Part shown: positions 1 through 64,000 of the stretch, one piece after another | Layout: each line of letters begins with the position of its first letter | How positions within the stretch are numbered: position 1 is the stretch's first letter | NCBI GenBank assembly: GCA_017429685.1 | Contig: JAFROL010000041.1 | Location: 1-64,000 of the forward strand | Reading direction: 5' to 3' | Length of the DNA stretch: 64,000 bases | Origin: Bacteroidales bacterium | Lineage (GTDB): Bacteria > Bacteroidota > Bacteroidia > Bacteroidales > P3 | The notes under the pieces: model-generated | Database searches by the model: none | The model's input: the letters and a program-made list of their open reading frames with translations, nothing else | What the model was told of the DNA's origin: nothing | Program-made: the position numbers and the translations under genes

Positions 1-19
1 ATGGACCACAGAACCTGAT

Positions 20-131
<112 letters not shown>

Positions 132-137
132 TTTTTA

Positions 138-168
138 AAGGAGTTCCAATCGGGACTCCTTTTTTTTT
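138..168 (+). terminator. Intrinsic terminator of the rRNA operon
   Basis: A 9-bp stem (AGGAGTTCC / GGGACTCCT, one G-U pair) with a 4-nt loop is followed by an unbroken T run. It starts about 7 nt after the 5S RNA. Confidence 0.9.
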
Positions 169-201
169 GTTTTCATAATCCCAAGCTCATCTTTATAAAA
201 A

Positions 202-280
202 TTCATGAGCATGATTCCGAAAAATCATGCTCATGATTGGTGGATAATTATGCTCATGAAATTATGGAATCATGAGCATG
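202..280. repeat. Four alternating copies of an ATGAGCAT motif
   Basis: CATGAGCATGATT (204-216) and AATCATGCTCATG (223-235) form a perfect 13-bp inverted repeat with a 6-nt loop. A second pair, ATGCTCATG (251-259) and CATGAGCAT (271-279), follows. Motif orientation alternates. The cluster lies between the convergent 5S RNA and HU genes. It could terminate the HU transcript or bind a dimeric regulator; neither strand has a long T run after it. Confidence 0.7.
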
Positions 281-314
281 AATTTCAAACTTCTTGCGCT
301 TGGAATTTCGTGGG

Positions 315-720
315 CTACTTCTTCTTGCTCATCATATCCTCGGCGGGACGGAACTTCGCGTTCTCCAAAGCGGCCTTGATTCCCTTGCCTGCACGGAAGC
401 GGAGGTTGAGCTTCTTGATTTTGTCGGGAGTCACCTCCTTCTCGCCGCGGCAAGCCTCTGAGGTGATGGTCAACGAGAACGACCCCAACTCGCCTAACTG
501 CACCGTGTGGCCGTCGAGCAACAGACGCTCCATTACCTTCTCCAGCTGGTACACGGCCATCTCGGCCTCCTTGGGGTTCAGTGTCGTCTCGTCCGACACC
601 AGTTTCGCCACCCTCGTGTTCGTCCACCTGTCCCACGCTCTTGAGGATTGCATACCACTTTCTCGCGCCTTTCGGGTCGCGCGGGTTGACCCTTTGCACT
701 TTGTTGTAGAATAACGGCAT
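315..720 (-). pseudogene. HU-family DNA-binding protein, frameshifted
   Basis: Joined across one frameshift, this encodes an HU/IHF-related nucleoid protein of the Bacteroidetes type: N-terminal MPLFYNKVQRVNPRDPKGAR, then VSDETTLNPKEAEMAVYQLE and GHTVQLGELGSFSL, with KLNLRFRAGKGIK near the end. The two halves are in different frames. The minus strand reads GAGGGTGGCG where GAGGTGGCG would keep the frame, so there is one extra G at plus positions 611-613 (CCC). Either half alone lacks a complete fold. Protein sequence is conserved on both sides of the break, so this is either a recent mutation or a base-call error. The joined product would be about 134 aa, typical for the family. The promoter at 767-797 is intact. 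Confidence 0.8.
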
Positions 721-766
721 AATTTGCTCCTTTCTTCTTTGGTTTATAACTCTGTTTTTGCGAGTG

Positions 767-797
767 CAAAGGTTCGGACTTTTCCCGACATGGCAAA
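767..797 (-). promoter_or_regulatory. Bacteroidetes-type promoter for the HU gene
   Basis: On the minus strand TTTG (797-794) is followed after 19 nt by AACCTTTG (774-767), one base away from the TAnnTTTG consensus. It lies about 50 nt upstream of the HU start codon at 720. Confidence 0.55.
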
Positions 798-829
798 ATA
801 AACTTTTGCCTCCAAGGTTTCATTTGTGT

Positions 830-2377
830 TTACAAATCCGAGAATTCAATCGGATTAAAAGGTCTTTTTGCTTTTTTCAAGTATTTCTCATGTCCGTGTT
901 TCAAATACTCTTTTAATATACTTTTTCTGTCTTGTGGCTCCCATCTGTCGGGTACATTTCCTGCATATTTCAGTGTGTTATTTATGTCGTCCACGCATAA
1001 TGGGCCATAACTACAAATACCAGGGAAGTTGTTGTATATATCTTCTTCCTTTGTGATATCTACTTTCTTTTTAACGATGGGTTTTGCTGCACGGATAGCC
1101 TTCTGTTGTTCAAAGTAACTCTTTTTCCCCTTTCCGGCTGCCTTGTTCTCTTCCCATTGGCTTATTTGCCCTTTCGTTGATTTGGATTTTGCTTTCCCGT
1201 TTTCAACACTGACAGTCATTGTAATATCAAAGGTGAATCCCTCAAAAAGTTCACCATTGGCATCGCTCCGTTGTGCGAGGTGTTTCTTTAGAGTACAGAT
1301 ACCGTTAGCCACAAGATTGCCGTCCACGAGAATATATGGGATATTTATGATGGTGTATTCTCTGCTATCACGCCAAGTTGAAATAGTGTCTCGAATGACC
1401 CCAGTGGCTAGATAATCCATTTTAGTATTTCTTACCCAAGTATCAACACGTTCTCTGAATTTTGGAGAATTGCACATCATCCATAGTTGCCATTGGTGAG
1501 TAGTGTCAATCGTGATGAATATGTCTCTAAGTGTTTTTAATCTGCTAACGCTCTCGATGTCTTTAAGAAACAAAGGATAACACTCTATGGAATCTTGTAT
1601 GGCTTTTTGTGAATACTTGCCATTGTACCCCCAGTCACGCCTTCGATACCCTGTTTCATCTAATATTTGTAGATAGTTAAGATATAGAGTATTGCGTAGT
1701 ATGTCACGAAGAATAGAAACTTTCACCCCAGTCCAGTTCTCAAAACTAAAATAGTTGTAGTAAATACTTCTGCATTCTTCATTGTCAAGAAAATCAGTAG
1801 TCCATAATTCTTCGATGTCCAGCCCATTGGATATGATAAATTCTGCGTAATATTTTGCGCTGTCTTTGAGTGAGAGGTCTAATGCACACACTTCTTGTAG
1901 GGCGTTCCATAAATCGGACTTATGCCAATTGTTCCTTTTTATTGAATCCTTCTCGTATTCATCTTGTTTTTTTCTCTCTAAGGCAATTTGCTCTGCCTCT
2001 TTCAAATAAATGGAGGAAAGATAGTATGTATAACAAGGTCTCCATATTTCTTTGTCCTTTTCATCAGCAAGCTTGCCTTTTATGATTATCTTTTTTGCAA
2101 ATTTGCTGAGGCTTTTTGCTTTGTTTTCTGCTTCATTCGAAGGAAATACTCTCCTCGCCAGCGACATGAAATCTTCTGGTTTGTAGTCCGAGCCAACATG
2201 GTATACATCGAGCACCCTTTTGACCACAGATGCTAAATAAACACTATCATTCTCAGAGTTGGTCATAGCCCTGCGATTGATTTTGTCTTTCTGTTCTTGT
2301 GTCAGAAGTGACTGCTGCGCCCACGTCATTCCTGCCGATACAAATAGGAGCATCAAAAGCATACATGTCTTTTTCAT
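830..2377 (-). CDS. Secreted protein of unknown function
   Basis: I do not recognise this protein. The ATG at 2377 gives MKKTCMLLMLLFVSAGMTWA followed by QQS, a standard signal peptide with cleavage after Ala-20. An ATG ten codons upstream would put charged residues before it and is less likely. The mature part (about 495 aa) is rich in Lys, Glu, Asp, Tyr and Trp and has no transmembrane segment. It ends in a basic stretch (residues about 400-440, with KGKKSYFEQQ and PIVKKKVD) and a tail without a T9SS sorting domain. It is probably periplasmic or surface-exposed. Base composition is more AT-rich than in neighbouring genes, suggesting a strain-variable accessory gene. The best promoter is 260 nt upstream at 2640-2670, with a folded RNA in between. 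Existence of the gene is clear; function is open. Confidence 0.75.
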   Translation of the reverse strand: MKKTCMLLMLLFVSAGMTWAQQSLLTQEQKDKINRRAMTNSENDSVYLASVVKRVLDVYHVGSDYKPEDFMSLARRVFPSNEAENKAKSLSKFAKKIIIKGKLADEKDKEIWRPCYTYYLSSIYLKEAEQIALERKKQDEYEKDSIKRNNWHKSDLWNALQEVCALDLSLKDSAKYYAEFIISNGLDIEELWTTDFLDNEECRSIYYNYFSFENWTGVKVSILRDILRNTLYLNYLQILDETGYRRRDWGYNGKYSQKAIQDSIECYPLFLKDIESVSRLKTLRDIFITIDTTHQWQLWMMCNSPKFRERVDTWVRNTKMDYLATGVIRDTISTWRDSREYTIINIPYILVDGNLVANGICTLKKHLAQRSDANGELFEGFTFDITMTVSVENGKAKSKSTKGQISQWEENKAAGKGKKSYFEQQKAIRAAKPIVKKKVDITKEEDIYNNFPGICSYGPLCVDDINNTLKYAGNVPDRWEPQDRKSILKEYLKHGHEKYLKKAKRPFNPIEFSDL

Positions 2378-2444
2378 AACAATATCCCTAATACGTGTCG
2401 GGCGCAACTTTTTAAAATCCGTCCGCGCCGCAACGAACGACTAA

Positions 2445-2634
2445 GCCAAAGAGCGTGGCGCCGTAAACCACTTCTTCTAGTAGAGGTCGTGAGAATTACC
2501 TAAGTCAGCAGATGTAATAAACAGCCCACGCTATTCACGCGAACCCTTACACCCTCCCTGCTGACTAGTTGAAATTTCTCACGTTTCTACTAGCAAAGAT
2601 GAGTATAACGCTCCGTGATTTCATCATTGAAATC
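2445..2634 (-). ncRNA. Structured RNA, 6S-like candidate (or long 5' leader)
   Basis: Nested complementary blocks fold about 165 nt into one long irregular hairpin. Outer stem GAGCGT (2451-2456) pairs with ACGCTC (2608-2613). Then CTAGTAGA (2477-2484) pairs with TCTACTAG (2586-2593), CGTGAGAA (2488-2495) with TTCTCACG (2576-2583), GTCAGCAG (2504-2511) with CTGCTGAC (2558-2565), and TGTAA (2513-2517) with TTACA (2547-2551). A large unpaired bubble separates the outer stem from the rest. A small hairpin (GATTTCA/TGAAATC, 2617-2634) sits at the 5' end. A strong promoter lies 6-8 nt upstream. A single hairpin of about 190 nt with a central bubble is the 6S RNA architecture. A structured leader of the downstream gene is the alternative. 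No clear terminator is visible before 2377. Confidence 0.5.
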
Positions 2635-2639
2635 GACTG

Positions 2640-2670
2640 CAAAAGTACGACTTTTATTTGGATTGGCAAA
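2640..2670 (-). promoter_or_regulatory. Strong sigma-ABfr-type promoter
   Basis: On the minus strand TTTG (2670-2667), a 19-nt spacer and TACTTTTG (2647-2640) match the Bacteroidetes consensus exactly. Transcription would start near 2633, about 255 nt before the start codon at 2377, directly at the 5' end of the folded RNA. Confidence 0.75.
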
Positions 2671-2689
2671 ATTTTTTTCACAGTGAACA

Positions 2690-2733
2690 ATAAAAACAAC
2701 CTGTCCCTGTCGGCTTTCTGACAGGGACAGGTT
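2690..2733 (-). terminator. Perfect 14-bp hairpin, terminator-like on the minus strand
   Basis: AACCTGTCCCTGTC (2698-2711) and GACAGGGACAGGTT (2720-2733) are a perfect inverted repeat with an 8-nt loop. On the minus strand it is followed by GTTTTTATTG. No minus-strand gene lies upstream that it could terminate; see findings. Confidence 0.5.
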
Positions 2734-2842
2734 ACAAGGCGGGGTTGAAAGGTCAGTCCTTACGGACGGGCTGGCGTCGCCCACCCGTTGTTGCCTCGGG
2801 ATAATCAGCGAACTGCTTCTATACGAGCTTGAGACCATTACG

Positions 2843-3253
2843 ATGTTGCAGGTGATGGAAACCGACAGCGCTAAACAATTCGTTGTTCGGCCCAACCGCT
2901 TGTGTGGCGGGTGGGATTTCTATAGGCTCTGTGGCCTTTTCAAGACGGAACTGTCAGCGCGCAAGGATGTCGTTATCAAGGCGTGGTTCCAGTTGCCTAG
3001 TGTTGAGACTATGTCTGTTTTGCCAAAGGGCAAGTATTATTATGATTTGAGCGATGTGTCGACCGATGGGATTGTCGCTTCAACGGGTACGCGTTATTGT
3101 CTCTGTGAGAAAGTGGATGAAGAGAGTGAAGCCGAACTTATAGAATGGAAACCCAGGGCACGTCCACCTACGAGCCACGTCCCAAGTTGCAGTTGCGCCC
3201 TGTGCCCGACGGCTGTTTTGAGGTGGAGAAACTTACCGTGTGGCAGAAAATAA
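2843..3253 (+). CDS. N-terminal part of a split membrane protein, unknown function
   Basis: This frame has good coding character from 2843 (or the in-frame ATG at 2855) to about 3150, ending in CLCEKVDEESEAELIEW. After that the translation becomes Cys/Pro/Arg-rich (SHVPSCSCALCPTAVLRW) and looks out of frame. From 3145 the -1 frame takes over with a plausible continuation. The simplest reading is one gene of about 315 codons broken by a single-base deletion or sequencing error near 3145-3160. Two overlapping genes are possible but less likely. The soluble N-terminal part has no recognised domain and no signal peptide. Confidence 0.5.
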   Translation: MLQVMETDSAKQFVVRPNRLCGGWDFYRLCGLFKTELSARKDVVIKAWFQLPSVETMSVLPKGKYYYDLSDVSTDGIVASTGTRYCLCEKVDEESEAELIEWKPRARPPTSHVPSCSCALCPTAVLRWRNLPCGRK

Positions 3254-3801
3254 AGAAACGCCACGCGGGTTTTATGGATAGTCATTCTGCTTTCGGGGTC
3301 GGTTTATGGTCTATCATCTTCATTGTCTTATTTTTCGCTCTTATGTTTCTCTCTATCAATGGAGGTTGGGACTTCAGCGAGACCGTTTTGCCGTTTACAT
3401 TGCCTTGGTGGGTGTGGATGGCCGTTTGCGGTGTGGTGGGGTTGATTACCAGTCGTACTAAACTGCTGAGGAACATTTTTGATGGCTGGCGGGGACCGAT
3501 AGTTGCCGGTCTCTTTGGTGTCGGGATAACCGTCGGTCTGTTGTTGACGGCGGTTTTCTCTGTCAATATATGGCTGGGAAGCAACGAGGAGGTGGTTGGA
3601 CGAGGTGTTGTGCGAGAGCATTACCTTGCAGGCCGCCGAAAGGACGTTAACCAGTATTCAGTATGGGTTGAAGAGCCTGTGAAGGGGTATATCTACATTG
3701 CTACGGGCGACGACGGCTCGTTCGGGCCTGGCGATACGGTTGCCGTTACAATGACAAAAGGCTTTTTTGGATTGTATCACGCTGATGCCATTGAACATTA
3801 G
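3145..3801 (+). CDS. Membrane protein, C-terminal part of the split gene
   Basis: The product has three hydrophobic segments (about residues 50-75, 90-107 and 125-150) and a soluble C-terminal domain of about 60 aa containing EVVGRGVVREHYLAGRRKD and GDDGSFGPGDTVAVTMTKGF. The pattern resembles small Bacteroidetes inner-membrane proteins with a short beta-rich tail; I cannot name a family. It overlaps the frame starting at 2843 by 109 nt and is probably its frameshifted continuation. The gene ends 12 bp before a convergent gene. Confidence 0.6.
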   Translation: METQGTSTYEPRPKLQLRPVPDGCFEVEKLTVWQKIKKRHAGFMDSHSAFGVGLWSIIFIVLFFALMFLSINGGWDFSETVLPFTLPWWVWMAVCGVVGLITSRTKLLRNIFDGWRGPIVAGLFGVGITVGLLLTAVFSVNIWLGSNEEVVGRGVVREHYLAGRRKDVNQYSVWVEEPVKGYIYIATGDDGSFGPGDTVAVTMTKGFFGLYHADAIEH

Positions 3802-3813
3802 AGTCGGATATGG

Positions 3814-4194
3814 CTATTCAATTGACAGTATTTCAGTGACTACAAACTGGCTGTTGCCTCGCCAGGGGAGGGTGCCGAAATGGCGTTTCCAACGCAACTC
3901 GACGTGCTTGCCGCTGGCGCGCATCAGGCGCTCGGCGATTATCTCGTCGGTGACGGAGAATTTGAATTCGTTGCTCTGTATCGATGTACTGTTCACTTTG
4001 GCCGAGCGGAATCCGCTCTGTATCATCTTGCCCTCATAGGTCTTGAAGATGATGCCCTCTTTCTGGAAATAGTTGATGTCGCCGGCGTTGACGCCAGTGC
4101 TGTAGACGAAGAAGAAGCGGAAGAAAATGAACAGTCCAAGTGCCAGAACGACAATGGAGGAACTGATGGAGATGATTTTTGCTTTGCGGGTCAT
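3814..4194 (-). CDS. Small membrane-anchored Bacteroidales protein
   Basis: The start at 4194 gives MTRKAKIISISSSIVVLALG and a single N-terminal membrane anchor (about residues 8-30), then a soluble domain of about 90 aa with GDINYFQKEGIIFKTYEGKM, SNEFKFSVTDEIIAERLM and a conserved-looking LPWRGNSQFVV near the end. An ATG 21 codons upstream is poorer. I recall close relatives in Bacteroides, about 120 aa long, that databases sometimes label 6-phosphogluconate dehydrogenase. Nothing here supports that activity: there is no Rossmann fold and the protein is too short. A -7-like CAAAAATA (4234-4241) lies about 40 nt upstream. Confidence 0.75.
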   Translation of the reverse strand: MTRKAKIISISSSIVVLALGLFIFFRFFFVYSTGVNAGDINYFQKEGIIFKTYEGKMIQSGFRSAKVNSTSIQSNEFKFSVTDEIIAERLMRASGKHVELRWKRHFGTLPWRGNSQFVVTEILSIE

Positions 4195-4255
4195 TTTTCT
4201 CTTTTTTGTTTCAATGTTATAACGGTGCGGAAGCAAAAATAGTGTTGCGCGACGC

Positions 4256-4290
4256 AAAAAAAAACGCGGCTCAATCGAGTCGCGTTTTTT
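4256..4290 (-). terminator. Intrinsic terminator after the lipoprotein gene
   Basis: AAAACGCGGCTC and GAGTCGCGTTTT (4261-4288) form a stem flanked by A and T runs, so it could work in both directions. It is 18 nt downstream of the lipoprotein gene that ends at 4308. Confidence 0.8.
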
Positions 4291-4307
4291 TTGACTTTAA
4301 GAAAAAC

Positions 4308-4733
4308 TTATTTGGTCAGTTTTTTGCCAAGTTCCTGAACGCCTTTCTTGGCAGCGTCTTTGGCAACTTCTTTGGTCTTGTCGACGGCAGCGTCTTTCAC
4401 CTTGTTGGCGATGCACTTCTCGGCTTCAGCTTTAACAGCAGCCTTGAACTCCTCGTCGTTAGCGTACTGAGCGAAGCTCTGGTCGATAACGGTGTTGACG
4501 CAGTTCAGAACGTCGCCGCAGTTGCAGATCTGCTGGGCAGCGTCCATAATGGCGGCCTGGCGGGCGTCGTTGTTGGCCTCGGTGCATTCAGCAGCGGGAG
4601 CGGCAACTTCGGTCTGCTCGCAAGCAGCGGTGCTGTCGGTGTTGGTGGTGTCGGTTGCCTCAGCGTTGCCGCCGCAGGAAGCCATAACTGCGCAAATAGC
4701 TGCGCTTGCAAAGAATAAAAATACTTTCTTCAT
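4308..4733 (-). CDS. Small Cys-rich lipoprotein, unknown function
   Basis: The signal peptide ends in the lipobox-like VMASC with the lipidated Cys at residue 20, followed by GGN. A low-complexity Thr/Asp/Ala/Glu linker covers about residues 24-50. The rest is helical: residues about 55-100 hold a short Cys motif (QQICNCGDVLNCVNTVIDQS) and a further Cys in AEKCIANK. The C terminus is an Ala/Lys-rich amphipathic helix (VDKTKEVAKDAAKKGVQELG). The Cys pairs could form disulfides in the periplasm. A -7-like CAAAGGTA (4780-4787, minus-strand TACCTTTG) lies about 50 nt upstream. The family is not recognised. Confidence 0.8.
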   Translation of the reverse strand: MKKVFLFFASAAICAVMASCGGNAEATDTTNTDSTAACEQTEVAAPAAECTEANNDARQAAIMDAAQQICNCGDVLNCVNTVIDQSFAQYANDEEFKAAVKAEAEKCIANKVKDAAVDKTKEVAKDAAKKGVQELGKKLTK

Positions 4734-4832
4734 TGTTTTTTAATGTTTTAATTGATTGTTTTCGTTTTATTTCGATTTGCAAAGGTACGCACGTTTTTCA
4801 GAATGGAAAATTTTTTTATAAATGTTTAACAT

Positions 4833-7643
4833 TTATTTTTTTAATACTTTCGCTGTGCTGGTTCCATCACGGAGTATGTACACACCTTCGGGAAGCCCTT
4901 CTAAACTAATAATTAATGTTTTGCCTATTGCTTTTTGTCTGCTCACGATACGTCCGGTGATGTCATAGAGTGTTATCGTGCTTTCTGGAGTCGTCTCGAT
5001 TGTTATTGTTTCGTGTGCCGGATTTGGATAAACATTAAGTGAATTCTCCGAAATGGGCTCTATTCCGTTTGTTTTTTCGAAGGTTACAAGAATCGTATGC
5101 TGGCCGCTTACATTGTACAGCTCGTATTGGTAAACACCGTTTTCGAGTACCGAAAGAGCTTGTGTTGTTATTGTATTATCGTCGTATTTTAGCGATTTTG
5201 GCTTGTAGCCCGGAAGGGGTGTGATGGTGAATCTGGCAGTGTCGCCGTTACCGACAACCGAATATCCGCTGGGGGTGATGTTGCCGTTGGCATCGCTGCT
5301 GGCATAGATCAGGGCGGCGCCTTTGGTGAGTTCCACATTGTCGATGGCTGCCTGTGCGGACCCGTTGCTGTAGATTGAAAAACGTATACGGCTGCGATCG
5401 CCGGCACCAGGCAGCAGCAGGTAGACATCGCGCCACGTTGCTGCTCCGAAGCTCCAGGCAATGCTGTCGATGGTCTGCCATTCGGCGGTGGCGCTGTTCC
5501 GGTATTCTGTTTTGACGATAGTATTGGTGTTGCATTGGTCGCCAAAGTGCAGACGGTAGTGCAGCACGGCATCCTGAACCGACTCGAAACATATTGGTTT
5601 GGAGCTGACTGTCTGCCATCCCGACACGTCAGGCGTGTTGGCTATGACCTTTTGTCCCAGCAGGCTGTCGACGGTCCAGTCGCCAGTCCAGCATTCCGGC
5701 AGAGTGCCGAGAGCCGTTGTCTCAAAGTCTTCCTGCAGCCATTCGCTGTTGTCGCAGTTGAGTGTGCGACCCTGTGCGTCGATGCCGTCCGAGTAGGTCG
5801 AGTCGTTCTTGCACACGAAAAGGCGGAAATTGTACAGATGGTTGCTTGCCAGGCTGTCGACAAGGGCCGAAGTACCGTTGCCTTTGTATATGACGATGCC
5901 TCCGCCGTCGATAGTGTCGCCGACATTGTGTCTGCCCGACGGAACACCGAAAGTGTTGCTGTTGCCGTTGATGACAATCATCGTCTTCAAGCTACCGTAA
6001 GGGGTCCAGCGCAGGGCAATGCTTTGCTGGTCAACACCTTCTGCTGTGGCGTTTCTCGTCTCGGGCGATATGTTGCCTACGGTGAAAAAGACTTGGCGTG
6101 TATTGTCGTTGCTGCTGATGTTGTAGAAGGACACGCTGTTGGGCTGTTTCGACCACGGACGGAACCAAGGCACCGAGTTGTTAGTGAGCGAATCCCTTTG
6201 TGCGTACGCGCCCGGATAGGTGGCCGAATTCGAGTTCAAGTCGCCGTAGCTGGACGGTGTGCTGGTTGGGAACGTGTCGGTGGGATTTGTATGTGCAAGG
6301 ATATACATCTGCTGGGGATGTGAGGCATTGCTGACGCTGGCACCGTAAGCGTTGGGGTGGATGTGGTAGACCAGCATTCCGTTTCCGGGGATACCCTGGT
6401 CCCATTTCAGTTGCTGGCGGTTTTCAATCATAAAAAAGTCGTCAGGTGTCGATGTGTTGATGCGGTGAATGTCGTTGCAAGAGTTCTCGACGGGGTTCAG
6501 GATCACGGTGCGTGGTGTGCTGTCGATGGTGTCGCAGGTGGTCCAGTGGTAGATGTAGGTCTTCGTGTACGGGTTGTGGTGGGCAGGAGCGATGCCTCCG
6601 CGGTTCCAGCTTCCGCTCGACATAATGTCCCATTGTCCGAGTCCCGGATACTCTCCGCCGCTGCCGGCATAGTCGGTGTCGTAGTAGTCGGGAGCGCCGA
6701 AAACGTGGCCCAGTTCGTGGCAGATAACGCCGATGTTCGTTATTCTCGTTCCGTACGAGCCGCTGCATTCCGGCGAGCAGGAGTAGACGTCTATGACGGT
6801 GTTGTTGTATGTCGGAGCATTGAAGATATTCCATTTGTGCGACCAGATGCAGTCCGAACCGCCGCCGGCCTCTTCGCCGTGGCCGGCAAAGATGATGTGC
6901 AGACCGTCGATGTATCCGTCACCGTCGTTGTCGTAGTCCGAAAAGTCGACATCCTGTGCCGCCGAATCTACGGCCTCGTGTGCAAATTCCTGGTAGCCAT
7001 AGTCCGAGTCGCCATAGTATGCCGTGTTGTAGGCTCCGATATAGGGGCCCACAACGTCGACGCGCAGCGTGAAAAGTCCGCCGCTGACGTCATAGTAGTA
7101 GTCGCGCACGCTGCCTGTGCGGCCGCCGGCGGTATAGTTCACCTGGTTGAAAAGTTCTTTGAACTCAAATCGGGTGTGGGTCATATCCTTGTCATTGAAA
7201 GCGAACAGGATAACGAGGAACTTCTTGTTTCCTGTCACGTCGCTCATCGTTTTGGGGCCGCTTTTGGCGTCCTCCACCTGTTTCCAGATGGAGAGCATTG
7301 CGTCCACTTGCGACTGGCTGAAACGCAGATGTCTGGGTGTGGATTTGAGGAAATCGACCGTCTTGGCGTCGCGCGACTCTATCTCGGTGGCAACAATGTC
7401 CGAGGCCACCATATCGCCTTTGGCATTGCGGTAGGCATATACAAGGCTGCCGTCGTCGCTGTGCAGAAGGCTGTATCCGTCGACGGTCTCGGCCCAGTGC
7501 ACACGCTCGTCGCCTTTCAGATAGATGGTCACTCTGGTTTCGCTGTTGGGTTGGGTGAAAACGATTTTTTCGGGATATGCAGGCACAGCCATTGCATTCA
7601 CGGCTGCTGCAAAAAGCAGAAGTAGCAAAAAGATTCTTCTCAT
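4833..7643 (-). CDS. M6 family metalloprotease with T9SS type A sorting domain
   Basis: This is a secreted zinc metalloendopeptidase. A signal peptide (residues 1-19) precedes a propeptide-like region (20-130) and the M6 catalytic domain (about 135-430). The zinc motif HELGH is at 309-313 and is followed by VFGAPDYYDTD, which holds the third-ligand region of M6 peptidases, then GQWDIMSSGSWN. A DNDGDGYIDG calcium-type loop (about 238-247) comes before it. Beta-sandwich domains fill residues about 500-850. The last 75 residues begin VYPNPAHETITIET, contain ITLYDITGRIV and end GVYILRDGTSTAKVLKK, a type A T9SS signal. The product is therefore expected to be exported and attached to the cell surface or released. 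It stands alone with an 81-nt gap to the DUF799 gene. Confidence 0.92.
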   Translation of the reverse strand: MRRIFLLLLLFAAAVNAMAVPAYPEKIVFTQPNSETRVTIYLKGDERVHWAETVDGYSLLHSDDGSLVYAYRNAKGDMVASDIVATEIESRDAKTVDFLKSTPRHLRFSQSQVDAMLSIWKQVEDAKSGPKTMSDVTGNKKFLVILFAFNDKDMTHTRFEFKELFNQVNYTAGGRTGSVRDYYYDVSGGLFTLRVDVVGPYIGAYNTAYYGDSDYGYQEFAHEAVDSAAQDVDFSDYDNDGDGYIDGLHIIFAGHGEEAGGGSDCIWSHKWNIFNAPTYNNTVIDVYSCSPECSGSYGTRITNIGVICHELGHVFGAPDYYDTDYAGSGGEYPGLGQWDIMSSGSWNRGGIAPAHHNPYTKTYIYHWTTCDTIDSTPRTVILNPVENSCNDIHRINTSTPDDFFMIENRQQLKWDQGIPGNGMLVYHIHPNAYGASVSNASHPQQMYILAHTNPTDTFPTSTPSSYGDLNSNSATYPGAYAQRDSLTNNSVPWFRPWSKQPNSVSFYNISSNDNTRQVFFTVGNISPETRNATAEGVDQQSIALRWTPYGSLKTMIVINGNSNTFGVPSGRHNVGDTIDGGGIVIYKGNGTSALVDSLASNHLYNFRLFVCKNDSTYSDGIDAQGRTLNCDNSEWLQEDFETTALGTLPECWTGDWTVDSLLGQKVIANTPDVSGWQTVSSKPICFESVQDAVLHYRLHFGDQCNTNTIVKTEYRNSATAEWQTIDSIAWSFGAATWRDVYLLLPGAGDRSRIRFSIYSNGSAQAAIDNVELTKGAALIYASSDANGNITPSGYSVVGNGDTARFTITPLPGYKPKSLKYDDNTITTQALSVLENGVYQYELYNVSGQHTILVTFEKTNGIEPISENSLNVYPNPAHETITIETTPESTITLYDITGRIVSRQKAIGKTLIISLEGLPEGVYILRDGTSTAKVLKK

Positions 7644-7725
7644 TGTTCTAAAATAAATGATGATTTGTTCAAAAAGTCTTTGTTGTTAATATGATTTGTG
7701 TGTAATAGCGTGATTTTCGATTTGA

Positions 7726-8502
7726 TTATAGGAAGGCGTTCGACTCGTATTCCTCGGCCGAGCAGTTCTGCACGTCGGCGCCACCGTCCATCCACACATA
7801 CTTGATGTATGTCGGGTTGGCGTTTTTGTATTGGTCTTTCTCAAACTGGCGGCGAAGGCTGCTGGTGGGCAGGTCGCGCAGTATGTAGTCGTTGACCTTT
7901 TCGACCAGGAAGCTGCGCTGGGCCGTGCCGTTGTCCATATCGAAGCGCTTGGCGAAACGGGTGTCGTTGCTCAGCGTGATGGGGTCGCCCTTCAGGTTGG
8001 TCGACACCTGCTTGACGGCCATAACCCACGTGTGCAGCAGGTCGACATTGGTTTTCGTCGACCGCATATGGTATTCCAGAAAAGCGGTCTTCTTGCCGTT
8101 CTCGTCTTTCCATTTGTGGAGGGTGACCATCAGAATGGCGTCGATGCCATAGGTGTTGCGTATCGCCGAGAGGTCGCCGTTGCGCAGCTCCTTCGACGTC
8201 ATATTCAGGCTCTCGTCGATTTGGCGCGATGCCACGGGGCCTATGACGTAATATCCATTTTTGATTAGCGGTGCCGACAGCGTCTGGTACAGGTAGGCTT
8301 TGGCGGTGTTTATCTCGTTGTTGTAGGCAATGTCGGCGGGGTATTTCTCCACACGGCGTTCTGCCTTGTCGTTGACGGGCGCCAGGTATATGACCGTGGG
8401 CCGTTCGCTGTAGATGTCTTCGTATGAGTTGATTTTCTTCTCGCTTTTGCAGGCGCCCAGCAGCACTGCCAGCAGCGTTATCATTATGATCGACCTTTTC
8501 AT
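7726..8502 (-). CDS. DUF799 (GNA1162-like) lipoprotein
   Basis: The signal peptide ends in LLGAC with the lipid-modified Cys at residue 18. The mature domain contains SERPTVIYLAPVND, YLYQTLSAPLIKNGYYVIGP, a GIDAILMVTLHKW strand and LPTSSLRRQFEKD, the layout of the DUF799 / GNA1162 family. These lipoproteins are usually encoded with a DUF4810 lipoprotein and a CsgG-like protein and are thought to build an envelope complex. Here the DUF4810 gene lies 18 nt upstream on the same strand, so the two form an operon. The CsgG-like partner is not in the window. Family assignment is from remembered motifs. Confidence 0.8.
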   Translation of the reverse strand: MKRSIIMITLLAVLLGACKSEKKINSYEDIYSERPTVIYLAPVNDKAERRVEKYPADIAYNNEINTAKAYLYQTLSAPLIKNGYYVIGPVASRQIDESLNMTSKELRNGDLSAIRNTYGIDAILMVTLHKWKDENGKKTAFLEYHMRSTKTNVDLLHTWVMAVKQVSTNLKGDPITLSNDTRFAKRFDMDNGTAQRSFLVEKVNDYILRDLPTSSLRRQFEKDQYKNANPTYIKYVWMDGGADVQNCSAEEYESNAFL

Positions 8503-8520
8503 TGGTGAGTCCTCTTTGCG

Positions 8521-9024
8521 TTATTGGTTGTCGGTTTTTCCCTTTTTGTTTTTCTCGCCTTTGTTTTTCTGCATCACCGTGGCGGCACGTTTCTCGGCGG
8601 CGGCGCGTTTCTCGGGAGGCAGCACCGTCTCGCTGGCATTCTCGACGGCCGTGGTGTCCGCTTTGATGCTGTTGTCGTTGGCATATTCGGGAATCAGCGT
8701 GCGTTTCAGTTGCAGCACATACTCTTTCGACGAGGCAAACTCGGCCATCTCCTTGTTGAACCACGTGTTGGCTTCGGCGCGGCGCCCCTGCTTGACGAGG
8801 GCTACGGCATAGTCGCTGTATATGCCGGGCTGTTTCACGCCGGTCTTGCGGCTTTTGTTGATGATGGTACTGTAATTTTTCGAAAGATTATCCAAATTTG
8901 CCTCCGAAGGCTCCTTGCAATAAGCCAGCATCGTGGCTTCGTCAACCACCGGCTGCGACGACGAGCAGGCGGCCAAAAGGGCCATTCCGAGGCCTGCCAG
9001 TATGATTCCTAACGAGTGTTTCAT
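8521..9024 (-). CDS. DUF4810 lipoprotein
   Basis: The signal peptide ends in LLAAC (Cys-20) followed by Ser residues. The core (about residues 35-115) has paired helices, GIYSDYAVALVKQGRRAEAN and TWFNKEMAEF, resembling a single TPR-like unit of the DUF4810 family. The C-terminal 45 residues are a charged Lys/Glu/Ala tail (PPEKRAAAEKRAATVMQKNK). It is first in a two-gene operon with the DUF799 lipoprotein. A minus-strand -7 element TATCTTTG (9124-9117) lies about 95 nt upstream, divergent from rnpB. In Neisseria-type loci a CsgG-like gene comes first in this operon; here rnpB occupies that place. Confidence 0.75.
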   Translation of the reverse strand: MKHSLGIILAGLGMALLAACSSSQPVVDEATMLAYCKEPSEANLDNLSKNYSTIINKSRKTGVKQPGIYSDYAVALVKQGRRAEANTWFNKEMAEFASSKEYVLQLKRTLIPEYANDNSIKADTTAVENASETVLPPEKRAAAEKRAATVMQKNKGEKNKKGKTDNQ

Positions 9025-9198
9025 CTCTCTATAGCTGTTCTAATTTATTCTGTGTTAATATTATATTGCTAATATTCAGCGTTTGCGCCTTTTGCGCGCA
9101 CGTTAAATACAAAATGCAAAGATACACAAAAAAACAGACCTGAAAATAAAAAAAAACAGTGTGTGGCAAATTTTTTTCGCCGTAATCGAAAAAATGTG

Positions 9199-9206
9199 TA
9201 ATTTTG
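9199..9206 (+). promoter_or_regulatory. -7 element of the rnpB promoter
   Basis: TAATTTTG matches TAnnTTTG and lies 5-7 nt before the first paired base of RNase P RNA. A T-rich stretch (9171-9177) sits at the -33 distance without a clean TTTG. Confidence 0.65.
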
Positions 9207-9210
9207 CAAA

Positions 9211-9586
9211 CCGAAACGGCAACCGCTCTATCGCCGGCAGAGCAATCTGCGGGAGGAAAGTCCGGGCAGCACAGAGTCGCCATACTTCCTAACGGGAAGG
9301 GGCGCGTATCCCCAAGGTGCGCGTCACAGACAGTGCCACAGAAAACAAACCGCCGGGCACGACCGGTAAGGGTGAAAACGCGAGGCAAGAGCTCACGACG
9401 TATGCAGCGATGCATATGATGGCAAACCTTATGGGCTGAAAAACCAAATATACCGACAGTCAAGGGTTGACTCGTCCGTTGTCGGGGGGTAGGTTGATTG
9501 AGACATCCGGTGACGGATGCCCTAGATTAATGATAGAGGACCGCCAGCGCGGTGACAGAACCCGGCTTACAGGTTGCCGTTTTTTT
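9211..9586 (+). ncRNA. rnpB: RNase P RNA (class A)
   Basis: This is the catalytic RNA that trims the 5' end of pre-tRNAs. The 5' end carries the signature GAGGAAAGTCCGGGC (9252-9266) of helix P4/CR-I; the 3' half has the partner region with ACAGAACCCGGCTTACAGG (9554-9572). The P1 stem is AACGGCAACC near the 5' end and GGTTGCCGTT at the 3' end, followed by a T run that also serves as terminator. A GGTAAGGGTGAAA block, typical of the J11/12 region, is at about 9365. Length of about 375 nt is normal. Confidence 0.95.
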
Positions 9587-9673
9587 TTCTCGACACTGAT
9601 CAGCAGCGCATAACACTCTTTCAAACCACACTAACTCCACAGTTCCAACCAAAAAGCAGAAAATAAAAGCCCT

Positions 9674-10396
9674 ATGAATATAGAAGTGGTCTTGTCGCCA
9701 TCGCTCTACGATGGCCGTGCGACGAAACAGCACCATATTACCGTGGCCGTCGACATACTCCGTGCCACGTCGGCCATCTGCGCCGCTTTTTCGGCTGGCG
9801 TTGATGAAATTGTGCCGCTCGACTCGCTCGAACCGTTGGCGCAGTATAGCAAGCTGGGCTACACCCTCGCTGCCGAACGCAACGGCGAGAAGGTGCAGGG
9901 TGCCACCTGTGGCAATTCGCCGACCGAGTACCTGACGATGAAACTCGACGGCCAGCGGCTGGCCTATTCCACCACCAACGGCACGGTGTCCATCCTTCGT
10001 GCCGCCGGCTCCGACCGCCTCTTTGTCGGAGCCTTCTCCAATCTTTCGGCCTTGGCAGGGACCATAGCTGCTGACCCGTCGCACGACGCGCTCGTCGTCC
10101 TCTGCTCGGGATGGAAGGGCGACCCCTCGCTCGAGGACACGCTCTTCGCCGGCGCTCTGATCGACATCCTCGGACGGCGCGGTGTCGACACAACGCTGGT
10201 CAACGACGCCGCCTTTATGGCTCGCGAGCTCTGGAACAACGCCGCCGCCGACCCGTACGGCTACTGCCGCAATGCCACTCACGTCCACCGGCTGCAGAAA
10301 CTGGGCTACGACCGCGACATCCGTTGGGCCTTTGTCGCCGACACTTGTCCGCTGGTGCCTTTTTATGATAACGGAAAATTGAGGATAAACGTTTGA
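9674..10396 (+). CDS. comB: 2-phosphosulfolactate phosphatase family protein
   Basis: The protein belongs to the ComB family, which removes phosphate from 2-phosphosulfolactate in coenzyme M synthesis in methanogens. Bacterial members are common and their substrate is often unknown. Visible features are an N-terminal AVDILRATSAICAAF segment, GNSPTEY, the block STTNGTVSIL and CSGWKGDPSLEDTLFAGA, all in family order over 240 aa. Since methanogenesis is not expected, a role in sulfolactate or another phosphate ester is more likely. The stop codon overlaps the TTG start of the next gene by 4 nt (TTGA), so translation is probably coupled to the PAP2 phosphatase. Confidence 0.85.
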   Translation: MNIEVVLSPSLYDGRATKQHHITVAVDILRATSAICAAFSAGVDEIVPLDSLEPLAQYSKLGYTLAAERNGEKVQGATCGNSPTEYLTMKLDGQRLAYSTTNGTVSILRAAGSDRLFVGAFSNLSALAGTIAADPSHDALVVLCSGWKGDPSLEDTLFAGALIDILGRRGVDTTLVNDAAFMARELWNNAAADPYGYCRNATHVHRLQKLGYDRDIRWAFVADTCPLVPFYDNGKLRINV

Positions 10397-11106
10397 AAGC
10401 GTACGGATATATTCTGACAATCATTGCGCTGACGTTTTTTGCCGTGGCTCCGGCACAGGCACAGACGACGGCGGCAACGCCCTTGCACGACACCGTTCCA
10501 CCCGCCCCGGGCCTGATATGGCAAAAGCCTCTGGCGGCATCGCTGACAGGGCTTACCGTCGCCACGGGCATCTCGCCAATGCTCATCGAACCGATGCGGC
10601 ACCAGAACATACTTTTCCGCGAAAATGTGCAGATGTGGCGTCGCAACACTATGGATTTCCGGCCGTTGCATTTCGACAATGTCATCCAGCTGCTTCCGCT
10701 TTCGGCGACAGTGGCGCTCAGCTGGTGCGGCGTCCCGTCGCGCCACGAGGGGTGGCCTCTGGTGCGGCGCACGGCATCGACGCTGATTGTCGTCACCGCC
10801 GTCACGCAGCCGCTCAAAGGCCTCGTCGGCGAAATGCGTCCCGACTACAGCTCCACCACCAGCTTCCCGTCGGGCCACACGGCTCTGGCCTTCTCGGGAG
10901 CCGAACTGCTGAGACTCGAATACGGGCAGTCGTCGCCCTGGATTCCGGCCGCAGGCTTTGCCATTGCCGCACTGGCAGGTTTTATGCGCATCTACAACGA
11001 CCGCCACTGGACCGGCGACGTGCTGGCGGGTGCCGGCATCGGCATCATCTCGGCCGACATCTCCTATTGGCTTAACAATCTGATTGACCGTAAATGGAAC
11101 AAATGA
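10393..11106 (+). CDS. PAP2 family phosphatase, secreted or membrane-bound
   Basis: The type 2 phosphatidic acid phosphatase signature is complete: KGLVGEMRP (motif 1), PSGHTAL (motif 2) and RIYNDRHWTGDVLAG (motif 3 with catalytic His). An N-terminal signal peptide or anchor ends in AQAQ (about residue 24), and several hydrophobic segments surround the motifs. It should hydrolyse lipid phosphates or undecaprenyl pyrophosphate on the periplasmic side. The start is a TTG overlapping the previous stop (TTGA); the next in-frame ATG would remove the signal peptide. The 3' end overlaps the trmO start as ATGA. These three genes form a tight operon. Confidence 0.88.
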   Translation: MKAYGYILTIIALTFFAVAPAQAQTTAATPLHDTVPPAPGLIWQKPLAASLTGLTVATGISPMLIEPMRHQNILFRENVQMWRRNTMDFRPLHFDNVIQLLPLSATVALSWCGVPSRHEGWPLVRRTASTLIVVTAVTQPLKGLVGEMRPDYSSTTSFPSGHTALAFSGAELLRLEYGQSSPWIPAAGFAIAALAGFMRIYNDRHWTGDVLAGAGIGIISADISYWLNNLIDRKWNK

Positions 11107-11783
11107 CTACAATCACTCCGATAGCACACATACAAAGCCCTTTCCCGCAGAAATTCGGCATCCCGCGACAGAGCAACATCGTCGGCGGAATCACAGCCAC
11201 CGTGGTTTTCGAACCCGAATTCCGCAATGCCGACGCCTTGCGTGGCATCGACGAGTTCGACTACCTTTGGCTGATATGGCAATTCAGCGAAAACCTTCGC
11301 CAGCAGTGGTCTCCCACCGTGAGGCCGCCGCGGCTGGGCGGCAACCGCAGGATGGGGGTCTTCGCCACACGCTCTTCGTTCCGCCCCAACGCATTGGCAC
11401 TGTCGTCGGTACGCCTTGTCGACGTCCGCTGGCAAAGCCCCGACGGACCGCTGCTGTTCATCGCTGGCGCCGACCTGATGGACGGCACGCCGATTTTCGA
11501 CATCAAGCCTTATCTGCCCTATACCGACGCTCATCCCGACGCGCGCAGCGGCTTCGCTCCGACGCCGTCCAACCGCCTTCTCGACGTGCATTTTCCACCC
11601 GAACTGCTTGCCAAGGTCGACCCCGAACTGCGTCAGCCGCTGCTCGAAACGCTTGCCAACGACCCGCGACCGTCCTACCACAATAGCGACAACCGCGAAT
11701 ATGGAATGACTTTTGGGAAAAAAAATATTCGTTTTAAAGTGTTAGAAAATAGTGTATTGGAAGTTTTGTCGATAGATTTTTAA
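11103..11783 (+). CDS. trmO: tRNA m6t6A37 methyltransferase
   Basis: TrmO (YaeB/TsaA family) adds the N6-methyl group to threonylcarbamoyl-adenosine 37 of tRNA using S-adenosylmethionine. Seen here are ITPIAHIQSPFPQKFGIPRQ at the N terminus, DEFDYLWLIWQFSE, RPPRLGGNRRMGVFATRSSF, RPNALALSSVRL and DIKPYLPYTDAHPDA, the conserved blocks in family order, with a C-terminal YaeB-type extension. The ATG at 11103 overlaps the preceding TGA (ATGA). An ATG three codons earlier (11094) is possible. About 227 aa, normal length. Confidence 0.93.
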   Translation: MTTITPIAHIQSPFPQKFGIPRQSNIVGGITATVVFEPEFRNADALRGIDEFDYLWLIWQFSENLRQQWSPTVRPPRLGGNRRMGVFATRSSFRPNALALSSVRLVDVRWQSPDGPLLFIAGADLMDGTPIFDIKPYLPYTDAHPDARSGFAPTPSNRLLDVHFPPELLAKVDPELRQPLLETLANDPRPSYHNSDNREYGMTFGKKNIRFKVLENSVLEVLSIDF

Positions 11784-11827
11784 TTTTTTTTGCAGCGGAA
11801 ATGGCCTTTTCTCCGACTTATATATAA

Positions 11828-12358
11828 ATGAAACCCGAAGAAGCACAACTCATAGAAGCCTGTCTGAAAAAAGACGAGAAGGCATACAGGCGTCTCTACG
11901 ACCTGTACGCGCGCAAGATGTACGGCATCTGTCGACGCTACAGCCGTTCGGACGCCGCTGCCGAGGATGCGCTTCACGACGGTTTCATTGCGGTGTTTGA
12001 AAACCTGCACAAGCTGCGCAATGTCGACTCGCTCGACGCCTGGATACGTCGCACGATGGTCTTTGCTGCCATCAACGTCTATCGCGAGGATATGCATTTC
12101 GTCCCGATGGACGAATCCGTTGATGCTGAGTCGGTTTCGGGCGACGATGTCCTTGCCTCTATCGATGCTGATATCATCGTCAAGGCAATGCAGCAGCTGC
12201 CCGACGGATTCCGCACAGCGCTGAACCTCTGCGAGGTGGAGGGATACTCCGTCAACGACGCTGCAGCCGAATTGGGCGTTAAGCCCTCGTCGCTGCGCGC
12301 CTCGCTGGCCAGAGGCAAGCACCTGCTTGTAGAAATGCTGAAAAAGAAAAAGTTTTGA
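11828..12358 (+). CDS. ECF-type RNA polymerase sigma factor
   Basis: The 176-aa protein has sigma region 2 (ACLKKDEKAYRRLYDLYARK and AEDALHDGFIAVFENLHKLR, about residues 9-70) and region 4 (LPDGFRTALNLCEVEGYSVN then AAAELGVKPSSLRASLARGK, about 122-170). It redirects RNA polymerase to stress or envelope promoters. The gene about 470 nt downstream has an anti-sigma-like N terminus, a membrane segment and a T9SS-like C-terminal domain, suggesting a regulator pair. The stop codon is followed directly by a heptamer repeat array. Target genes cannot be read from the sequence. Confidence 0.92.
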   Translation: MKPEEAQLIEACLKKDEKAYRRLYDLYARKMYGICRRYSRSDAAAEDALHDGFIAVFENLHKLRNVDSLDAWIRRTMVFAAINVYREDMHFVPMDESVDAESVSGDDVLASIDADIIVKAMQQLPDGFRTALNLCEVEGYSVNDAAAELGVKPSSLRASLARGKHLLVEMLKKKKF

Positions 12359-12603
12359 AAGCGGAAAACGGAAAGCGGAAAGCGGAGAACGGAAAGCGGA
12401 AAGCGGAAAGCGGAAAGCGAAAAGCGGAAAGCGAAAAGCGGAGAACGGAAAGCGAAAAGCGGAGAACGGAAAGCGGAAAGCGGAAAGCGGAAAGCGGAGA
12501 ACGGAAAGCGGAGAACGGAAAGATGAAAATGGAAAGCGAAAAACGGAAAGAGGAAAACGGAAAGCGGAGAACAAAGAACGAAAAGCGGAGAACGGAGAAC
12601 GAA
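12359..12603 (+). repeat. Heptamer array CGGAAAG, about 33 units
   Basis: The array starts at the stop codon of the ECF sigma gene. Units are CGGAAAG, CGGAGAA, CGAAAAG and CGGAAAA. The purine strand has no stop codon in any frame, which creates a spurious ORF from 12355 to 12612. Related arrays are at 44980, 49280 and 51520, and short copies lie inside three genes. Confidence 0.95.
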
Positions 12604-12639
12604 TATGTGTGAATTGAGAATGAGGAATGTTGAGCGGTG

Positions 12640-12750
12640 AGCAGCCTCGGAGAGGCGACACGCACGAAGTGCACGTAACACCATACAAGCCGAAGGCGCA
12701 GTGTGGTGACCAGACAAGCCAGCGACGGCAGCATCTCGAAGAGATGCGAC
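12640..12750. repeat. Run of four small hairpins
   Basis: The short inverted repeats CCTCGGAGAGG (12645-12655), GCACGAAGTGC (12662-12672), GCCGAAGGC (12689-12697) and GCATCTCGAAGAGATGC (12731-12747) follow the heptamer array. This looks like another intergenic palindromic repeat of Bacteroidales. No gene is visible from 12604 to 12828. Confidence 0.55.
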
Positions 12751-12828
12751 AACAGGACTAAAACGATAACTAAAACGATAAATATAAAATATAATACCAT
12801 TTTTGAAAAATATTAAAATATCATTCTG

Positions 12829-13704
12829 ATGAGCACGCTTAAAGATAAATTTGAAAACTACGAAGTACAACCCGACGAAAAGGTCTGGACATCAATAGAA
12901 AACACCCTGCACGGCAAGGCTGTGGCCCGTCGCCGCCGTATTGTCGCCGGCACGGCAACTGCCGTTGTCGCGGTGGCGGCTCTCGTCATTGCGCTCAACG
13001 CCGGAACCCGCCAGCCGGAACAGCCCGTCACTGCTTCGGCGCAACACGAGATATTCCTTGCGGGCACGGCTGCCAACACCGGCACCACCGCAGTCGCTGC
13101 CGACGTGTCTGCACAAACCGTAGTGGCAACACCTCAGGCCAAGCCCGCTGCGGTTGCTCCTCAGGCTACGGCCGTTGTCAGCGAGGAGGCAAGCACCTTG
13201 CCCGCAGCTGCGCTTTCTGCACCGCACAGCGAAACCGTCCTGCCCCAGCCGCAGGTTGCAGTCGTGCCGGAACCCGCTGTGGCCACCACGACACAGGCCG
13301 TGGCCGACAACAGTGTCCGTAGCAGCGAGCCCGTGGTCGAGCCACAGCCGCAGACCACCGCTGCCTCCGAGCCCCAGCGCAAGATGACTCAGCCCGAACG
13401 CAAGGCTGCCAACGACGAGCTGGTGGTGTGGATTCCCAACGCCTTCGCCCCCGACGACCCCAACGACGAGGTGCGCCTCTTCAAGGTGAAGCCCAACAGC
13501 GAGGCCAACCTCCTCTCGTACGAAATATTCATCTATTCGCGCGCCGGCCGCCAGGTGTACCACAGCAAGGACGTTAACGCCGCCTGGGACGGCACCGCCA
13601 ACGGCCATCAGCAGCCTATGGGCACCTACGTCTACATCATCGAAATCAACGATGCCGTCAAAGGCATTCAGCACAAGAAAGGCACCATAACGCTTATTCG
13701 TTAG
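12829..13704 (+). CDS. Membrane protein with anti-sigma-like N terminus and T9SS type B-like C-terminal domain
   Basis: The first 40 residues (KDKFENYEVQPDEKVWTSIE and a basic ARRRR) resemble the cytoplasmic head of Bacteroidetes anti-sigma-type proteins. One membrane segment follows (about residues 40-60). A long Ala/Val/Pro/Thr-rich linker covers about 65-195. The last 90 residues are a gliding-motility-associated C-terminal domain: VVWIPNAFAPDDPNDEVRLF, YEIFIYSRAGRQVY, WDGTANGHQQPMGTYVYIIE and GTITLIR. There is no cleavable signal peptide. Located after an ECF sigma gene, it may sense T9SS function and control that sigma factor; this is inference from arrangement. GC-rich codon use matches its neighbours. 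Confidence 0.8.
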   Translation: MSTLKDKFENYEVQPDEKVWTSIENTLHGKAVARRRRIVAGTATAVVAVAALVIALNAGTRQPEQPVTASAQHEIFLAGTAANTGTTAVAADVSAQTVVATPQAKPAAVAPQATAVVSEEASTLPAAALSAPHSETVLPQPQVAVVPEPAVATTTQAVADNSVRSSEPVVEPQPQTTAASEPQRKMTQPERKAANDELVVWIPNAFAPDDPNDEVRLFKVKPNSEANLLSYEIFIYSRAGRQVYHSKDVNAAWDGTANGHQQPMGTYVYIIEINDAVKGIQHKKGTITLIR

Positions 13705-13736
13705 TGGGAGACGGCCGCATTCCTGCGGTCGCTCCA

Positions 13737-13905
13737 AGGGAAGTTAAGGGGAAGTTTTTTGGGAAGTTAAGGGATGTTAAGGGAAGTTAAGGGACAATAG
13801 GGATTGCTGGTCACTATTGTCCCTTAACTTCTCTTAACTTCTCTTAACTTCTCTTAACTTCCCTTAACTTCCCTTAACTTCCTTTAACTTCCCTCTAACT
13901 CCCCG
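13737..13905. repeat. Large inverted repeat built from decamers
   Basis: The left arm has about five units of GGGAAGTTAA; the right arm has about eight units of CCCTTAACTT or CTCTTAACTT. The centre is a 20-bp arm pair (13781-13800 and 13813-13832, one mismatch) around a 12-nt loop. It lies 33 nt after the T9SS-type membrane protein gene and may end its transcript. Confidence 0.9.
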
Positions 13906-14118
13906 AAATTAACGCCCTCATCATCAGCACCCTCTTCTTATCAAAGTTCATATAAAGCCTAATTTAACTTTTATGAAAATTTTCGCCAGTAGACAATAAT
14001 AGGGCTTTGGTTGCGTTATGATAGGTGAAAAACGTTGCGAAGGTTAGTCTCGGAGCACGTTACCTAATGATTTTTAATTATTAATTATTAATTTTTAATT
14101 TTTAATTTACAAAGTACT
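13906..14118. other. AT-rich intergenic stretch
   Basis: No ORF of note. The end (about 14068-14110) is a run of TTAATTATTAATTTTTAAT repeats just before the DUF6266 start. No clear TTTG/TAnnTTTG promoter was found here. Confidence 0.5.
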
Positions 14119-15036
14119 ATGGGAAAAGTTGACAATGGTTTTCTTGATGGTTTCAGTGGTCGGCTGGGCAATGTTGTCGGATACTGCTGGCGTGGACGTA
14201 TGTGCGTGCGGTCGTTGCCGTCGCACTACAGTGATGCGCGGACGCCCGAACAGCTGCAGCAGCGTTCGCTGTTCAAGCAGGTGGTGCGTTTGGCATCGCG
14301 TGCCAAACGTGTGCTCAAGGTCGGTCTGCGTCAGGTTAGTCTTGATGCGCAGATGTCTGAAATCAATTATTTTATGCGGGTGAACAAACGGTGTTTTTCC
14401 GTCACTTCTGGTAGGCAGGCGCCACGCCTGCAAAATGGCGAGGCTGATTCGACAGGTCTCGCAGGCGTGGCACCTGCATCCCAGGAGCTTGCGATTGATT
14501 ATGAGAGTCTTCTGCTGGCCGACGGGCCTGTGGCTCCGGTTGCCTTTGGTGTGCCGCGCCTGTTGGATGAGACGACGCTATGCGTTGATTTCGAGAAGAA
14601 TCCGCTACGCCGTGTGGTCCATTCCGACGATTTGGTTTATGTGGCTGCCTATTGTCCTGAGTTGGGCGACTTCGACCTCTCGGCGCCGGTCTATCGTCGC
14701 AGCAACAGGTTGACAATGTGCTTCAACGATTTTTGGAGTGGCCGCGAGGTCCACCTGTGGGGTTTTGTTGCCGACGGGAAGGGTAGGGCTTCGCGCAGCC
14801 AGTATCTGGGTTCTCTGCTGCTGTCGGACGAGGTCTCTTCGGCAGATGATGAGAACTTAGGCCCTTATGGTGTGTTCACTTTTGGAAATAGCTCTTTTTC
14901 AGCGCAAAATGGTGACGTTGCCGACGCGGCTGACGACCACTTGCGGGGAGCCCTTGGTGGTGTAGTCGGCTTTCCAGATGTAGGTGCCCTGGGGACAGAC
15001 GTGTCCTTTGGCGGTGCCGTCCCAGGAGCCGGTTAG
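14119..15036 (+). CDS. DUF6266 family protein, carrying a repeat insertion
   Basis: The N-terminal 95 residues (NGFLDGFSGRLGNVVGYCWR, SLPSHYSDARTPEQLQQRSL, SEINYFMRVN) match the DUF6266 pattern of Bacteroidetes proteins of unknown function. The core continues with ELAIDYESLLLADGPVAPVA and ends around SRSQYLGSLLLSDE (about residue 238). Two oddities are visible. A palindromic repeat pair (14408-14478) is inserted in frame where the family normally has a short loop before the LAIDY strand. The last 65 residues are Gly/Ala/Asp-rich and overlap the convergent T9SS gene by 138 nt antisense, so the original stop codon seems lost. The protein is DUF6266 with altered ends; function is unknown. Confidence 0.7.
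   Translation: MGKVDNGFLDGFSGRLGNVVGYCWRGRMCVRSLPSHYSDARTPEQLQQRSLFKQVVRLASRAKRVLKVGLRQVSLDAQMSEINYFMRVNKRCFSVTSGRQAPRLQNGEADSTGLAGVAPASQELAIDYESLLLADGPVAPVAFGVPRLLDETTLCVDFEKNPLRRVVHSDDLVYVAAYCPELGDFDLSAPVYRRSNRLTMCFNDFWSGREVHLWGFVADGKGRASRSQYLGSLLLSDEVSSADDENLGPYGVFTFGNSSFSAQNGDVADAADDHLRGALGGVVGFPDVGALGTDVSFGGAVPGAG
14408..14478 (+). repeat. Paired palindromic element inside the DUF6266 gene
   Basis: GCAGGCGCCACGCCTGC (14415-14431) and GCAGGCGTGGCACCTGC (14461-14477) are reverse complements with one mismatch, 29 nt apart. The first copy lies in a 28-nt block (14408-14435) that matches the minus strand at 49274-49247 at 26 of 28 positions. Confidence 0.85.
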
Positions 15037-16920
15037 CAGGTCGAACGAGGTTATGAAGTTGCCTGCACGTGAGTAGATGTATACCGTTCCTGCGATGACT
15101 TGGTCTGTGGCGATGGCGAAGGTGCGGTTGGTGGATTCGTCGGGCGTGAAGGCGTTGGGAGCCCAGAACTGGTGCGTGTTGTTGCGTATGGTCAGCGTGG
15201 TGCTGTCGGTGCACCCGTACCTGTTACGGGCAAAGAGTGTCACGTCGACCGAATCTTCGGTGATGGGGAAGACAAAAGTGCATATGCGTGCGGTGTCGTT
15301 GCGGTCGCCGATTGTCCAGATGCGCGATTCGCTGTCGGTGATGTCGGTGAGCGTCACGTTGTAGTTGTCGTTGCCCACGGGATTGGGGTAGGCGCGTATT
15401 TGGGCATAGTAGGCTTCGTCGGAGATGGAGAGATGCAGCCTCAGTATCGAGTCGCAGGGCGTACGGTGCAGGACGTAGACCGGCGACAGCGAGATGTCGT
15501 CGTATGTTATGCCGTCGATCCAGGTGTAGGGAACGCCGTTGCATATTTTTCTCATCACTTCGATTGTGTCGGCATTGATGACTCTGATTATCGCCGTGAC
15601 ATTGCTGTCGGCGCCGTTGACGGTTTGTAGGTTGTAGCGCAGGATGCAGGAATTGTAGAACGTCGAGTCGAGCCATACGAGAGGCAGGTTGTAGCTGCAT
15701 ACGGAGGTGTCGAGTTTCAGGTCGATGTTGCGCCATACGTTGAGGTAGAAATGTACGATGCTGTCGCATCCGAAGCGGTCGGTCAGCGGGAAGATGTAGT
15801 TTGATATTGAGTCGTCAAATTGGATTTCGTTGTAGGTATAGGGCAGGTTGTTTTCGATGACGTCGCGGTGGATGTCGATGTTTTTCTTTGCTCTGAAGGT
15901 CACGAAGGTGCTGGTATCGGTGACGTTGCCGCACTCGTCGAAGATTTTGAAGATGTAGCGCACTGTCGAGTCGTGGGTGATGTTGGCCGGCAGGGTGAGG
16001 TAGTATGAAGAGTCGTTGATGCGTACTGCGCCGGGGCCGAGGACGGCAAAGGAGTCGACAGGGCATTCGTTGGACTCGACCAGGTTGCCGTCGAGGGCCA
16101 GCTCCCAACTGAAAAGGTATCCGTTGTCGCCGCTATAGCCGTCGATGACTTTTACGGTCCATTCGCCGTTCAGCGGGCATCCTATCAGGGAATTGAAGTT
16201 TTGTTCAGGATGGTAGAAATTGGTGTGCGCGGCGACATTGCTTGAGTCGACACGTCCACCGTGTGCGTGTCCTGTCCGGTAGATAATGCCGTCGGAGGAG
16301 GCATACTGATAGTCGGATATGGTGTTGTCGCTCCAGCAGTAGTTCCATCCTGTTCCTTGCGGGTTTAGGTCTTTGTTGCAGCCTCCGTGATCATAGGTCG
16401 ATGGTATCCCCAGGTCTTCGTATCCCATCAGGTTGGTGTGATTATTGTTCCAGTTGCGGGCATTCTCCGGAATGGAGCTGTAGCACATCGATGTAGGGGA
16501 ACCTCCAAAATTCATAATGGTCGCATTGTTTCCGTTGGGGCAGAAGAGCGCGATGTAGAGGTCGGCGATGTAGGAGTGTTCGATATTCAGCCTCAGGTAG
16601 CGTATTGCCTGTGGTGACGTAATCTGGGCTCCGGGAGCAAAGTCGTTGAAGTTTACCGACGAGGTGTAGGCGCATCCCATACTGCCGCAGGGGATGCCGT
16701 CGGGCAGGAAGACGGTCTCGACGATGCCTCGAGTGACTTCGGCGAATTGGTACATTACGTTGTGACTTTCGTCGTAGCCGAAGGTGATCAGGATGCTGTC
16801 GCCAAGACAGATATTTTCGGGTATGTCAAAACGTGATATGTTCTGTGCCCTCGCTGTGGCTGTCGCCGACAGGAGAATTAGGAGGAGCATAGCTTTGTAT
16901 GTGTTGCGAAGTTTGAACAT
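14899..16920 (-). CDS. T9SS type B secreted protein with P-domain-like region
   Basis: A signal peptide (residues 1-25, ending TARAQ) is followed by a region with NIEHSYIADLYIALFCPNGN and GCPLNGEWTVKVIDGYSGDN (about 110-280), the jelly-roll pattern of proprotein-convertase P domains without a protease domain. The middle (300-570) consists of short Ig-like repeats. The C terminus (about 590-673) is a gliding-motility-associated sorting domain: FWAPNAFTPDESTNRTFAIA, VYIYSRAGNFITSF, SWDGTAKGHVCPQGTYIWK and VGNVTILR. It is exported by T9SS and kept at the cell surface, probably as an adhesin-like structural protein. It lies next to a second, larger cargo gene of similar type on the same strand. 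Confidence 0.88.
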   Translation of the reverse strand: MFKLRNTYKAMLLLILLSATATARAQNISRFDIPENICLGDSILITFGYDESHNVMYQFAEVTRGIVETVFLPDGIPCGSMGCAYTSSVNFNDFAPGAQITSPQAIRYLRLNIEHSYIADLYIALFCPNGNNATIMNFGGSPTSMCYSSIPENARNWNNNHTNLMGYEDLGIPSTYDHGGCNKDLNPQGTGWNYCWSDNTISDYQYASSDGIIYRTGHAHGGRVDSSNVAAHTNFYHPEQNFNSLIGCPLNGEWTVKVIDGYSGDNGYLFSWELALDGNLVESNECPVDSFAVLGPGAVRINDSSYYLTLPANITHDSTVRYIFKIFDECGNVTDTSTFVTFRAKKNIDIHRDVIENNLPYTYNEIQFDDSISNYIFPLTDRFGCDSIVHFYLNVWRNIDLKLDTSVCSYNLPLVWLDSTFYNSCILRYNLQTVNGADSNVTAIIRVINADTIEVMRKICNGVPYTWIDGITYDDISLSPVYVLHRTPCDSILRLHLSISDEAYYAQIRAYPNPVGNDNYNVTLTDITDSESRIWTIGDRNDTARICTFVFPITEDSVDVTLFARNRYGCTDSTTLTIRNNTHQFWAPNAFTPDESTNRTFAIATDQVIAGTVYIYSRAGNFITSFDLLTGSWDGTAKGHVCPQGTYIWKADYTTKGSPQVVVSRVGNVTILR

Positions 16921-16927
16921 CGTGGCA

Positions 16928-17190
16928 CTCGAATTTAAGCGAACTTTATCACCGAATTAATTGTTTTTTATCACCGAATTAATTGTTTTTTATCACCGAA
17001 TTAAGCGAATTAGTCGAATTTTTTTATACAAATTTTGTTTTGCGAGCAAAACTCGAATTTAAGCGAATTTTTAGAGGTTACTGTAATTATTTGTTTTGAA
17101 TACGAACTTCACGAAAAACATTAATCTCACAATTCACAATTTTCACAATTCACAATTCACAAATCACAATTCACAAATCACTATTCACAG
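16928..17190. repeat. AT-rich intergenic region with three kinds of short direct repeats
   Basis: TTTATCACCGAATTAATTGT occurs in a 22-nt period, three copies from about 16946 to 17003. CTCGAATTTAAGCGAA occurs at 16928 and 17052. From about 17127 to 17190 there is a run of TCACAATTCACAA-type units. No gene is visible in this 320-nt gap. Confidence 0.8.
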
Positions 17191-17199
17191 TTCACTATA

Positions 17200-17234
17200 A
17201 AAAAGAAGCCCACAGTGGGTGTGGGCTTCTTTAA
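17200..17234 (-). terminator. Intrinsic terminator of the large T9SS cargo gene
   Basis: AAGAAGCCCACA (17203-17214) and TGTGGGCTTCTT (17220-17231) form a 12-bp stem. On the minus strand it is followed by a T run (A run at 17197-17204). It is 10-15 nt past the stop codon at 17244. Confidence 0.88.
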
Positions 17235-17243
17235 AGGATGCTG

Positions 17244-20200
17244 TTACTTTATGATTTCGACCACGCCGTTGCGCTGTATGTCGCCGAGGTATCCCTTTCC
17301 GGTGAACCGCCAGAAGTAGGTGCCCGTAGGCACGTTGTCCTTGGCGGGATCCCAGAAGTCTTCTTCTTTCGAGATGTTCTCTTTGTAGAAGATTCGTTTG
17401 CCCCAGCGGTCGTAGATGGCCAGCGAGTTGTTGGGGTATCCGAGGCCTTCGATGAGGTTGCGGATAATGAACTTGTCGTTTACACCATCACCGTTGGGCG
17501 TCACGGCGTTGGGGAACTGCAGGAAGTCGTTGACCAGCAGAATGCTGTTCTCGATGGTGTCGCGGCACTGTACGATGTTGCCGCTGGGTCCCATATTCTC
17601 GGTCATAGCAATGAGTCGTACCACATAGTTGCCCGAGATGTCAGAGCCGTCAGTCTCCCATTCGAAGGTGGGGTTGACATCGGTGAGGGTGTGGTAGGAG
17701 ATGTGGTTGTCGCGGTCGTACTGGATTTCCCAGTAGTAGCGGTTGGCGTCGGACTGCGGGATGGTGAGGTTGTTGAAGGTGACCTCGGGATGCATCACGG
17801 TTGGGTTCATAGGCTCCCACGAGAACTGTGCCACTGGGCTTGAATAGACTGTAATGAGGTCTTCGTATACCAGCGAGTCCTGGCAGCCTTCCTTGGTGCG
17901 TACTATATAGCGGAAGTTGTACTGGCCTGTGCCGAAGGTGTGGGTGGGGCTTTTGGCGTTGGAGGTGTCGCCGTCGCCGAAGTCCCAGAAGTAGTAGTCG
18001 CCATACTGCGATGTGTTTTCGAAATGGATGGTGTAGGGTTCGCAGCCTTCAAGTGGGTAGACGCCGGGGTCGAAGTTGGGCAGTGGCTGGTGGTTGATGT
18101 TGACGCGCACCGAGTCGCGTGTGGTGCAGGTGATGTCGTGCTCTTTGTGGGTGACGTCGACGGTGTATAGTGTCGATGAGCCCATCATAATGCTCGTGTG
18201 AACTGTGTCGGTTTTCTGTCCGAAGGGTTCCCAGGCGAAGGTGTAGTTGCTGTCGACGTGTCGGTCTTTTGCGTCAAGGGTGATGGACTCGACATCGCAG
18301 ATGAGTCTGTCGTCGCCAAGTTCGGGCGTCGGCGACCATACAGCCTGGATGGATGTCGTGGTGTCCCATTCGCAGCCGAATTCGTCGTAGATGCGTACGT
18401 TGATGGGGAAGTAGCCGGCTGTGTCGTGAGACGAGATGATGGAACGTATATCGGTTCGTTTCTCGATGTTGAGGCCTCGCCAGTAGCCAAGGTCGAAGTC
18501 GCCATAGGCCGAGTCGGGCTCCCAGATGACGCTGTCGATACCTACCTGGTATTCGCAGCCGCCGCCGGCGCTGATGCCGCAGAAGTCGAGCGACCAGTTG
18601 AAGACCCAGCCGTTATCTGCTTGCCAATAGTCGCAGATGATTATTGACCAGTCGCCATTGAGGGGGCACCCCTCAAGGTCGCTGAGGTCGCTGACAGGAA
18701 GGTAGTAGTTGGTCTTTTCTTCGTGGTTGCTTGGTCTCTTGAATCGGACAGTTTTTGGCGAAGCAGTGTATCCTGCAGTGGCATAAGGTGCGGGAATTGT
18801 CGGGAATGTGTAATCTTGAATTTCGTCGAACCAATCTTGAGTTGCAAAAAAGTCGGATGCGGCAAAATCAGATGTGTTTGCTTTTTTCCCGCTGGCAAGA
18901 ATGTAGTCACCGTTGCGTGAGAAGCAATAGTCCATACCCTCTCCCCACATATTGCAGGTTGTGTCGCAATAGTTTGCATTTTCGTAAGGTTCAGGGGAGC
19001 ATTTTCGATCGTAGTCACCCTGACCATCATAGGGTACACCTGTCAGGGTACCGCTGCCACCGACACCGCCCATAAGGTATGCTTTGGGGTCATTGGAGTT
19101 GTTGTGTGCAGCAACAATTTCTGGTGGCAAGCCGACTTCGTGGCCGTAGTCGGCATATTTCAACACTGCAGTTTCGCCGCTGGGACATCTGATGGAGAGT
19201 CGGTAGTCGCCCATAAATGAGTGCTCATAGTTGATACAGATGGAGCAGATATCCTCGGCCGACTGAACCACACGGCCCGAGGGGAAGTCGTCGAAGTGGA
19301 TAGGTGCTTTGAAGCAGTCGGGGTCGCTAGCGTCAGCCTGAGGGCAATGTTTGCCTTTACCGTCGGGGATAAATGTCCGGCAGTCGATAGTACGCGACTT
19401 GGCTTTTGCAAACTCGAGATATTGCATTGTGATTGAGGCGTTGTCGCCGCCATATCCGATGTTGACGATAGCGGAGTCGGTGGTACATATCGGGTTGAGG
19501 GGGAAAATAGTCTTGATAGGGTTCTGAGAGATGCGGACGCGTACGGATTCCATTATTGTTGAATTGCATCCCTTGATGTCGGTGATGCGGAGTGTGACGT
19601 CGTAGCAGTCGAGGTCTCTGTAGCGAGCCGGAGCCATTTTGAGACCGATGCCGGAGGTGTCGTCGCCGTTGCCGAAATTCCATTCGAACATCGAGGAAAT
19701 GTCGGAGGGACCGTAGCCGTAGTAGTTGGTGTATTGGCCGTGACCGTTGAAGATGACACCTTCGCCCAAGCAGAGGTGTACACCGGTGAAGTACTGCGTG
19801 TCGAGCGTGTAAGATGTTGAATCGCCGCTCCACGACGTGTCGACCTGAATGAAATCTCTCGTGTATGCCGTATCAATAATCACGCCGTTTTTTGTTTTGT
19901 AATAGAACGAGTCGATGACAGGGACAACGGTTTCGCATTTGTCGCGGCAACGAACGGAAATGGAAAAACCCGCTCCGCTTTTACCGTCGCCGTTTGTTTT
20001 GAAACGGATTGTAAGTTTGTTTGTCGTGTTCATCATAGAAGGGAACACGGTACGGTGATACTGCGAGTTGTAGTTGTTGTTAGACTTCGCGAGAACGGGA
20101 CTGCTGGTCGAAGGTCCGTCGTAGATGAACAGCGTGTCGCCGGGGTCGATGTCGAACGTCTCAAAATACAGACTGATTTCGAGGTTGGCGGTGTCGCAGT

Positions 20201-20423
20201 TTCCTTGCACGGTGACGCTTCTGTCGAAAGGACCGTCGTCATAGTCTCCGCTTGGAAGATTCTCACTTATTATTGAAACGAGATATCCACCGGGTGTTTC
20301 AACCATAGATGCGGTTGTCCCGTTGGCGGCACTGTTAAGTGTCACAATGGCTTCGTCCTGGGCATAGGTTGCATTGAGCAAAAATGCCATTGCGAGCGCG
20401 AAAAATAGGAATGACTTTTTCAT
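17244..20423 (-). CDS. Large T9SS type B cargo protein with CUB-, P-domain- and PKD-like modules
   Basis: The start at 20423 gives MKKSFLFFALAMAFLLNATYA, a signal peptide; an ATG six codons upstream is also in frame. Residues about 20-145 resemble a CUB domain (GDTLFIYDGPSTSSPVLAKS). Around 320-620 is a P-domain-like unit (INYEHSFMGDYRLSIRCPSG and GCPLNGDWSIIICDYW). PKD-like repeats follow (FEWNFGNGDD and YYFWDFGDGDTSNAKSPTHT, the latter near 810). The last 90 residues are a gliding-motility-associated domain (LQFPNAVTPNGDGVNDKFII, LAIYDRWGKRIFY, GTYFWRFTGKG). It is a surface protein, likely adhesive. It follows the rnf genes after 88 nt but has a different function and probably its own promoter. 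Confidence 0.9.
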   Translation of the reverse strand: MKKSFLFFALAMAFLLNATYAQDEAIVTLNSAANGTTASMVETPGGYLVSIISENLPSGDYDDGPFDRSVTVQGNCDTANLEISLYFETFDIDPGDTLFIYDGPSTSSPVLAKSNNNYNSQYHRTVFPSMMNTTNKLTIRFKTNGDGKSGAGFSISVRCRDKCETVVPVIDSFYYKTKNGVIIDTAYTRDFIQVDTSWSGDSTSYTLDTQYFTGVHLCLGEGVIFNGHGQYTNYYGYGPSDISSMFEWNFGNGDDTSGIGLKMAPARYRDLDCYDVTLRITDIKGCNSTIMESVRVRISQNPIKTIFPLNPICTTDSAIVNIGYGGDNASITMQYLEFAKAKSRTIDCRTFIPDGKGKHCPQADASDPDCFKAPIHFDDFPSGRVVQSAEDICSICINYEHSFMGDYRLSIRCPSGETAVLKYADYGHEVGLPPEIVAAHNNSNDPKAYLMGGVGGSGTLTGVPYDGQGDYDRKCSPEPYENANYCDTTCNMWGEGMDYCFSRNGDYILASGKKANTSDFAASDFFATQDWFDEIQDYTFPTIPAPYATAGYTASPKTVRFKRPSNHEEKTNYYLPVSDLSDLEGCPLNGDWSIIICDYWQADNGWVFNWSLDFCGISAGGGCEYQVGIDSVIWEPDSAYGDFDLGYWRGLNIEKRTDIRSIISSHDTAGYFPINVRIYDEFGCEWDTTTSIQAVWSPTPELGDDRLICDVESITLDAKDRHVDSNYTFAWEPFGQKTDTVHTSIMMGSSTLYTVDVTHKEHDITCTTRDSVRVNINHQPLPNFDPGVYPLEGCEPYTIHFENTSQYGDYYFWDFGDGDTSNAKSPTHTFGTGQYNFRYIVRTKEGCQDSLVYEDLITVYSSPVAQFSWEPMNPTVMHPEVTFNNLTIPQSDANRYYWEIQYDRDNHISYHTLTDVNPTFEWETDGSDISGNYVVRLIAMTENMGPSGNIVQCRDTIENSILLVNDFLQFPNAVTPNGDGVNDKFIIRNLIEGLGYPNNSLAIYDRWGKRIFYKENISKEEDFWDPAKDNVPTGTYFWRFTGKGYLGDIQRNGVVEIIK

Positions 20424-20511
20424 ATTGTTGTTTTTTTTCATTTCTGCCTATATAGTAGCTCAAAAGGGGTCAAAAAGTTTAGATTGTTTTCTTAAAAAAT
20501 GTTAAATCTTT

Positions 20512-21105
20512 TTAACTTCTTGATTTGCTGCGTATATGATTGATGAGGGCCATAAGGAGTCCGAGGCAGAGGAAGCCACCGGGAGCGAGGATGAATAGGA
20601 GCATACCGTCGTTGCCGCCGATGAAGTTGACGCCGAAGAAGCTGCCTGCGCCAAGGGCTTCGCGCACTATGCCCAGCAGGGTGAGGGCCCAGGTGAAGCC
20701 GAGACCCATAAAGAGTCCGTCGAGGAAGGAGTGCCACACGTTGTTTTTGGAGGCGAAGGCTTCGGCGCGTCCCAGCACGATGCAGTTGACCACGATGAGG
20801 GGGATGAAGAGTCCCAGCGAGGCGTAGAGGTCGGGGATGAAGCCTTGCATAACCATCTGGACGATGGTGACGAAGGTGGCGATGACGACGATGAAGCAGG
20901 GGATGCGCACCTTGTCGGGCACCAGGCTTTTGAGGAGCGAGATGACCACGTTGGAGCACATAAGGACGAAGGTGGTGGCCAGGCCCATACAAAGGCCGTT
21001 GATGGCCGAGGTGGTTGTTGCCAGGGTGGGGCACATACCGAGCACGAGGACCCAAGTGGGGTTCTCTTTGATAAGTCCGTTTTTGATTATGTCTTTAGCT
21101 TTCAT
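20512..21105 (-). CDS. rnfE: Rnf complex membrane subunit E
   Basis: RnfE is one of two homologous membrane subunits of the ion-pumping ferredoxin:NAD+ oxidoreductase. The sequence has six hydrophobic segments and the family blocks NPTWVLVLGMCPTLATTTSA, CSNVVISLLKS, RIPCFIVVIATFVTIVQMVM and LIVVNCIVLGRAEAFASKNN. The start of the protein (NGLIKENPTWV) identifies it as RnfE and not RnfA. It overlaps rnfG by 4 nt and ends the cluster. In related genomes rnfA follows directly; here the next gene is the T9SS cargo. Confidence 0.93.
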   Translation of the reverse strand: MKAKDIIKNGLIKENPTWVLVLGMCPTLATTTSAINGLCMGLATTFVLMCSNVVISLLKSLVPDKVRIPCFIVVIATFVTIVQMVMQGFIPDLYASLGLFIPLIVVNCIVLGRAEAFASKNNVWHSFLDGLFMGLGFTWALTLLGIVREALGAGSFFGVNFIGGNDGMLLFILAPGGFLCLGLLMALINHIRSKSRS

Positions 21106-21698
21106 TGTTGTTCTCCTTTCTCGATTTGGAATGCGTTGTATGCTGTTGCCACCAGGCGGCAGAAGGCGCGCGAGGTGATGGTGGAGCCGGTGATGGCGTC
21201 GACCTGGCCGCCGTCTTTCTTGACGGTGATGTTGTCGCTGGTGGGGTTAAGGCCAATGACGTTGCCTTTGCCGTCTTTCTGGAACCACTGGTCGGCCTTG
21301 GCGCCGAGACCCGGGGTTTCGGCCGAGGCGAGGATTTCGTAGCCGCTGATGTTGCCTTCAGCGTCGAAGCCCACCATTGCCGAGAGGCGTCCGCCGAAGC
21401 CGTTGTCGTCGAACGACTCGATGGCTTTGCCTACGAGCTCGCCAGCTTCGTTGACGGCGGTGTAGCGCACCATCTGTGCGTCGCCTTTGGGCGTTTCGAC
21501 GGTTACGGTGTCGATGGTGTATTCATTGTAGGCCGGCAGCACTTTGGCCACGGCGTTGGCTATTTTTTCTTGGTTGACTTTTTCGATGGGTCCCTTGGTG
21601 ACGTTGTTGACCAGTGCCAGGGCAAGGCTTGCCACCAGTGCTATCAGCGTCAGCGAGAGGAGCATATTCTTGAGCGATGATTCTGCTTTCTTTGCCAT
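21102..21698 (-). CDS. rnfG: Rnf complex FMN-binding subunit G
   Basis: RnfG carries covalent FMN on the periplasmic side of the Rnf complex. An N-terminal anchor (about residues 10-32, MLLSLTLIALVASLALALV) precedes the FMN-binding domain, with LPAYNEYTID, IESFDDNGFGGRLSAMVGFD and the flavinylation motif TGSTITS (about residues 172-178), where the acceptor is the Thr of the S/TGxTxT consensus. Length of 198 aa is normal. It overlaps rnfE (ATGA) and follows rnfD after 57 nt of repeat sequence. Confidence 0.93.
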   Translation of the reverse strand: MAKKAESSLKNMLLSLTLIALVASLALALVNNVTKGPIEKVNQEKIANAVAKVLPAYNEYTIDTVTVETPKGDAQMVRYTAVNEAGELVGKAIESFDDNGFGGRLSAMVGFDAEGNISGYEILASAETPGLGAKADQWFQKDGKGNVIGLNPTSDNITVKKDGGQVDAITGSTITSRAFCRLVATAYNAFQIEKGEQQ

Positions 21699-21716
21699 AA
21701 TTGAGAAGTTTTTTGT

Positions 21717-21755
21717 TTTATTGCGTTATTGCGTTACCGCGTTATTGCGATAGGA
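21717..21755 (-). repeat. TAACGCAATAACGC repeat between rnfD and rnfG
   Basis: On the minus strand the gap reads CGCAATAACGCGGTAACGCA followed by ATAACGCAATAAAAC. It is related to the TAACGCATTAACGCA elements before rsmG, the Sel1 gene and the beta-mannosidase gene, and again lies between two co-directional genes. Confidence 0.75.
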
Positions 21756-22730
21756 TTAGTTGGCAAAACGTTTGGGTTTGAACCAGCGGTTGAGGAGCGG
21801 CGTGAGGGCGTTCATCAGCAGGATGGCGAAGCTGACGCCTTCGGGGTAGTTGCCCCAGTTGCGGATGATGATGGTCAGCAGTCCGCATCCGAAACCGAAG
21901 ACCAGCTGTCCGGCCTTGGTCATCGGCGAGGTGACCATATCGGTGGCCATAAAGCAGGCACCAAGCATAATGCCGCCGGTGAGGATGGTGGTGAGGGGAT
22001 CGACAAAGGCTGTCTTGTCGCAGAGCCAGAGGATGCCGCTGAAGATAAACGCTGTGCCGATGAACGACACGGGGATGTGCCAGCTGATGATGCGGCGGCA
22101 GAGCAGGTAGATGGCGCCGATGAGGATGGCCAGAGCCGACACCTCGCCGAGCGATCCGCCGATGTTGCCTACGAAATAGTCCCATACCTGTCCGGCAGCC
22201 TGGACGCCGTTTTCCTTGATGAGGCCGAGTGGTGTGGCTCCTGTGGTGGCGTCGGTGGTGGGCTGGCTGACCATAGAGAAGAGGTTCTCGCCGGGCTTGG
22301 GCCAGGTGGTCATTTGGACGGGGAAGGAAATGAGCATAAATACGCGGCCTACGAGGGCTGGGTTGAAGGGATTCTTGCCGAGGCCGCCGAAGCTCATCTT
22401 GCCGATGGCGATGGCCACGAGGGCGGCGATGATGACCAGCCAGATCATCTCGCGCGTGGCAGGCACGTTGAAGGCCAGCAGGAGGCCGGTGACTACGGCC
22501 GAGCCATCGCAGACGGTGCTGGGAGTTTTGAGGATGAATTTCTCGATGAGCCACTGGAACAGGACGCAGCTGGCCACGGAGACGAGGCTGATGAGCAGCG
22601 CGTTGAGTCCGAAGAAGGCGATGGCGACAATGAGTGTGGGCACCAAAGCCAGATTGACACGCCACATAATCTTCTTGGTTGATTCATCGCTGTGGACGTG
22701 GGGCGAACCGGATACGTTTAGCAGTTTCAT
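21756..22730 (-). CDS. rnfD: Rnf complex membrane subunit D
   Basis: RnfD is a polytopic, flavin-carrying membrane subunit. Visible are SGSPHVHSDESTKKIMWRVN at the N terminus, GLLLAFNVPATREMIW, GGLGKNPFNPALVGRVFMLI and the flavinylation motif TTGATPL (about residues 165-171; FMN on the second Thr by family knowledge). Nine or ten hydrophobic segments are present in 324 aa. It sits 54 nt after rnfC. Confidence 0.94.
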   Translation of the reverse strand: MKLLNVSGSPHVHSDESTKKIMWRVNLALVPTLIVAIAFFGLNALLISLVSVASCVLFQWLIEKFILKTPSTVCDGSAVVTGLLLAFNVPATREMIWLVIIAALVAIAIGKMSFGGLGKNPFNPALVGRVFMLISFPVQMTTWPKPGENLFSMVSQPTTDATTGATPLGLIKENGVQAAGQVWDYFVGNIGGSLGEVSALAILIGAIYLLCRRIISWHIPVSFIGTAFIFSGILWLCDKTAFVDPLTTILTGGIMLGACFMATDMVTSPMTKAGQLVFGFGCGLLTIIIRNWGNYPEGVSFAILLMNALTPLLNRWFKPKRFAN

Positions 22731-22784
22731 ATTTATATTATATATTGTTTCCTTAAAAATAATTATTGATTTGCGAAGCTGTGA

Positions 22785-24116
22785 CTATTTTTTCTTGGCC
22801 ATAAGAATGCCGCGGTAGAGGTTCTTGCCGAGGCGAATCTCGTCGAGCAGCGGTTTGTTGGCGGGGCAGGAGAAGAAGCAGCATCCGCACTCGATGCAGT
22901 CGAGGATGTTGTGCTGTCCGGCCTCTTCGATGCGGCGGTTTTTGACCAATGCCGAGAAGAGGTAGGGCTCGAGCCCCATAGGGCAGGCGTTCATACATTT
23001 GCCGCAGCGGATGCAGTTGCTCTCGGTGGCGCGTGTGGCTTCGGACTCGTCGATGACCAGGACGCTCGACGCACCCTTTGTCGTCGGACCGTCGAGGTTG
23101 CTGACGGCCTTGCCCATCATCGGACCTCCGCTGATGACCTTGCCTGTGGTTTCGGGCAGGGTGCCGATGGCGTGAGCAATGATGTCGTTATAGGTGATGC
23201 CGAAACGCACGTGGTAGTTGTGCTGTGCGGCGAGTTTCTTGCCTGTTACGGTGAGTATGTTCTCGATCAGGGGTTTGTTTTTCTGGATGGCCTCGTAGAC
23301 GGCGTATGAGGTGCCGACATTGCTGACCACACAACCCACGTCGATGGGCAGTTTGCCCGACGGTACGCGACGGCCGGTGATGGCGTTGATGAGCTGTTTC
23401 TCGGCGCCCTGCGGGTATTTGACCTTGAGGGGTTCGACGATGATGCCTTCGAATTTGGCGGCCATAGCTTTCATTACGGCTATGGGCTCGGGCTTGTTGT
23501 TCTCGATGCCGATATAGGCGTTGGGGACGCCGAGGGCCTTGCGGAGGATGCTGACGCCGATGCATATTTCCTCGGCGTGTTCCATCATTACGCGGTGGTC
23601 GCTGGTGAGGTAGGGTTCGCACTCGACGGCGTTGATGATGAGGTATTCAGCCTTCTTGTCGGGGGCGATGCTGTATTTGATGTGGGTGGGGAAGGTTGCG
23701 CCGCCGAGTCCGACGACACCCATCTCTTTTAGTTTCTCGACGATCTGTTTGGGCTCGAGGTCGCACTGGCGCTTGATGTCTGGCGTGCGGTCTATGCTCT
23801 CTTCCCATTCGTCGCCTTCGATGTTGATGTAGATTGCCGGTTTGGCAAGGCCGAAGGCGTCCTTGCAGGTGTCGATCTTGGCCACGGTGCCGCTGAATGG
23901 CGAGTGGATATTGGCGCACATAAAGGCTTCGGCTTTGCCGATAAGCTGTCCCACCTTGACTTTGTCGCCTTTTGCGACGCAGGGTGTGGCGGGGGCGCCA
24001 AGATGCTGGTTCATCAGAATTACCGCAGTCTTCGGCAGTGGAAATTCCTCGATGGCGGCGGCGGTAGATATCTTGTTCTCTTCGGGGTGTACACCACCCA
24101 TAGCGAATGTCTTCAT
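22785..24116 (-). CDS. rnfC: Rnf complex subunit C
   Basis: RnfC is the NADH-binding iron-sulfur subunit of Rnf. The N terminus has the His/Pro segment GGVHPEENK, then VKVGQLIGKAEAFMCANIHS (biotinyl-like domain), VGLGGATFPTHIKY (FMN/NADH fold) and NAVECEPYLTSDHR. Two 4Fe-4S motifs follow: CIRCGKCMNACP and CIECGCCFFSCP (about residues 367-420). The C-terminal tail is short compared with proteobacterial RnfC. It is 10 nt after rnfB. Confidence 0.95.
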   Translation of the reverse strand: MKTFAMGGVHPEENKISTAAAIEEFPLPKTAVILMNQHLGAPATPCVAKGDKVKVGQLIGKAEAFMCANIHSPFSGTVAKIDTCKDAFGLAKPAIYINIEGDEWEESIDRTPDIKRQCDLEPKQIVEKLKEMGVVGLGGATFPTHIKYSIAPDKKAEYLIINAVECEPYLTSDHRVMMEHAEEICIGVSILRKALGVPNAYIGIENNKPEPIAVMKAMAAKFEGIIVEPLKVKYPQGAEKQLINAITGRRVPSGKLPIDVGCVVSNVGTSYAVYEAIQKNKPLIENILTVTGKKLAAQHNYHVRFGITYNDIIAHAIGTLPETTGKVISGGPMMGKAVSNLDGPTTKGASSVLVIDESEATRATESNCIRCGKCMNACPMGLEPYLFSALVKNRRIEEAGQHNILDCIECGCCFFSCPANKPLLDEIRLGKNLYRGILMAKKK

Positions 24117-24126
24117 ACGTTTCGGT

Positions 24127-25038
24127 TTAAGCTTGAGTTGTGTTATTGGTTGTGGTTTCTGCTGTCACGGCTTCGGGTTTGGCGGCATCGGCGGCAGGTG
24201 TTGCTGCAGGACGTTCCACCTTGGGCGGGAAGTTGACGGCGTGGATGGCACCCGTGGGGCATTCGGCCACGCACTTGCGGCACAGCTTGCATACGTTGAA
24301 GTCGATGTATGCCAGGTTGTTTTCGACGGTGATGGCTCCAAATGGGCAGGTCTTGGCGCACTTGCCACATCCGATGCAGGCTGCCGAGCAGGATTTGCGA
24401 GCGTCGGCGCCTTTCTCTTTGTTGCGGCAGGCCACAAAGACGCGGCGGTTCTTCATACCTTTGTTGCGCAGTTCGATGATGCCGCGCGGGCAGGCCTTGA
24501 CGCAGGCACCACAGGCAACACACTTCTCTTCGTCGACGACGGGCAGTCCCGTTTCGGGGTCGACCGAGAGGGCGTCGAACTGGCAGGCGCGGGCGCAGTT
24601 GCCGAGTCCGAGGCAGCCGAAAGCGCAGCCGCTCTCGCCGGTGTAGAGACTGTTAGCAAAGGCACAGTCCTGCAGGCCGTCATAATGGGTTTTGGCGGAA
24701 GCGTTGGTGCAAGTGCCGTTGCAGCGCACCACAGCCACCTTGGGTTCCGACTCTTCGGGCGTGCAGCCCAGCAGGGCAGCGACCTTCTTGGCCACTTCGG
24801 CACCGCCGGCAGGACAGCTCAGGCCGTCCATATTGCCTTGTTTTACGAATGCTTCGGCCATTGCGCGGCAGCCGGCTTTGCCACAACCGCCACAGTTGGC
24901 TCCGGGGAGCACTTCGGCAACCTCGTCAATCAGGGGGTCTTCAACGACCTTAAATTTCTGTGCCACAAAGTAGAGTACCACTGCAAAGATGGCACCCGTG
25001 ATGCTTAGGACTAATACTGCAGACCAGATTTCTGTCAT
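24127..25038 (-). CDS. rnfB: Rnf complex ferredoxin-like subunit B
   Basis: RnfB receives electrons from reduced ferredoxin. An N-terminal membrane anchor (about residues 7-25) is followed by the CGGCGKAGCRAMAE cluster domain (about 48-62), a central region with GCAFGCLGLGNCARACQFDA, and several 2x4Fe-4S motifs (CVACGACVKACP, CIGCGKCAKTCP, CKLCRKCVAECP). The last 40 residues are an Ala/Thr/Pro-rich tail. It is the first gene of the cluster, with a candidate promoter at 25088-25121. Confidence 0.95.
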   Translation of the reverse strand: MTEIWSAVLVLSITGAIFAVVLYFVAQKFKVVEDPLIDEVAEVLPGANCGGCGKAGCRAMAEAFVKQGNMDGLSCPAGGAEVAKKVAALLGCTPEESEPKVAVVRCNGTCTNASAKTHYDGLQDCAFANSLYTGESGCAFGCLGLGNCARACQFDALSVDPETGLPVVDEEKCVACGACVKACPRGIIELRNKGMKNRRVFVACRNKEKGADARKSCSAACIGCGKCAKTCPFGAITVENNLAYIDFNVCKLCRKCVAECPTGAIHAVNFPPKVERPAATPAADAAKPEAVTAETTTNNTTQA

Positions 25039-25087
25039 AATTGTTTTTTATTTAGTTTTTATGGTAATGTTCTATTTTAATAAATTG

Positions 25088-25121
25088 CAAATTTACGTTT
25101 TTTTTTACTAATGGTGACAAT
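25088..25121 (-). promoter_or_regulatory. Candidate promoter of the rnf cluster
   Basis: On the minus strand TAAATTTG (25095-25088) matches TAnnTTTG. An ATTG (25121-25118) lies 22 nt before it, a weak -33. The start codon is 50 nt downstream. Confidence 0.5.
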
Positions 25122-25265
25122 TTTTTTTTGCAATTATTAACATTGTTCGGTTACTATTCTGATTTATAGTTATATGGTTAGGTAATATCTTGTTGTCTGT
25201 GCTGTTGATGATGGGCAAATATGGCCGTTTTTAAGGCTTGTTTGTGGCCCTTTTTTCAACTTTTT

Positions 25266-25296
25266 TTTGTCAGTTCGAAAAAAGTTTGTACTTTTG
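25266..25296 (+). promoter_or_regulatory. Promoter of the universal stress protein gene
   Basis: TTTG (25266-25269), 19 nt, then TACTTTTG (25289-25296): a full consensus match. The ATG at 25328 is about 25 nt past the expected start site, which supports the shorter reading of the gene. Confidence 0.75.
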
Positions 25297-25327
25297 TATC
25301 CGAAAAAGAACCTTAAAAAACTGTTTT

Positions 25328-26140
25328 ATGAATAATATCATAGTCGGATTTGACTTCTCTGCCGGATCGGCTTATGCCGTAGACTTGACCATCGATATCG
25401 CTAACCGTTGGCAGTCGGACATACGTTTGGTGTATGTCAAGAAGGATGGCGAGGACGAGGAGCCAGTCCGTGAAGAAATAGAACGACGCAATGCCGGTGT
25501 TGCCCATCTGCTTAAAGGAATAAAGCTGGAATATGTGATTCGCGAAGGCAAGGTCTATGAGGAACTTGCTGCCCAGGCGCTTGAGGACGAAGCCCTTATG
25601 ATTGTTGTCGGTACGCACGGTATGTCGGGTTTCGAGACCAACTGGATTGGCAAGAACACATATCGCACCATCACCAACTCGCCGGTTCCGGTGCTAAGCA
25701 TACGCGAGGATTTTGATTTCCACAAGGCTTTGGAGACCATTATCGTGCCTTTGGACAGCACGACCGAGACGCGTCAGAAGGTTCCTTTTGCTGCCCGTAT
25801 GGCCAAGACATTCGGGTCGACCATACACCTGCTGGGCCTTTATACATCCGACTCGAAGGATATCCGCGGCCTGGTGAACGGATATGTCGATCAGGTGGAA
25901 AAATATCTTGAAAAATATGAAGTCAAGCACGTTACAGAATTTGTCGAAGCCAAGAAAAACCTCACGGTCACCACGCTCGAGTACGCCGACAAGGTCAATG
26001 CCGACCTCATTGTCATTATGACCGAGCAGGAGAAGGCTTTGACGAGTTGGCTGATAGGAACTTATGCTCAGCAGATGCTGACTCTTTCGAAGCATCCAAT
26101 ACTAAGCATACGTCCCGAAGAGATATCGCAGGCAAGATGA
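25328..26140 (+). CDS. Tandem universal stress protein
   Basis: Two UspA folds are joined: residues about 1-140 (NNIIVGFDFSAGSAYAVDLT, VVGTHGMSGFETNWIG, SPVPVLSI) and about 145-270 (ETIIVPLDSTTETRQKVPFA, HPILSIRPE). The first domain has a G-rich ATP-loop-like GTHGMSG; the second lacks an obvious one. The start at 25328 is preferred over the in-frame ATG at 25238 because the promoter lies between them. The stop overlaps the next start (ATGA), so the SPOR protein is translated with it. Such proteins respond to starvation or stress; the exact role here is unknown. Confidence 0.9.
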   Translation: MNNIIVGFDFSAGSAYAVDLTIDIANRWQSDIRLVYVKKDGEDEEPVREEIERRNAGVAHLLKGIKLEYVIREGKVYEELAAQALEDEALMIVVGTHGMSGFETNWIGKNTYRTITNSPVPVLSIREDFDFHKALETIIVPLDSTTETRQKVPFAARMAKTFGSTIHLLGLYTSDSKDIRGLVNGYVDQVEKYLEKYEVKHVTEFVEAKKNLTVTTLEYADKVNADLIVIMTEQEKALTSWLIGTYAQQMLTLSKHPILSIRPEEISQAR

Positions 26141-26586
26141 GAAAGGCATTGTTGTTATTTGTCGCCGCGCTGACGGTTGCTGCCACGCTACAGGCGCAGA
26201 CGCGAAGAGGAAAGGTTGAAATCACTGGCGATGTGCAGGTCAGCGAGCTGGTGAAGAAGCATATAGAGTTCAACGAGCGTATGCGGACGGTGCCAGGCTA
26301 CCGTGTGCAGATTGCGGCCCTGTCGGGAGCCAACTCGCGCGAGCAGGCTTTTGATTTGAAACGCCGTTTCAAGGAGGACTATCCTGAAGTGGAGGTGTAT
26401 ATCATATTCACGGAGCCCAATTTCCGCATCAAGGTGGGTGACTTTACAAGCAAGCTTGACGCTTTTGTGTTTATGCGGAGCATCAAGGACCGCTATCCAG
26501 GCACGATAGTGAAAGAGAATGTGTTTCCGATACATCTTGATATGAGCAACATTGTTCCCGAAACAGACGCCGACGCGGAAATGTGA
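26137..26586 (+). CDS. SPOR domain protein, exported
   Basis: A signal peptide (residues 1-22, ending LQAQ) is followed by a SPOR domain (about residues 58-130: GYRVQIAALSGANSREQAFD, FKEDYPEVEVYIIFTEPNFR, IKVGDFTSKLDAFVFMRSIK), which binds septal peptidoglycan lacking stem peptides. The region between (RRGKVEITGDVQVSELVKKH) is short and charged. The ATGA overlap with the stress-protein gene fixes the start. Likely periplasmic, linked to cell division or wall remodelling. Confidence 0.88.
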   Translation: MRKALLLFVAALTVAATLQAQTRRGKVEITGDVQVSELVKKHIEFNERMRTVPGYRVQIAALSGANSREQAFDLKRRFKEDYPEVEVYIIFTEPNFRIKVGDFTSKLDAFVFMRSIKDRYPGTIVKENVFPIHLDMSNIVPETDADAEM

Positions 26587-26596
26587 ATAATAAAAG

Positions 26597-26625
26597 AAAA
26601 GGGAGGACATCGATCCTCCCTTTTT
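26597..26625. terminator. Bidirectional terminator between SPOR gene and rpoD
   Basis: AAAAGGGAGGA (26597-26607) and TCCTCCCTTTT (26614-26624) with a 6-nt loop, A-rich on the left and T-rich on the right. It separates two convergent genes. Confidence 0.9.
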
Positions 26626-26656
26626 CTTTTGGTTATTCTCACATACATTCCTCTGC

Positions 26657-27517
26657 TTATAAATAGGCTATGAGATTTTTGCTTTTCGAGCTTGATTTCA
26701 GTCGTTTAAGTCCTTTTTCCTTGATTTGGCGCACACGTTCGCGTGTGAGTCCGAACTTCATAGCAATCTCGTCGAGGCTAAGGGCGTGTGGTATGCCGAT
26801 GCCGAAGTACATACGGATGACGTCGCGTTCGTATTCGGTGAGGGAAGAGAGGGCACGCTCGATTTCGAGTGACAGCGACTCCTGCATCAGCGCGTCGTCG
26901 GTGGCCGGAGTGTCCTCGTTGGGCAGAACGTCGACAAAGTTTACATCCTCGTCGGCAACGAGAGGTGCGTCGATCGAGATGTGACGACCCGAAATATTGA
27001 GGATGTTCTTTATCTTCTCTTCGGGTATGTCAAGCAACTCGGCCAGTTCCTCTTCCGATGGCGGACGTTCAAGTTTCTGTTCTAGTTTGGATATTTCTTT
27101 TTTCAGCTTGTTGAGAGCTCCAAGCTGGTTGGATGGAAGTCGCACGATGCGTGAGTTCTCGGCTATGGCCTGCAGAATGGACTGGCGTATCCACCACACA
27201 GCGTAAGAGATGAATTTGAAGCCTCGCGTCTCGTCGAATCGTTTTGCGGCCTTGATGAGTCCCACGTTTCCTTCGTTGATGAGGTCGGGGAGGCTAAGGC
27301 CTTGGTTCTGATACTGCTTGGCTACCGATACGACAAAGCGCAGGTTGGCCTTGGTAAGACGGTCGAGGGCTGCTTGGTCGCCGGCTTTGATGCGCTGAGC
27401 CAGCTGCACCTCCTCTTCGGGGGTGAGCAGATCCTCGCTGCAAATATCCTGCAGATATTTGTCGAGCGATTTGATGTCGCGGTTGGTGATGGAATGGGTA
27501 ATTTTTAATTGTCTCAT
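26657..27517 (-). CDS. rpoD: Primary RNA polymerase sigma factor (sigma-ABfr type)
   Basis: The 286-aa protein has regions 1.2 ([20 protein letters not shown]), 2 ([60 protein letters not shown]), 3 ([20 protein letters not shown]) and 4 ([38 protein letters not shown]). The missing large region 1.1 is normal for Bacteroidetes, whose housekeeping sigma recognises TTTG/TAnnTTTG promoters like those marked in this window. It is transcribed alone, convergent with the SPOR gene. Confidence 0.95.
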
Positions 27518-27623
27518 ATATGAAAAATTACTTTATTATCAATGTTGCTGTTCTCATTAACGATAAAAATGAAAAAAAGTTTCATCTGTTGAAAAAAAAA
27601 TCTCAGAATAGCCATTTTTTTCT

Positions 27624-27631
27624 TATCTTTG
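27624..27631 (+). promoter_or_regulatory. -7 element upstream of ffh
   Basis: TATCTTTG matches TAnnTTTG; no clean TTTG is at the -33 distance. If used, the ffh transcript has a leader of about 145 nt. Confidence 0.5.
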
Positions 27632-27783
27632 CAGTCGTTTACAGTTAGTGCAAGATGGCTTGTTTTGCTGTTTTGTGCTTGCGTAACGAGTTGTAGTCCA
27701 AAATGTTCTGCGGGTGTTTCTGTTGCGTTCGCGGGCGTGATGGACGGTGCATTTTGTGAATAACAATAATAATAAATATAGAT

Positions 27784-29106
27784 ATGTTTGAGAATATCAG
27801 CAGCAAGATCGAAAAAGCGTTGCACACTCTGCGCGGCAAGGGGTCGATAACCGATATCAATATCGCCGAGACCGTCAAGGAGGTGCGCAAAGCCCTTCTG
27901 GATGCCGACGTGAGCTATCCCATAGCCAAGGAGTTTACCGACCGTGTGAAGCAGGAGGCCTTGGGACGCAATGTCATCCAGTCGATAGAACCGGGGCAGT
28001 TGATGGTGAAAATTGTCCACGAGGAACTTACCAAACTGATGGGCAGCGAGGCCGTGGATATCAACATCAAAGGCCGTCCGGCCATCATACTTATAGCTGG
28101 TCTGCAGGGTTCTGGTAAGACCACGTTCAGCGCAAAACTGGCCTATTATCTCAAGACTAAGAAAAACCGTTCGGTGATGTTGGTTGCCGGCGACGTCTAC
28201 CGTCCGGCAGCTATCAACCAGTTACAGGTGCTCGGCGAGCAGGTTGGCGTGCCGGTCTATGCCCAGTTGGGCGTCAACGACCCGGTCAAGATTGCACAGG
28301 ATGCACTTCAGGAAGCCCGTATGAAGGGTACAGAGGTCGTGATAGTGGATACTGCCGGCCGCTTGGCTGTCGACGAGCAGATGATGGACGAGATAGCACG
28401 CCTGAAAGAGTCGCTGAAACCGCAGGAAACATTGTTCGTAGTTGACTCGATGACAGGTCAGGATGCCGTCAATACAGCTAAAGCGTTTAATGAACGTATT
28501 GACTATGATGGTGTGGTCTTGACCAAGCTGGATGGCGACACTCGCGGTGGTGCGGCCCTTACAATACGCTATACGGTACAGAAACCTATCAAATTCGTCG
28601 GAATAGGTGAAAAGATGGATGCCCTCGACGTTTTCCATCCCGACCGTATGGCCAATAGAATCCTCGGTATGGGCGACGTTGTATCGCTGGTGGAACGTGC
28701 CCAGGAGCAATATGACGAGCAAGAGGCTCGCAAGATTCAGAAACGACTGGTCCACAACGAGTATAACTATGAGGACTTCCTTTCGCAGATAGCCCAAATC
28801 AAGAAGATGGGAAATATGAAAGACCTGATAGGTATGATTCCCGGAATGAGCAAGTTGACAAAGGATGTGGAAATTGGTGACGATGCTTTTGTGCCCATCG
28901 AGTCAATCATAGGCTCGATGACTCCATATGAACGCCGCAATCCCAGTTGCCTGAACGGCAGCCGCAAGCAGCGCATCGCAGCCGGCAGCGGTCGCACGAT
29001 ACAGGAGGTGAACCGCCTTGTCAAACAGTTTGAGGACACCCGCAAGATGATGAAGGCCGTGTCGACCAAGGGCGGCAAGATGCCTATGCCGAGGAGAAGA
29101 AGGTAG
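27784..29106 (+). CDS. ffh: Signal recognition particle protein
   Basis: Ffh binds signal sequences and SRP RNA and delivers ribosomes to FtsY at the membrane. The N domain (residues 1-90) is followed by the GTPase domain with GLQGSGKT (106-113), DVYRPAAINQL, DTAGRLAVD and TKLDGDTRGGAAL. The M domain begins around residue 325 with MGNMKDLIGMIPGMSKL and holds the RNA-binding segment SGRTIQEVNRLVKQFEDTRK. The C terminus is basic and Met-rich (KMPMPRRRR). 440 aa is normal. The folD gene follows after 45 nt. Confidence 0.97.
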   Translation: MFENISSKIEKALHTLRGKGSITDINIAETVKEVRKALLDADVSYPIAKEFTDRVKQEALGRNVIQSIEPGQLMVKIVHEELTKLMGSEAVDINIKGRPAIILIAGLQGSGKTTFSAKLAYYLKTKKNRSVMLVAGDVYRPAAINQLQVLGEQVGVPVYAQLGVNDPVKIAQDALQEARMKGTEVVIVDTAGRLAVDEQMMDEIARLKESLKPQETLFVVDSMTGQDAVNTAKAFNERIDYDGVVLTKLDGDTRGGAALTIRYTVQKPIKFVGIGEKMDALDVFHPDRMANRILGMGDVVSLVERAQEQYDEQEARKIQKRLVHNEYNYEDFLSQIAQIKKMGNMKDLIGMIPGMSKLTKDVEIGDDAFVPIESIIGSMTPYERRNPSCLNGSRKQRIAAGSGRTIQEVNRLVKQFEDTRKMMKAVSTKGGKMPMPRRRR

Positions 29107-29151
29107 AGAACAGAAAATATTATACAAATATAATCAGCTAAAAACAACTAT

Positions 29152-30030
29152 ATGTATCAGTTACTTGACGGAAAACAGACTTCCATTGCAATTAAAGATC
29201 AAATAGCCAACGAGGTGCGTGCGTTGACGGCCAAAGGTATGCGCCCGCCTCATCTGGCAGCCATTCTTGTTGGCGACGACGGCGCAAGCCAGACCTACGT
29301 TGCCAACAAGGAGAAATCGTCACACGAGGTGGGTTTCACCTCGTCGGTTTACCGCTATTCGGCCAACACTTCAGAAGAGGAACTGCTGAAAGCCATCGAA
29401 TTCCTCAACAATGATGACGATATTGACGGATTCATAGTCCAACTTCCATTGCCAAAACAGATTGACGAGCAGAAAGTTATTAATGCTATCTCGCCGGAGA
29501 AGGATGTCGACGGATTCACGCCTATCAACATCGGACGTATGGTGCTCGGCGAGGATGCGTTCCTTCCGGCCACCCCGATGGGTATCTGCTCTATATTGAA
29601 GCATTTCAACATTGAGACCTCGGGCAAACATTGTGTCGTGTTGGGCCGCAGCAACATAGTGGGTACTCCTGTGGCCAACCTGTTGTCGCGCAAGGGCTTC
29701 GACTGCACTGTGACACTGTGCCATAGCCGTACCCAGAACCTGCCTGAACTGACCCGTCAGGCCGACATACTGGTCGTGGCCATCGGCAAACCCGAATTTG
29801 TCACTGCCGATATGGTCAAGGACGGCGCTGTGCTTGTCGATGTGGGTATCCATCGCATTCCTGACGAAACAAAGAAAAGCGGCTACCGCATCATAGGCGA
29901 CGTGAAGCACGGTGAGGTTGATGCCAAGTGCAGCTGGGTGACACCGGTGCCTGGTGGCGTGGGACCCCTGACCATCGTTTCATTGCTGCAGAACACAATG
30001 AAAGCCTATAAGAAACGTTTCTCGCTGTAA
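29152..30030 (+). CDS. folD: Methylenetetrahydrofolate dehydrogenase/cyclohydrolase
   Basis: FolD interconverts methylene-, methenyl- and formyl-tetrahydrofolate with NADP, supplying one-carbon units for purines (purL is 4 kb downstream). Family blocks are PHLAAILVGDDGASQTYVAN with the Tyr and Lys of the active site (YVANKEKS), QLPLPKQIDEQKVINAISPE and KDVDGF, VVLGRSNIVGTPVANLL (nucleotide-binding) and TPVPGGVGPLTIVSLLQNT. 292 aa, full length. Confidence 0.97.
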   Translation: MYQLLDGKQTSIAIKDQIANEVRALTAKGMRPPHLAAILVGDDGASQTYVANKEKSSHEVGFTSSVYRYSANTSEEELLKAIEFLNNDDDIDGFIVQLPLPKQIDEQKVINAISPEKDVDGFTPINIGRMVLGEDAFLPATPMGICSILKHFNIETSGKHCVVLGRSNIVGTPVANLLSRKGFDCTVTLCHSRTQNLPELTRQADILVVAIGKPEFVTADMVKDGAVLVDVGIHRIPDETKKSGYRIIGDVKHGEVDAKCSWVTPVPGGVGPLTIVSLLQNTMKAYKKRFSL

Positions 30031-30070
30031 TAGGTAACGTAATATATCACTACATTAAATTCTTGACAGT

Positions 30071-30799
30071 ATGAAAACCATTGTTGTAGTGCCCTGCTAT
30101 AATGAGTCGAGACGTCTGCGTCAAAATGATTTTTTGCGCTATGTGGAGCAGGACGAGGACGTGGCATTCCTGTTCGCCAACGATGGCAGCAGGGACAATA
30201 CCCTCGACGTGCTGCAGACACTGACGGCAAAACACGAACATTTGCTGCTCCTTGACATACAGCCAAATGGTGGCAAAGCGGAAGCGGTGAGAAAGGGTAT
30301 GCTATATGCTGCAGAACACTATGCACCGCAATATATAGCCTTTTGGGATGCCGATTTGGCGACGCCCCTCGACGAGATATCGCCGATGGTGGCGTGGGCC
30401 GACAAAGGATATGATGCTGTTATGGGATTGAGGCTGATGCGTTTGGGTGCTCAGGTGCATCGCAAAACTATGCGCCACTATCTGGGGCGCTGTTTTGCAA
30501 CGGTAGCATCGATGATGCTGAAGTTGCCGGTCTACGACACGCAATGCGGGGCTAAACTGTTCCGAGCCGATGTTGTGCGTGCTCTTTTTAACGAGCCGTT
30601 CATTACGCGCTGGCTGTTTGATGTAGAGATTTTGGCTCGTTATACCCAGCACTATGGCGCGGAACGTGCTGTCAATAAAATATATGAATATCCGTTGTTC
30701 CAGTGGCAGGATGTCGACGGTTCGCAGCTGAAAAGCCGCGATTTCGTCAAGGCACCTGTCGAGCTGCTCAAAATACGTCGCAAATACAAGAAAGGCTAA
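30071..30799 (+). CDS. Family 2 glycosyltransferase, dolichyl/polyprenyl-phosphate hexose type
   Basis: A GT-A glycosyltransferase: VVVPCYNESRRL at the N terminus, ANDGSRDNT, then the metal-binding WDADLATPLDEI. The later blocks MGLRLMRLGAQVHRKTMRHY and DTQCGAKLFRADVV are those of polyprenyl-phosphate glucose/mannose synthases. No C-terminal membrane segment is present in the 242 aa, so it is peripheral. It probably makes a lipid-linked hexose, which the following GT39-like membrane protein could use as donor. The gap to that gene is 30 nt. Confidence 0.85.
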   Translation: MKTIVVVPCYNESRRLRQNDFLRYVEQDEDVAFLFANDGSRDNTLDVLQTLTAKHEHLLLLDIQPNGGKAEAVRKGMLYAAEHYAPQYIAFWDADLATPLDEISPMVAWADKGYDAVMGLRLMRLGAQVHRKTMRHYLGRCFATVASMMLKLPVYDTQCGAKLFRADVVRALFNEPFITRWLFDVEILARYTQHYGAERAVNKIYEYPLFQWQDVDGSQLKSRDFVKAPVELLKIRRKYKKG

Positions 30800-30829
30800 C
30801 ATTTTAAGATTTACACATCGTATAATAAT

Positions 30830-33265
30830 ATGAAGAAATTATTTTTGGAAAACAAGCATAATCCTTGGTTCTGGCTGTTTGTCGCTTTGGCTGGCGCGCT
30901 GCTGGTGGCAATGCCGCTAATGAGCCTCGATGCAGGCAACAGCGGCGACGAGGACAAGTTCCAGATTCCCCAGGGCCGTTTCGTGATGGACTATTTCCAC
31001 AGTGACGGCGCCGACACAACCTGTATGCAGGATGTGGTGACTCTGAACGGGAAGGAGCAGAGCTGGAACCTGAAATATTACGGCTGCTCGTTCGATGTGG
31101 TCACCGAATGGATCAACCAGACTTTCGGCATAGACGACATTGCCCGCACGCGTCACGTGTGCAACTCGCTTATGGGCTGGCTGATAGTCTTTTTCGGGGC
31201 AATGATAGCCTACCGTATCGGTGGCTGGCGTGCCGGATTTTTCACAATGCTGTTGCTCTTTCTTTCGCCACGCCTGTTGGGCCATTCATTCAACAATCCC
31301 AAGGATATACCGCTGGCTGCTGGCATCATTATGTCGATATATTATATGATGATGTTCTTCCGTCAGGTGACTCCGCAGGTTGTTGCCGATACCGCAGCTT
31401 CGAAGGGCAAAAAAGCATTGTCGAAGGTCCAGTATCCGGAGCAGGCCTTTTCGGACAAGGTTACCCGCTGGTTAGCCATATTCCTTTTCGTTCTGGCATC
31501 GCCATTCCTCATCAAGGCGACGGGCGTCGGCTTTACGGTGCTGCTTGTAGCACTTTTCGTAGTTGTTCTGATGATAAAGGATGCCCCAAAGTTCAACCCG
31601 TTGACCCTTGCTATGCTGGCTCTTTCGCTGGCTTTGGCAGTAAGCAATCGTATCGGCGGTTTGATTGCCGTCGGATATATGGGATTATGGGGTTTGCTGT
31701 GGCTTATCCGCTACGGCAAGAGCGTCGGTGGAGCTACGATAGGCAAGACCATCGTTGCAGCGCTGATGGTGTGTGCCCTAGGTTTCTTTGGAGGTCTGCT
31801 GCTGTGGCCCTATGCCTTGCAAAGCCCCATTCACAACAGCATCGAAAGCTTCAAGCTGATGTCGCAATTTGATGTTCAGCTGCGCCAGCTGTTTGAGGGT
31901 TCTATGGTTATGTCGAGCAGTCTTCCGTGGTACTATACGCCCAAGTTTATGCTTATGACCATTCCGCTGGCTGTTATCGTCGGCTGGCTGATGTATCCTT
32001 TCTTTGGAGCCTTCAAGCGCGATCGTCGCATCGAAAGCATAATGGTTTATTTCTGTTTCCTTTTCCCTGTAATATGGATTGTGGTTACAGGAGCTAATGT
32101 CTATGGCGGCTGGCGTCATTCGCTGTTTGCTTATCCGCCAATGGCTGTTGCCGCCGGATTGGGCTTTGATGCCTTTGCCGAGTGGGCCGGCCGGAAGAGC
32201 GGAAAGCGGAAAGCGGAAAACGGAAAGCGCGGTGTTGCGTGGGTCGAACTGGTTTGTTCGCTGGTGCCTGTGTGTCTGCTGGTGCCTCCGGCATTGCACA
32301 CTGTCCGTAACCACCCCTACGAATATGTCTATTTCAACAAGTTGGCTGGTGGCGTGAAGAATGCTTTCGGTCACTACGAGCTCGACTACTACTACCACTC
32401 GATGCGCGAAGCCACCGAGTGGGTCGTAGCCAATGCCGCTCCCAAGTCCGATGGCGAGAAAACAATCGTGGGCTCGTGGCACATCGAGTCGACCAAGTAT
32501 TTCCTGCGCAACGACACGTCGCGCTTCGAAACGCGCTTCGTGCGATGGGCCCAGCGCTATGAGTTCGATTGGGATTATCTCGTGTTCCCACTTACAGGTG
32601 TCAGTGGTGATTATCTGCTTGGCAACAACTTCCCGCCCAAGGACTGCGTCCACACCGTCGATGTCGACGGAATGCCTATCGCTGTGGTGCTGAAACGAGC
32701 CACCAAGGACGACTATTACGCTATGCAGCAGCTCAAAGCTGGTAATGTCGATAGTGCCATCGTGCTGTTCGGCAAAGCCCTCGAAGTGAATCCCGTTAAC
32801 GAGACGGCACTCAGTAATCTGGCAAACATCAGTCTTCAGCAAGGCAAAACCGACGAGGCTGCCGACTACTGCAACCGCATCTTGGCTGTCGATCCGTCGA
32901 ATCCCCAGGCCGGACAGATGCTTGTGTATGCCTACCTTAATAGTGGACGCCAGCAAGAGGCTGCAGCATTGATTGACAAGATGAAAGCCAATCCTGTGAA
33001 CGCATTCCCGTTCACTATCACGGCGCAGCTCTATGCCCAGCAAGGCAACATCAACGGCGCCATTAGTGAACTGAATGCTATGCTCGACCGCGGCTTGATG
33101 GACCAGGACGCTCTGAACCTGTATGTCCAGCTGCGTATGTCGCAGGGCAGCGACCAGAACAGTGCGTTATACGGTTTCTATGCAGCCTATGCCAACGGCC
33201 TTGAAAAGAGTGGCGACAAGAAATCAGCCGAACAGATTCGTAAACAGATAAACGGTGGAAGATGA
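30830..33265 (+). CDS. GT39-like polytopic membrane protein with C-terminal TPR repeats
   Basis: The first 530 residues hold about ten membrane segments. After the first one comes NSGDEDKFQIPQGRFVMDYF, an acidic periplasmic loop like the catalytic loop of GT39/ArnT-type lipid-linked sugar transferases; LSPRLLGHSFNNPKDIPLAA follows further on. A soluble region (540-640) is followed by about three TPR units (645-800: GNVDSAIVLFGKALEVNPVN, GKTDEAADYCNRILAVDPSN, GNINGAISELNAMLDRG). A heptamer repeat copy lies in frame near residue 460 (SGKRKAENGKRG), in a loop between membrane segments. The stop overlaps the next gene (ATGA). The likely role is sugar transfer to an envelope acceptor, with the sugar donor made by the preceding gene product. 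Confidence 0.78.
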   Translation: MKKLFLENKHNPWFWLFVALAGALLVAMPLMSLDAGNSGDEDKFQIPQGRFVMDYFHSDGADTTCMQDVVTLNGKEQSWNLKYYGCSFDVVTEWINQTFGIDDIARTRHVCNSLMGWLIVFFGAMIAYRIGGWRAGFFTMLLLFLSPRLLGHSFNNPKDIPLAAGIIMSIYYMMMFFRQVTPQVVADTAASKGKKALSKVQYPEQAFSDKVTRWLAIFLFVLASPFLIKATGVGFTVLLVALFVVVLMIKDAPKFNPLTLAMLALSLALAVSNRIGGLIAVGYMGLWGLLWLIRYGKSVGGATIGKTIVAALMVCALGFFGGLLLWPYALQSPIHNSIESFKLMSQFDVQLRQLFEGSMVMSSSLPWYYTPKFMLMTIPLAVIVGWLMYPFFGAFKRDRRIESIMVYFCFLFPVIWIVVTGANVYGGWRHSLFAYPPMAVAAGLGFDAFAEWAGRKSGKRKAENGKRGVAWVELVCSLVPVCLLVPPALHTVRNHPYEYVYFNKLAGGVKNAFGHYELDYYYHSMREATEWVVANAAPKSDGEKTIVGSWHIESTKYFLRNDTSRFETRFVRWAQRYEFDWDYLVFPLTGVSGDYLLGNNFPPKDCVHTVDVDGMPIAVVLKRATKDDYYAMQQLKAGNVDSAIVLFGKALEVNPVNETALSNLANISLQQGKTDEAADYCNRILAVDPSNPQAGQMLVYAYLNSGRQQEAAALIDKMKANPVNAFPFTITAQLYAQQGNINGAISELNAMLDRGLMDQDALNLYVQLRMSQGSDQNSALYGFYAAYANGLEKSGDKKSAEQIRKQINGGR
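32190..32233 (+). repeat. Short heptamer array inside the GT39/TPR gene
   Basis: About five units of CGGAAAG/CGGAAAA, in frame, encode SGKRKAENGKR. Length is compatible with the frame on both sides. The repeat is purine-rich on the coding strand like the intergenic arrays. Confidence 0.85.
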
Positions 33266-33855
33266 AAAAGCTGTGGATTGCGATAGTTAGACTCTTCGGC
33301 TGGAAGTTCGACCTTCCGCCTGCCGACGACTGGAAACGTCTGCATCATTGTGTCCTTATCGAGGCACCGCATACCAGTATATATGACTTTTTGCTCGGCG
33401 CCGCCTGTGTGTGGCGTCTGGGACTGAACGGACGGTTCTTTATCAAGAAAGAGTTTTTTGTCTTTCCATTGCGCCACTTCCTGTACTGGAGCGGCGCATT
33501 GCCCATTGATCGCGGCAACCCCAACAACAATATGGTTGGCAATGCCGTCAAGGCATTGGCCGATAACGGCGACATATCGTTTATCATCACACCCGAGGGC
33601 ACTCGCAAACGTGTCAAACGCTTCAAACGTGGTTTTTATGAAATAGCGGTGCAGGCCGGAGTGCCGGTGGCAGTGACCTATATCAACTACAAGACACGCC
33701 ATATGGGCGTCGGGCCGCTCATCGAACCCACGGGCGACTTCGATGCCGATATGCTACGTATCCTGGACATCTACAGCGATGTCTCGCCACGCAACGCCAG
33801 CGGCTGGGATATCGACCTGCTTAGACAGACTTACTCCCACGAAACGAAAAAATAA
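33262..33855 (+). CDS. 1-acylglycerol-3-phosphate acyltransferase-like protein
   Basis: The PlsC motif order is visible: HTSIYD (the HxxxxD acyltransferase motif, about residue 37), RFFIKKEFFVFPLRHFLYWS, GALPIDRGN and FIITPEGTRKR (third motif). PVAVTYINYKTRHMGVGPLI comes next. At 197 aa it is short but complete and lacks a signal peptide. It would acylate a lysophospholipid or a lipid A-like precursor. The ATGA overlap links it to the GT39/TPR gene, so the three genes from 30071 form one unit acting in envelope lipid or glycan synthesis. Confidence 0.85.
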   Translation: MKKLWIAIVRLFGWKFDLPPADDWKRLHHCVLIEAPHTSIYDFLLGAACVWRLGLNGRFFIKKEFFVFPLRHFLYWSGALPIDRGNPNNNMVGNAVKALADNGDISFIITPEGTRKRVKRFKRGFYEIAVQAGVPVAVTYINYKTRHMGVGPLIEPTGDFDADMLRILDIYSDVSPRNASGWDIDLLRQTYSHETKK

Positions 33856-33865
33856 TATCCATAAT

Positions 33866-36800
33866 ATGAATACCGTAAGACGAATTTACGTAGAAAAGAA
33901 GCCCGACTTTGCCATCAAAGCAAACGAGCTGAAGAGCGAAATGCTCAACTACCTTAATATCAATGCCGACAACGTGCGTGTGCTGATACGCTACGACATT
34001 GAGAACCTCAGCGACGAGACCTATCGCAAGGCTCTCGTCACTGTTTTTAGCGAGCCGCCTGTCGATGACGTATACGAGGAACAGTTTCCTCACGCTGGCA
34101 GCGACTTCTGCTTCTCGGTCGAATACCTGCCTGGCCAGTTCGACCAGCGTGCCGACAGCGCCGAACAGTGCTGCTGCCTGCTCAACGACAGCGAGCAGCC
34201 TATCATCAAGTCGGCCACGACCTACGTTATCAGTGGAACCCTCACCGATGCCCAGAAGGAAGCCATACGCAAACACTGCATCAATCCCGTCGACAGCCGC
34301 CTGACCGACGAGGTCAAGCCCGAAACGCTTGTCGACCACTTCGACGAACCTGCCGACGTCATCACGTTCGACGGATTCAAGGATATGGCCGAGCCTCAAT
34401 TGCGCGAGCTCTACGACTCGTTGGGATTGGCTATGACATTCGCGGATTTTAAGCACATACAACGCTACTTCCACGACGAGGAGCATCGCAACCCGACAAT
34501 GACCGAAATTCGCGTACTCGACACCTATTGGAGCGACCACTGCCGCCACACCACCTTCGCCACCGAACTGAAGGATGTGAAGTTCGACGACGGATACTAC
34601 CGTCCGCTGATTGAAGGTGCATTCAAGCAGTACCTCGCCGACCACAAAGAGCAGTACACAGGCCGTACCGACAAGTATGTCTGCCTGATGGATATTGGCA
34701 CTTTGGCAGGCAAGCGGCTCAAGAAGGCTGGCTACCTCGACGACCAGGAACCCAGCGACGAGATCAATGCCTGTTCCATCGTGGTGCCAGTCGTTATCGA
34801 TGGAGTAGAGGAGGAGTGGCTTATCAATTTCAAGAACGAGACCCACAACCACCCCACTGAGATTGAACCGTTTGGTGGTGCTGCTACCTGCCTTGGCGGA
34901 TGCATTCGTGACCCGCTTTCGGGCCGTACCTACGTCTACCAGGCTATGCGCGTCACCGGTGCAGCCGACCCCACCAAGCCGCTGAACGAAACCCTGCCGG
35001 GCAAGCTGCCGCAGCGCAAAATTGTCACCACAGCTGCACGCGGCTATTCATCGTATGGCAACCAGATTGGCCTGGCTACCGGCCTTGTCAACGAGATATA
35101 CCATCCTGGCTATGTGGCCAAGCGTATGGAGATCGGCGCCGTCATTGCTGCCGCTCCGCGTCGTGCCGTCAAACGACTGACCTCCGACCCTGGCGACATC
35201 ATCATCCTGCTGGGTGGTCGCACGGGCCGAGACGGCATCGGAGGTGCTACGGGCGCATCCAAGAGTCACACAACCAAGTCGTTGACATCGTGTGGCGCCG
35301 AGGTGCAGAAGGGCAACGCCCCCACCGAACGCAAGATTCAGCGCCTCTTCCGTCGCGAAGAGGTGTCCAGCCTTATCAAGAAATGTAACGACTTCGGCGC
35401 CGGCGGCGTCAGCGTCGCCATCGGCGAGCTGGCCGACGGCCTGCAAATCAATCTTGACAAGGTCCCCAAAAAATACGCTGGCCTCGACGGCACCGAGCTG
35501 GCTATCAGCGAAAGTCAGGAGCGTATGGCCGTCGTCGTCGACCCCAAGGATGTCGACCAGATGCTGCGGTATGCCGACGAGGAAAACCTCGAAGCCACCG
35601 TCGTGGCCACTGTCACCGAAGAACCTCGTATGGTCATCAGCTGGCGAGGCAAGGAGATTGTCAACCTCAGCCGCCGCTTCATTGACACCAACGGTGCCCA
35701 TCAGGAGACCACCGTCTCTGTCACTATGCCTAACGAGTCTATAAAATCTAATAAACCTATTGATACCGACATAAAAAGCCTTTGGCTCAACACCCTCGCC
35801 AACCTCAACGTATGCTCGCAGAAGGGCCTTATCGAGATGTTCGATAGTTCCATCGGTGCCGGCAGCGTGGTGATGCCCTTTGGCGGTCGCTACCAGCTGA
35901 CGCCCACCCAGTCGATGATTGGCAAACTGCCTCTGCTCGACGGCAAGTGCGACACGGTGACCATTATGTCCTATGGCCTCGACCCCTACAAGCTCAGCTG
36001 GAGCCCCTTCCACGGAGCCGTCTACGCCGTGCTCGACTCAGTGGCCAAGATTGCCGCCGCCGGTGGCGATGCCAGCCGCGTGCGACTCACATTCCAGGAG
36101 TATTTCAAGAAGCTCGGCAACGACCCCTATCGCTGGGGCGAGCCCTTCAGCGCCTTGCTTGGTGCCTACAACGCACAGATGGGTCTGCATCTGCCTGCCA
36201 TTGGCGGCAAGGACTCGATGAGCGGAACCTTCAACGATATCGACGTGCCACCAACGTTCTGCAGCTTTGCCGTGGGCATCAGCGACTTGCAGCACGTCGT
36301 CACTCCCGAACTCAAGAAAGCCGGCAGCCGTCTGGTGCTGCTTGACATCAAGCAGAAAGATTATGATATGCCCGACTACGACGACGCGCTAGCACAGTAT
36401 GCAGCCCTGCGCAAAGGTATCGAGCAGTGTCAGGTACTCTCCACCTATTGCATCGGCCGTGGTGCCCTGATCGAGGCCGTCAGCAAGATGGCCTTCGGTA
36501 ATAAACTTGGTGTAACCCTTAGCGACAGTTTGACCCTCAGCGACTTGTGCAAAATCAACTATGGCCATATCGTCGTCGAGACCTCTGCCGAGGTTGCCGA
36601 CCTGCCTTTCCGCAGCCACGAAATTGGCGTTGTCACCGACAATCCCTACTTCGAATACAAGGGCGAGCGCGTCAGTATCGAGGATGCCCTCGCCGCCTGG
36701 CAAAAGCCCCTCGAAGGCGTCTTCCCCACGCGCAGTGCCAAAACGGAGAACGGAAACCAGAAAGTGGAGACCCCGCTCTTTAAAGCTCCTGCCCCACTGA

Positions 36801-37633
36801 CACATTCGCACATTAATGCATTAACGCATTCCCCCAAGCCCCACGTCTTCATTCCCGCCTTCCCCGGCACCAACTGCGAGTACGACAGCGCACGCGCCTT
36901 CAACCGCGCCGGCGCCGAAAGCGAAATCATCGTCTTCCGCAACCAGAACGGCCAGCAGATCCGCGAGAGCGTTGACGCATACGTCGACGCTATCCGCCGC
37001 AGCCAGATCATTATGATTCCCGGCGGCTTCTCGGCAGGCGACGAGCCCGAAGGCAGCGCCAAGTTCATCACCAGCGTCTTCCGCAATCCGCGCATTGCCG
37101 ATGCCGTGATGGAACTCCTGCAGAAGCGCGACGGCCTGATGCTTGGCATCTGCAACGGCTTCCAGGCCCTCGTCAAGCTCGGCCTTGTGCCCTACGGCGA
37201 GATTCGTCCGCAGGCTGCCGACGCACCTACGCTAACCTTCAACACCATCGGACGCCACCAGAGCAAGATGGCCTACACGCGCGTCAGCTCCAACCTCAGC
37301 CCCTGGCTGCAGCGTGCCGAGCTGGGTGCCACCTACGTCATCCCCATCTCGCACGGCGAAGGCCGCTTTGTGGCGCCGCAGGAGTGGATCGACCGCCTCT
37401 TCAAGAACGGACAGGTGGCAACGCAGTACGTTGACCTGCAGGGCAATCCCACGATGGACGAGGAGTACAATATGAACGGCTCCTACTGCGCCATCGAAGG
37501 CATCACCAGCCCCGACGGCCGTGTTTTTGGCAAGATGGGCCACAGTGAGCGTCGCAGCAAAGGCAGCGCCCTCAACATCTACGGCAACGACGACCAGCAG
37601 ATCTTCGAAAGCGGAGTGCAGTATTTTAAATAA
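33866..37633 (+). CDS. purL: Phosphoribosylformylglycinamidine synthase (large form)
   Basis: PurL makes FGAM from FGAR, glutamine and ATP in purine synthesis. The start at 33866 gives MNTVRRIYVEKKPDFAIKAN; an upstream in-frame ATG would overlap the acyltransferase gene. Order: PurS-like N domain, linker, two synthase halves (TYWSDHCRHTTFATEL, FKNETHNHPTEIEPFGGAAT, DFGAGGVSVAIGELADGL, GGKDSMSGTFND) and a C-terminal glutaminase (FIPAFPGTNCEYDSARAFNR, nucleophile Cys about 1096 in GICNGFQ, HGEGRFV). The linker between synthase and glutaminase (about residues 958-990) contains repeat-derived sequence. Length of 1255 aa is about 20 more than I expect for the family. Confidence 0.96.
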   Translation: MNTVRRIYVEKKPDFAIKANELKSEMLNYLNINADNVRVLIRYDIENLSDETYRKALVTVFSEPPVDDVYEEQFPHAGSDFCFSVEYLPGQFDQRADSAEQCCCLLNDSEQPIIKSATTYVISGTLTDAQKEAIRKHCINPVDSRLTDEVKPETLVDHFDEPADVITFDGFKDMAEPQLRELYDSLGLAMTFADFKHIQRYFHDEEHRNPTMTEIRVLDTYWSDHCRHTTFATELKDVKFDDGYYRPLIEGAFKQYLADHKEQYTGRTDKYVCLMDIGTLAGKRLKKAGYLDDQEPSDEINACSIVVPVVIDGVEEEWLINFKNETHNHPTEIEPFGGAATCLGGCIRDPLSGRTYVYQAMRVTGAADPTKPLNETLPGKLPQRKIVTTAARGYSSYGNQIGLATGLVNEIYHPGYVAKRMEIGAVIAAAPRRAVKRLTSDPGDIIILLGGRTGRDGIGGATGASKSHTTKSLTSCGAEVQKGNAPTERKIQRLFRREEVSSLIKKCNDFGAGGVSVAIGELADGLQINLDKVPKKYAGLDGTELAISESQERMAVVVDPKDVDQMLRYADEENLEATVVATVTEEPRMVISWRGKEIVNLSRRFIDTNGAHQETTVSVTMPNESIKSNKPIDTDIKSLWLNTLANLNVCSQKGLIEMFDSSIGAGSVVMPFGGRYQLTPTQSMIGKLPLLDGKCDTVTIMSYGLDPYKLSWSPFHGAVYAVLDSVAKIAAAGGDASRVRLTFQEYFKKLGNDPYRWGEPFSALLGAYNAQMGLHLPAIGGKDSMSGTFNDIDVPPTFCSFAVGISDLQHVVTPELKKAGSRLVLLDIKQKDYDMPDYDDALAQYAALRKGIEQCQVLSTYCIGRGALIEAVSKMAFGNKLGVTLSDSLTLSDLCKINYGHIVVETSAEVADLPFRSHEIGVVTDNPYFEYKGERVSIEDALAAWQKPLEGVFPTRSAKTENGNQKVETPLFKAPAPLTHSHINALTHSPKPHVFIPAFPGTNCEYDSARAFNRAGAESEIIVFRNQNGQQIRESVDAYVDAIRRSQIIMIPGGFSAGDEPEGSAKFITSVFRNPRIADAVMELLQKRDGLMLGICNGFQALVKLGLVPYGEIRPQAADAPTLTFNTIGRHQSKMAYTRVSSNLSPWLQRAELGATYVIPISHGEGRFVAPQEWIDRLFKNGQVATQYVDLQGNPTMDEEYNMNGSYCAIEGITSPDGRVFGKMGHSERRSKGSALNIYGNDDQQIFESGVQYFK
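36739..36835 (+). repeat. Composite repeat remnant inside purL
   Basis: AAAACGGAGAACGGAAACCA (degenerate heptamers) is followed about 45 nt later by CACATTAATGCATTAACGCA. The order heptamer array then TAACGCATTAACG element is the same as in the intergenic copies. It encodes KTENGNQKVET and LTHSHINALTHS in frame, between the synthase and glutaminase domains. Confidence 0.7.
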
Positions 37634-37655
37634 TGAATAATTCTTTAATGAAAGA

Positions 37656-37722
37656 CTTCGTACGAAAACGAAAGGGGAGAGATTGAATCTGGTCTTCGTC
37701 TTCGTTTTCGTCCGAAGTTTTT
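37656..37722 (+). terminator. Long hairpin downstream of purL
   Basis: CTTCGTACGAAAACGAA (37656-37672) and TTCGTTTTCGTCCGAAG (37701-37717) pair with one mismatch and are followed by a T run. A related block (GCTTCGCACGAAAACC) lies at 54322 after nadC, so the arm is itself a repeat. Confidence 0.75.
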
Positions 37723-37745
37723 CTTGAATTTTATTTTATAAATAA

Positions 37746-40700
37746 ATGTCGACGGTCGTTTTTATCGACACAGAAGTTGGCATTGAAAGCCAGCGAGTGC
37801 TTGACTACGGTGCAGTGCGCAACGATAATGCAGTGTTGCATACTCGGTCTACTGCAGAGTTCGTGGCATTTGTTGACGACTGTCGAGTAGTGTGCGGACA
37901 TAATATCATCTGGTTCGATCTAAAATATGTATCGTTAGAACGGCCTCACATCTACATCGATACACTCTATCTTTCGCCCTTGCTATTTCCTCAGAAGCCA
38001 TACCATCGCTTACTGAAGGACGACAAACTGCAAGTGGAGGAACTGAACAATCCTGTCAACGATGCCAAGAAGGCACGTGACCTGTTTGGCGATGAGTTGG
38101 CTGCTTGGCGCTTGCTTTCGGCACGCCGTCAGGCCATATATCGCAGTTTGCTTTCGCAGGTTAGGGAATTCAGCGGTTTCTTTGACTACATAGGGCAGAA
38201 TTCTGTGGATTCCAACACGACACTCGCGATGTTGATTAGGGAAGAATTTGCTGGCAAGATATGCACTAACGCTAATATCGAGGCTGTGGCGAAGCGTTAC
38301 CCAGTCGAATTGGCTTACGCGTTGGCTATAATAGGTGCCGACGATCTTCAGTCATTGACACCAGCTTGGGTGCTTCGCAACTATCCGAAGGTGAACAATG
38401 TGATGGCATTTCTTCGTAACACTCCTTGTGGCGAATGTGAATACTGCAAACACAAGTTGGATGCCCATATAGGTCTGAAGGACTATTTCGGTTATGACGA
38501 GTTCCGGCTTTTCGACGGTGAACCGATGCAGCAAAATGCTGTGGAGTCAGCCATACGCGGCGAATCTCTGCTGACCATTTTCCCTACAGGTGGTGGCAAA
38601 TCATTGACATTCCAGTTGCCTGCCTTGATGGCAGGGCGTAACATTCACGGTTTGACTGTTGTCATATCGCCATTGCAGAGTCTGATGAAAGATCAGGTGG
38701 ATAATCTGGCCGAGCGTGGTATAGGTGAAGCTGTTACCATCAATGGTTTGCTTGACCCGATAGAGAGAGCGGCAGCCATCGAGCAGGTGGCTGAGGGTAC
38801 TGCTAATATGCTTTATATTGCTCCAGAGATGCTTCGTTCGAAAACTATCGAACGACTATTGCTGGGTCGGAACGTTGTGCGATTTGTCGTGGATGAGGCT
38901 CATTGTTTTTCGGCGTGGGGTCAGGATTTCCGTACCGATTATCTCTACATAGGCGATTTCATTCGCGAACTGCAGGAAAAGAAGCATCTGTCACAGCCAA
39001 TAGCCGTGAGTTGCTTCACGGCCACTGCCAAACAAAAGGTAATTTCCGACATTTGCGTCTATTTCAAGCAGAAACTTGGCATAGACCTGAAAGTTTTTGC
39101 TGCTAGTGCTGAGCGGCAAAACCTCCGATACAATGTTCTGCATACAGAAACGGCTGACGAGAAGTACAGCCAACTGCGCAACCTGATTCTTGGTCACCAG
39201 TGCCCATCCATCGTATATGTAGCGCGTACACGACGCACTCGCGAACTGGCCGAGCGGCTTCAACGCGACGGTATTGCAGCACTGCCATTCAATGGCAAGA
39301 TGGATGCCTCCGAAAAAGTTGAGAACCAAAATGCCTTTATGAATGGGCAAACGCAGGTTATTGTGGCCACTTCTGCTTTCGGTATGGGGGTGGACAAGAA
39401 GGACGTCGGACTGGTTGTGCACTATGACATCAGCGACTCGCTGGAAAACTATGTGCAGGAAGCCGGACGTGCGGGCCGTGACCCACAGATGGTGGCCGAC
39501 TGTTATGTGCTGTTTGACGATAATGATCTCGATAAGCATTTTATCCTACTCAATCAGACGAAGTTAAGTGTTAGTGAAATACAGCAGGTCTGGAAAGCAA
39601 TTAAAGAACTGACTGCAAAGCGCGACAAAGTGAGTTGTTCGCCGCTGGAGATAGCTCGCCAGGCTGGATGGAATGACGACGATGGTGCAGATATCGAGAC
39701 TCGCGTGCGAGGAACCATTACTGCGTTGGAACAAGCTGAATTTATCAGTCGCGGTAGCAATGCGCCACAAATCTATGCCACCGGAATCAAGGTCCGTTCG
39801 ATGGACGAAGCTCGTCAACGACTGAACGTCTCGACCCTTTTCGACGACATTACACGCGAGGAGGCTATCCGTATAATTCATTCGCTTATTAGCAGTCGAG
39901 CCACAACCGACGGCAGATGTGCGGAGGCGGAAAGCCGCATTGACTACCTCGCCGACATTCTTGGAATGAAGAAAGAGGCTGTGGTGCGTAACATTAACCT
40001 GATGCGACAAGAGGGAATTTTGGCAGACACGCAGGATATGCAGGCCTATATTGATCGCGCCAACATTGCACGCGGACTGGAAGAAATGCTGCGGTTGGAG
40101 AAGTACCTGTTGCAGCAGATTGGCACCGACACTGCCATCTTCAATTACAAGCAGCTTAATGCAGAAGCCAATCAGGCGGGCCATATACATTGTACGGTGA
40201 AAAAACTGCGTATGCTGTTTCACTTTATGCTTGTCAAAGGCTACGTGCGCAAAGAGGAACATACGGCTTCTGATAGTGTCAGACTGCGGTTGGAAGTGGA
40301 TCGCGAGGCTACTATGGCACGTTTTGGCCGTCGCGTGGATTTGAGCCGCTATGTGGTCAAGGTACTTGCAGGTGCTAACGGTGAAACAATGGTTCTCTTT
40401 TCTATAGTCGAGTTGTTGAATCAATTCAACGCTACTCGCCAGACATCGGTGTTTGGACCTTCTGATAAGGCTACGCTTGGTGATATGGAGGAGACACTGC
40501 TATACCTGAGTAAGGCAGGACTGCTGAAAATAGAAGGTGGTTTTATGGTCATTTACAACACGATGCAGCTGCACCGAAAGGTCGAACGCTCGCGTCGCTA
40601 TGGCAAAGACCAGTACCGTCTGCTGGACGAGTTCTACCGGCAGCGTATTCAGCAGATACATATCGTAGGCGAATATGCCAATATGATGGTGCGCGACTAC

Positions 40701-42458
40701 GATGCTGCAATGCAGTTTGTCAGCGATTATTTCCTGATGGATTACCGTGCTTTCATCAACAAATACTTTAAAGGTGATCGGCGTGCCCAAATTGTAAAAA
40801 ACATCACACCTGCCAAATATGAGCAAATCTTCGGTTCGTTAAGTCAGCGTCAGCGTGATATTATAGACGATAAGCAGTCAAAGTACATCGTGGTGGCAGC
40901 AGGGCCTGGTAGCGGCAAGACGCGTGTGCTTGTTCATAAACTGGCTTCGCTGCTGTTGATGGAGGATGTAAAACACGAGCAACTGCTTATGCTTACATTT
41001 TCGCGGGCAGCTGCTACGGAGTTTAAGAAGCGACTCATCGAGCTGGTGGGCAATGCTGCACACTTTGTCGATATCAAGACCTTTCATTCATACAGTTTCG
41101 ACCTTATAGGTCGCAACGGATCGCTCGAAGAGGCTGATAGCGTCGTGAGACGTGCGGCAGAAATGATAGAGAATGGCGATGTGGAAGAAAGTAAGATTGC
41201 CAAAAGTGTGTTGGTGATTGACGAGGCGCAAGATATGAGCGGTGACGACTTTAGGTTGGTGCAGGCTTTGATGCAAAAAAACGAGGAAATGCGCTTGATT
41301 GCTGTTGGCGACGACGACCAGAATATCTTTGCATTTCGAGGAAGCAGTTCGCACTATTTGCAGTCGCTGATCAACGACAAAGGTGCCACGCTCTATGAAC
41401 TTGTGGACAACTATCGTAGTGACCGCGCTATTGTTGATTATGCAAATCGCTTTGTGCAGCAAATTCACGGACGTATAAAGAAGACACCAATAGTGGCTGT
41501 TAGCCATAAAGACGGTCAGCTTGACACATCTGCCCACATTAAGGATTCTAATTTCAATATTCAAACAGTCGGTACAACTGCTGTGCTCACCATCACTAAC
41601 GAGCAAACACTGCAGGTCGCTCACTTATTACGGCAGCAGGGTAGACGCATAAGGATAATCCAATCCACCGATGGTTTCCGTTTTGTAAACTTGGCTGAAG
41701 TACGCTTTTTTTTCAAGCAACTGGGTAACTCTGCGGATGGCCGTATTAGTGGTGAACAATGGGAACAGGCCAAACTGCGTACCGAAAAAGCCTATGCGTC
41801 AAGTACCTGTATAGAGGCTGTGAAACAGTTCTTTGCAGATTTCGAGTCTACGCATAAGAACTATTATCGCAGTGATTTGCGAGAATTTGCCCTCGAATCG
41901 ACTATTGACGACTTTATCGCCACGGACGAAGACGCTATCTTCGTCAGCACCATTCATAAGGCAAAAGGACGCGAGTTCGATACCGTCCATCTGCTGTATG
42001 GTGGCATACGCAAAATGGATGACGATATGCTTCGCGCTATCTATGTCGGTATCACTCGTGCAAAGCATAACCTTTTTATTTATAAAGATGTGTCTTTCCT
42101 TGTTAATCACCCTTCTATCGTATTGTCGCTATCGATGCACGACGTGTGGCTTGATTATTTCTATAATATGAAGGAACAAGTGCTGCGTCTGCGAAGTGGA
42201 GACAAACTTCAGTATTCTGAAGGCTATCTCATATACCAAGGTATGCGTATCGGATGTGTTTCTAATGCTATGCGAAAACGTCTTGTGACACTGGAAGGCA
42301 AAGGATATACTGTCTCGGATGCAGAGGTGAGTTTCGTGATCGCTTGGCGACCGCGCGATGAGGAAAAGGAAATCGCTGTGTGTCTTGCTAATCTTGAACT
42401 TAGCAAAAATGACTGCCAGCTTATAAGCAATAGGGATGAAGCTCAGAACAACCTCTGA
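37746..42458 (+). CDS. Exonuclease-like / RecQ / UvrD helicase fusion
   Basis: Three enzymes are joined in 1570 aa. Residues 1-115 resemble a DEDD 3'-5' exonuclease (FIDTE at 6-10, GHNIIWFD at 51-58, HRLLKDDKLQ and NNPVNDAKKA at 87-110); the His of DEDDh enzymes, five residues before the last Asp, is Asn here. A CxxCxxC motif is at 228-234. The RecQ part has PTGGGKS (280-286), DEAH (383-386), CFTATAK and QEAGRAGRDP (571-580). From about 1040 a UvrD-type helicase has GPGSGKT (1053-1059), DEAQD (1159-1163), GDDDQNIFAFRG and STIHKAKGREFDTVHLLYGG (about 1400). Such a protein could unwind and degrade DNA in repair, recombination or phage defence. Codon use is less C/G-rich at third positions than in purL. 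Confidence 0.9.
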   Translation: MSTVVFIDTEVGIESQRVLDYGAVRNDNAVLHTRSTAEFVAFVDDCRVVCGHNIIWFDLKYVSLERPHIYIDTLYLSPLLFPQKPYHRLLKDDKLQVEELNNPVNDAKKARDLFGDELAAWRLLSARRQAIYRSLLSQVREFSGFFDYIGQNSVDSNTTLAMLIREEFAGKICTNANIEAVAKRYPVELAYALAIIGADDLQSLTPAWVLRNYPKVNNVMAFLRNTPCGECEYCKHKLDAHIGLKDYFGYDEFRLFDGEPMQQNAVESAIRGESLLTIFPTGGGKSLTFQLPALMAGRNIHGLTVVISPLQSLMKDQVDNLAERGIGEAVTINGLLDPIERAAAIEQVAEGTANMLYIAPEMLRSKTIERLLLGRNVVRFVVDEAHCFSAWGQDFRTDYLYIGDFIRELQEKKHLSQPIAVSCFTATAKQKVISDICVYFKQKLGIDLKVFAASAERQNLRYNVLHTETADEKYSQLRNLILGHQCPSIVYVARTRRTRELAERLQRDGIAALPFNGKMDASEKVENQNAFMNGQTQVIVATSAFGMGVDKKDVGLVVHYDISDSLENYVQEAGRAGRDPQMVADCYVLFDDNDLDKHFILLNQTKLSVSEIQQVWKAIKELTAKRDKVSCSPLEIARQAGWNDDDGADIETRVRGTITALEQAEFISRGSNAPQIYATGIKVRSMDEARQRLNVSTLFDDITREEAIRIIHSLISSRATTDGRCAEAESRIDYLADILGMKKEAVVRNINLMRQEGILADTQDMQAYIDRANIARGLEEMLRLEKYLLQQIGTDTAIFNYKQLNAEANQAGHIHCTVKKLRMLFHFMLVKGYVRKEEHTASDSVRLRLEVDREATMARFGRRVDLSRYVVKVLAGANGETMVLFSIVELLNQFNATRQTSVFGPSDKATLGDMEETLLYLSKAGLLKIEGGFMVIYNTMQLHRKVERSRRYGKDQYRLLDEFYRQRIQQIHIVGEYANMMVRDYDAAMQFVSDYFLMDYRAFINKYFKGDRRAQIVKNITPAKYEQIFGSLSQRQRDIIDDKQSKYIVVAAGPGSGKTRVLVHKLASLLLMEDVKHEQLLMLTFSRAAATEFKKRLIELVGNAAHFVDIKTFHSYSFDLIGRNGSLEEADSVVRRAAEMIENGDVEESKIAKSVLVIDEAQDMSGDDFRLVQALMQKNEEMRLIAVGDDDQNIFAFRGSSSHYLQSLINDKGATLYELVDNYRSDRAIVDYANRFVQQIHGRIKKTPIVAVSHKDGQLDTSAHIKDSNFNIQTVGTTAVLTITNEQTLQVAHLLRQQGRRIRIIQSTDGFRFVNLAEVRFFFKQLGNSADGRISGEQWEQAKLRTEKAYASSTCIEAVKQFFADFESTHKNYYRSDLREFALESTIDDFIATDEDAIFVSTIHKAKGREFDTVHLLYGGIRKMDDDMLRAIYVGITRAKHNLFIYKDVSFLVNHPSIVLSLSMHDVWLDYFYNMKEQVLRLRSGDKLQYSEGYLIYQGMRIGCVSNAMRKRLVTLEGKGYTVSDAEVSFVIAWRPRDEEKEIAVCLANLELSKNDCQLISNRDEAQNNL

Positions 42459-42547
42459 TATTCAATCAAATCGCTTGAGAGGAAGATGATAGTATTGGAG
42501 GTCACTGGATTTAATCAAACAATATTAATTTCGATCTATAGATAGCT

Positions 42548-42796
42548 ATGTCAGTAATATACAAGATTATATGTCGTGGATGCGGGTGCTCGTTCGAGCG
42601 AAGCTGTGGCATTGGATACAACGGGCAGGGAACGCTCTACTGCAATCGGTGCGGACGGGCACGGATGGTTGACTTCAGTTGCGGTTGGGACCCCGTGCCG
42701 CAGTGCGAATGTGGCGGTACTTTTGACGCCGACGCGCTGGGCTGCTGTCCTCAATGCGGAGCGGTGCTTTCAAACGATGATGTGGCGAATAATTAG
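42548..42796 (+). CDS. Small zinc-ribbon protein
   Basis: An 82-aa protein with CRGCGCSFERSCG, LYCNRCGR, PQCECGG and CCPQCGAVLS, that is, four Cys pairs forming two or more zinc ribbons. No enzyme domain is visible. It lies 90 nt after the helicase fusion and 5 nt before ogt, so it is co-transcribed with ogt. It may bind nucleic acid or a protein partner; I cannot assign a family. Confidence 0.7.
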   Translation: MSVIYKIICRGCGCSFERSCGIGYNGQGTLYCNRCGRARMVDFSCGWDPVPQCECGGTFDADALGCCPQCGAVLSNDDVANN

Positions 42797-42801
42797 ATAT
42801 T

Positions 42802-43260
42802 ATGGCTGGAAGCGAAGTCTATACATATCATTCTCCATTGGGGACGATAGCGATAAAATGCTACGGCGAGGCCGTTGCCGAGCTGCGGTTTGGCGATGGT
42901 CGGGAGGCTGGCGTCGGTGGCGATATGCCGCCGATGGTAAGGCGTTGGCTCGACATCTATTTCGCTGGCGGACAGCCTGGTTTTGTTCCGCCGCTTTGCC
43001 TTAATGGGACAATGTTTCAGAAGCATGTGTGGGACAAACTGGCAAAAATTCCTTATGGGGCGACTGTGACTTACGGCGACATTGCCCGCGGCATAGGCTG
43101 CCGTTCGGCTCGAGCTGTGGGCCAGGCCATAGGGCATAATCCGGTGGCTGTTATTGTGCCCTGCCACCGCGTGGTCGGCTCTGGCGGCAGACTGACGGGC
43201 TACGCTTTCGGAATCGAACGGAAAAAGTGGCTGATAGAATTTGAAAAACAACACGTCTGA
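42802..43260 (+). CDS. ogt: Methylated-DNA--protein-cysteine methyltransferase
   Basis: Ogt removes O6-alkyl groups from guanine by transferring them to its own Cys. Present are the N-terminal fold (YHSPLGTIAIKCYGEAVAEL), FQKHVWDKLAKIPYGATVTY, the helix-turn-helix arginine region (SARAVGQAIGHNP) and the active site PCHRVV with Cys-121, followed by GGRLTGYAFG. The protein is 152 aa, a short single-domain form. It sits with other DNA-related genes. Confidence 0.95.
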   Translation: MAGSEVYTYHSPLGTIAIKCYGEAVAELRFGDGREAGVGGDMPPMVRRWLDIYFAGGQPGFVPPLCLNGTMFQKHVWDKLAKIPYGATVTYGDIARGIGCRSARAVGQAIGHNPVAVIVPCHRVVGSGGRLTGYAFGIERKKWLIEFEKQHV

Positions 43261-43276
43261 TAAAACATAACGAACT

Positions 43277-43507
43277 ATGACACAAGATGAAATGTGGAAA
43301 GCGCGGTGCGACGAGTATGCCGCTTTCATTGAGACCAACGGACGCTGTCCGTCGAAACATTTCCCCGAAGAGCGCAATCTTCATACGTGGTGGAAACATA
43401 ATCGAAAACTGATTAATGCCAATGCAATGAGGGCCGATCGTGTGGAACGCTTCAAGGAACTGGTCGCATTGGCTGAAAGCCATCGCCACGTCAACCAGTA
43501 TCAGTGA
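43277..43507 (+). CDS. Small protein related to helicase-associated domains
   Basis: A 76-aa basic protein: MTQDEMWKARCDEYAAFIET, GRCPSKHFPEERNLHTWWKH and NRKLINANAMRADRVERFKE. The spacing of Trp, Tyr, Gly-Arg-x-Pro and LHTWW resembles the helicase-associated (HA) domain found in repeats at the ends of some Bacteroidetes helicases, here as a single free unit. It follows ogt after 16 nt. Its role is unknown; a helper of the upstream helicase fusion is possible. Confidence 0.65.
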   Translation: MTQDEMWKARCDEYAAFIETNGRCPSKHFPEERNLHTWWKHNRKLINANAMRADRVERFKELVALAESHRHVNQYQ

Positions 43508-43652
43508 CTGGATTCTGCTGTAGTGTGCGACAGGGTGGGGTCTGTAATCATTCTTTTGTCGTAAGTCGTTGAGGAATAATGGTCCCAAGATTCTGTCATA
43601 AATATTATTCTCTCAAACATACCAAAACCTTTCTTTTTGCGTTAAATCTTAA

Positions 43653-43690
43653 TTGAAAACAATAGGAATGTTTATTGTCTTGGTTTTCAA
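43653..43690. promoter_or_regulatory. Inverted repeat upstream of cobW-like gene
   Basis: TTGAAAACAATA (43653-43664) faces TATT (43673-43676) and GTTTTCAA (43683-43690), an imperfect palindrome 39 nt before the start codon at 43729. Genes of this family are often zinc-regulated, so an operator is possible; the sequence does not match a Zur box I know. Confidence 0.35.
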
Positions 43691-43728
43691 TACTTAATAA
43701 AGTCAATTCTTAAATCAGTCGACAAATA

Positions 43729-44979
43729 ATGAACATAAAATCTATTCCTGTACTTCTGCTCACTGGCTATCTTGGCAGTGGCAAAACAACTTTACTGAAC
43801 CGCATCCTTTCCAACCGCCGCGGCATCAAATTCGCCGTCATCGTCAACGACCTCGGCGAAGTCAACATCGACGCCGACCTCATCGAAAAAGGTGGCGTAG
43901 TGGGCAAAAAGGACGACAACCTCGTGGCCCTGCAAAACGGCTGCATCTGCTGCACCCTCAAAATGGACCTCATCGAGCAGCTGCGCGACATCACCAGTCA
44001 GCACCGCTTCGACTACATCGTCATCGAGGCCAGCGGCATCTGCGAACCCGAACCCATAGCCCAGACCATCTGCTCCATACCCACAATGGGGCCGGAATAC
44101 GTCAAGGACGGCATTCCCGTGGTCGACAGCATCGTCACCGTGGTCGACGCGCTGCGTATGAAGGACGAGTTCGGCAGCGGCAAGAACCTGCTCAAGCCCG
44201 GCCTGGCCGAGGACGACATCGAGAACCTCGTAATCCAGCAAATCGAGTTCTGCAATATCATCCTGCTCAACAAGGCCTCGGAGGTTGAACCAGCCGAATT
44301 GGGTCGCATCCGCGAAATAATCCGCGCCATACAGCCCAAGGCCGAAATCATCGATTGCGACTATTGCGACGTCGACTTCGACAAGATTCTGAACACGCGT
44401 CTGTTCGACTTCGACCGTGTGGCCACGTCGGCTGCCTGGATCGACGCCATCGAGGGACACCACGAGGACGAGGACGAAGAACACGAGCATCATCACCACG
44501 ATGACGAAGACGAAGAAGAAGACCATCACCACGACGAGCACGATGATGACGAGCACGAGCACCACCACCACCATCATCACCATGACCACGACGACGAGGG
44601 CGAAGCCGAGGAATACGGCATCTCGACCTTTGTCTACTATCGTCGCGAACCGATGAATATCAGCCGTTTCGACGACTTCATCGCCCGCCGTTGGCCTAAG
44701 GGCGTCATACGCGCCAAGGGCATCTGCTGGTTCCTCTCCGAGCCCGACACCTGCTACCTTTTCGAGCAGGCCGGCAAGCAAGTGTCGTTGCGCGACACAG
44801 GCCAGTGGTACGCAACGATGCCCGACGAGGAGCTGCTTGACTTTATGCGCCGCAACCCCGACCTGATGCGCGACTGGGACGACACCTACGGCGACCGTAT
44901 GCAGAAGCTCGTCTTCATCGGCCAGCACCTCGACCGCGACGCCATCACCGCCGAACTCGACGCCTGCCTGTCGAAGTAG
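43729..44979 (+). CDS. CobW/COG0523 GTPase, metal chaperone type
   Basis: A G3E-family GTPase that delivers a metal to target enzymes. Walker A is GYLGSGKT (13-20), the signature metal motif CICC at 72-75 (GCICCTLK), then VIEASGICEPEP (about 102-113) and the base-recognition LNKASE. An extreme His/Asp/Glu-rich segment spans residues 244-295, with runs of up to eight His, before the C-terminal CobW domain (ISTFVYYRREPMNISRFDDF). His-rich members are usually zinc-related. The length (416 aa) is above average because of the His-rich loop. Confidence 0.92.
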   Translation: MNIKSIPVLLLTGYLGSGKTTLLNRILSNRRGIKFAVIVNDLGEVNIDADLIEKGGVVGKKDDNLVALQNGCICCTLKMDLIEQLRDITSQHRFDYIVIEASGICEPEPIAQTICSIPTMGPEYVKDGIPVVDSIVTVVDALRMKDEFGSGKNLLKPGLAEDDIENLVIQQIEFCNIILLNKASEVEPAELGRIREIIRAIQPKAEIIDCDYCDVDFDKILNTRLFDFDRVATSAAWIDAIEGHHEDEDEEHEHHHHDDEDEEEDHHHDEHDDDEHEHHHHHHHHDHDDEGEAEEYGISTFVYYRREPMNISRFDDFIARRWPKGVIRAKGICWFLSEPDTCYLFEQAGKQVSLRDTGQWYATMPDEELLDFMRRNPDLMRDWDDTYGDRMQKLVFIGQHLDRDAITAELDACLSK

Positions 44980-45104
44980 CGGAAAGCGGAAAACGGAAAG
45001 CGGAAAGCGGAGAACGGAAAACGGAAAGCGGAAAACGGAAAACGGAAAGCGAGGCAGACGCGCCAGCCACTAACAAATTAACACATTAACGAATTAACTC
45101 ATTC
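44980..45104 (+). repeat. Heptamer array plus TAACACATTAACG element
   Basis: The array starts directly after the TAG stop of the cobW-like gene (about ten units to 45050), followed by GCAGACGCGCCAGCCACTAA and CAAATTAACACATTAACGAA, ending 4 nt before rsmG. The same order of parts occurs at 51478-51586. Confidence 0.9.
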
Positions 45105-45107
45105 GAA

Positions 45108-45734
45108 ATGGATCTCATACTCAAATATTTCCCCAACCTCACCGAGCGCCAGAAGGAGCAGTTCGCAGCCTTGCCGGACCTGTACAACGATTGGAACTCG
45201 AAGATCAACGTCATCAGCCGCAAGGATATGGACAACTTTGTCGAACACCACGTGCTGCATTCGCTGGCCATTGCCAAAGTGGTGCAGTTCAAGACGATGT
45301 GCGACATTATGGACCTCGGCACCGGTGGCGGCTTCCCGGGCATCCCGTTGGCGATAATGTTCCCCGATTCCAACTTCTATCTTGTCGATTCTATCGGCAA
45401 GAAAATCAAGGTGGTAAAGGATGTCGCCGAACAGCTGCAGCTGAAGAACGTCACCGCCGAGCAGATCCGTGCTGAGCAGGTGCAGCGCGACTTCGACTTC
45501 GTCGTCTCGCGTGCCGTCACCGACCTCAGCCAGTTTGCCGGTTGGGTGCGTGGCAAAATATCTGATATCCATTATCATAAACTTCGCAACGGCATTATCT
45601 ACCTCAAAGGCGGCGACCTCACCGACGAAATTGCCCCCTTCCGCAAAAAAGTGCGCACCTGGGACATCGCAGATTTCTTCGAAGAACCCTATTTCGAAAC
45701 CAAAAAGGTAATTTATATGCCGATGGGTAAATGA
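45108..45734 (+). CDS. rsmG: 16S rRNA (guanine527-N7)-methyltransferase
   Basis: RsmG methylates G527 of 16S rRNA using S-adenosylmethionine. Family blocks: LYNDWNSKINVISRKDMDNF, HHVLHSLAIAK, MDLGTGGGFPGIPLAIMFPD (SAM-binding), VDSIGKKIKVVKDVAEQL and DFVVSRAVTDL. 208 aa, complete. The start is an ATG directly after the composite repeat. Confidence 0.95.
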   Translation: MDLILKYFPNLTERQKEQFAALPDLYNDWNSKINVISRKDMDNFVEHHVLHSLAIAKVVQFKTMCDIMDLGTGGGFPGIPLAIMFPDSNFYLVDSIGKKIKVVKDVAEQLQLKNVTAEQIRAEQVQRDFDFVVSRAVTDLSQFAGWVRGKISDIHYHKLRNGIIYLKGGDLTDEIAPFRKKVRTWDIADFFEEPYFETKKVIYMPMGK

Positions 45735-45754
45735 TCATTGTCTCGTATTGACGT

Positions 45755-45815
45755 ACTAACGCCTTTGAGGCCGCGTCAGCCTCTAACGCATTAACACAAT
45801 AACGCACTAATGCAT
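45755..45815 (+). repeat. TAACGCATTAACAC element before the Sel1 gene
   Basis: GCGTCAGCCTCTAACGCATT is followed by AACACAATAACGCACTAATG. It is related to the second half of the repeat at 45050 and to the minus strand at 51513-51484, without a heptamer array. Confidence 0.75.
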
Positions 45816-45829
45816 TTAAATATATAAGT

Positions 45830-48800
45830 ATGAAGACATTCGCTAATTCGTTGCTCGGCGTGGCCTGCTGCTTAATGCTGCTCTTTCAATGCTCGACGGC
45901 CAATGCCCAAGCCGACCAGAAACTGATTGACAAAGCCAATGCTGGCGACATTAAGGCTATGCGTCTGCTTGCCTTCTGCTACGAGCGCGGGGCTGGTGTG
46001 GCTCACGATTCGGCTATGGCCCTGCAGTGGTACCAGCGTGCTGCCGACAAGGGCGATGGCGAGGCGTGGCTTTGCATTTCGCGCTACTATAGGGAAGGCC
46101 GGCTGCTGCCTGCCGACACGGCCCGCTTCCTGGCCATCCGTAAGGAATGGGCCGACAAGGGTCTGCCTAACGGCATTGCCGCTTTGGGGTATGCATATCT
46201 CCTTGGATGCGGAGTGGAGGCCGACACGGCAAAGGCTATGAAACTTATCGAAGAAGCTGCCCGAAAAGGTTCAGGATGGGCGCTTGGCTCGATTGGCGAC
46301 AACTATACCTACGGAGTTTTCGGCTATCCGCGTAACAACAAACTGGCGGAGCAGTATTATAAAAAAGCGCTAAAGGCTGGCGATTTGGTGAACTATGCCC
46401 GCCTTGCCTATCTTTATTCAATAATGGGTGATGCCAAGAATACTTGGAAATACATCCAGGAGGCAAAGAAGTGGAACGATCCCGCCGTAAGGATTCTCGA
46501 GGCCGGATGCTACTTCATCGGCACCGCTGAGGTCGCCGCCGATCAGCGCAAAGCTCTGCAGATAATCTCCGATGTCGTCAGCCAGAACAATATGGCCTTC
46601 GATGAGGCTGGGCAAATGTTTATGGACGCCACCGACCCCGCTTTGCGCGACAGCCTGAAGGCCCTGTCGTACTGGCAAAAAGGTGCCGCGCAGGGCGATG
46701 CAGAATGCCGCCTGAACCTGGCGCGCTATTATCTGAACAATCAGCAATTTGACAAGTCGATACGTTACCTTAAGGATGTCATCAACGACCCCGCTGGCAA
46801 CGAACAGCAGGGCGCAACGTGTGCGTCGATGGCGCGTATCTGCTTCGGCGGATTGGTGAAGGAGCAAGGCAGCGACTCGGCGTTGTACTGGCTGAATATG
46901 GGTGTGGACCGTTTCAAAAGTGCCGAATGTGCCACGATGCTGGGCGATTTTTATGCCGAGCAGCAAAACGATGTGACAAAGGCTATTGCCTTCTACGACA
47001 AGGCATTCACGCTTGGCGACACCGATGCCATTGTCGGCATTGGACGTATGTATGCATACACAGGACAAACGTCCGAAGCCATCAGCACCTTCAACCGATA
47101 CATATCCTATGGCCGCCCCGACGGATACTATTGGCTGGCAATGGTATACGACAATATCCCCGATACCGGCAAGGAGCTTGAGGCCCTCAACAATGGCGAC
47201 AAGGCCGGCAGCGCCCTTTGCCAGCAGGTGTTGGGCAATATCTACGAAGCTGGGGCCATCGGTGAAAAGCCCGACTATAAGAAGGCCGAAAAATATTACC
47301 TCAAATCGTCCACTTCCGCCTCGCTGGATAAACTGGGTGTCCTCTATCTCAATGGTTCGCTGGGCAAGCAGAGCCCGAAAGACATCGAGAAGGGACTGGC
47401 ATACGTGCAGAAAGCGGCCGATATGGGCAATATCGATGCTATCTACCGTTTGGGTTATATGTATGAGACTGGCGACTTCGTTGGCGAAGCCGACCAGGAA
47501 AAGGCGTTGTCGTACTTCAAGCTGCTGGCCGACAACGATATTCCGGCCGGTTATTTCAAAATGGGACTTTATTACGAACTTGGCGACGGAGGCTTGGAGC
47601 AGGATATGACCAAGGCCGTCGAATACTACAACCGTGCTGCCGATATGGGCTACGGGCCGGCAATGCGCTATCTTGGCGACTTCTACCGCATCGGCCAGAA
47701 TGTTCCGCTCGACAAGAAGAAGGCTTTCGAGTATTACAACAATGCCGCTTCGCAAGGCGATGCATCGGCCGTATACTACATCGGCCGTTCCTACCTCGAA
47801 GGGTGCGGCGTCGACATCGACACGTCGGCGGCAATACCCTACCTCAGGTCGGCAGCGACGCAGGATGTCGGTCAGGCAGCCTTCCTTTTGGCCGAATTCT
47901 ACAACTACGCCAAAGGCGGTTTCCCTGCCAACGTCGACTCGGCTATATACTATTATATGTTGGCCCACAACAACGGCAGTGGCGATGCAAGCTACGCTAT
48001 TGGCCGTCAGCTTATAAACGAAAACTACCCGAAAGAAGCTGTCGAATATCTCAACACCGGAGCCCAGCGAGGCAACTACGATGCAATGGTGCTCTTTGCC
48101 GTCTGCCTGCAGGAGGGCTACGGCATCGAGGCCAATCCCGAAGAGGCCTACCGCATATTCGAGAATGTAGCATCGCGCGTCAACAACTCGTCGGCCTACT
48201 ATTATATGGGCACAGCCCGACTCAACGGCCGCGGATGCCAGCAGAGCGAACGGCTCGGAAAACTCTATCTCGACACGGCCGCGTCCCTGGGCAACATCGG
48301 CGCAATGACGGCCCTGGCCCAGTGCTACCTGAACGGATACGGCTGCGAACCCGACACGGCGGCCGCCATAAAGTACTACCGGCAGGCCATCGACGGTGGC
48401 TCGCTAACAGCCTGCAACCGTTTGGGTTATCTCTACGAAGCGCGCGAAGAGTACGAGAAAGCCGTCGCTTGCTATCAGCAATCGGCCGATGGCGGCAATT
48501 ACGAGGGTATGTGCAGCCTTGGACTCTGCTACGAGAAGGGGCACGGCGTCGTGCTGAGCTACCGCAAGGCCTACGACCTCTACAAGCGTGCCGCCGACGC
48601 TGGATATCATCGTGGTTATCTGATGATTGCGTTCTGCTACCTCGAAGGCATTTTCGTCGAGGAAGACAACGCCAAGGCCCTGCAATGGTTCGAAAAGGGG
48701 GCCGAAGCCGGTAATCTGCTGGCGATGTACAATGCCGCCACGATGTACGAGGAGGGCGAAGAGGGCGTCAAGCGCGACCTCAAGCGTGCTAAATACTGGT

Positions 48801-48862
48801 ACCAGAAGGCCGCCGCCGAAGGCTATGAACCGGCCGTAAACGCCCTGAAACGAATGAAATAA
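45830..48862 (+). CDS. Exported Sel1-repeat protein
   Basis: The signal peptide (residues 1-27, ending ANAQ) contains QCS, but the cleavage site looks like signal peptidase I. The mature part is an array of about 25 Sel1-type (TPR-like) repeats of 36-40 aa, for example AMRLLAFCYERGAGVAHDSA, SVMCSL-like variants (GMCSLGLCYEKGHGVVLSYR) and LAMYNAATMYEEGEEGVKRD. Repeats near 300-470 are more degenerate. Sel1 solenoids bind proteins, so it may be a periplasmic scaffold. There is no enzymatic domain or sorting domain. Confidence 0.9.
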   Translation: MKTFANSLLGVACCLMLLFQCSTANAQADQKLIDKANAGDIKAMRLLAFCYERGAGVAHDSAMALQWYQRAADKGDGEAWLCISRYYREGRLLPADTARFLAIRKEWADKGLPNGIAALGYAYLLGCGVEADTAKAMKLIEEAARKGSGWALGSIGDNYTYGVFGYPRNNKLAEQYYKKALKAGDLVNYARLAYLYSIMGDAKNTWKYIQEAKKWNDPAVRILEAGCYFIGTAEVAADQRKALQIISDVVSQNNMAFDEAGQMFMDATDPALRDSLKALSYWQKGAAQGDAECRLNLARYYLNNQQFDKSIRYLKDVINDPAGNEQQGATCASMARICFGGLVKEQGSDSALYWLNMGVDRFKSAECATMLGDFYAEQQNDVTKAIAFYDKAFTLGDTDAIVGIGRMYAYTGQTSEAISTFNRYISYGRPDGYYWLAMVYDNIPDTGKELEALNNGDKAGSALCQQVLGNIYEAGAIGEKPDYKKAEKYYLKSSTSASLDKLGVLYLNGSLGKQSPKDIEKGLAYVQKAADMGNIDAIYRLGYMYETGDFVGEADQEKALSYFKLLADNDIPAGYFKMGLYYELGDGGLEQDMTKAVEYYNRAADMGYGPAMRYLGDFYRIGQNVPLDKKKAFEYYNNAASQGDASAVYYIGRSYLEGCGVDIDTSAAIPYLRSAATQDVGQAAFLLAEFYNYAKGGFPANVDSAIYYYMLAHNNGSGDASYAIGRQLINENYPKEAVEYLNTGAQRGNYDAMVLFAVCLQEGYGIEANPEEAYRIFENVASRVNNSSAYYYMGTARLNGRGCQQSERLGKLYLDTAASLGNIGAMTALAQCYLNGYGCEPDTAAAIKYYRQAIDGGSLTACNRLGYLYEAREEYEKAVACYQQSADGGNYEGMCSLGLCYEKGHGVVLSYRKAYDLYKRAADAGYHRGYLMIAFCYLEGIFVEEDNAKALQWFEKGAEAGNLLAMYNAATMYEEGEEGVKRDLKRAKYWYQKAAAEGYEPAVNALKRMK

Positions 48863-48935
48863 GCCAGTTGCGACTGCATATTCCTAAAGCCTGATGGCAG
48901 GGCGCTGAAGGTTTGAAAAAAACTGGAGGCTTGAA

Positions 48936-48967
48936 AAAAGAGCTGCGAAACTAATCGCAGCTCTTTT
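48936..48967 (+). terminator. Intrinsic terminator after the Sel1 gene
   Basis: AAAAGAGCTGCGA and TCGCAGCTCTTTT form a 13-bp stem with a 6-nt loop, ending in T-rich sequence. Confidence 0.9.
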
Positions 48968-48989
48968 ATTTTTCCCTTCCAGTCCCGAT

Positions 48990-49232
48990 GGTTTCGGTAG
49001 GAATTCCGCCTGCAAGGCGACCTGACAAAATGTCAGTCGCACGAAATCCTAACCAAAGCCCTATCATCTTCTACCGTGGTAAAAGGAGGTAAGAATTTGA
49101 TAAGAATTTGGGTAGAATTTGATAAGAAGATGGTCCTGTTTTTGTGGCGGTTATGAAAGGCGATTTTTGGCCCTTTTTCCCGTTTTTGAAACTTTTTTTG
49201 CACAAAAAACCTGACATTTTGTCAGGCTTTTT
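48990..49232. other. Intergenic region with a folded element and a second terminator-like hairpin
   Basis: At 48990-49055 the outer arms GGTAGGAATT and AAATCCTAACC enclose CGACCTGACA / TGTCAGTCG. At 49204-49232 ACCTGACATTTTGTCAGGC forms a hairpin followed by T runs. Both contain the CTGACA/TGTCAG core. Between them are direct repeats GAATTTGATAAGAA (about 49095-49125). I see no gene between 48863 and 49374. Confidence 0.6.
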
Positions 49233-49246
49233 GTTTTTGTTTTTGT

Positions 49247-49374
49247 TTTTGCAGGCGAGGCGCCTGCGTACCAGTTTATCGCTTTTCCGCTTTCCGTTTT
49301 CCGCTTTTCGTTTTCCGTTTTCCGTTTTCCGCTTTCCGTTTTCCGCTTTCCGTTTTCCGCTTTCCGTTTTCCGC
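49247..49374 (-). repeat. Heptamer array and palindromic element after the beta-mannosidase gene
   Basis: On the minus strand the array of CGGAAAA/CGGAAAG units begins directly at the TAA stop (49375-49377) and runs to about 49281. It is followed by CTGGTACGCAGGCGCCTCGC and CTGCAAAA (49274-49247), the element also found inside the DUF6266 gene. Confidence 0.9.
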
Positions 49375-51477
49375 TTATTTGTTGTACAGGTCGTTCAGGG
49401 TGCGGACGACGACGGTTGTTGGGGTGGCGGTGGCGTCTTGGGGGATGCCGTAACCCAGTGTGTTGCCCATCTCGACGGGGGCGGGGATGAAGCGGACGGT
49501 GACTTGTTGCCCTTTCTTGAGGTCGAAGAAGTTGCGGTTGAAGTGGCCGTGACGGAAGGGGCGGGGCTCGATGCAGACGTCGTAGAGGTCGCTCAGGGCG
49601 CGGATGGTTACTGTCAGTACGCCGTCTTCAACGCGCTGGTTAAAAGTGTATTGCGCCTTGTCATAGTGGCGGTCTTTGGGGTATGTGGCATAGTACTGCT
49701 GCCATTCGTCCAAACTCCGTTCCAGACTTTCCGCTTTCCGCTTTCCGCTTTCCGCTTCAAAAAGCGCTTTTGCGCGGTAGTGGAGCGCCTTCCAGTTGCC
49801 GTAGTAGTCGATTGAGGACCAGCTGGCTACGGGCCAGCTGTCGTTAAGCTGCCAGTAGAGTGTGCCGGCGCAGCGCGGGTCGGCGATATGGCAGAGGATG
49901 CCGTAGCCGGTGCCCCAGGCCTGGAGCAGCTGGCTGACGTAGGCGTAGTCCGTGAGCGACAGGGTGCGGCTGTCTAAACCGTAGTAGCGTTGCATCGCCT
50001 TGTCGATGATTTCGCGGCCGCGAGCGTGCTTCTGGTGGTTGCGCAGGGTGGGGGAGTCGATGTCGAGCTGGTCGGCGGATGTGAACTGTCGGATGCTGGA
50101 AATCAGAGGATAGCTTTGGAATCCGTATTCCGACATAAAGCGGCCGGTTTTTTCCTTGTACATTTCGAATGGCTGCTCGCCCCACCATACGCCCCAATAG
50201 TGGCTGTCGCCGTGGGTGGTGCATTCGGGATGGCCCCAGCCATAGAGCGGCGAGGTGGTGATGTAGGGGCGATGCATTGGATCGCAGTCTCTTACGGCTT
50301 GCGCAAGGATGCTGGTCGAGCTGGTGTTGCTGGTGGTGCCGGGGTAGCCGAAGATGGTGTCCATCGCCTTCTCCAGCCGGGCGCGCTGCTCTGGCGTCCA
50401 GTTGAATTGTCCTTGCCAGCCCCAGTCTTCCCATCCGTTCTTGACCTCGTTGTTGCCGCACCAGAGGACGATGCAGGGGTGGCGTGCAATGCGGCTGACG
50501 TTCTCGTAGGCCTCGCGTTTGATTGATTCGAGCATCTCGGGGTCGTCGGGATAGAGCATAGTGGAGAAGTTGAAGTCCTGCCACACCATCAGCCCCAGCG
50601 AGTCGCATAGGTCGTAGAACAGGTCGTGCTCGTATATGCCGCCGCCCCAAATGCGTATCATATTGAATCCTGCCTCCTTGGCGGAGCAGAGCAGGTAGCG
50701 GTAGCGGGCCGCCAGCTGGGGCGACGTTGCCGGGAAGGTGTGCGCCGGAATCCAGTTGGCGCCTTTGATGAAGAGGGGTTTGCCGTCGCGGTAGAAGGCA
50801 AAGCTTTGGCCGATGGAGTCGGGCTGCTGGCGGAACTCGACGGGGCTGCTCGTAGGACTAGCATTTTTAGTAAGACTAGTACTACTAGAAGTACTAGTAT
50901 CATTAGTTATATACACCTCTTTCCATATTCCGCAGGTTGGCAGCTTGGCTCCCCAGTCCCAGCCTTGCTGGTAGGGGGCTATGCGCGTGAAAGCGCGCCG
51001 GTCGGGCAGGGTGATGCCGTAAATGGATTGATTGTATTCGTCTTGGAGAGGGAAAAAGGTTATCTGTATGCGGTCGCAGTCCTCGGGCAACTCCATCGTG
51101 TTTTGAACGAACATATTGTTCTCTGTCAGCACGTGTGACTCCTCGCCGTGATAGAGGTTGATAAGGCAATCGCCCGCAAGTCCTTCGAAAACAATCCAAT
51201 GCTTTTTGCCTTTGGGCAGATTCAGGCTGCTGATGTCTACCTGATAGGTCCACATCTCGTCGGCAATCCAGCGGACGCTGTCCTCGTTGGTGGCGAGGTA
51301 TGGGTCGGGAATGAGTCCGTTGGCCGTCAGGTCGGTGTGGATGAATCCCGGCACGGAGGCGGGATACCATTTGTCCTGATACTTGAATTGCCAGTCGGTC
51401 AGGTATATACGGTCGGCCTTCTGCGTCGAGCAGGCGGCAAACAACAGTGTGGCGACGATAAATAATAATTTCTTCAT
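49375..51477 (-). CDS. GH2 beta-mannosidase-like lipoprotein lacking the middle beta domain
   Basis: The lipobox FAAC (Cys-16) makes it a lipoprotein. The sugar-binding domain (about 20-190) and the TIM barrel (from about 225) are typical of family GH2 mannosidases: FIKGANWIPAHTFPA, MIRIWGGGIYEHDLFYDLCD, WCGNNE with acid/base Glu-344, and SEYGFQSYP with nucleophile Glu-450. Between them the usual immunoglobulin-like domain (roughly 100 residues) is missing; a Ser/Thr linker (191-212) coded by ACTAGT-type repeats takes its place. The C-terminal part contains a heptamer insertion (ESGKRKAESLER). Both catalytic residues are kept, so it may still cleave beta-mannosides outside the cell, but folding without the middle domain is uncertain. 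It is shorter (700 aa) than typical (about 850). Confidence 0.85.
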   Translation of the reverse strand: MKKLLFIVATLLFAACSTQKADRIYLTDWQFKYQDKWYPASVPGFIHTDLTANGLIPDPYLATNEDSVRWIADEMWTYQVDISSLNLPKGKKHWIVFEGLAGDCLINLYHGEESHVLTENNMFVQNTMELPEDCDRIQITFFPLQDEYNQSIYGITLPDRRAFTRIAPYQQGWDWGAKLPTCGIWKEVYITNDTSTSSSTSLTKNASPTSSPVEFRQQPDSIGQSFAFYRDGKPLFIKGANWIPAHTFPATSPQLAARYRYLLCSAKEAGFNMIRIWGGGIYEHDLFYDLCDSLGLMVWQDFNFSTMLYPDDPEMLESIKREAYENVSRIARHPCIVLWCGNNEVKNGWEDWGWQGQFNWTPEQRARLEKAMDTIFGYPGTTSNTSSTSILAQAVRDCDPMHRPYITTSPLYGWGHPECTTHGDSHYWGVWWGEQPFEMYKEKTGRFMSEYGFQSYPLISSIRQFTSADQLDIDSPTLRNHQKHARGREIIDKAMQRYYGLDSRTLSLTDYAYVSQLLQAWGTGYGILCHIADPRCAGTLYWQLNDSWPVASWSSIDYYGNWKALHYRAKALFEAESGKRKAESLERSLDEWQQYYATYPKDRHYDKAQYTFNQRVEDGVLTVTIRALSDLYDVCIEPRPFRHGHFNRNFFDLKKGQQVTVRFIPAPVEMGNTLGYGIPQDATATPTTVVVRTLNDLYNK
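49724..49768 (-). repeat. Heptamer copies inside the beta-mannosidase gene
   Basis: Four to five CGGAAAG units on the minus strand encode ESGKRKAES in frame, near the end of the TIM-barrel region. Confidence 0.85.
50842..50907 (-). repeat. ACTAGT-rich microrepeat replacing a protein domain
   Basis: The plus strand reads AAGACTAGTACTACTAGAAG and then TACTAGTATCATTAG. It encodes the Ser/Thr/Asn linker NDTSTSSSTSLTKNASPTSS where GH2 enzymes have a beta-sandwich domain. Confidence 0.75.
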
Positions 51478-51483
51478 AATTTT

Positions 51484-51582
51484 TGAAATTAATACGTTAT
51501 TGCGTTAGTGGCTGACGCAGTTTTCCGCTTTCCGCTTTCCGTTTTCCGCTTTCCGTTTTCCGCTTTCCGCTTTCCGCTTAGT
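51484..51582 (-). repeat. Heptamer array and TAACGCAATAACG element after the DUF486 gene
   Basis: On the minus strand the array (about nine units, 51581-51519) begins about 7 nt after the TAG stop of the DUF486 gene. It is followed by CTGCGTCAGCCACTAACGCA and ATAACGTATTAAT, ending close to the start codon of the beta-mannosidase gene. Confidence 0.9.
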
Positions 51583-51586
51583 AGGT

Positions 51587-51964
51587 CTATTCATTTTTCC
51601 AGAAGGCGAAGATGACGGCGAGCAGGATGAAGGCGAAGCTGACGAGGTGGTTCCAGCGGATGGGCTCGCTTTTGAAGACGGTGGCGACGATGATGGTGAA
51701 GACCGTCAGCGAGATGCACTCGGCCAGGATTTTGAGCTGCATCAGTGAGAAGGGACCGCCGTTGATCTGGCTGCCGATGCGGTTGGCGGGAATCATAAAG
51801 CTGTACTCGAAGAAGGCTACGCCCCACGACGACAGGATGATGAGTATCAGAGGCCAAGAGGTGTTGATTTTCATTTCGGTCAGCTTCAGGTTGCCGTACC
51901 AGGCAAAGGTCATAAAGACGTTGCTGACGATGAGCAGGAGTATGGTAGATAGAGCTTTGGGCAT
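51587..51964 (-). CDS. DUF486 small membrane protein (DMT-like)
   Basis: A 125-aa protein with four hydrophobic segments: LSTILLLIVSNVFMTFAWYG, SWPLILIILSSWGVAFFEYS, LKILAECISLTVFTIIVATV and HLVSFAFILLAVIFAFW. The blocks FMTFAWYGNLK, EYSFMIPANRIG and GPFSLMQLKILAE are those of the DUF486 family, related to small drug/metabolite transporters. The substrate is unknown. Transcribed together with the beta-mannosidase gene across the composite repeat, or independently. Confidence 0.9.
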   Translation of the reverse strand: MPKALSTILLLIVSNVFMTFAWYGNLKLTEMKINTSWPLILIILSSWGVAFFEYSFMIPANRIGSQINGGPFSLMQLKILAECISLTVFTIIVATVFKSEPIRWNHLVSFAFILLAVIFAFWKNE

Positions 51965-52027
51965 TTTTTAGTTGAAAGTTGAGAGTTGAAAGTTGAAATT
52001 TTGTGGCAGTTGTGGTTTTAGTCTTCG

Positions 52028-53272
52028 TTAGTTTGCAATGGCTTTAATGAGCATTGCGAGTGCTTGGTTGACAGAACGTTCGATGTTTTGCTGGCGTCGG
52101 CGTCCGGGGAAGTTGAGCAGCGCGGCTTCGGTATGTGTGCGGCTGGCTACGGCAATCCACACTGTTCCAACCGGTTTGGTCGGTGTGCCTCCGTCTGGAC
52201 CGGCGATGCCAGTGGTGGCGATGGCATAGTCGCTGTCGAAGCGCTCGCGCACCCCTTCGGCCATCTCGCGGACTGTCTGTTCGCTGACGGCTCCGTATTG
52301 TTCCAATGTGCTGTGTTGCACGCCCAATGCGCACTCTTTCACTTCGTTGCTATAGGCTACTACGCCTCCGCGGAAATAGCGCGATGCACCTGCCAGGGCC
52401 GTCAGTTGGCTGGCTATGGTGCCTCCGGTGCAGCTTTCGGCAGTGGCAAGGGTTTTGCCTTTGGAGGTCAGCAGTTTGTGTGCCAATTCGGCCAGCGTCT
52501 CGCAGTCTTCGCCTGCGATGTACTGTCCGGCGATGGGGTAGAGCTGTTCGACGGCTTTGTCGATGGCGTTTTGTAGTGCCTGGCGGTCGTTGCCGCGTGC
52601 CGTCAGGCGCAGTTTCAGCATTCCGGCTTGCGGCAGGTAGGCCAGTCGGATGCACTTGGGCAGCGCCAGCTCCCACGGCTCGACAAGGTCGCTGAAGAAG
52701 GATTCGCCGATGCCTTGAACCAATAGGTTCTTGTTGATTATGTGGTCGGTATGGAAATGCTCCTGCAGTTGCGGCACGACGCGGTTCTGCATCAGCCATT
52801 CCATCTCGAACGGCACGCCGGGCATCGAAACAACGACTTTCCCGTTGTCGGCATCGAACCACATACACGGGGCTGTGCCCAGGTCGTTGTTGAGCACCTG
52901 ACAGCATTCGGGCACAAGGGCTTGCGCGCGGTTGACGGGTGTCAGTTCGAAGCCTCGTATGGCGAAGAGCCTTTTGACGTTTTCGAGAGCCGTCTGGTTT
53001 TCGACAAGGTGGCTGTGGAAAAAGTTGCACAGTATTGTCTTTGTAATGTCGTCCTTGGTGGGGCCAAGACCGCCTGTGATGAGGACGGCGTCGGTGGCTG
53101 CCAGACAGCGGCATAGGGTGTTGCGTATTGCATCGCCATCGTCGCCAATTACAGCCACTTCTTTTACGTCCATTCCTGCCGCGATAAGCATCCGCGACAT
53201 CGTCGAGGCGTTGCTGTTGACCACTTGGCCTATCAGCAGTTCGTCTCCTATATTTATTATGCTAACATTCAT
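52028..53272 (-). CDS. cinA: CinA family nicotinamide-nucleotide amidohydrolase
   Basis: The N-terminal half is a molybdopterin-binding-like domain (SIINIGDELLIGQVVNSNAS, LITGGLGPTKDDITK, VVSMPGVPFEMEWLMQ), which in CinA hydrolyses ADP-ribose. The C-terminal half is the PncC domain (LATAESCTGGTIASQLTALA, GASRYFRGGVVAYSNEVKE, ATTGIAGPDGGTPTKPVGTV), which deamidates NMN. Together they recycle the pyridine nucleotide pool; nadC lies next to it, divergently. 414 aa is normal. The order of motifs is intact. Confidence 0.95.
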   Translation of the reverse strand: MNVSIINIGDELLIGQVVNSNASTMSRMLIAAGMDVKEVAVIGDDGDAIRNTLCRCLAATDAVLITGGLGPTKDDITKTILCNFFHSHLVENQTALENVKRLFAIRGFELTPVNRAQALVPECCQVLNNDLGTAPCMWFDADNGKVVVSMPGVPFEMEWLMQNRVVPQLQEHFHTDHIINKNLLVQGIGESFFSDLVEPWELALPKCIRLAYLPQAGMLKLRLTARGNDRQALQNAIDKAVEQLYPIAGQYIAGEDCETLAELAHKLLTSKGKTLATAESCTGGTIASQLTALAGASRYFRGGVVAYSNEVKECALGVQHSTLEQYGAVSEQTVREMAEGVRERFDSDYAIATTGIAGPDGGTPTKPVGTVWIAVASRTHTEAALLNFPGRRRQQNIERSVNQALAMLIKAIAN

Positions 53273-53352
53273 ATTTTGTGTGTTTTGTGGCGAAAAGTAT
53301 GGTCGCCATTTTTGTGCAAAAATACAAAACTTGCATCAGATATGAAAATTTT

Positions 53353-53385
53353 TTTGCTCCGTAAAGGATTTTATTCGTATTTTTG
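53353..53385 (+). promoter_or_regulatory. Promoter of nadC
   Basis: TTTG (53353-53356), 21 nt, then TATTTTTG (53378-53385). The start codon is 58 nt downstream. Confidence 0.7.
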
Positions 53386-53442
53386 CAAATTATTTCAGGA
53401 CTTTGACTTGAAAATTTTAACAACGTAAATCAATATCTGACT

Positions 53443-54288
53443 ATGACCGATATTCCCAATTTAGACGAGCTCATTCGGATGGCTCTTCGCGAAGATGTAG
53501 GCGATGGCGACCACAGCACGCTGGCCTGCATACCCCCCGAAGCTGTGGGCACTGCCAAGATGGTTGCCAAACAGGACGGCGTACTCTGCGGCGCCGAAGT
53601 GGGCAAACGCGTTTTCCTGCAGGTCGATCCGACCCTCAAGGTCACCCTGCTTAAGAACGACGGCGAAAGTGTCGCAAAAGGCGACGTTGTGATGTTGGTC
53701 AAAGGTCATTCAGGCAGCATCCTTACGGCCGAGCGTACGGCACTCAACTTTATGCAGCGTCTCAGCGGCATCGCCACCGAGACACGGCGTATGGTATCTA
53801 TGCTCAAAGGCTTGAATACCAAACTGCTCGATACCCGCAAGACGACGCCTAATATGCGTCTGCTTGAGAAATATGCTGTGGCTTGCGGCGGCGGCACCAA
53901 CCACCGTATCGGTCTCTATGATATGGTGATGCTGAAAGACAATCATATAGACTTTGCCGGAGGCATCGAAGCAGCCATCGACCGCACTCGCAACTACCTG
54001 CAATCCAAGGGCAAGAACCTTAAGATAGAAATCGAGGTTCGCAACCTTGACGAGCTGCAGCGTGTGCTTGACCACGGTGGCGTGGACCGCATTATGCTCG
54101 ACAATTTCGACATTCCTACTTTGCGCGAAGCCGTAAAACGTATAGACCATCGTTTTGAAACCGAAGCCAGTGGCGGCATCACCGACCAGACGCTGCGTCC
54201 GTACGCCGAAACGGGAGTCGATTTTATTTCGGTAGGAGCCTTAACGCACCATATCAAAAGTTTGGACCTCAGTTTGGTGAAGAAATAA
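53443..54288 (+). CDS. nadC: Nicotinate-nucleotide pyrophosphorylase (carboxylating)
   Basis: NadC converts quinolinate and PRPP to nicotinate mononucleotide in NAD synthesis. Family blocks: LREDVGDGDHSTLACIPPEA, ILTAERTALNFMQRLSGIAT, LDTRKTTPNMRLLEKYAVAC, GGTNHRIGLYDMVMLKDNHI and VDRIMLDNFDI, with SGGITDQTLRPYAETGVDFI and SVGAL at the end. 281 aa, complete. The ORF is preceded by a good promoter. Confidence 0.97.
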   Translation: MTDIPNLDELIRMALREDVGDGDHSTLACIPPEAVGTAKMVAKQDGVLCGAEVGKRVFLQVDPTLKVTLLKNDGESVAKGDVVMLVKGHSGSILTAERTALNFMQRLSGIATETRRMVSMLKGLNTKLLDTRKTTPNMRLLEKYAVACGGGTNHRIGLYDMVMLKDNHIDFAGGIEAAIDRTRNYLQSKGKNLKIEIEVRNLDELQRVLDHGGVDRIMLDNFDIPTLREAVKRIDHRFETEASGGITDQTLRPYAETGVDFISVGALTHHIKSLDLSLVKK

Positions 54289-54289
54289 A

Positions 54290-54350
54290 ACTAACGAAAA
54301 CCAAAACGAAAACGAAAACAAAGCTTCGCACGAAAACCAAAACGAAAAAT
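54290..54350 (+). repeat. CGAAAAC-type repeat after nadC
   Basis: AACGAAAACCAAAACGAAAA is followed by GCTTCGCACGAAAACCAAAA. The block starts within 10 nt of the nadC stop and is purine-rich on the coding strand. It is related to the hairpin arm after purL. Confidence 0.7.
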
Positions 54351-54407
54351 GGTTTGCTGAAAGCATTCTGAAGTTAAAGTTAAGGTTGAAAAGGTTAAAG
54401 TAGTAAA

Positions 54408-55526
54408 ATGCGATTCTACGAGAAACTAAAAGACAGCCGGGCGGGCGTGTGGACCTATCGCCGTTACGAAGACGTAATGCGCTTCTGGTCGCTGCGTGTT
54501 GTGCCTTTCGCCAACAAGCTGATACTGCCCGGATGCGCCGGTGTTCCGCTGGTGCAGATTCTGGCTCATTTCTCGAACCGCGACCTGTGGCAGAGCGCCA
54601 AGGCGCTTGCGTTCTCGTTCCTTATGGCCTTGCCTCCGCTGCTCATTTTCTTCTTCACCCTTATCCCTTATCTGCCTATCGAAGGTATTCAGAACGAACT
54701 TCTTACGCAGCTGGCTGTCATATTGCCCGGTGGAATCTACGACCGCATAGCACCGACCATCAACGACGTTATGGGCCACAAACACAGCAGTTTGCTGTCA
54801 ATTGGTTTCATCGGCTCCATTATCCTTGCGGCAAACGGCATCCACGGCCTGCTGCAATCGTTCAATTCGGTGAGTCACAGCATTGAATGGCGTTCGCTTG
54901 TGCATCGCTACATTTTGTGTCTTCTGCTTGTGATAATCCTTTATGTGCTTGTTGTTGCCATCCTGTCGCTCCTTATCGGTTATAAGTTCTTCATCCAGTT
55001 TATGATAAGCCGCAACTTTATGGCCGAAACCAAGCTCAGCCTTTTTGCTTTCAGCCTTGGCCGCTGGTTCCTGCTGGTTTTCCTTACCCTGCTGACTCTC
55101 AGCCTGCTCTACTATTTGGCACCGGTCAAAAAACAGCGCATCAATTTCCTATCTATCGGCTCGGTGCTTTCCACACTGATGATATTCGGCCTTTCGTGGG
55201 CTTTCCAGATTTATATCAACAACTTCAACAATTACAACATCCTTTATGGTTCAATCGGAACGCTGCTGATACTGATGCTTTGGATCTACGCCAACTGCAT
55301 CGTTATCCTTGCAGGCTATGCGGTCAACATCGCTATTGCTGACAGTCGCGAAGTTGGCTACAAGCCGTCGCGCAGCCGCAAAAAAGAGCGTCAACGCCGC
55401 CTCAAGGAGCGTCCGCACTATGCCCTCAGAACCGACAACCCCAACTGCCGCCAGCCTCGCGGCTCCAACATCTACCACAGCCCGTCGGGAATAGGCAAAA
55501 TGAAAAGCACACCGCAGGCAGACTGA
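54408..55526 (+). CDS. YihY/BrkB family membrane protein
   Basis: A polytopic protein with about six membrane segments between residues 55 and 310, including ALAFSFLMALPPLLIFFFTL, PGGIYDRIAPTINDVMGHKH, GFIGSIILAANGIHGLLQSF, FLTLLTLSLLYYLAPV, and GSIGTLLILMLWIYANCIVI with LAGYAVNIA, the conserved YihY pattern. The last 60 residues are basic and soluble (SRSRKKERQRRLKERPHYAL). The family is often annotated as RNase BN from an old error; no nuclease motif is visible. Its function is unknown. Confidence 0.88.
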   Translation: MRFYEKLKDSRAGVWTYRRYEDVMRFWSLRVVPFANKLILPGCAGVPLVQILAHFSNRDLWQSAKALAFSFLMALPPLLIFFFTLIPYLPIEGIQNELLTQLAVILPGGIYDRIAPTINDVMGHKHSSLLSIGFIGSIILAANGIHGLLQSFNSVSHSIEWRSLVHRYILCLLLVIILYVLVVAILSLLIGYKFFIQFMISRNFMAETKLSLFAFSLGRWFLLVFLTLLTLSLLYYLAPVKKQRINFLSIGSVLSTLMIFGLSWAFQIYINNFNNYNILYGSIGTLLILMLWIYANCIVILAGYAVNIAIADSREVGYKPSRSRKKERQRRLKERPHYALRTDNPNCRQPRGSNIYHSPSGIGKMKSTPQAD

Positions 55527-55570
55527 AAAATCTACACATTCAAGAATTGACAAATTAACTCATTATAAAT

Positions 55571-56788
55571 ATGATTATCCAGAAGTCACACGGCAAAACA
55601 GTACCCACCGAGCAGCGTCCGCGCGCGGAATTCAAAATGATAGCCAAAACAATGTTCGGCCTCGAAGAAATCCTGGCCGACGAACTGCGCCAATGTGGCG
55701 CAAAGGACATCGAACCCCTCACGCGCGCCGTCGCTTTCACGGGTGATATGCGTGTCCTTTACCGCGCCAACTACACCTGCCGTACGGCGCTGGCAATCCT
55801 CAAGCCCTTTGCCGAGTTTGAGGCCAACGATGAGCAGGAGCTCTACGACAACGTGGCCAAAATCAAGTGGGAAAAGATTATCGACGTCGATGGAACCTTT
55901 ATGATCGACTCCACCACCTCGGGCGAAATCTTCACCCATTCCTACTATGCCGCCCTCAAGACAAAGGACGCTATCGTCGACCGGCTGCGCCGCCTGTTCA
56001 ACCACCGTCCCAATATCGATACTGAAAACGCTGATTTCAAGATTAATTTGCATATAGCCGACACCCACGTCACGCTGCTGCTCAACTCGTCGGGCGAGTC
56101 GCTCCATAAGCGCGGCTACCGTCAAGGCGTGGGTTTGGCACCGCTCAACGAGGTGCTCGCCGCCGGTATGATCAAGCTGGCCGGATGGAAGTGCGACTGC
56201 AACTTCTACGACCCGATGTGCGGTAGCGGCACACTGCTTATCGAGGCCGCAATGCTTGCCAACAATATCCCAGCCCAGTACTACCGTCGTGAAAACTTCG
56301 CCTTCAAGCGCTGGCGCGACTTCAATATCGGCGAATGGAAAAGTGTCAAAGAGCAGGAAGACCGCAAGATAGGTGCCGGCGACTTCGAGTGCGAGATTTG
56401 GGGCAACGACATCGACCTCGACGTGCTGCAGCAGGCCGAGCAGAACCTGCAGTACGCCAAGTTGCACAAGGATGTGATGCTCTATCACGGCTCGTTCGAA
56501 AACCAGGAGCCGCCCGAAGGCAAAACGCTGATTGTTACCAATCCACCCTACGGCGAGCGCATCAAGGTCGAAGACCTCAACGCCCTCTACACCAAGCTTG
56601 GCGACACCTTCAAGAACCTCTATGGCGAACGCTGCGAGGTTTGGCTCATTACCTCCGACTTCGAGGCTATGAAGCACATTGGTCTGCATCCGTCGAAGAA
56701 AATCCAGCTCTTCAACGGCGCGCTCGACTGCCGCCTGCTCAAGTTCGAACTCTACAGCGGCAGCAAAAAGACGAAAACGGAGGATTGA
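55571..56788 (+). CDS. THUMP-domain class I RNA methyltransferase
   Basis: An RlmL/YpsC-like enzyme that makes N2-methylguanine in rRNA. A THUMP domain (about residues 20-165) precedes a Rossmann methyltransferase domain with CDCNFYDPMCGSGTLLIEAA (SAM-binding, about 212-230), IWGNDIDLDVLQQAEQNL and the catalytic NPPYGER (about 325). HIADTHVTLLLNSSGESLHK and RGYRQG are the family block linking the two. It lacks the second methyltransferase domain of E. coli RlmL. The C terminus (SGSKKTKTED) resembles heptamer-derived sequence. 405 aa. Confidence 0.9.
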   Translation: MIIQKSHGKTVPTEQRPRAEFKMIAKTMFGLEEILADELRQCGAKDIEPLTRAVAFTGDMRVLYRANYTCRTALAILKPFAEFEANDEQELYDNVAKIKWEKIIDVDGTFMIDSTTSGEIFTHSYYAALKTKDAIVDRLRRLFNHRPNIDTENADFKINLHIADTHVTLLLNSSGESLHKRGYRQGVGLAPLNEVLAAGMIKLAGWKCDCNFYDPMCGSGTLLIEAAMLANNIPAQYYRRENFAFKRWRDFNIGEWKSVKEQEDRKIGAGDFECEIWGNDIDLDVLQQAEQNLQYAKLHKDVMLYHGSFENQEPPEGKTLIVTNPPYGERIKVEDLNALYTKLGDTFKNLYGERCEVWLITSDFEAMKHIGLHPSKKIQLFNGALDCRLLKFELYSGSKKTKTED

Positions 56789-56791
56789 GAA

Positions 56792-57175
56792 ATGAAGTTC
56801 CTGAAAAATATATTGCTTACAGCAACTGCGTTGACGCTTTTTTCGTGTACTGATACCAAGTTGTACGAAATACGCGGAACGCTGTATTCCGACAGCACTT
56901 TGACGGTGCCGTTGTCGGGGCAGCAACTGTTTTTCACAATGGACGGTTCCGATACTCTGGGCTCGGTGTCCACCGACAGTCAGGGCCGTTTCGGGTTTGC
57001 ATACAATATTGGTGTCGGCAATTTGGTCGACAACAGCAAGTTCCAGTTCGAATACAACAGGCTTTACATATTGTACAAAGGCGACACTCTTTATGGTGGT
57101 GAATACCCTTGTATTCGCGACACTCTGAATCTGTATCCCGGTAGCTGGAAAGGACGGTGGCATTATGGTATGTAA
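56792..57175 (+). CDS. Small lipoprotein, unknown function
   Basis: The signal peptide ends in TLFSC (Cys-19). The mature 108 aa are beta-rich and Tyr/Asp/Gly-rich: YEIRGTLYSDSTLTVPLSGQ, FFTMDGSDTLGSVSTDSQGR and LYILYKGDTLYGGEYPCIRD. It resembles a small carboxypeptidase-regulatory-like (Ig-type) lipoprotein, family not recognised. It starts 3 nt after the THUMP methyltransferase stop and overlaps the next gene by 11 nt, so it is in an operon. Confidence 0.75.
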   Translation: MKFLKNILLTATALTLFSCTDTKLYEIRGTLYSDSTLTVPLSGQQLFFTMDGSDTLGSVSTDSQGRFGFAYNIGVGNLVDNSKFQFEYNRLYILYKGDTLYGGEYPCIRDTLNLYPGSWKGRWHYGM

Positions 57176-57800
57176 GTCAAGAATCGTGTTGCTGCTGTCC
57201 TTGTTGGTTTTGATGATGGCGGCATTGGGAGGCTCCGCAAAAGCGCAAGAAGTGGAAGCCGTTGTGCCAAAACCTGTTACCGTATGGGATACGCTCTACA
57301 AGCATACCGTCAAAATCAACCCTTTTGCCTGGTTTCATCCGACAGTGTTCTATGAATACAACATCCACCGTCGCCATTCGGCCGAAGTCTCGCTTGGCGG
57401 TGCGCCGCAGATGGATTTGATGGCCGGTGTGCATCACGTGGGGGTGGCTATGGGGACTGTACACTATCGTTTCTATTTTGCAAAGCTTTGGGGAATGTTG
57501 TTCTTCCTTCAGGCTGGAGGCAATTTGCTTTATGCATCAGGCAAATATGACGTTTTTGATGGCAGCGACGGCTGGGACATCCGCACACGCCAGTTCCACT
57601 ACCGCCGAATGCTGGCATCACCTGATTTTGGATTTGGAATCAGGTTCCTATCAAAAAAACACTTTACAGCCGAATTTGTTGAATATACCCCTCTTAGCAG
57701 AAAATGGCATCAGGACGATGGCGACAAACTGATGGACGATGCTCAGCTTATATTTGGACTAACCCAAATGATAAGCTTTAAAATCGGATGGTCGTTCTGA
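57165..57800 (+). CDS. Outer-membrane beta-barrel-like protein
   Basis: A signal peptide (residues 1-27, ending AKAQ) is followed by about 180 aa of alternating strands with aromatic ends: VKINPFAWFHPTVFYEYNIH, AEVSLGGAPQMDLMAGVHHV and FGLTQMISFKIGWSF at the C terminus, a typical beta-barrel ending with a terminal Phe. It belongs with small outer-membrane proteins of Bacteroidetes of unknown role. The gene overlaps the upstream lipoprotein gene by 11 nt; queG follows after 30 nt. Confidence 0.75.
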   Translation: MVCKSRIVLLLSLLVLMMAALGGSAKAQEVEAVVPKPVTVWDTLYKHTVKINPFAWFHPTVFYEYNIHRRHSAEVSLGGAPQMDLMAGVHHVGVAMGTVHYRFYFAKLWGMLFFLQAGGNLLYASGKYDVFDGSDGWDIRTRQFHYRRMLASPDFGFGIRFLSKKHFTAEFVEYTPLSRKWHQDDGDKLMDDAQLIFGLTQMISFKIGWSF

Positions 57801-57830
57801 GAATGAGAAACAAATAATCTATCGTATCTG

Positions 57831-58757
57831 GTGATAAATAGTGCGTTAATCAAACATCTGGCTGCCGCTGAGGGCTTTTCCGACTGTGGCATTGCGCGTG
57901 CCGAGCGGCTCGGCGAAGAGGAATACCCTCTCGACGAATGGCTCAATGCTGGCTGTCAGGCCGATATGCACTATATGGAACGCAACGCTGAAATGCGTCG
58001 CGATCCGCGGCTGCTTGTTGACGGGGCGCAGACGGTAATATCGCTCGTATTGGCCTACAAGCCCGACAGTCAAATGGATGGTTGTTGCAGGATATCACAA
58101 TATGCCTATGGCGAAGACTACCATACGCGCCTCAAACGGATGATGTTCAGCCTTATGGCGGCAATTAAAGAAAAATATCCCAACTTTGAAGGTCGTCCTT
58201 TTGTTGACACCGCACCCATCAGCGACCGCCATTGGGCTGTCCGTGCCGGTCTGGGCTGGATAGGGCGCAACACGCTTTTTGTCCATCCTCGCTATGGTTC
58301 CTATTGTTTTCTGGGCGAGATAGTCACCAGTGCCGTTGCTAACAATTACGATAAGATGTATTCTGTTAGTCAATGTGGTGAATGCAATCGCTGTGTTCAG
58401 GCCTGCCCGAATAATGCTATAGTGACCTCGAGGTTCGGGGTCGCAATGGTTGATGCACGACGCTGTACATCATACAATACTATAGAAAACCGCGCCGAAA
58501 CCTTGCCGGACGAGCTCGACACACGCGGTTATGCTTTTGGTTGCGACATCTGCCAAAGTGTCTGCCCGTTCAATATTCAGGCACCGGCATCGTTCCATCT
58601 TGACAATGAGCGCCAACGTCAGCTCGAAGACCTAGCCGATGCCGACGAAGAGAAGTTCCGCACCTTCTCGAAACGCAGTGCTCTGTCTCGCATCAAATAC
58701 ACGCAATGGCAACGCAACATCGATAAGGCAAAGACAAAAAAAACGGGAATCGATTGA
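57831..58757 (+). CDS. queG: Epoxyqueuosine reductase
   Basis: QueG reduces epoxyqueuosine to queuosine in tRNA using cobalamin and two 4Fe-4S clusters. Family blocks: SDCGIARAERLGEEEYPLDE, ADMHYMERNAEMRRDPRLLV, GLGWIGRNTLFVHPRYGSYC, CGECNRCVQACPNNAI and CDICQSVCPFN. The start is a GTG at 57831; the next ATG would cut into the N-terminal domain. 308 aa, normal. The stop codon lies inside a terminator hairpin. Confidence 0.95.
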   Translation: MINSALIKHLAAAEGFSDCGIARAERLGEEEYPLDEWLNAGCQADMHYMERNAEMRRDPRLLVDGAQTVISLVLAYKPDSQMDGCCRISQYAYGEDYHTRLKRMMFSLMAAIKEKYPNFEGRPFVDTAPISDRHWAVRAGLGWIGRNTLFVHPRYGSYCFLGEIVTSAVANNYDKMYSVSQCGECNRCVQACPNNAIVTSRFGVAMVDARRCTSYNTIENRAETLPDELDTRGYAFGCDICQSVCPFNIQAPASFHLDNERQRQLEDLADADEEKFRTFSKRSALSRIKYTQWQRNIDKAKTKKTGID

Positions 58758-58775
58758 TTCCCGTTACTTTTTTTA
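58742..58775. terminator. Terminator overlapping the queG stop codon
   Basis: AACGGGAATC (58743-58752) and GATTCCCGTT form a stem, with A run before and T run after. It serves queG and, on the minus strand, the convergent lipoprotein gene. Confidence 0.88.
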
Positions 58776-58786
58776 TGTTGACTCTG

Positions 58787-59218
58787 TTATTTTAGAGCGC
58801 CAAGCAGTTGCAAAATGGTGCCAACGGTCTGTGCTTTCTGGGCAATGTTGTTGGTGTTCACACCGTCGAGGCCGGTAGCGTTCAGCAGGTTGTTGGTGAT
58901 AGTGGTAGCCGTGGCCTGGTTGATGAGGTTGTTGCCTCCAGTGACCATACCTGTGGTGAATGATTTCTTGTAGTTGGCGTTCTCTTTGTTGGCCTTCAAA
59001 CCGTTATAGGCGTTGATGACGATGAGCATATTGCTGAGGTCGGTAGGGTTGGTGATGGCCAGAGTGCCAGCCTTCTTGCTGTTGTTGAGGGCGATGAGAG
59101 CGCGTCCGCAGGCTGCACCCGAGGTGGCGGCAGCAGTATCGGTTGCTGCGCCCAAGGTTCCGCAGGCGGTGACGCCGAGCAGGGCGGCAAACATCATAAT
59201 GATTCCAAATTTTTTCAT
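58787..59218 (-). CDS. Small lipoprotein, unknown function
   Basis: The signal peptide ends in VTAC (Cys-19). The mature part is Ala/Thr/Asn-rich and helical: SGAACGRALIALNNSKKAGT, LSNMLIVINAYNGLKANKEN, FTTGMVTGGNNLINQATATT and NNIAQKAQTVGTILQLLGAL. I recall similar small Bacteroidetes lipoproteins without a known role. A -7 element TATCTTTG (59264-59257, minus) lies about 40 nt upstream. It shares its terminator with queG. Confidence 0.75.
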   Translation of the reverse strand: MKKFGIIMMFAALLGVTACGTLGAATDTAAATSGAACGRALIALNNSKKAGTLAITNPTDLSNMLIVINAYNGLKANKENANYKKSFTTGMVTGGNNLINQATATTITNNLLNATGLDGVNTNNIAQKAQTVGTILQLLGALK

Positions 59219-59312
59219 TTTTTGATTATTTTTTTATGTTTTTTATTGTTGATATTCAAAGATATGGGCGTTGAATGTTCATTTCTTGACGCCGCGCAAA
59301 GTTACATTTTTT

Positions 59313-59342
59313 TTTGAATTTGAGAAAATAAATGTATTTTTG
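59313..59342 (+). promoter_or_regulatory. Promoter of the P5C dehydrogenase gene
   Basis: TTTG (59313-59316), 18 nt, then TATTTTTG (59335-59342). The start codon is 80 nt downstream. Confidence 0.65.
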
Positions 59343-59421
59343 CATCTGTTTTTGTGGACAACAAAACGATTAATTATTGGCAATAGACTATAAAACAATC
59401 AAATAATAAAATTCAAATCAA

Positions 59422-61206
59422 ATGAACAACACACTTTTTTCTTTCCCCAAGCCTGAGAATGAACCTGTACTTGGCTATGCTCCAGGCAGCCCCGAACGCA
59501 AAAAAATCCGCGAAGCTCTTAACGAACTTTACAAGAAAGAGTACGAGATTTGCCCTGTCATCGGCGGCAAAAAGATCAAAACCAAGGAGACAGGCACCAT
59601 TGTGATGCCCACCGAGAACAAGCACGTCTTGGCCAAATACTACAAGGTCACCGAAAAAGAGGTCAAGATGGCCATCGACGCAGCAATGAAAGCCCACGAG
59701 GAATGGGCCAACACCCCTTGGATTGAGCGCGCCAGCGTGATGCTGAAAATTGCAACCCTCATCAGCGGCAAATACCGTTGGCTTATCAACGCCGCCACTA
59801 TGCTGGGTCAGGGCAAGACCACGATGCAGGCCGAAATCGACTCGGCTTGCGAATTGGTCGATTTCCTGCGCTACAATGCCTACTATGCAAGCCAGATTTA
59901 CAGCGACCAGCCCTGCAGCGACAAGGGCACGCTGAACTATATGACCTACCGTCCGCTGGAAGGTTTCGTCTTTGCTATCACTCCGTTCAATTTCACTTCG
60001 ATCGCCAGCAACCTGTGCCTCAGCCCTGTGCTGATGGGCAACACCTGCATCTGGAAACCCTCGACGACGGCTATGCTCTCCAACTATATCCTTATGGACA
60101 TCTATAAGGAAGCCGGTCTGCCCGACGGCGTTGTCAACTTCCTGCCCGGCAGCGGCTCGCTCATCGGCAAGGTGGCTTTCGCCAACGAGAACCTGGCTGG
60201 TGTCCACTTCACCGGCGGTACCAAGACCTTCAACGGATTCTGGAAGAGCATCGGCGACAACATCGCCAACTATCGCACCTATCCCAAGATTGTCGGCGAG
60301 ACCGGCGGCAAGGACTTCATCTTCGCCCACAGCAGCGCCAACGCAGCCCAAGTGGCTACGGCCATCGTCCGCGGTGCCTTCGAGTTCCAGGGCCAGAAGT
60401 GCTCGGCAGCCAGCCGCGCATACGTCCCCAAGTCGATGTGGCCTGAGGTCAAGGAAATTGTCGGCAAGATGCTGAAAGAAATCAAGGTCGGCGATGTGCG
60501 CGACTTCAGCGCATTCGTCAATGCCGTCATCGACGAGGCTTCGTTTGACAACTGTATGAACTACATCAACCACGCCAAGAAGAGCAAAGACGCCGAGATC
60601 GTTTTCGGTGGCGAAGGCGACAAGAGCGTTGGTTGGTTCATCCAGCCCACTGTTATTCTGGCCAAGAAACCCGATTACAAGTCGATGTGCGAGGAAATCT
60701 TCGGACCTATCATCACCATCTATGTCTATGACGACAAGGACTATGAGAAGACGCTGCACCTCTGCGACGAGACTTCGCCCTACGCTCTGACGGGAGCCAT
60801 CTTCGCTACCGACCGCAAGGCCCTGCGCCTCGGTGCCGAAATCCTCAAATATGCTGCCGGCAATATCTACTACAACGACAAGCCCACCGGAGCCGTCGTC
60901 GGTCAGCAGCCCTTCGGCGGTGCCCGCGCCAGCGGCACCAACGACAAGGCCGGCTCGTACCTCAACCTTATCCGCTGGACCTCGCCGCAGGCCATCAAGG
61001 AGACCTTCGATCCCGCCAGCAACTACAGCTATCCCTTTGTCAGCAACGAGGACAACCCCTACGTTGTCGAGAAAGCTGTGAAGACTGTTGCCAAAGCTGC
61101 CGACAAGGCCGTAGCAAAGGCTAAAGCCACGGTTAAGGCCGCTGCCAAAACGGCTAAGGCCAAAACCGCCGCAGCAAAGAAAGCTGCATCCAAAGCCAAA
61201 AAATAA
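59422..61206 (+). CDS. L-glutamate gamma-semialdehyde (P5C) dehydrogenase with Lys/Ala-rich tail
   Basis: The enzyme oxidises glutamate semialdehyde (from proline or arginine) to glutamate with NAD+. ALDH blocks: FAITPFNFTSIASNLCLSPV, NTCIWKPSTTAML, VHFTGGTKTF, IVGETGGKDFIF and the catalytic Cys-327 in GQKCSAASR, then EEIFGPIITIYVYDD and GNIYYNDKPTGAVVGQQPFG. The first 545 residues match the usual family length. A 45-residue tail of Ala/Lys repeats (AKAADKAVAKAKATVKAAAK, ending AKK) follows, like histone H1 tails. No proline dehydrogenase domain is attached. The gene has its own promoter and terminator. Confidence 0.93.
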   Translation: MNNTLFSFPKPENEPVLGYAPGSPERKKIREALNELYKKEYEICPVIGGKKIKTKETGTIVMPTENKHVLAKYYKVTEKEVKMAIDAAMKAHEEWANTPWIERASVMLKIATLISGKYRWLINAATMLGQGKTTMQAEIDSACELVDFLRYNAYYASQIYSDQPCSDKGTLNYMTYRPLEGFVFAITPFNFTSIASNLCLSPVLMGNTCIWKPSTTAMLSNYILMDIYKEAGLPDGVVNFLPGSGSLIGKVAFANENLAGVHFTGGTKTFNGFWKSIGDNIANYRTYPKIVGETGGKDFIFAHSSANAAQVATAIVRGAFEFQGQKCSAASRAYVPKSMWPEVKEIVGKMLKEIKVGDVRDFSAFVNAVIDEASFDNCMNYINHAKKSKDAEIVFGGEGDKSVGWFIQPTVILAKKPDYKSMCEEIFGPIITIYVYDDKDYEKTLHLCDETSPYALTGAIFATDRKALRLGAEILKYAAGNIYYNDKPTGAVVGQQPFGGARASGTNDKAGSYLNLIRWTSPQAIKETFDPASNYSYPFVSNEDNPYVVEKAVKTVAKAADKAVAKAKATVKAAAKTAKAKTAAAKKAASKAKK

Positions 61207-61223
61207 ATAATTGTTTCATAGAG

Positions 61224-61257
61224 AGGGACGCCCTCGCGAGGGCGTCCCTGTTTTTTT
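61224..61257 (+). terminator. Terminator of the P5C dehydrogenase gene
   Basis: AGGGACGCCCTC (61224-61235) and GAGGGCGTCCCT (61238-61249), perfect 12-bp stem, followed by seven T. Confidence 0.95.
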
Positions 61258-61266
61258 GTTTTCTGA

Positions 61267-61998
61267 ATGACAAAGCGTCTTTTTTTGTTCATCCTGATGG
61301 TCGGTAGCGTGTGCGTCGGCAAAGCCCAAAACGACGGCACTTTCCGCGGTACCCTTTTGCCCGACACGGCAGTTTCGCGCTGGTCGGTTGGAGTTTTTGG
61401 TGGAATTACGAGCAACCACCACGTCATCGATGTGCTCTATGCCACCGATATGAAATATACAGACCTTGGCGGCTATAGTGCTGGCGCCACGGTGTCCTGT
61501 CATCCCAAGGGGTGGCTGTCGCTGCGCGCCGATGTCGCTATGGTACAGAAAAACTATCGTATGGATCGCGACAACCGCTATTTGCCGTTTGTCTATACCG
61601 AGTCGTCCAATACCTACCTTTCGCTCCCCGTGACGGCGGTTTTGTCGTTGGGACGCACATTCCGCGTCTGCGGCGTGGTTGGCGGATATGTCGGCTATTG
61701 GCTTTCGGGCCGTCGGGAAGGGCAGAGCCTCTCGGTGACATACCTCACCACGGGTAATCAAGACGATACGTTTTTCGACGAGGAATATGTGTTCAACGAT
61801 GTCCGCGACAACCGTTTCGATGCCGGTATCGTCTTTGGTGCCGCATTGCGCTGCACGGTGGCCAAAAAGCTTGATCTCAGTGCCGAACTGCGCTGGTATT
61901 ATGGTTTGACCGACGTCCAGAAAAACTATCAGCAGAATCTTAATCCACGTTACAACACCACGCGTACCCTGCAGTTCGGGGTTTCGTATTGGCTGTAA
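61267..61998 (+). CDS. Outer-membrane beta-barrel protein (PorT-like fold)
   Basis: A signal peptide (residues 1-20, ending GKAQ) precedes a barrel-like protein: SRWSVGVFGGITSNHHVIDV, GGYSAGATVSCHPKGWLSLR, TYLSLPVTAVLSLG and CGVVGGYVGYWLSG. The end TLQFGVSYWL is a barrel C terminus. The pattern is that of the outer-membrane beta-barrel family common in Bacteroidetes. The substrate is unknown. Next gene (S41 peptidase) is 20 nt downstream, likely co-transcribed. Confidence 0.85.
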   Translation: MTKRLFLFILMVGSVCVGKAQNDGTFRGTLLPDTAVSRWSVGVFGGITSNHHVIDVLYATDMKYTDLGGYSAGATVSCHPKGWLSLRADVAMVQKNYRMDRDNRYLPFVYTESSNTYLSLPVTAVLSLGRTFRVCGVVGGYVGYWLSGRREGQSLSVTYLTTGNQDDTFFDEEYVFNDVRDNRFDAGIVFGAALRCTVAKKLDLSAELRWYYGLTDVQKNYQQNLNPRYNTTRTLQFGVSYWL

Positions 61999-62018
61999 GC
62001 TAAATAATTGATATGGTT

Positions 62019-63224
62019 ATGAAGAGATTGTTTTTTGCAATTTGGGTTGTTGCTTTATTGTTTACCTCCTGTCGGAAGGAGGCTATGGAACTGGTCGATC
62101 CTGACCGCCATTATTGCTACGACTATGTGTCCCAGTTCGAAACAGTGTGGACGGGTATAGACCAGGGCTATTTGTTTTGGGAGCGCGACACCGTCGATTG
62201 GGATGCCGTCTACGAGCGTATGCTGCCGGTTTTTCAGGGTTTCGATGCCCGCGGTTCGGCCACCGATGCCGAGCTGACCGAAGCCTATCAGTCGATGGTG
62301 CGTGGATTGTTGGATCATCATATGTATGTGCAAATCAAGAACCTTAAGACTGGTCACGCCATATATGCCGACCCGGCGTGGGATGAAGTGCCTTACCGCG
62401 ACTACTACCACTATACGCCTTTCGACCAGCAGGTTGCCCTGCTAAGCTCGATGGAAGGTGTCAGCAATTACAAAGAGGGAGGCAGTGCTTTCCCTTGCTA
62501 TTTCGCGCTTTTCCCAGGCAACAACGGCAAGAAGATAGCCTATCTGCGATTCCGTTCATTCAATGTTAGTTCTATGGTCAATTATCTTTCGGCCGATGAT
62601 TTGGCTCCGTTGCGTTCATTCTATGGCAGCGGCATCGTTGACGGCGTCACCAACGGATGGGCGGGCAGCGACAACGTTGAGGCTGTCATCATCGATGTGC
62701 GCGGAAACGGTGGTGGCCAGCTTACCGACCTCAAGCCTGTCGTTGCCAGCCTTTCGCACGCAGATATCGACTTGGGCTATTCGCGCACCAAAGAGGGGTT
62801 GGGCCGACTGGACTATAGCGCCTGGACGCCCTTCCGCATCGAACGGCCGGACAATTACCTGCGTTGGGACCGCAAGGTTGTCGTCCTTACCGATGTCAAT
62901 TCAGTCAGTTGTTCAGAAATCACGGCCTTGATGGTTCAGTCGATGTCCAACGGAACGGTCATCGGCGAACGTACCTATGGCGCCACCTGTCCGCTTATCA
63001 GTGGCGGCCACGATATGCTCTACAGCGGAGTCTTCGGCGACTATGACCGCTATGGCTACTATGTGTATACCAGCAACTTCGATGTTGTCGACAAAGAATA
63101 TAAGTCGCTCGAAGGAATAGGTGTTACGCCCGATATCGAGTGCCTGCTCGATTTCAATGCGCTTCAGAACGGTCACGACAACCAGCTGGAGCGAGCCCTC
63201 GAATTCGTCAGAACGGGGAAGTGA
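62019..63224 (+). CDS. S41 family peptidase lipoprotein
   Basis: The ATG at 62019 gives MKRLFFAIWVVALLFTSC with lipidated Cys-18. The C-terminal half is a tail-specific protease domain of family S41: KIAYLRFRSFNVSS, VEAVIIDVRGNGGGQLTDLK, KVVVLTDVNSVSCSEITALM (Ser-Cys-Ser region with the expected nucleophile) and GVTPDIECLLD. The first 180 residues replace the PDZ domain with a helical region (YVSQFETVWTGIDQGYLFWE), as in Bacteroidetes S41 lipoproteins. Probably a periplasmic or surface protease. Confidence 0.9.
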   Translation: MKRLFFAIWVVALLFTSCRKEAMELVDPDRHYCYDYVSQFETVWTGIDQGYLFWERDTVDWDAVYERMLPVFQGFDARGSATDAELTEAYQSMVRGLLDHHMYVQIKNLKTGHAIYADPAWDEVPYRDYYHYTPFDQQVALLSSMEGVSNYKEGGSAFPCYFALFPGNNGKKIAYLRFRSFNVSSMVNYLSADDLAPLRSFYGSGIVDGVTNGWAGSDNVEAVIIDVRGNGGGQLTDLKPVVASLSHADIDLGYSRTKEGLGRLDYSAWTPFRIERPDNYLRWDRKVVVLTDVNSVSCSEITALMVQSMSNGTVIGERTYGATCPLISGGHDMLYSGVFGDYDRYGYYVYTSNFDVVDKEYKSLEGIGVTPDIECLLDFNALQNGHDNQLERALEFVRTGK

Positions 63225-63313
63225 AATATTATTCTTCTTCTGATTCTATTTGAATTATAGGCTGTTATACATTTGTTTGGCTGCTGTTTAACCATTGGTG
63301 GTGAAATTTTTTT

Positions 63314-63321
63314 TAATTTTG
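63314..63321 (+). promoter_or_regulatory. -7 element upstream of the last gene
   Basis: TAATTTTG matches TAnnTTTG, 63 nt before the start codon at 63384. No clean -33 element is at the right distance. Confidence 0.4.
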
Positions 63322-63383
63322 TTGTAAAAAAGCGGGACAAATTGATACGTATAGGGTGTAGTTGAATTTGAAAATAAGTTTAT

Positions 63384-64000
63384 ATGAAAAAAGTTTTTTC
63401 TTTATTGTTTTTGTCTGCAGGGCTTTTCTCTGCTGTTAATGCCCAAAACTGTATTGTCTCGCTGCCTTACGATGTCTATACAACAGCGACGAATGTCGAC
63501 AGCTGTTGGACATTGTACAATGCTACGGTTAACAATTATTGTGTGCAGTCGTCCAACGACAGCGTGAAAAGTTATGCTGTGTTGCCTTTGTTCGATGCGC
63601 CGTTGTCGTCGATACATATACAATTCAGGTATTCTGTTCCTGACAGCATTCCTGTAGAGATAGGGGTGATGACGGATGCTGCCGACACGAACACATTCGA
63701 GCCATACGACACGGTATATGGCGGTGAGTCCAATATCATTGAAAATTTGGATTTCGGTCGCTGGACGGGAACCGACGGTCATATTGCTATCCGCTGGCGC
63801 CAGGGTTATCTGCGCCGCGTGACTCTCGACACGGTCTATGGTTGCTACACACCCTACGATGTGACGCTCACGAACATTACCGCCACCTCGGTAACGGTCG
63901 GCTGGCGCAACCGCACATTGGGAGCTGCGGGCTATGAGGTGGGTGTGTCGCGGTATAGAGAGTATAACTATACAACCCATTATACAACAGAAAACACTTT
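63384..64000 (+). CDS. Secreted fibronectin-type III-like protein, 3' end outside the window
   Basis: The reading frame is open from the ATG at 63384 to the window end. The N terminus is MKKVFSLLFLSAGLFSAVNA followed by QNC, a signal peptide. The mature part begins with a beta-sandwich region (SCWTLYNATVNNYCVQSSND, SIHIQFRYSVPDSIPVEIGV, FGRWTGTDGHIAIRWRQGYL), followed by DVTLTNITATSVTVGWRNRT, the start of a fibronectin type III-like domain. This layout is common in large T9SS cargo proteins; the sorting domain, if any, is outside the window. Confidence 0.85.
   Translation, partial: MKKVFSLLFLSAGLFSAVNAQNCIVSLPYDVYTTATNVDSCWTLYNATVNNYCVQSSNDSVKSYAVLPLFDAPLSSIHIQFRYSVPDSIPVEIGVMTDAADTNTFEPYDTVYGGESNIIENLDFGRWTGTDGHIAIRWRQGYLRRVTLDTVYGCYTPYDVTLTNITATSVTVGWRNRTLGAAGYEVGVSRYREYNYTTHYTTENT

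What the first reader, a model, noticed from the sequence alone, without database searches (positions are those of the whole stretch)
12359..51582. Heptamer arrays placed at gene stop codons, always purine-rich on the coding strand
Arrays of CGGAAAG variants follow the stop codons of the ECF sigma gene (12359), the cobW-like gene (44980), the beta-mannosidase gene (49374 downward, minus strand) and the DUF486 gene (51581 downward, minus strand). All are at the stop or within about 7 nt and are purine-rich in the direction of the gene. Four of four is unlikely by chance and suggests a mechanism tied to transcription or translation end, or selection on mRNA 3' ends.
Basis: seen in the sequence. 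Interest (0 to 1): 0.8.

Follow-up and report, generated by a model that had tools for sequence, protein, structure and literature searches.

The report
Heptamer repeat cassettes behind stop codons
An uncultured gut bacterium carries over a hundred short seven-letter repeat arrays that often begin at the stop codons of genes or sit in frame inside proteins, apparently spreading sequence that is kept wherever it does no harm.

Summary
The genome has 443 three-unit CGGARAR matches and 115 array starts. In the 437 kb examined, 124 arrays have at least 3 units: 68 intergenic, 56 inside ORFs. Of 56 merged intergenic arrays flanked by genes, 49 run sense away from a stop and 39 begin within 11 nt of it; random placement gives about 3. 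In 25 of 41 stop-linked arrays no base separates codon and array.

Nearly half the arrays are inside ORFs, two in this window. Array-less stops show no purine excess, and convergent genes are not enriched. The array is the 5' module of a polar spacer cassette: heptamers, palindrome, then octamers or decamers towards the next start (order 20 of 20 and 14 of 14). Stop position was conserved at three genes checked, changed at one; the repeat unit there differs between species. I favour spreading, slipping repeats filtered by selection; the copying agent is unknown.

Closest known: GGGAATC heptamers near stops in Xanthomonas and Nostoc (PMC4692102). New: exact abutment, polar cassette, in-frame replacement of protein loops.

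The parts
12357..12601 (+). CGGAAAG/CGGAGAA-type array (245 nt, about 35 heptamer lengths, degenerate towards the end) abutting the TGA stop (12356-12358) of the ECF sigma gene 11828-12358
32192..32229 (+). Array inside an ORF (30830-33265, 811 aa, TPR domains), sense and open in frame (reads SGKRKAENGK); not near a stop
44978..45051 (+). Array starting directly after the TAG stop (44977-44979) of the CobW gene 43729-44979
   Evidence: eight orthologs of 77-83% identity match to residue 414-416 of 416 and show no CGGAAAG array after their stops, though one (L084) has a different array, TGAACTCT, there
45050..45107 (+). Rest of the spacer cassette: palindrome-like GAGGCAGACGCGCCAGCC, then CACTAAC and ATTAAC octamers, up to the ATG of rsmG (45108)
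49283..49374 (-). Array abutting the TAA stop (49375-49377) of the beta-mannosidase gene 49375-51477 (minus)
   Evidence: stop position conserved within about two residues in 6 of 7 orthologs examined, the seventh (L328) read in a wrong frame; 3 further partial loci not examined
49727..49757 (-). Array inside the beta-mannosidase gene, in frame (AESGKRKAES), about 10 residues that the 6 readable orthologs of 7 examined lack
51521..51579 (-). Array 7-10 nt after the stop (51587-51589) of the DUF486/DMT_6 gene 51587-51964 (minus)
51485..51521 (-). Rest of that cassette on the minus strand: CTGCGTCAGCCACTAACGCAATAACG, towards the mannosidase start at 51477

Best explanation
The arrays are the 5' module of a polar, dispersed spacer cassette. 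Its order is stop codon, [CGGAAAG]n, GGCTGACGCGTCAGCC-type palindrome, then either [NNATTAAC]n octamers or ATAATTCGTATTGTC plus [CTTAACTTCC]n decamers, then the next start (not every copy has every module). How it works, as I read it: (i) arrays lengthen and shorten by slippage (inferred; spacer lengths differ between two close genomes, while in ORFs most changes keep the frame); (ii) cassettes and units are copied between loci, which pulls each genome towards its own units (shared segments are shown, the copying process is inferred); (iii) selection removes copies that break proteins or starts, so what is left sits between the stop and the next leader, or in frame in tolerant protein loops. 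The stop codon is then the left edge of free territory, and the sense orientation after stops reflects the cassette's polarity. Why it integrates with that polarity, and what copies it, is not known.
For: Polar order: heptamer before octamer in 20 of 20 tandem spacers that hold both, heptamer before decamer in 14 of 14; octamers sense-only in 31 spacers, antisense-only in 3, both in 2; spacers with a post-stop array have a median of 204 nt against 100 without. Sharp left edge: 25 of 41 stop-linked arrays have no base between codon and array, and in 18 the unit periodicity runs to the T of the stop. Dispersal: among the 150 nt after each array, 29 pairs of loci on different contigs share 30 nt or more exactly; most of these are repeat units alone, but 6 hold a non-tandem core, e.g. 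42 nt of L042/L070 spanning palindrome half, linker and TGTATTGTCC, and 41 nt of L041/L062. Spacer turnover: against G066, 39 of 47 arrays have at least two units at the ortholog and 8 do not (3 of the 8 keep one unit; 2 are one spacer with flanks of only 75% identity); one spacer has swapped its module between flanks of 94-97% identity, one has a different stop and spacer, and one ORF carries the full cassette where G066 has a short loop. Coding filter: spacer length differs at 13 of 13 intergenic arrays compared; intragenic length is unchanged at 8 of 18, and 8 of the 10 changed ones differ by a multiple of 3. The unit GTGAATT, which carries TGA, is inside ORFs only antisense in the G076 and G082 pieces (0 sense, 5 antisense). 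Site kept, unit changed: one PyrC site holds CTTTCCG, CTATCCG, GTTCTCC, ATTCAAA or CACAATTC repeats in five species (G034 and G005 have none there); the mannosidase stop is followed by CGGAAAG, GTGAATT-like or AAGTTCA-like repeats in three species and by none in others.
Against: No copying enzyme was identified. A test of 'one unit per genome' failed: GTGAATT, seen at G067 sites, gives only 1 three-unit match across G067, while G076 has 28. Neutral filtering does not by itself explain why spacer arrays are sense (38 sense-only against 3 antisense-only tandem spacers), nor why 9 of 13 arrays in convergent spacers abut the stop they run away from. Only 5 of the 13 intergenic length differences are multiples of 7, so slippage is not the only change. 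G035 and G069 arrays are mostly intragenic, with 3 of 9 intergenic ones at stops in each. In G066 the non-CGG arrays are not enriched at starts (12 of 99, null 9.3), unlike G000, so the start-side module is weaker there.
Confidence: 0.5

Rival explanations
1. Functional 3' element: the purine-rich array after the stop is kept by selection, for ribosome release, for mRNA 3'-end stability, or because its antisense strand (CTTTCCG, C/U-rich, weakly folding) is a Rho loading site that stops antisense transcription into the gene.
For: Position and orientation; antisense RNA of two window arrays folds less than shuffles (z 1.5 and 2.1); 39 of 47 sites shared with G066.
Against: No purine excess after array-less stops; no enrichment at convergent genes; arrays follow a minority of stops (4 of 45 in the window); 56 of 124 arrays are inside ORFs; CobW orthologs at 77-83% identity lack this array.
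Confidence: 0.15
2. Transcription-linked expansion: after the ribosome leaves at the stop, naked purine-rich nascent RNA hybridises to its pyrimidine template (R-loop), and the exposed strand promotes slippage or copying, giving arrays that start at the stop and are purine-rich in sense.
For: Would explain both sharp abutment and sense orientation after stops, also in convergent spacers. The R-loop idea is my inference; no data on it here.
Against: Many arrays are in translated ORFs; arrays of GTGAATT, with 4 of 7 purines, still run sense from stops (7 of 10 intergenic in the G076 and G082 pieces); does not explain palindrome, octamers and shared flanks.
Confidence: 0.13
3. REP/RAYT- or MITE-like mobile palindromes with repeat arms, moved by a transposase.
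For: Palindromes and full inverted pairs (one convergent spacer folds with z -5.4); in-ORF copies; 43 of 72 palindrome half-sites lie within 60 nt of an array, in a sample chosen around arrays. PF01797 matches in 12 of 16 genomes, G000 included.
Against: G066 has 73 array starts but no PF01797 match at 89% completeness; the two G000 PF01797 loci have no array, palindrome half-site or octamer in the 4-4.5 kb read (one G035 locus has an array about 0.9 kb away); the hairpin after the array differs by species.
Confidence: 0.13
4. Independent local slippage at each stop, with no copying between loci.
For: [quoted passage not shown]
Against: Same unit family at more than 100 loci and identical non-tandem segments of about 40 nt after arrays on different contigs.
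Confidence: 0.03

Closest known systems
GGGAATC / GGGGA(C/T)T heptamer repeats of Xanthomonas and Nostoc (Rehm et al. 2015, PMC4692102; seen: abstract, passages, Discussion)
   Same: Dispersed 7-nt arrays with variable unit number, mostly between aligned genes, many within 0-50 bp after a stop on the sense strand, some overlapping the stop; function unknown.
   Different: Those have GGG tracts, form G-quadruplexes in vitro and prefer four units, and also sit upstream of ORFs on the antisense strand. Here the unit has only GG, nearly half of arrays are in ORFs, abutment is exact in most stop-linked cases and the array is part of a polar cassette.
TAACTGA heptamer repeats of Beggiatoaceae, Cyanobacteria and some Bacteroidetes (MacGregor 2015, PMC4679880; seen: abstract, Introduction, the section on Cyanobacteria and Bacteroidetes)
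   Same: Dispersed directional heptamer arrays in spacers, also in Bacteroidetes, sometimes mixed with other heptamers, sometimes within ORFs.
   Different: In the main genome studied they sit mainly just upstream of start codons. Here the heptamer is at the stop; the TTAAC octamers on the start side are the nearer parallel.
REP/BIME and Rickettsia palindromic elements (PMC3733652; seen: passages found by search)
   Same: Many-copy palindromes in spacers and, for some, inside genes.
   Different: Arms here are heptamer arrays; GTAG/CGTC tags were not looked for; RAYT association not met.

Membership tests
Heptamer SSR arrays near stops (GGGAATC type, PMC4692102) | 7-nt unit, many dispersed loci, near the stop on the sense strand | tested here: met
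Heptamer SSR arrays near stops (GGGAATC type, PMC4692102) | G-tracts of three or more, as needed for the quadruplexes described there | tested here: not met
   Unit CGGARAR holds only GG (seen in the sequence)
Heptamer SSR arrays near stops (GGGAATC type, PMC4692102) | Preference for four units | not tested
   Arrays of 3 to 20 exact units listed; the distribution was not tested
Heptamer SSR arrays near stops (GGGAATC type, PMC4692102) | Under-represented within ORFs on the coding strand | tested here: inconclusive
   44 sense and 12 antisense intragenic of 124 arrays; many sense copies, but density against the coding fraction was not computed
TAACTGA repeats (PMC4679880) | TAACTGA unit within a few nt upstream of starts | tested here: not met
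   Different unit; CGG-family arrays near a start: 1 of 53
REP/RAYT elements | RAYT (PF01797) gene in the genome flanked by the repeats | tested here: not met
REP/RAYT elements | GTAG-tagged palindrome of 20-40 nt | not tested
   Palindrome GGCTGACGCGTCAGCC seen; tag not examined
Rickettsia-type palindromic elements in ORFs | In-frame palindromic element within conserved genes | tested here: met
   GH3, two sites; in the first the element stands in place of an ordinary loop of orthologs, so it is not a pure insertion. MiaB, PyrC and mannosidase carry arrays without the full inverted pair
Reverse-transcriptase-written repeats (telomerase-like, DGR; recalled idea) | RT (PF00078) in the genome | tested here: not met
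   No match in G000, G066 or G069

The most novel reading that the evidence does not exclude
An unidentified copying process writes a lineage's own heptamer into the genome in the direction of transcription, landing at the stop codon, and keeps rewriting the same sites (post-stop and tolerant protein loops) when the unit changes: concerted evolution of dispersed micro-arrays across a bacterial genome.
Probability: 0.15. Interest if true: 0.88.

Novelty: new variant of a known kind. Interest (0 to 1): 0.6.

Why it matters
Dispersed heptamers have been noted in Xanthomonas, Nostoc and Beggiatoaceae without an established function or origin. Here a group of related gut genomes shows some of the same sites with different units, in-frame copies inside conserved enzymes, and a fixed module order from stop to start. 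Close pairs such as G000 and G066 make the open question (slippage, copying or function) testable by comparing arrays site by site. It also warns gene callers and protein modellers that some loops such as AESGKRKAES are repeat DNA read in frame.

Tried and rejected
Selection for purines after all stops: no excess at array-less stops. Antisense protection at convergent genes: not enriched; in that scan only one convergent spacer (seen once from each side) holds arrays on both strands. Array-made stops as the general rule: stop position is conserved in CobW, in the gene before PyrC and in mannosidase; one counter-example, L052, where the stop changes with the array. In-frame origin of post-stop arrays: inconclusive; the 39 distances that are 11 nt or less fall 16/11/12 in phases 1/2/0, the sense intragenic arrays 25/10/9, phase 1 leading in both. 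Stop-codon type: no visible preference. RAYT and reverse transcriptase. G067 unit test: my prediction failed. First ortholog alignment was useless because several loci were in reverse orientation; repeated oriented. In one search one ortholog (L328) was read in the wrong frame and is not used. Viral contigs: 5 stretches hold four perfect units, none the octamer module as typed; of their 13 arrays the nearest sense stop is 11 nt away. Literature: seven searches; the listings show no report of CGGAAAG arrays in Bacteroidales. (the letters CGGAAAG with 'repeat') matches 1,685 papers, of which only 8 were listed, none on this; most subscription papers are not held.
Full report
Setting. The window is 64 kb of a 2.65 Mb, 52-contig genome. 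The best CobW relatives, at 74-83% identity, are mostly metagenome genomes of gut Bacteroidales, many from ruminants by their record titles. Genes named here rest on Pfam or on my reading of ORFs. Genes for the survey were called with a simple hexamer ORF caller trained on the fetched sequence, so single boundaries may be wrong.

Check of the observation. All four arrays exist as described. The window also holds two arrays of the same family inside genes, at 32192-32229 and 49727-49757, so the rule in the window is 4 of 6. The pattern CGGARAR x3 matches 443 times genome-wide and its backward control never; a start pattern finds 115 array starts, 100 of them listed. I fetched 47 stretches around listed arrays, which with the window make 436,592 bp. 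In these, 124 arrays have at least 3 exact units: 68 intergenic, 44 intragenic sense, 12 intragenic antisense; 59 of the 68 intergenic arrays follow a same-strand stop. After merging neighbours, 56 have called genes on both sides: 49 run sense from a stop and 39 start within 11 nt, against a mean of 3.1 and a maximum of 11 when each is placed at random in its own spacer with random orientation. In spacers between tandem genes 38 are sense and 3 antisense (P 1e-8).

Sharpness. Extending the unit periodicity leftwards, the first base that breaks it is the T of the stop codon in 18 of 41 stop-linked arrays, the second base in 5 and the third in 2; two more arrays reach into the ORF. In the 18 cases the stop is a T followed by array bases. 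Stop position is nevertheless ancestral at three genes checked: eight CobW orthologs of 77-83% identity match to residue 414-416 of 416, the gene before PyrC ends in KF plus stop in own, G066, G069, G034, G067 and G005, and the mannosidase ends within about two residues of the same place in 6 of 7 orthologs examined, the seventh misread. The exception is L052, where G066 has a different stop and spacer.

Anatomy. After many arrays comes a GGCTGACGCGTCAGCC-like palindrome and octamers (GCATTAAC, ACATTAAC), or ATAATTCGTATTGTC and decamers (CTTAACTTCC). When a tandem spacer has both, the heptamer is first in 20 of 20 (octamers) and 14 of 14 (decamers); octamers end 1-20 nt before the start in 19 of 33. 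Among TRF arrays in G000, CGG-family arrays are near stops in 37 of 53 (null 6.1) and near starts in 1 of 53 (null 3.7), whereas other arrays are near starts in 29 of 128 (null 13.9) and near stops in 25 of 128 (null 16.4). In G066 the CGG family is near stops in 21 of 27 (null 4.4), but other arrays favour stops (22 of 99, null 11.2) and not starts (12 of 99, null 9.3). In one convergent spacer (L041) two arrays face each other round the palindrome and form a strong hairpin (z -5.4). Two window arrays alone show no unusual folding in sense (z -0.8 and 0.15).

Inside proteins. Arrays sit in frame in ORFs, several of them conserved enzymes. Against orthologs, MiaB shows a lengthened linker; at two GH3 sites array-palindrome-inverted array stands where most orthologs have ordinary sequence (G066 shares the second); the mannosidase carries about 10 extra residues. 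In L044 the full cassette stands where G066 has a short loop.

Turnover. G066 has 73 array starts and G069 50. Of 124 G000 arrays, 47 have both flanks in the G066 stretches; 39 of these have at least two units there and 8 do not, of which 3 keep one unit and 2 (one spacer) have flanks of only 75% identity. For arrays with more than 85% flank identity, spacer length differs in 13 of 13 and intragenic length in 10 of 18, 8 of those 10 by a multiple of 3. At one PyrC site five species carry five different repeat units and two carry none; two stops likewise carry different units, or none, in different species. CGGARAR x3 counts fall from 443 in G000 through 275 in G069, 222 in G066, 69 in G077, 64 in G035, 33 in G082, 22 in G076, 14 in G033 and 3 in G067 to 0 in G034, G005 and G078. 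GTGARTT x3 gives 28 in G076 and 0-5 in the other 11; the G067 prediction failed with 1. In the G076 and G082 pieces, 15 GTGAATT arrays are 7 sense after stops (3 at 3 nt, the others at 10-73 nt), 3 antisense intergenic, 5 antisense intragenic and 0 sense intragenic; since GTGAATT repeats carry TGA in all frames, the last figure is what a coding filter predicts.

Dispersal. In the 150 nt after arrays, 29 pairs of loci on different contigs share 30 nt or more exactly. Most of this is the tandem units themselves; 6 pairs include a non-tandem core, the best being 42 nt of L042/L070 and 41 nt of L041/L062. The junction GGAAAGCAACCTTGACGCGTCAGCC occurs at two unrelated sites, an ORF of G000 and a spacer of G066.

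Generality. In 80 related loci (686,917 bp) TRF finds 91 arrays, 37 of them intergenic. Of 36 with genes on both sides 13 touch a stop (null 8.7, P 0.02) and 5 a start (null 6.0); some units contain the stop codon in register, such as TGAACTCT in L084 and TAGGCCCCA in L123. Purine-richness is not general (8 of 14 contacts). In the G035 and G069 pieces arrays are mainly intragenic (19 sense, 1 antisense; 14 sense, 4 antisense), with 3 of 9 intergenic arrays at stops in each. In convergent spacers of G000, 9 of 13 arrays start within 11 nt of the stop they run away from.

Mechanism. Shown: dispersal of identical modules, polar order, length change, in-frame constraint, and a few sites kept while the unit changes. 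Inferred: slippage, inter-locus copying and selection as filter. Not known: the copying agent and the cause of the sense polarity. PF00078 is not found in G000, G066 or G069; PF01797 is not found in G066 and its two G000 loci are not flanked by the repeats.

Known relatives. Rehm et al. 2015 (PMC4692102; abstract, passages and Discussion seen) describe heptamers that prefer 0-50 bp after stops on the sense strand, some overlapping the stop, function unknown. MacGregor 2015 (PMC4679880; abstract and two sections seen) describes TAACTGA arrays mainly before starts, also in Bacteroidetes. The present case is of that kind, with a different unit, exact abutment, a cassette and frequent in-frame copies.

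Noticed in passing
window 13736-13794 and 13820-13904: Decamer array AAGGGAAGTT followed by its inverse TCCCTTAACT after the gene ending at 13704: an inverted pair of the decamer family.
   Followed up: partly
window 44458-44571: 36-nt in-frame tandem repeat coding a His/Asp/Glu-rich linker in the CobW protein.
   Followed up: no
window 20-131 and 9215-9585: 5S rRNA and class A RNase P RNA (Rfam).
   Followed up: no
L036 3572-3731 (minus strand): Four copies at 44-nt spacing of a composite unit (heptamers, GAGGCTGGCGCGGC or similar, AAATTAA): tandem copies of a cassette-like unit.
   Followed up: no
G035 loci L272, L276, L282; G069 loci L301, L306: Arrays there are followed by other elements: GCGACACACCCC plus a hairpin-like stretch in G035 and GTAGGGGCGTACCCCCGTG in G069; the module after the heptamer differs by species.
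   Followed up: partly
L071 2597, 6890, 11384: Three neighbouring ORFs (685, 887 and 766 aa) each carry the same in-frame array with near-identical flanking sequence 123 nt before their 3' ends.
   Followed up: no
L318-L322: Five IMG/VR viral stretches hold CGGAAAG arrays, 13 in all, none abutting a stop as in the bacterium; their relation to the bacterial arrays is unknown.
   Followed up: partly
G066 contigs C205 and C102; G069 contigs C33, C80 and C109: Some metagenome contigs end in or near arrays, so array counts in these assemblies are probably too low.
   Followed up: no
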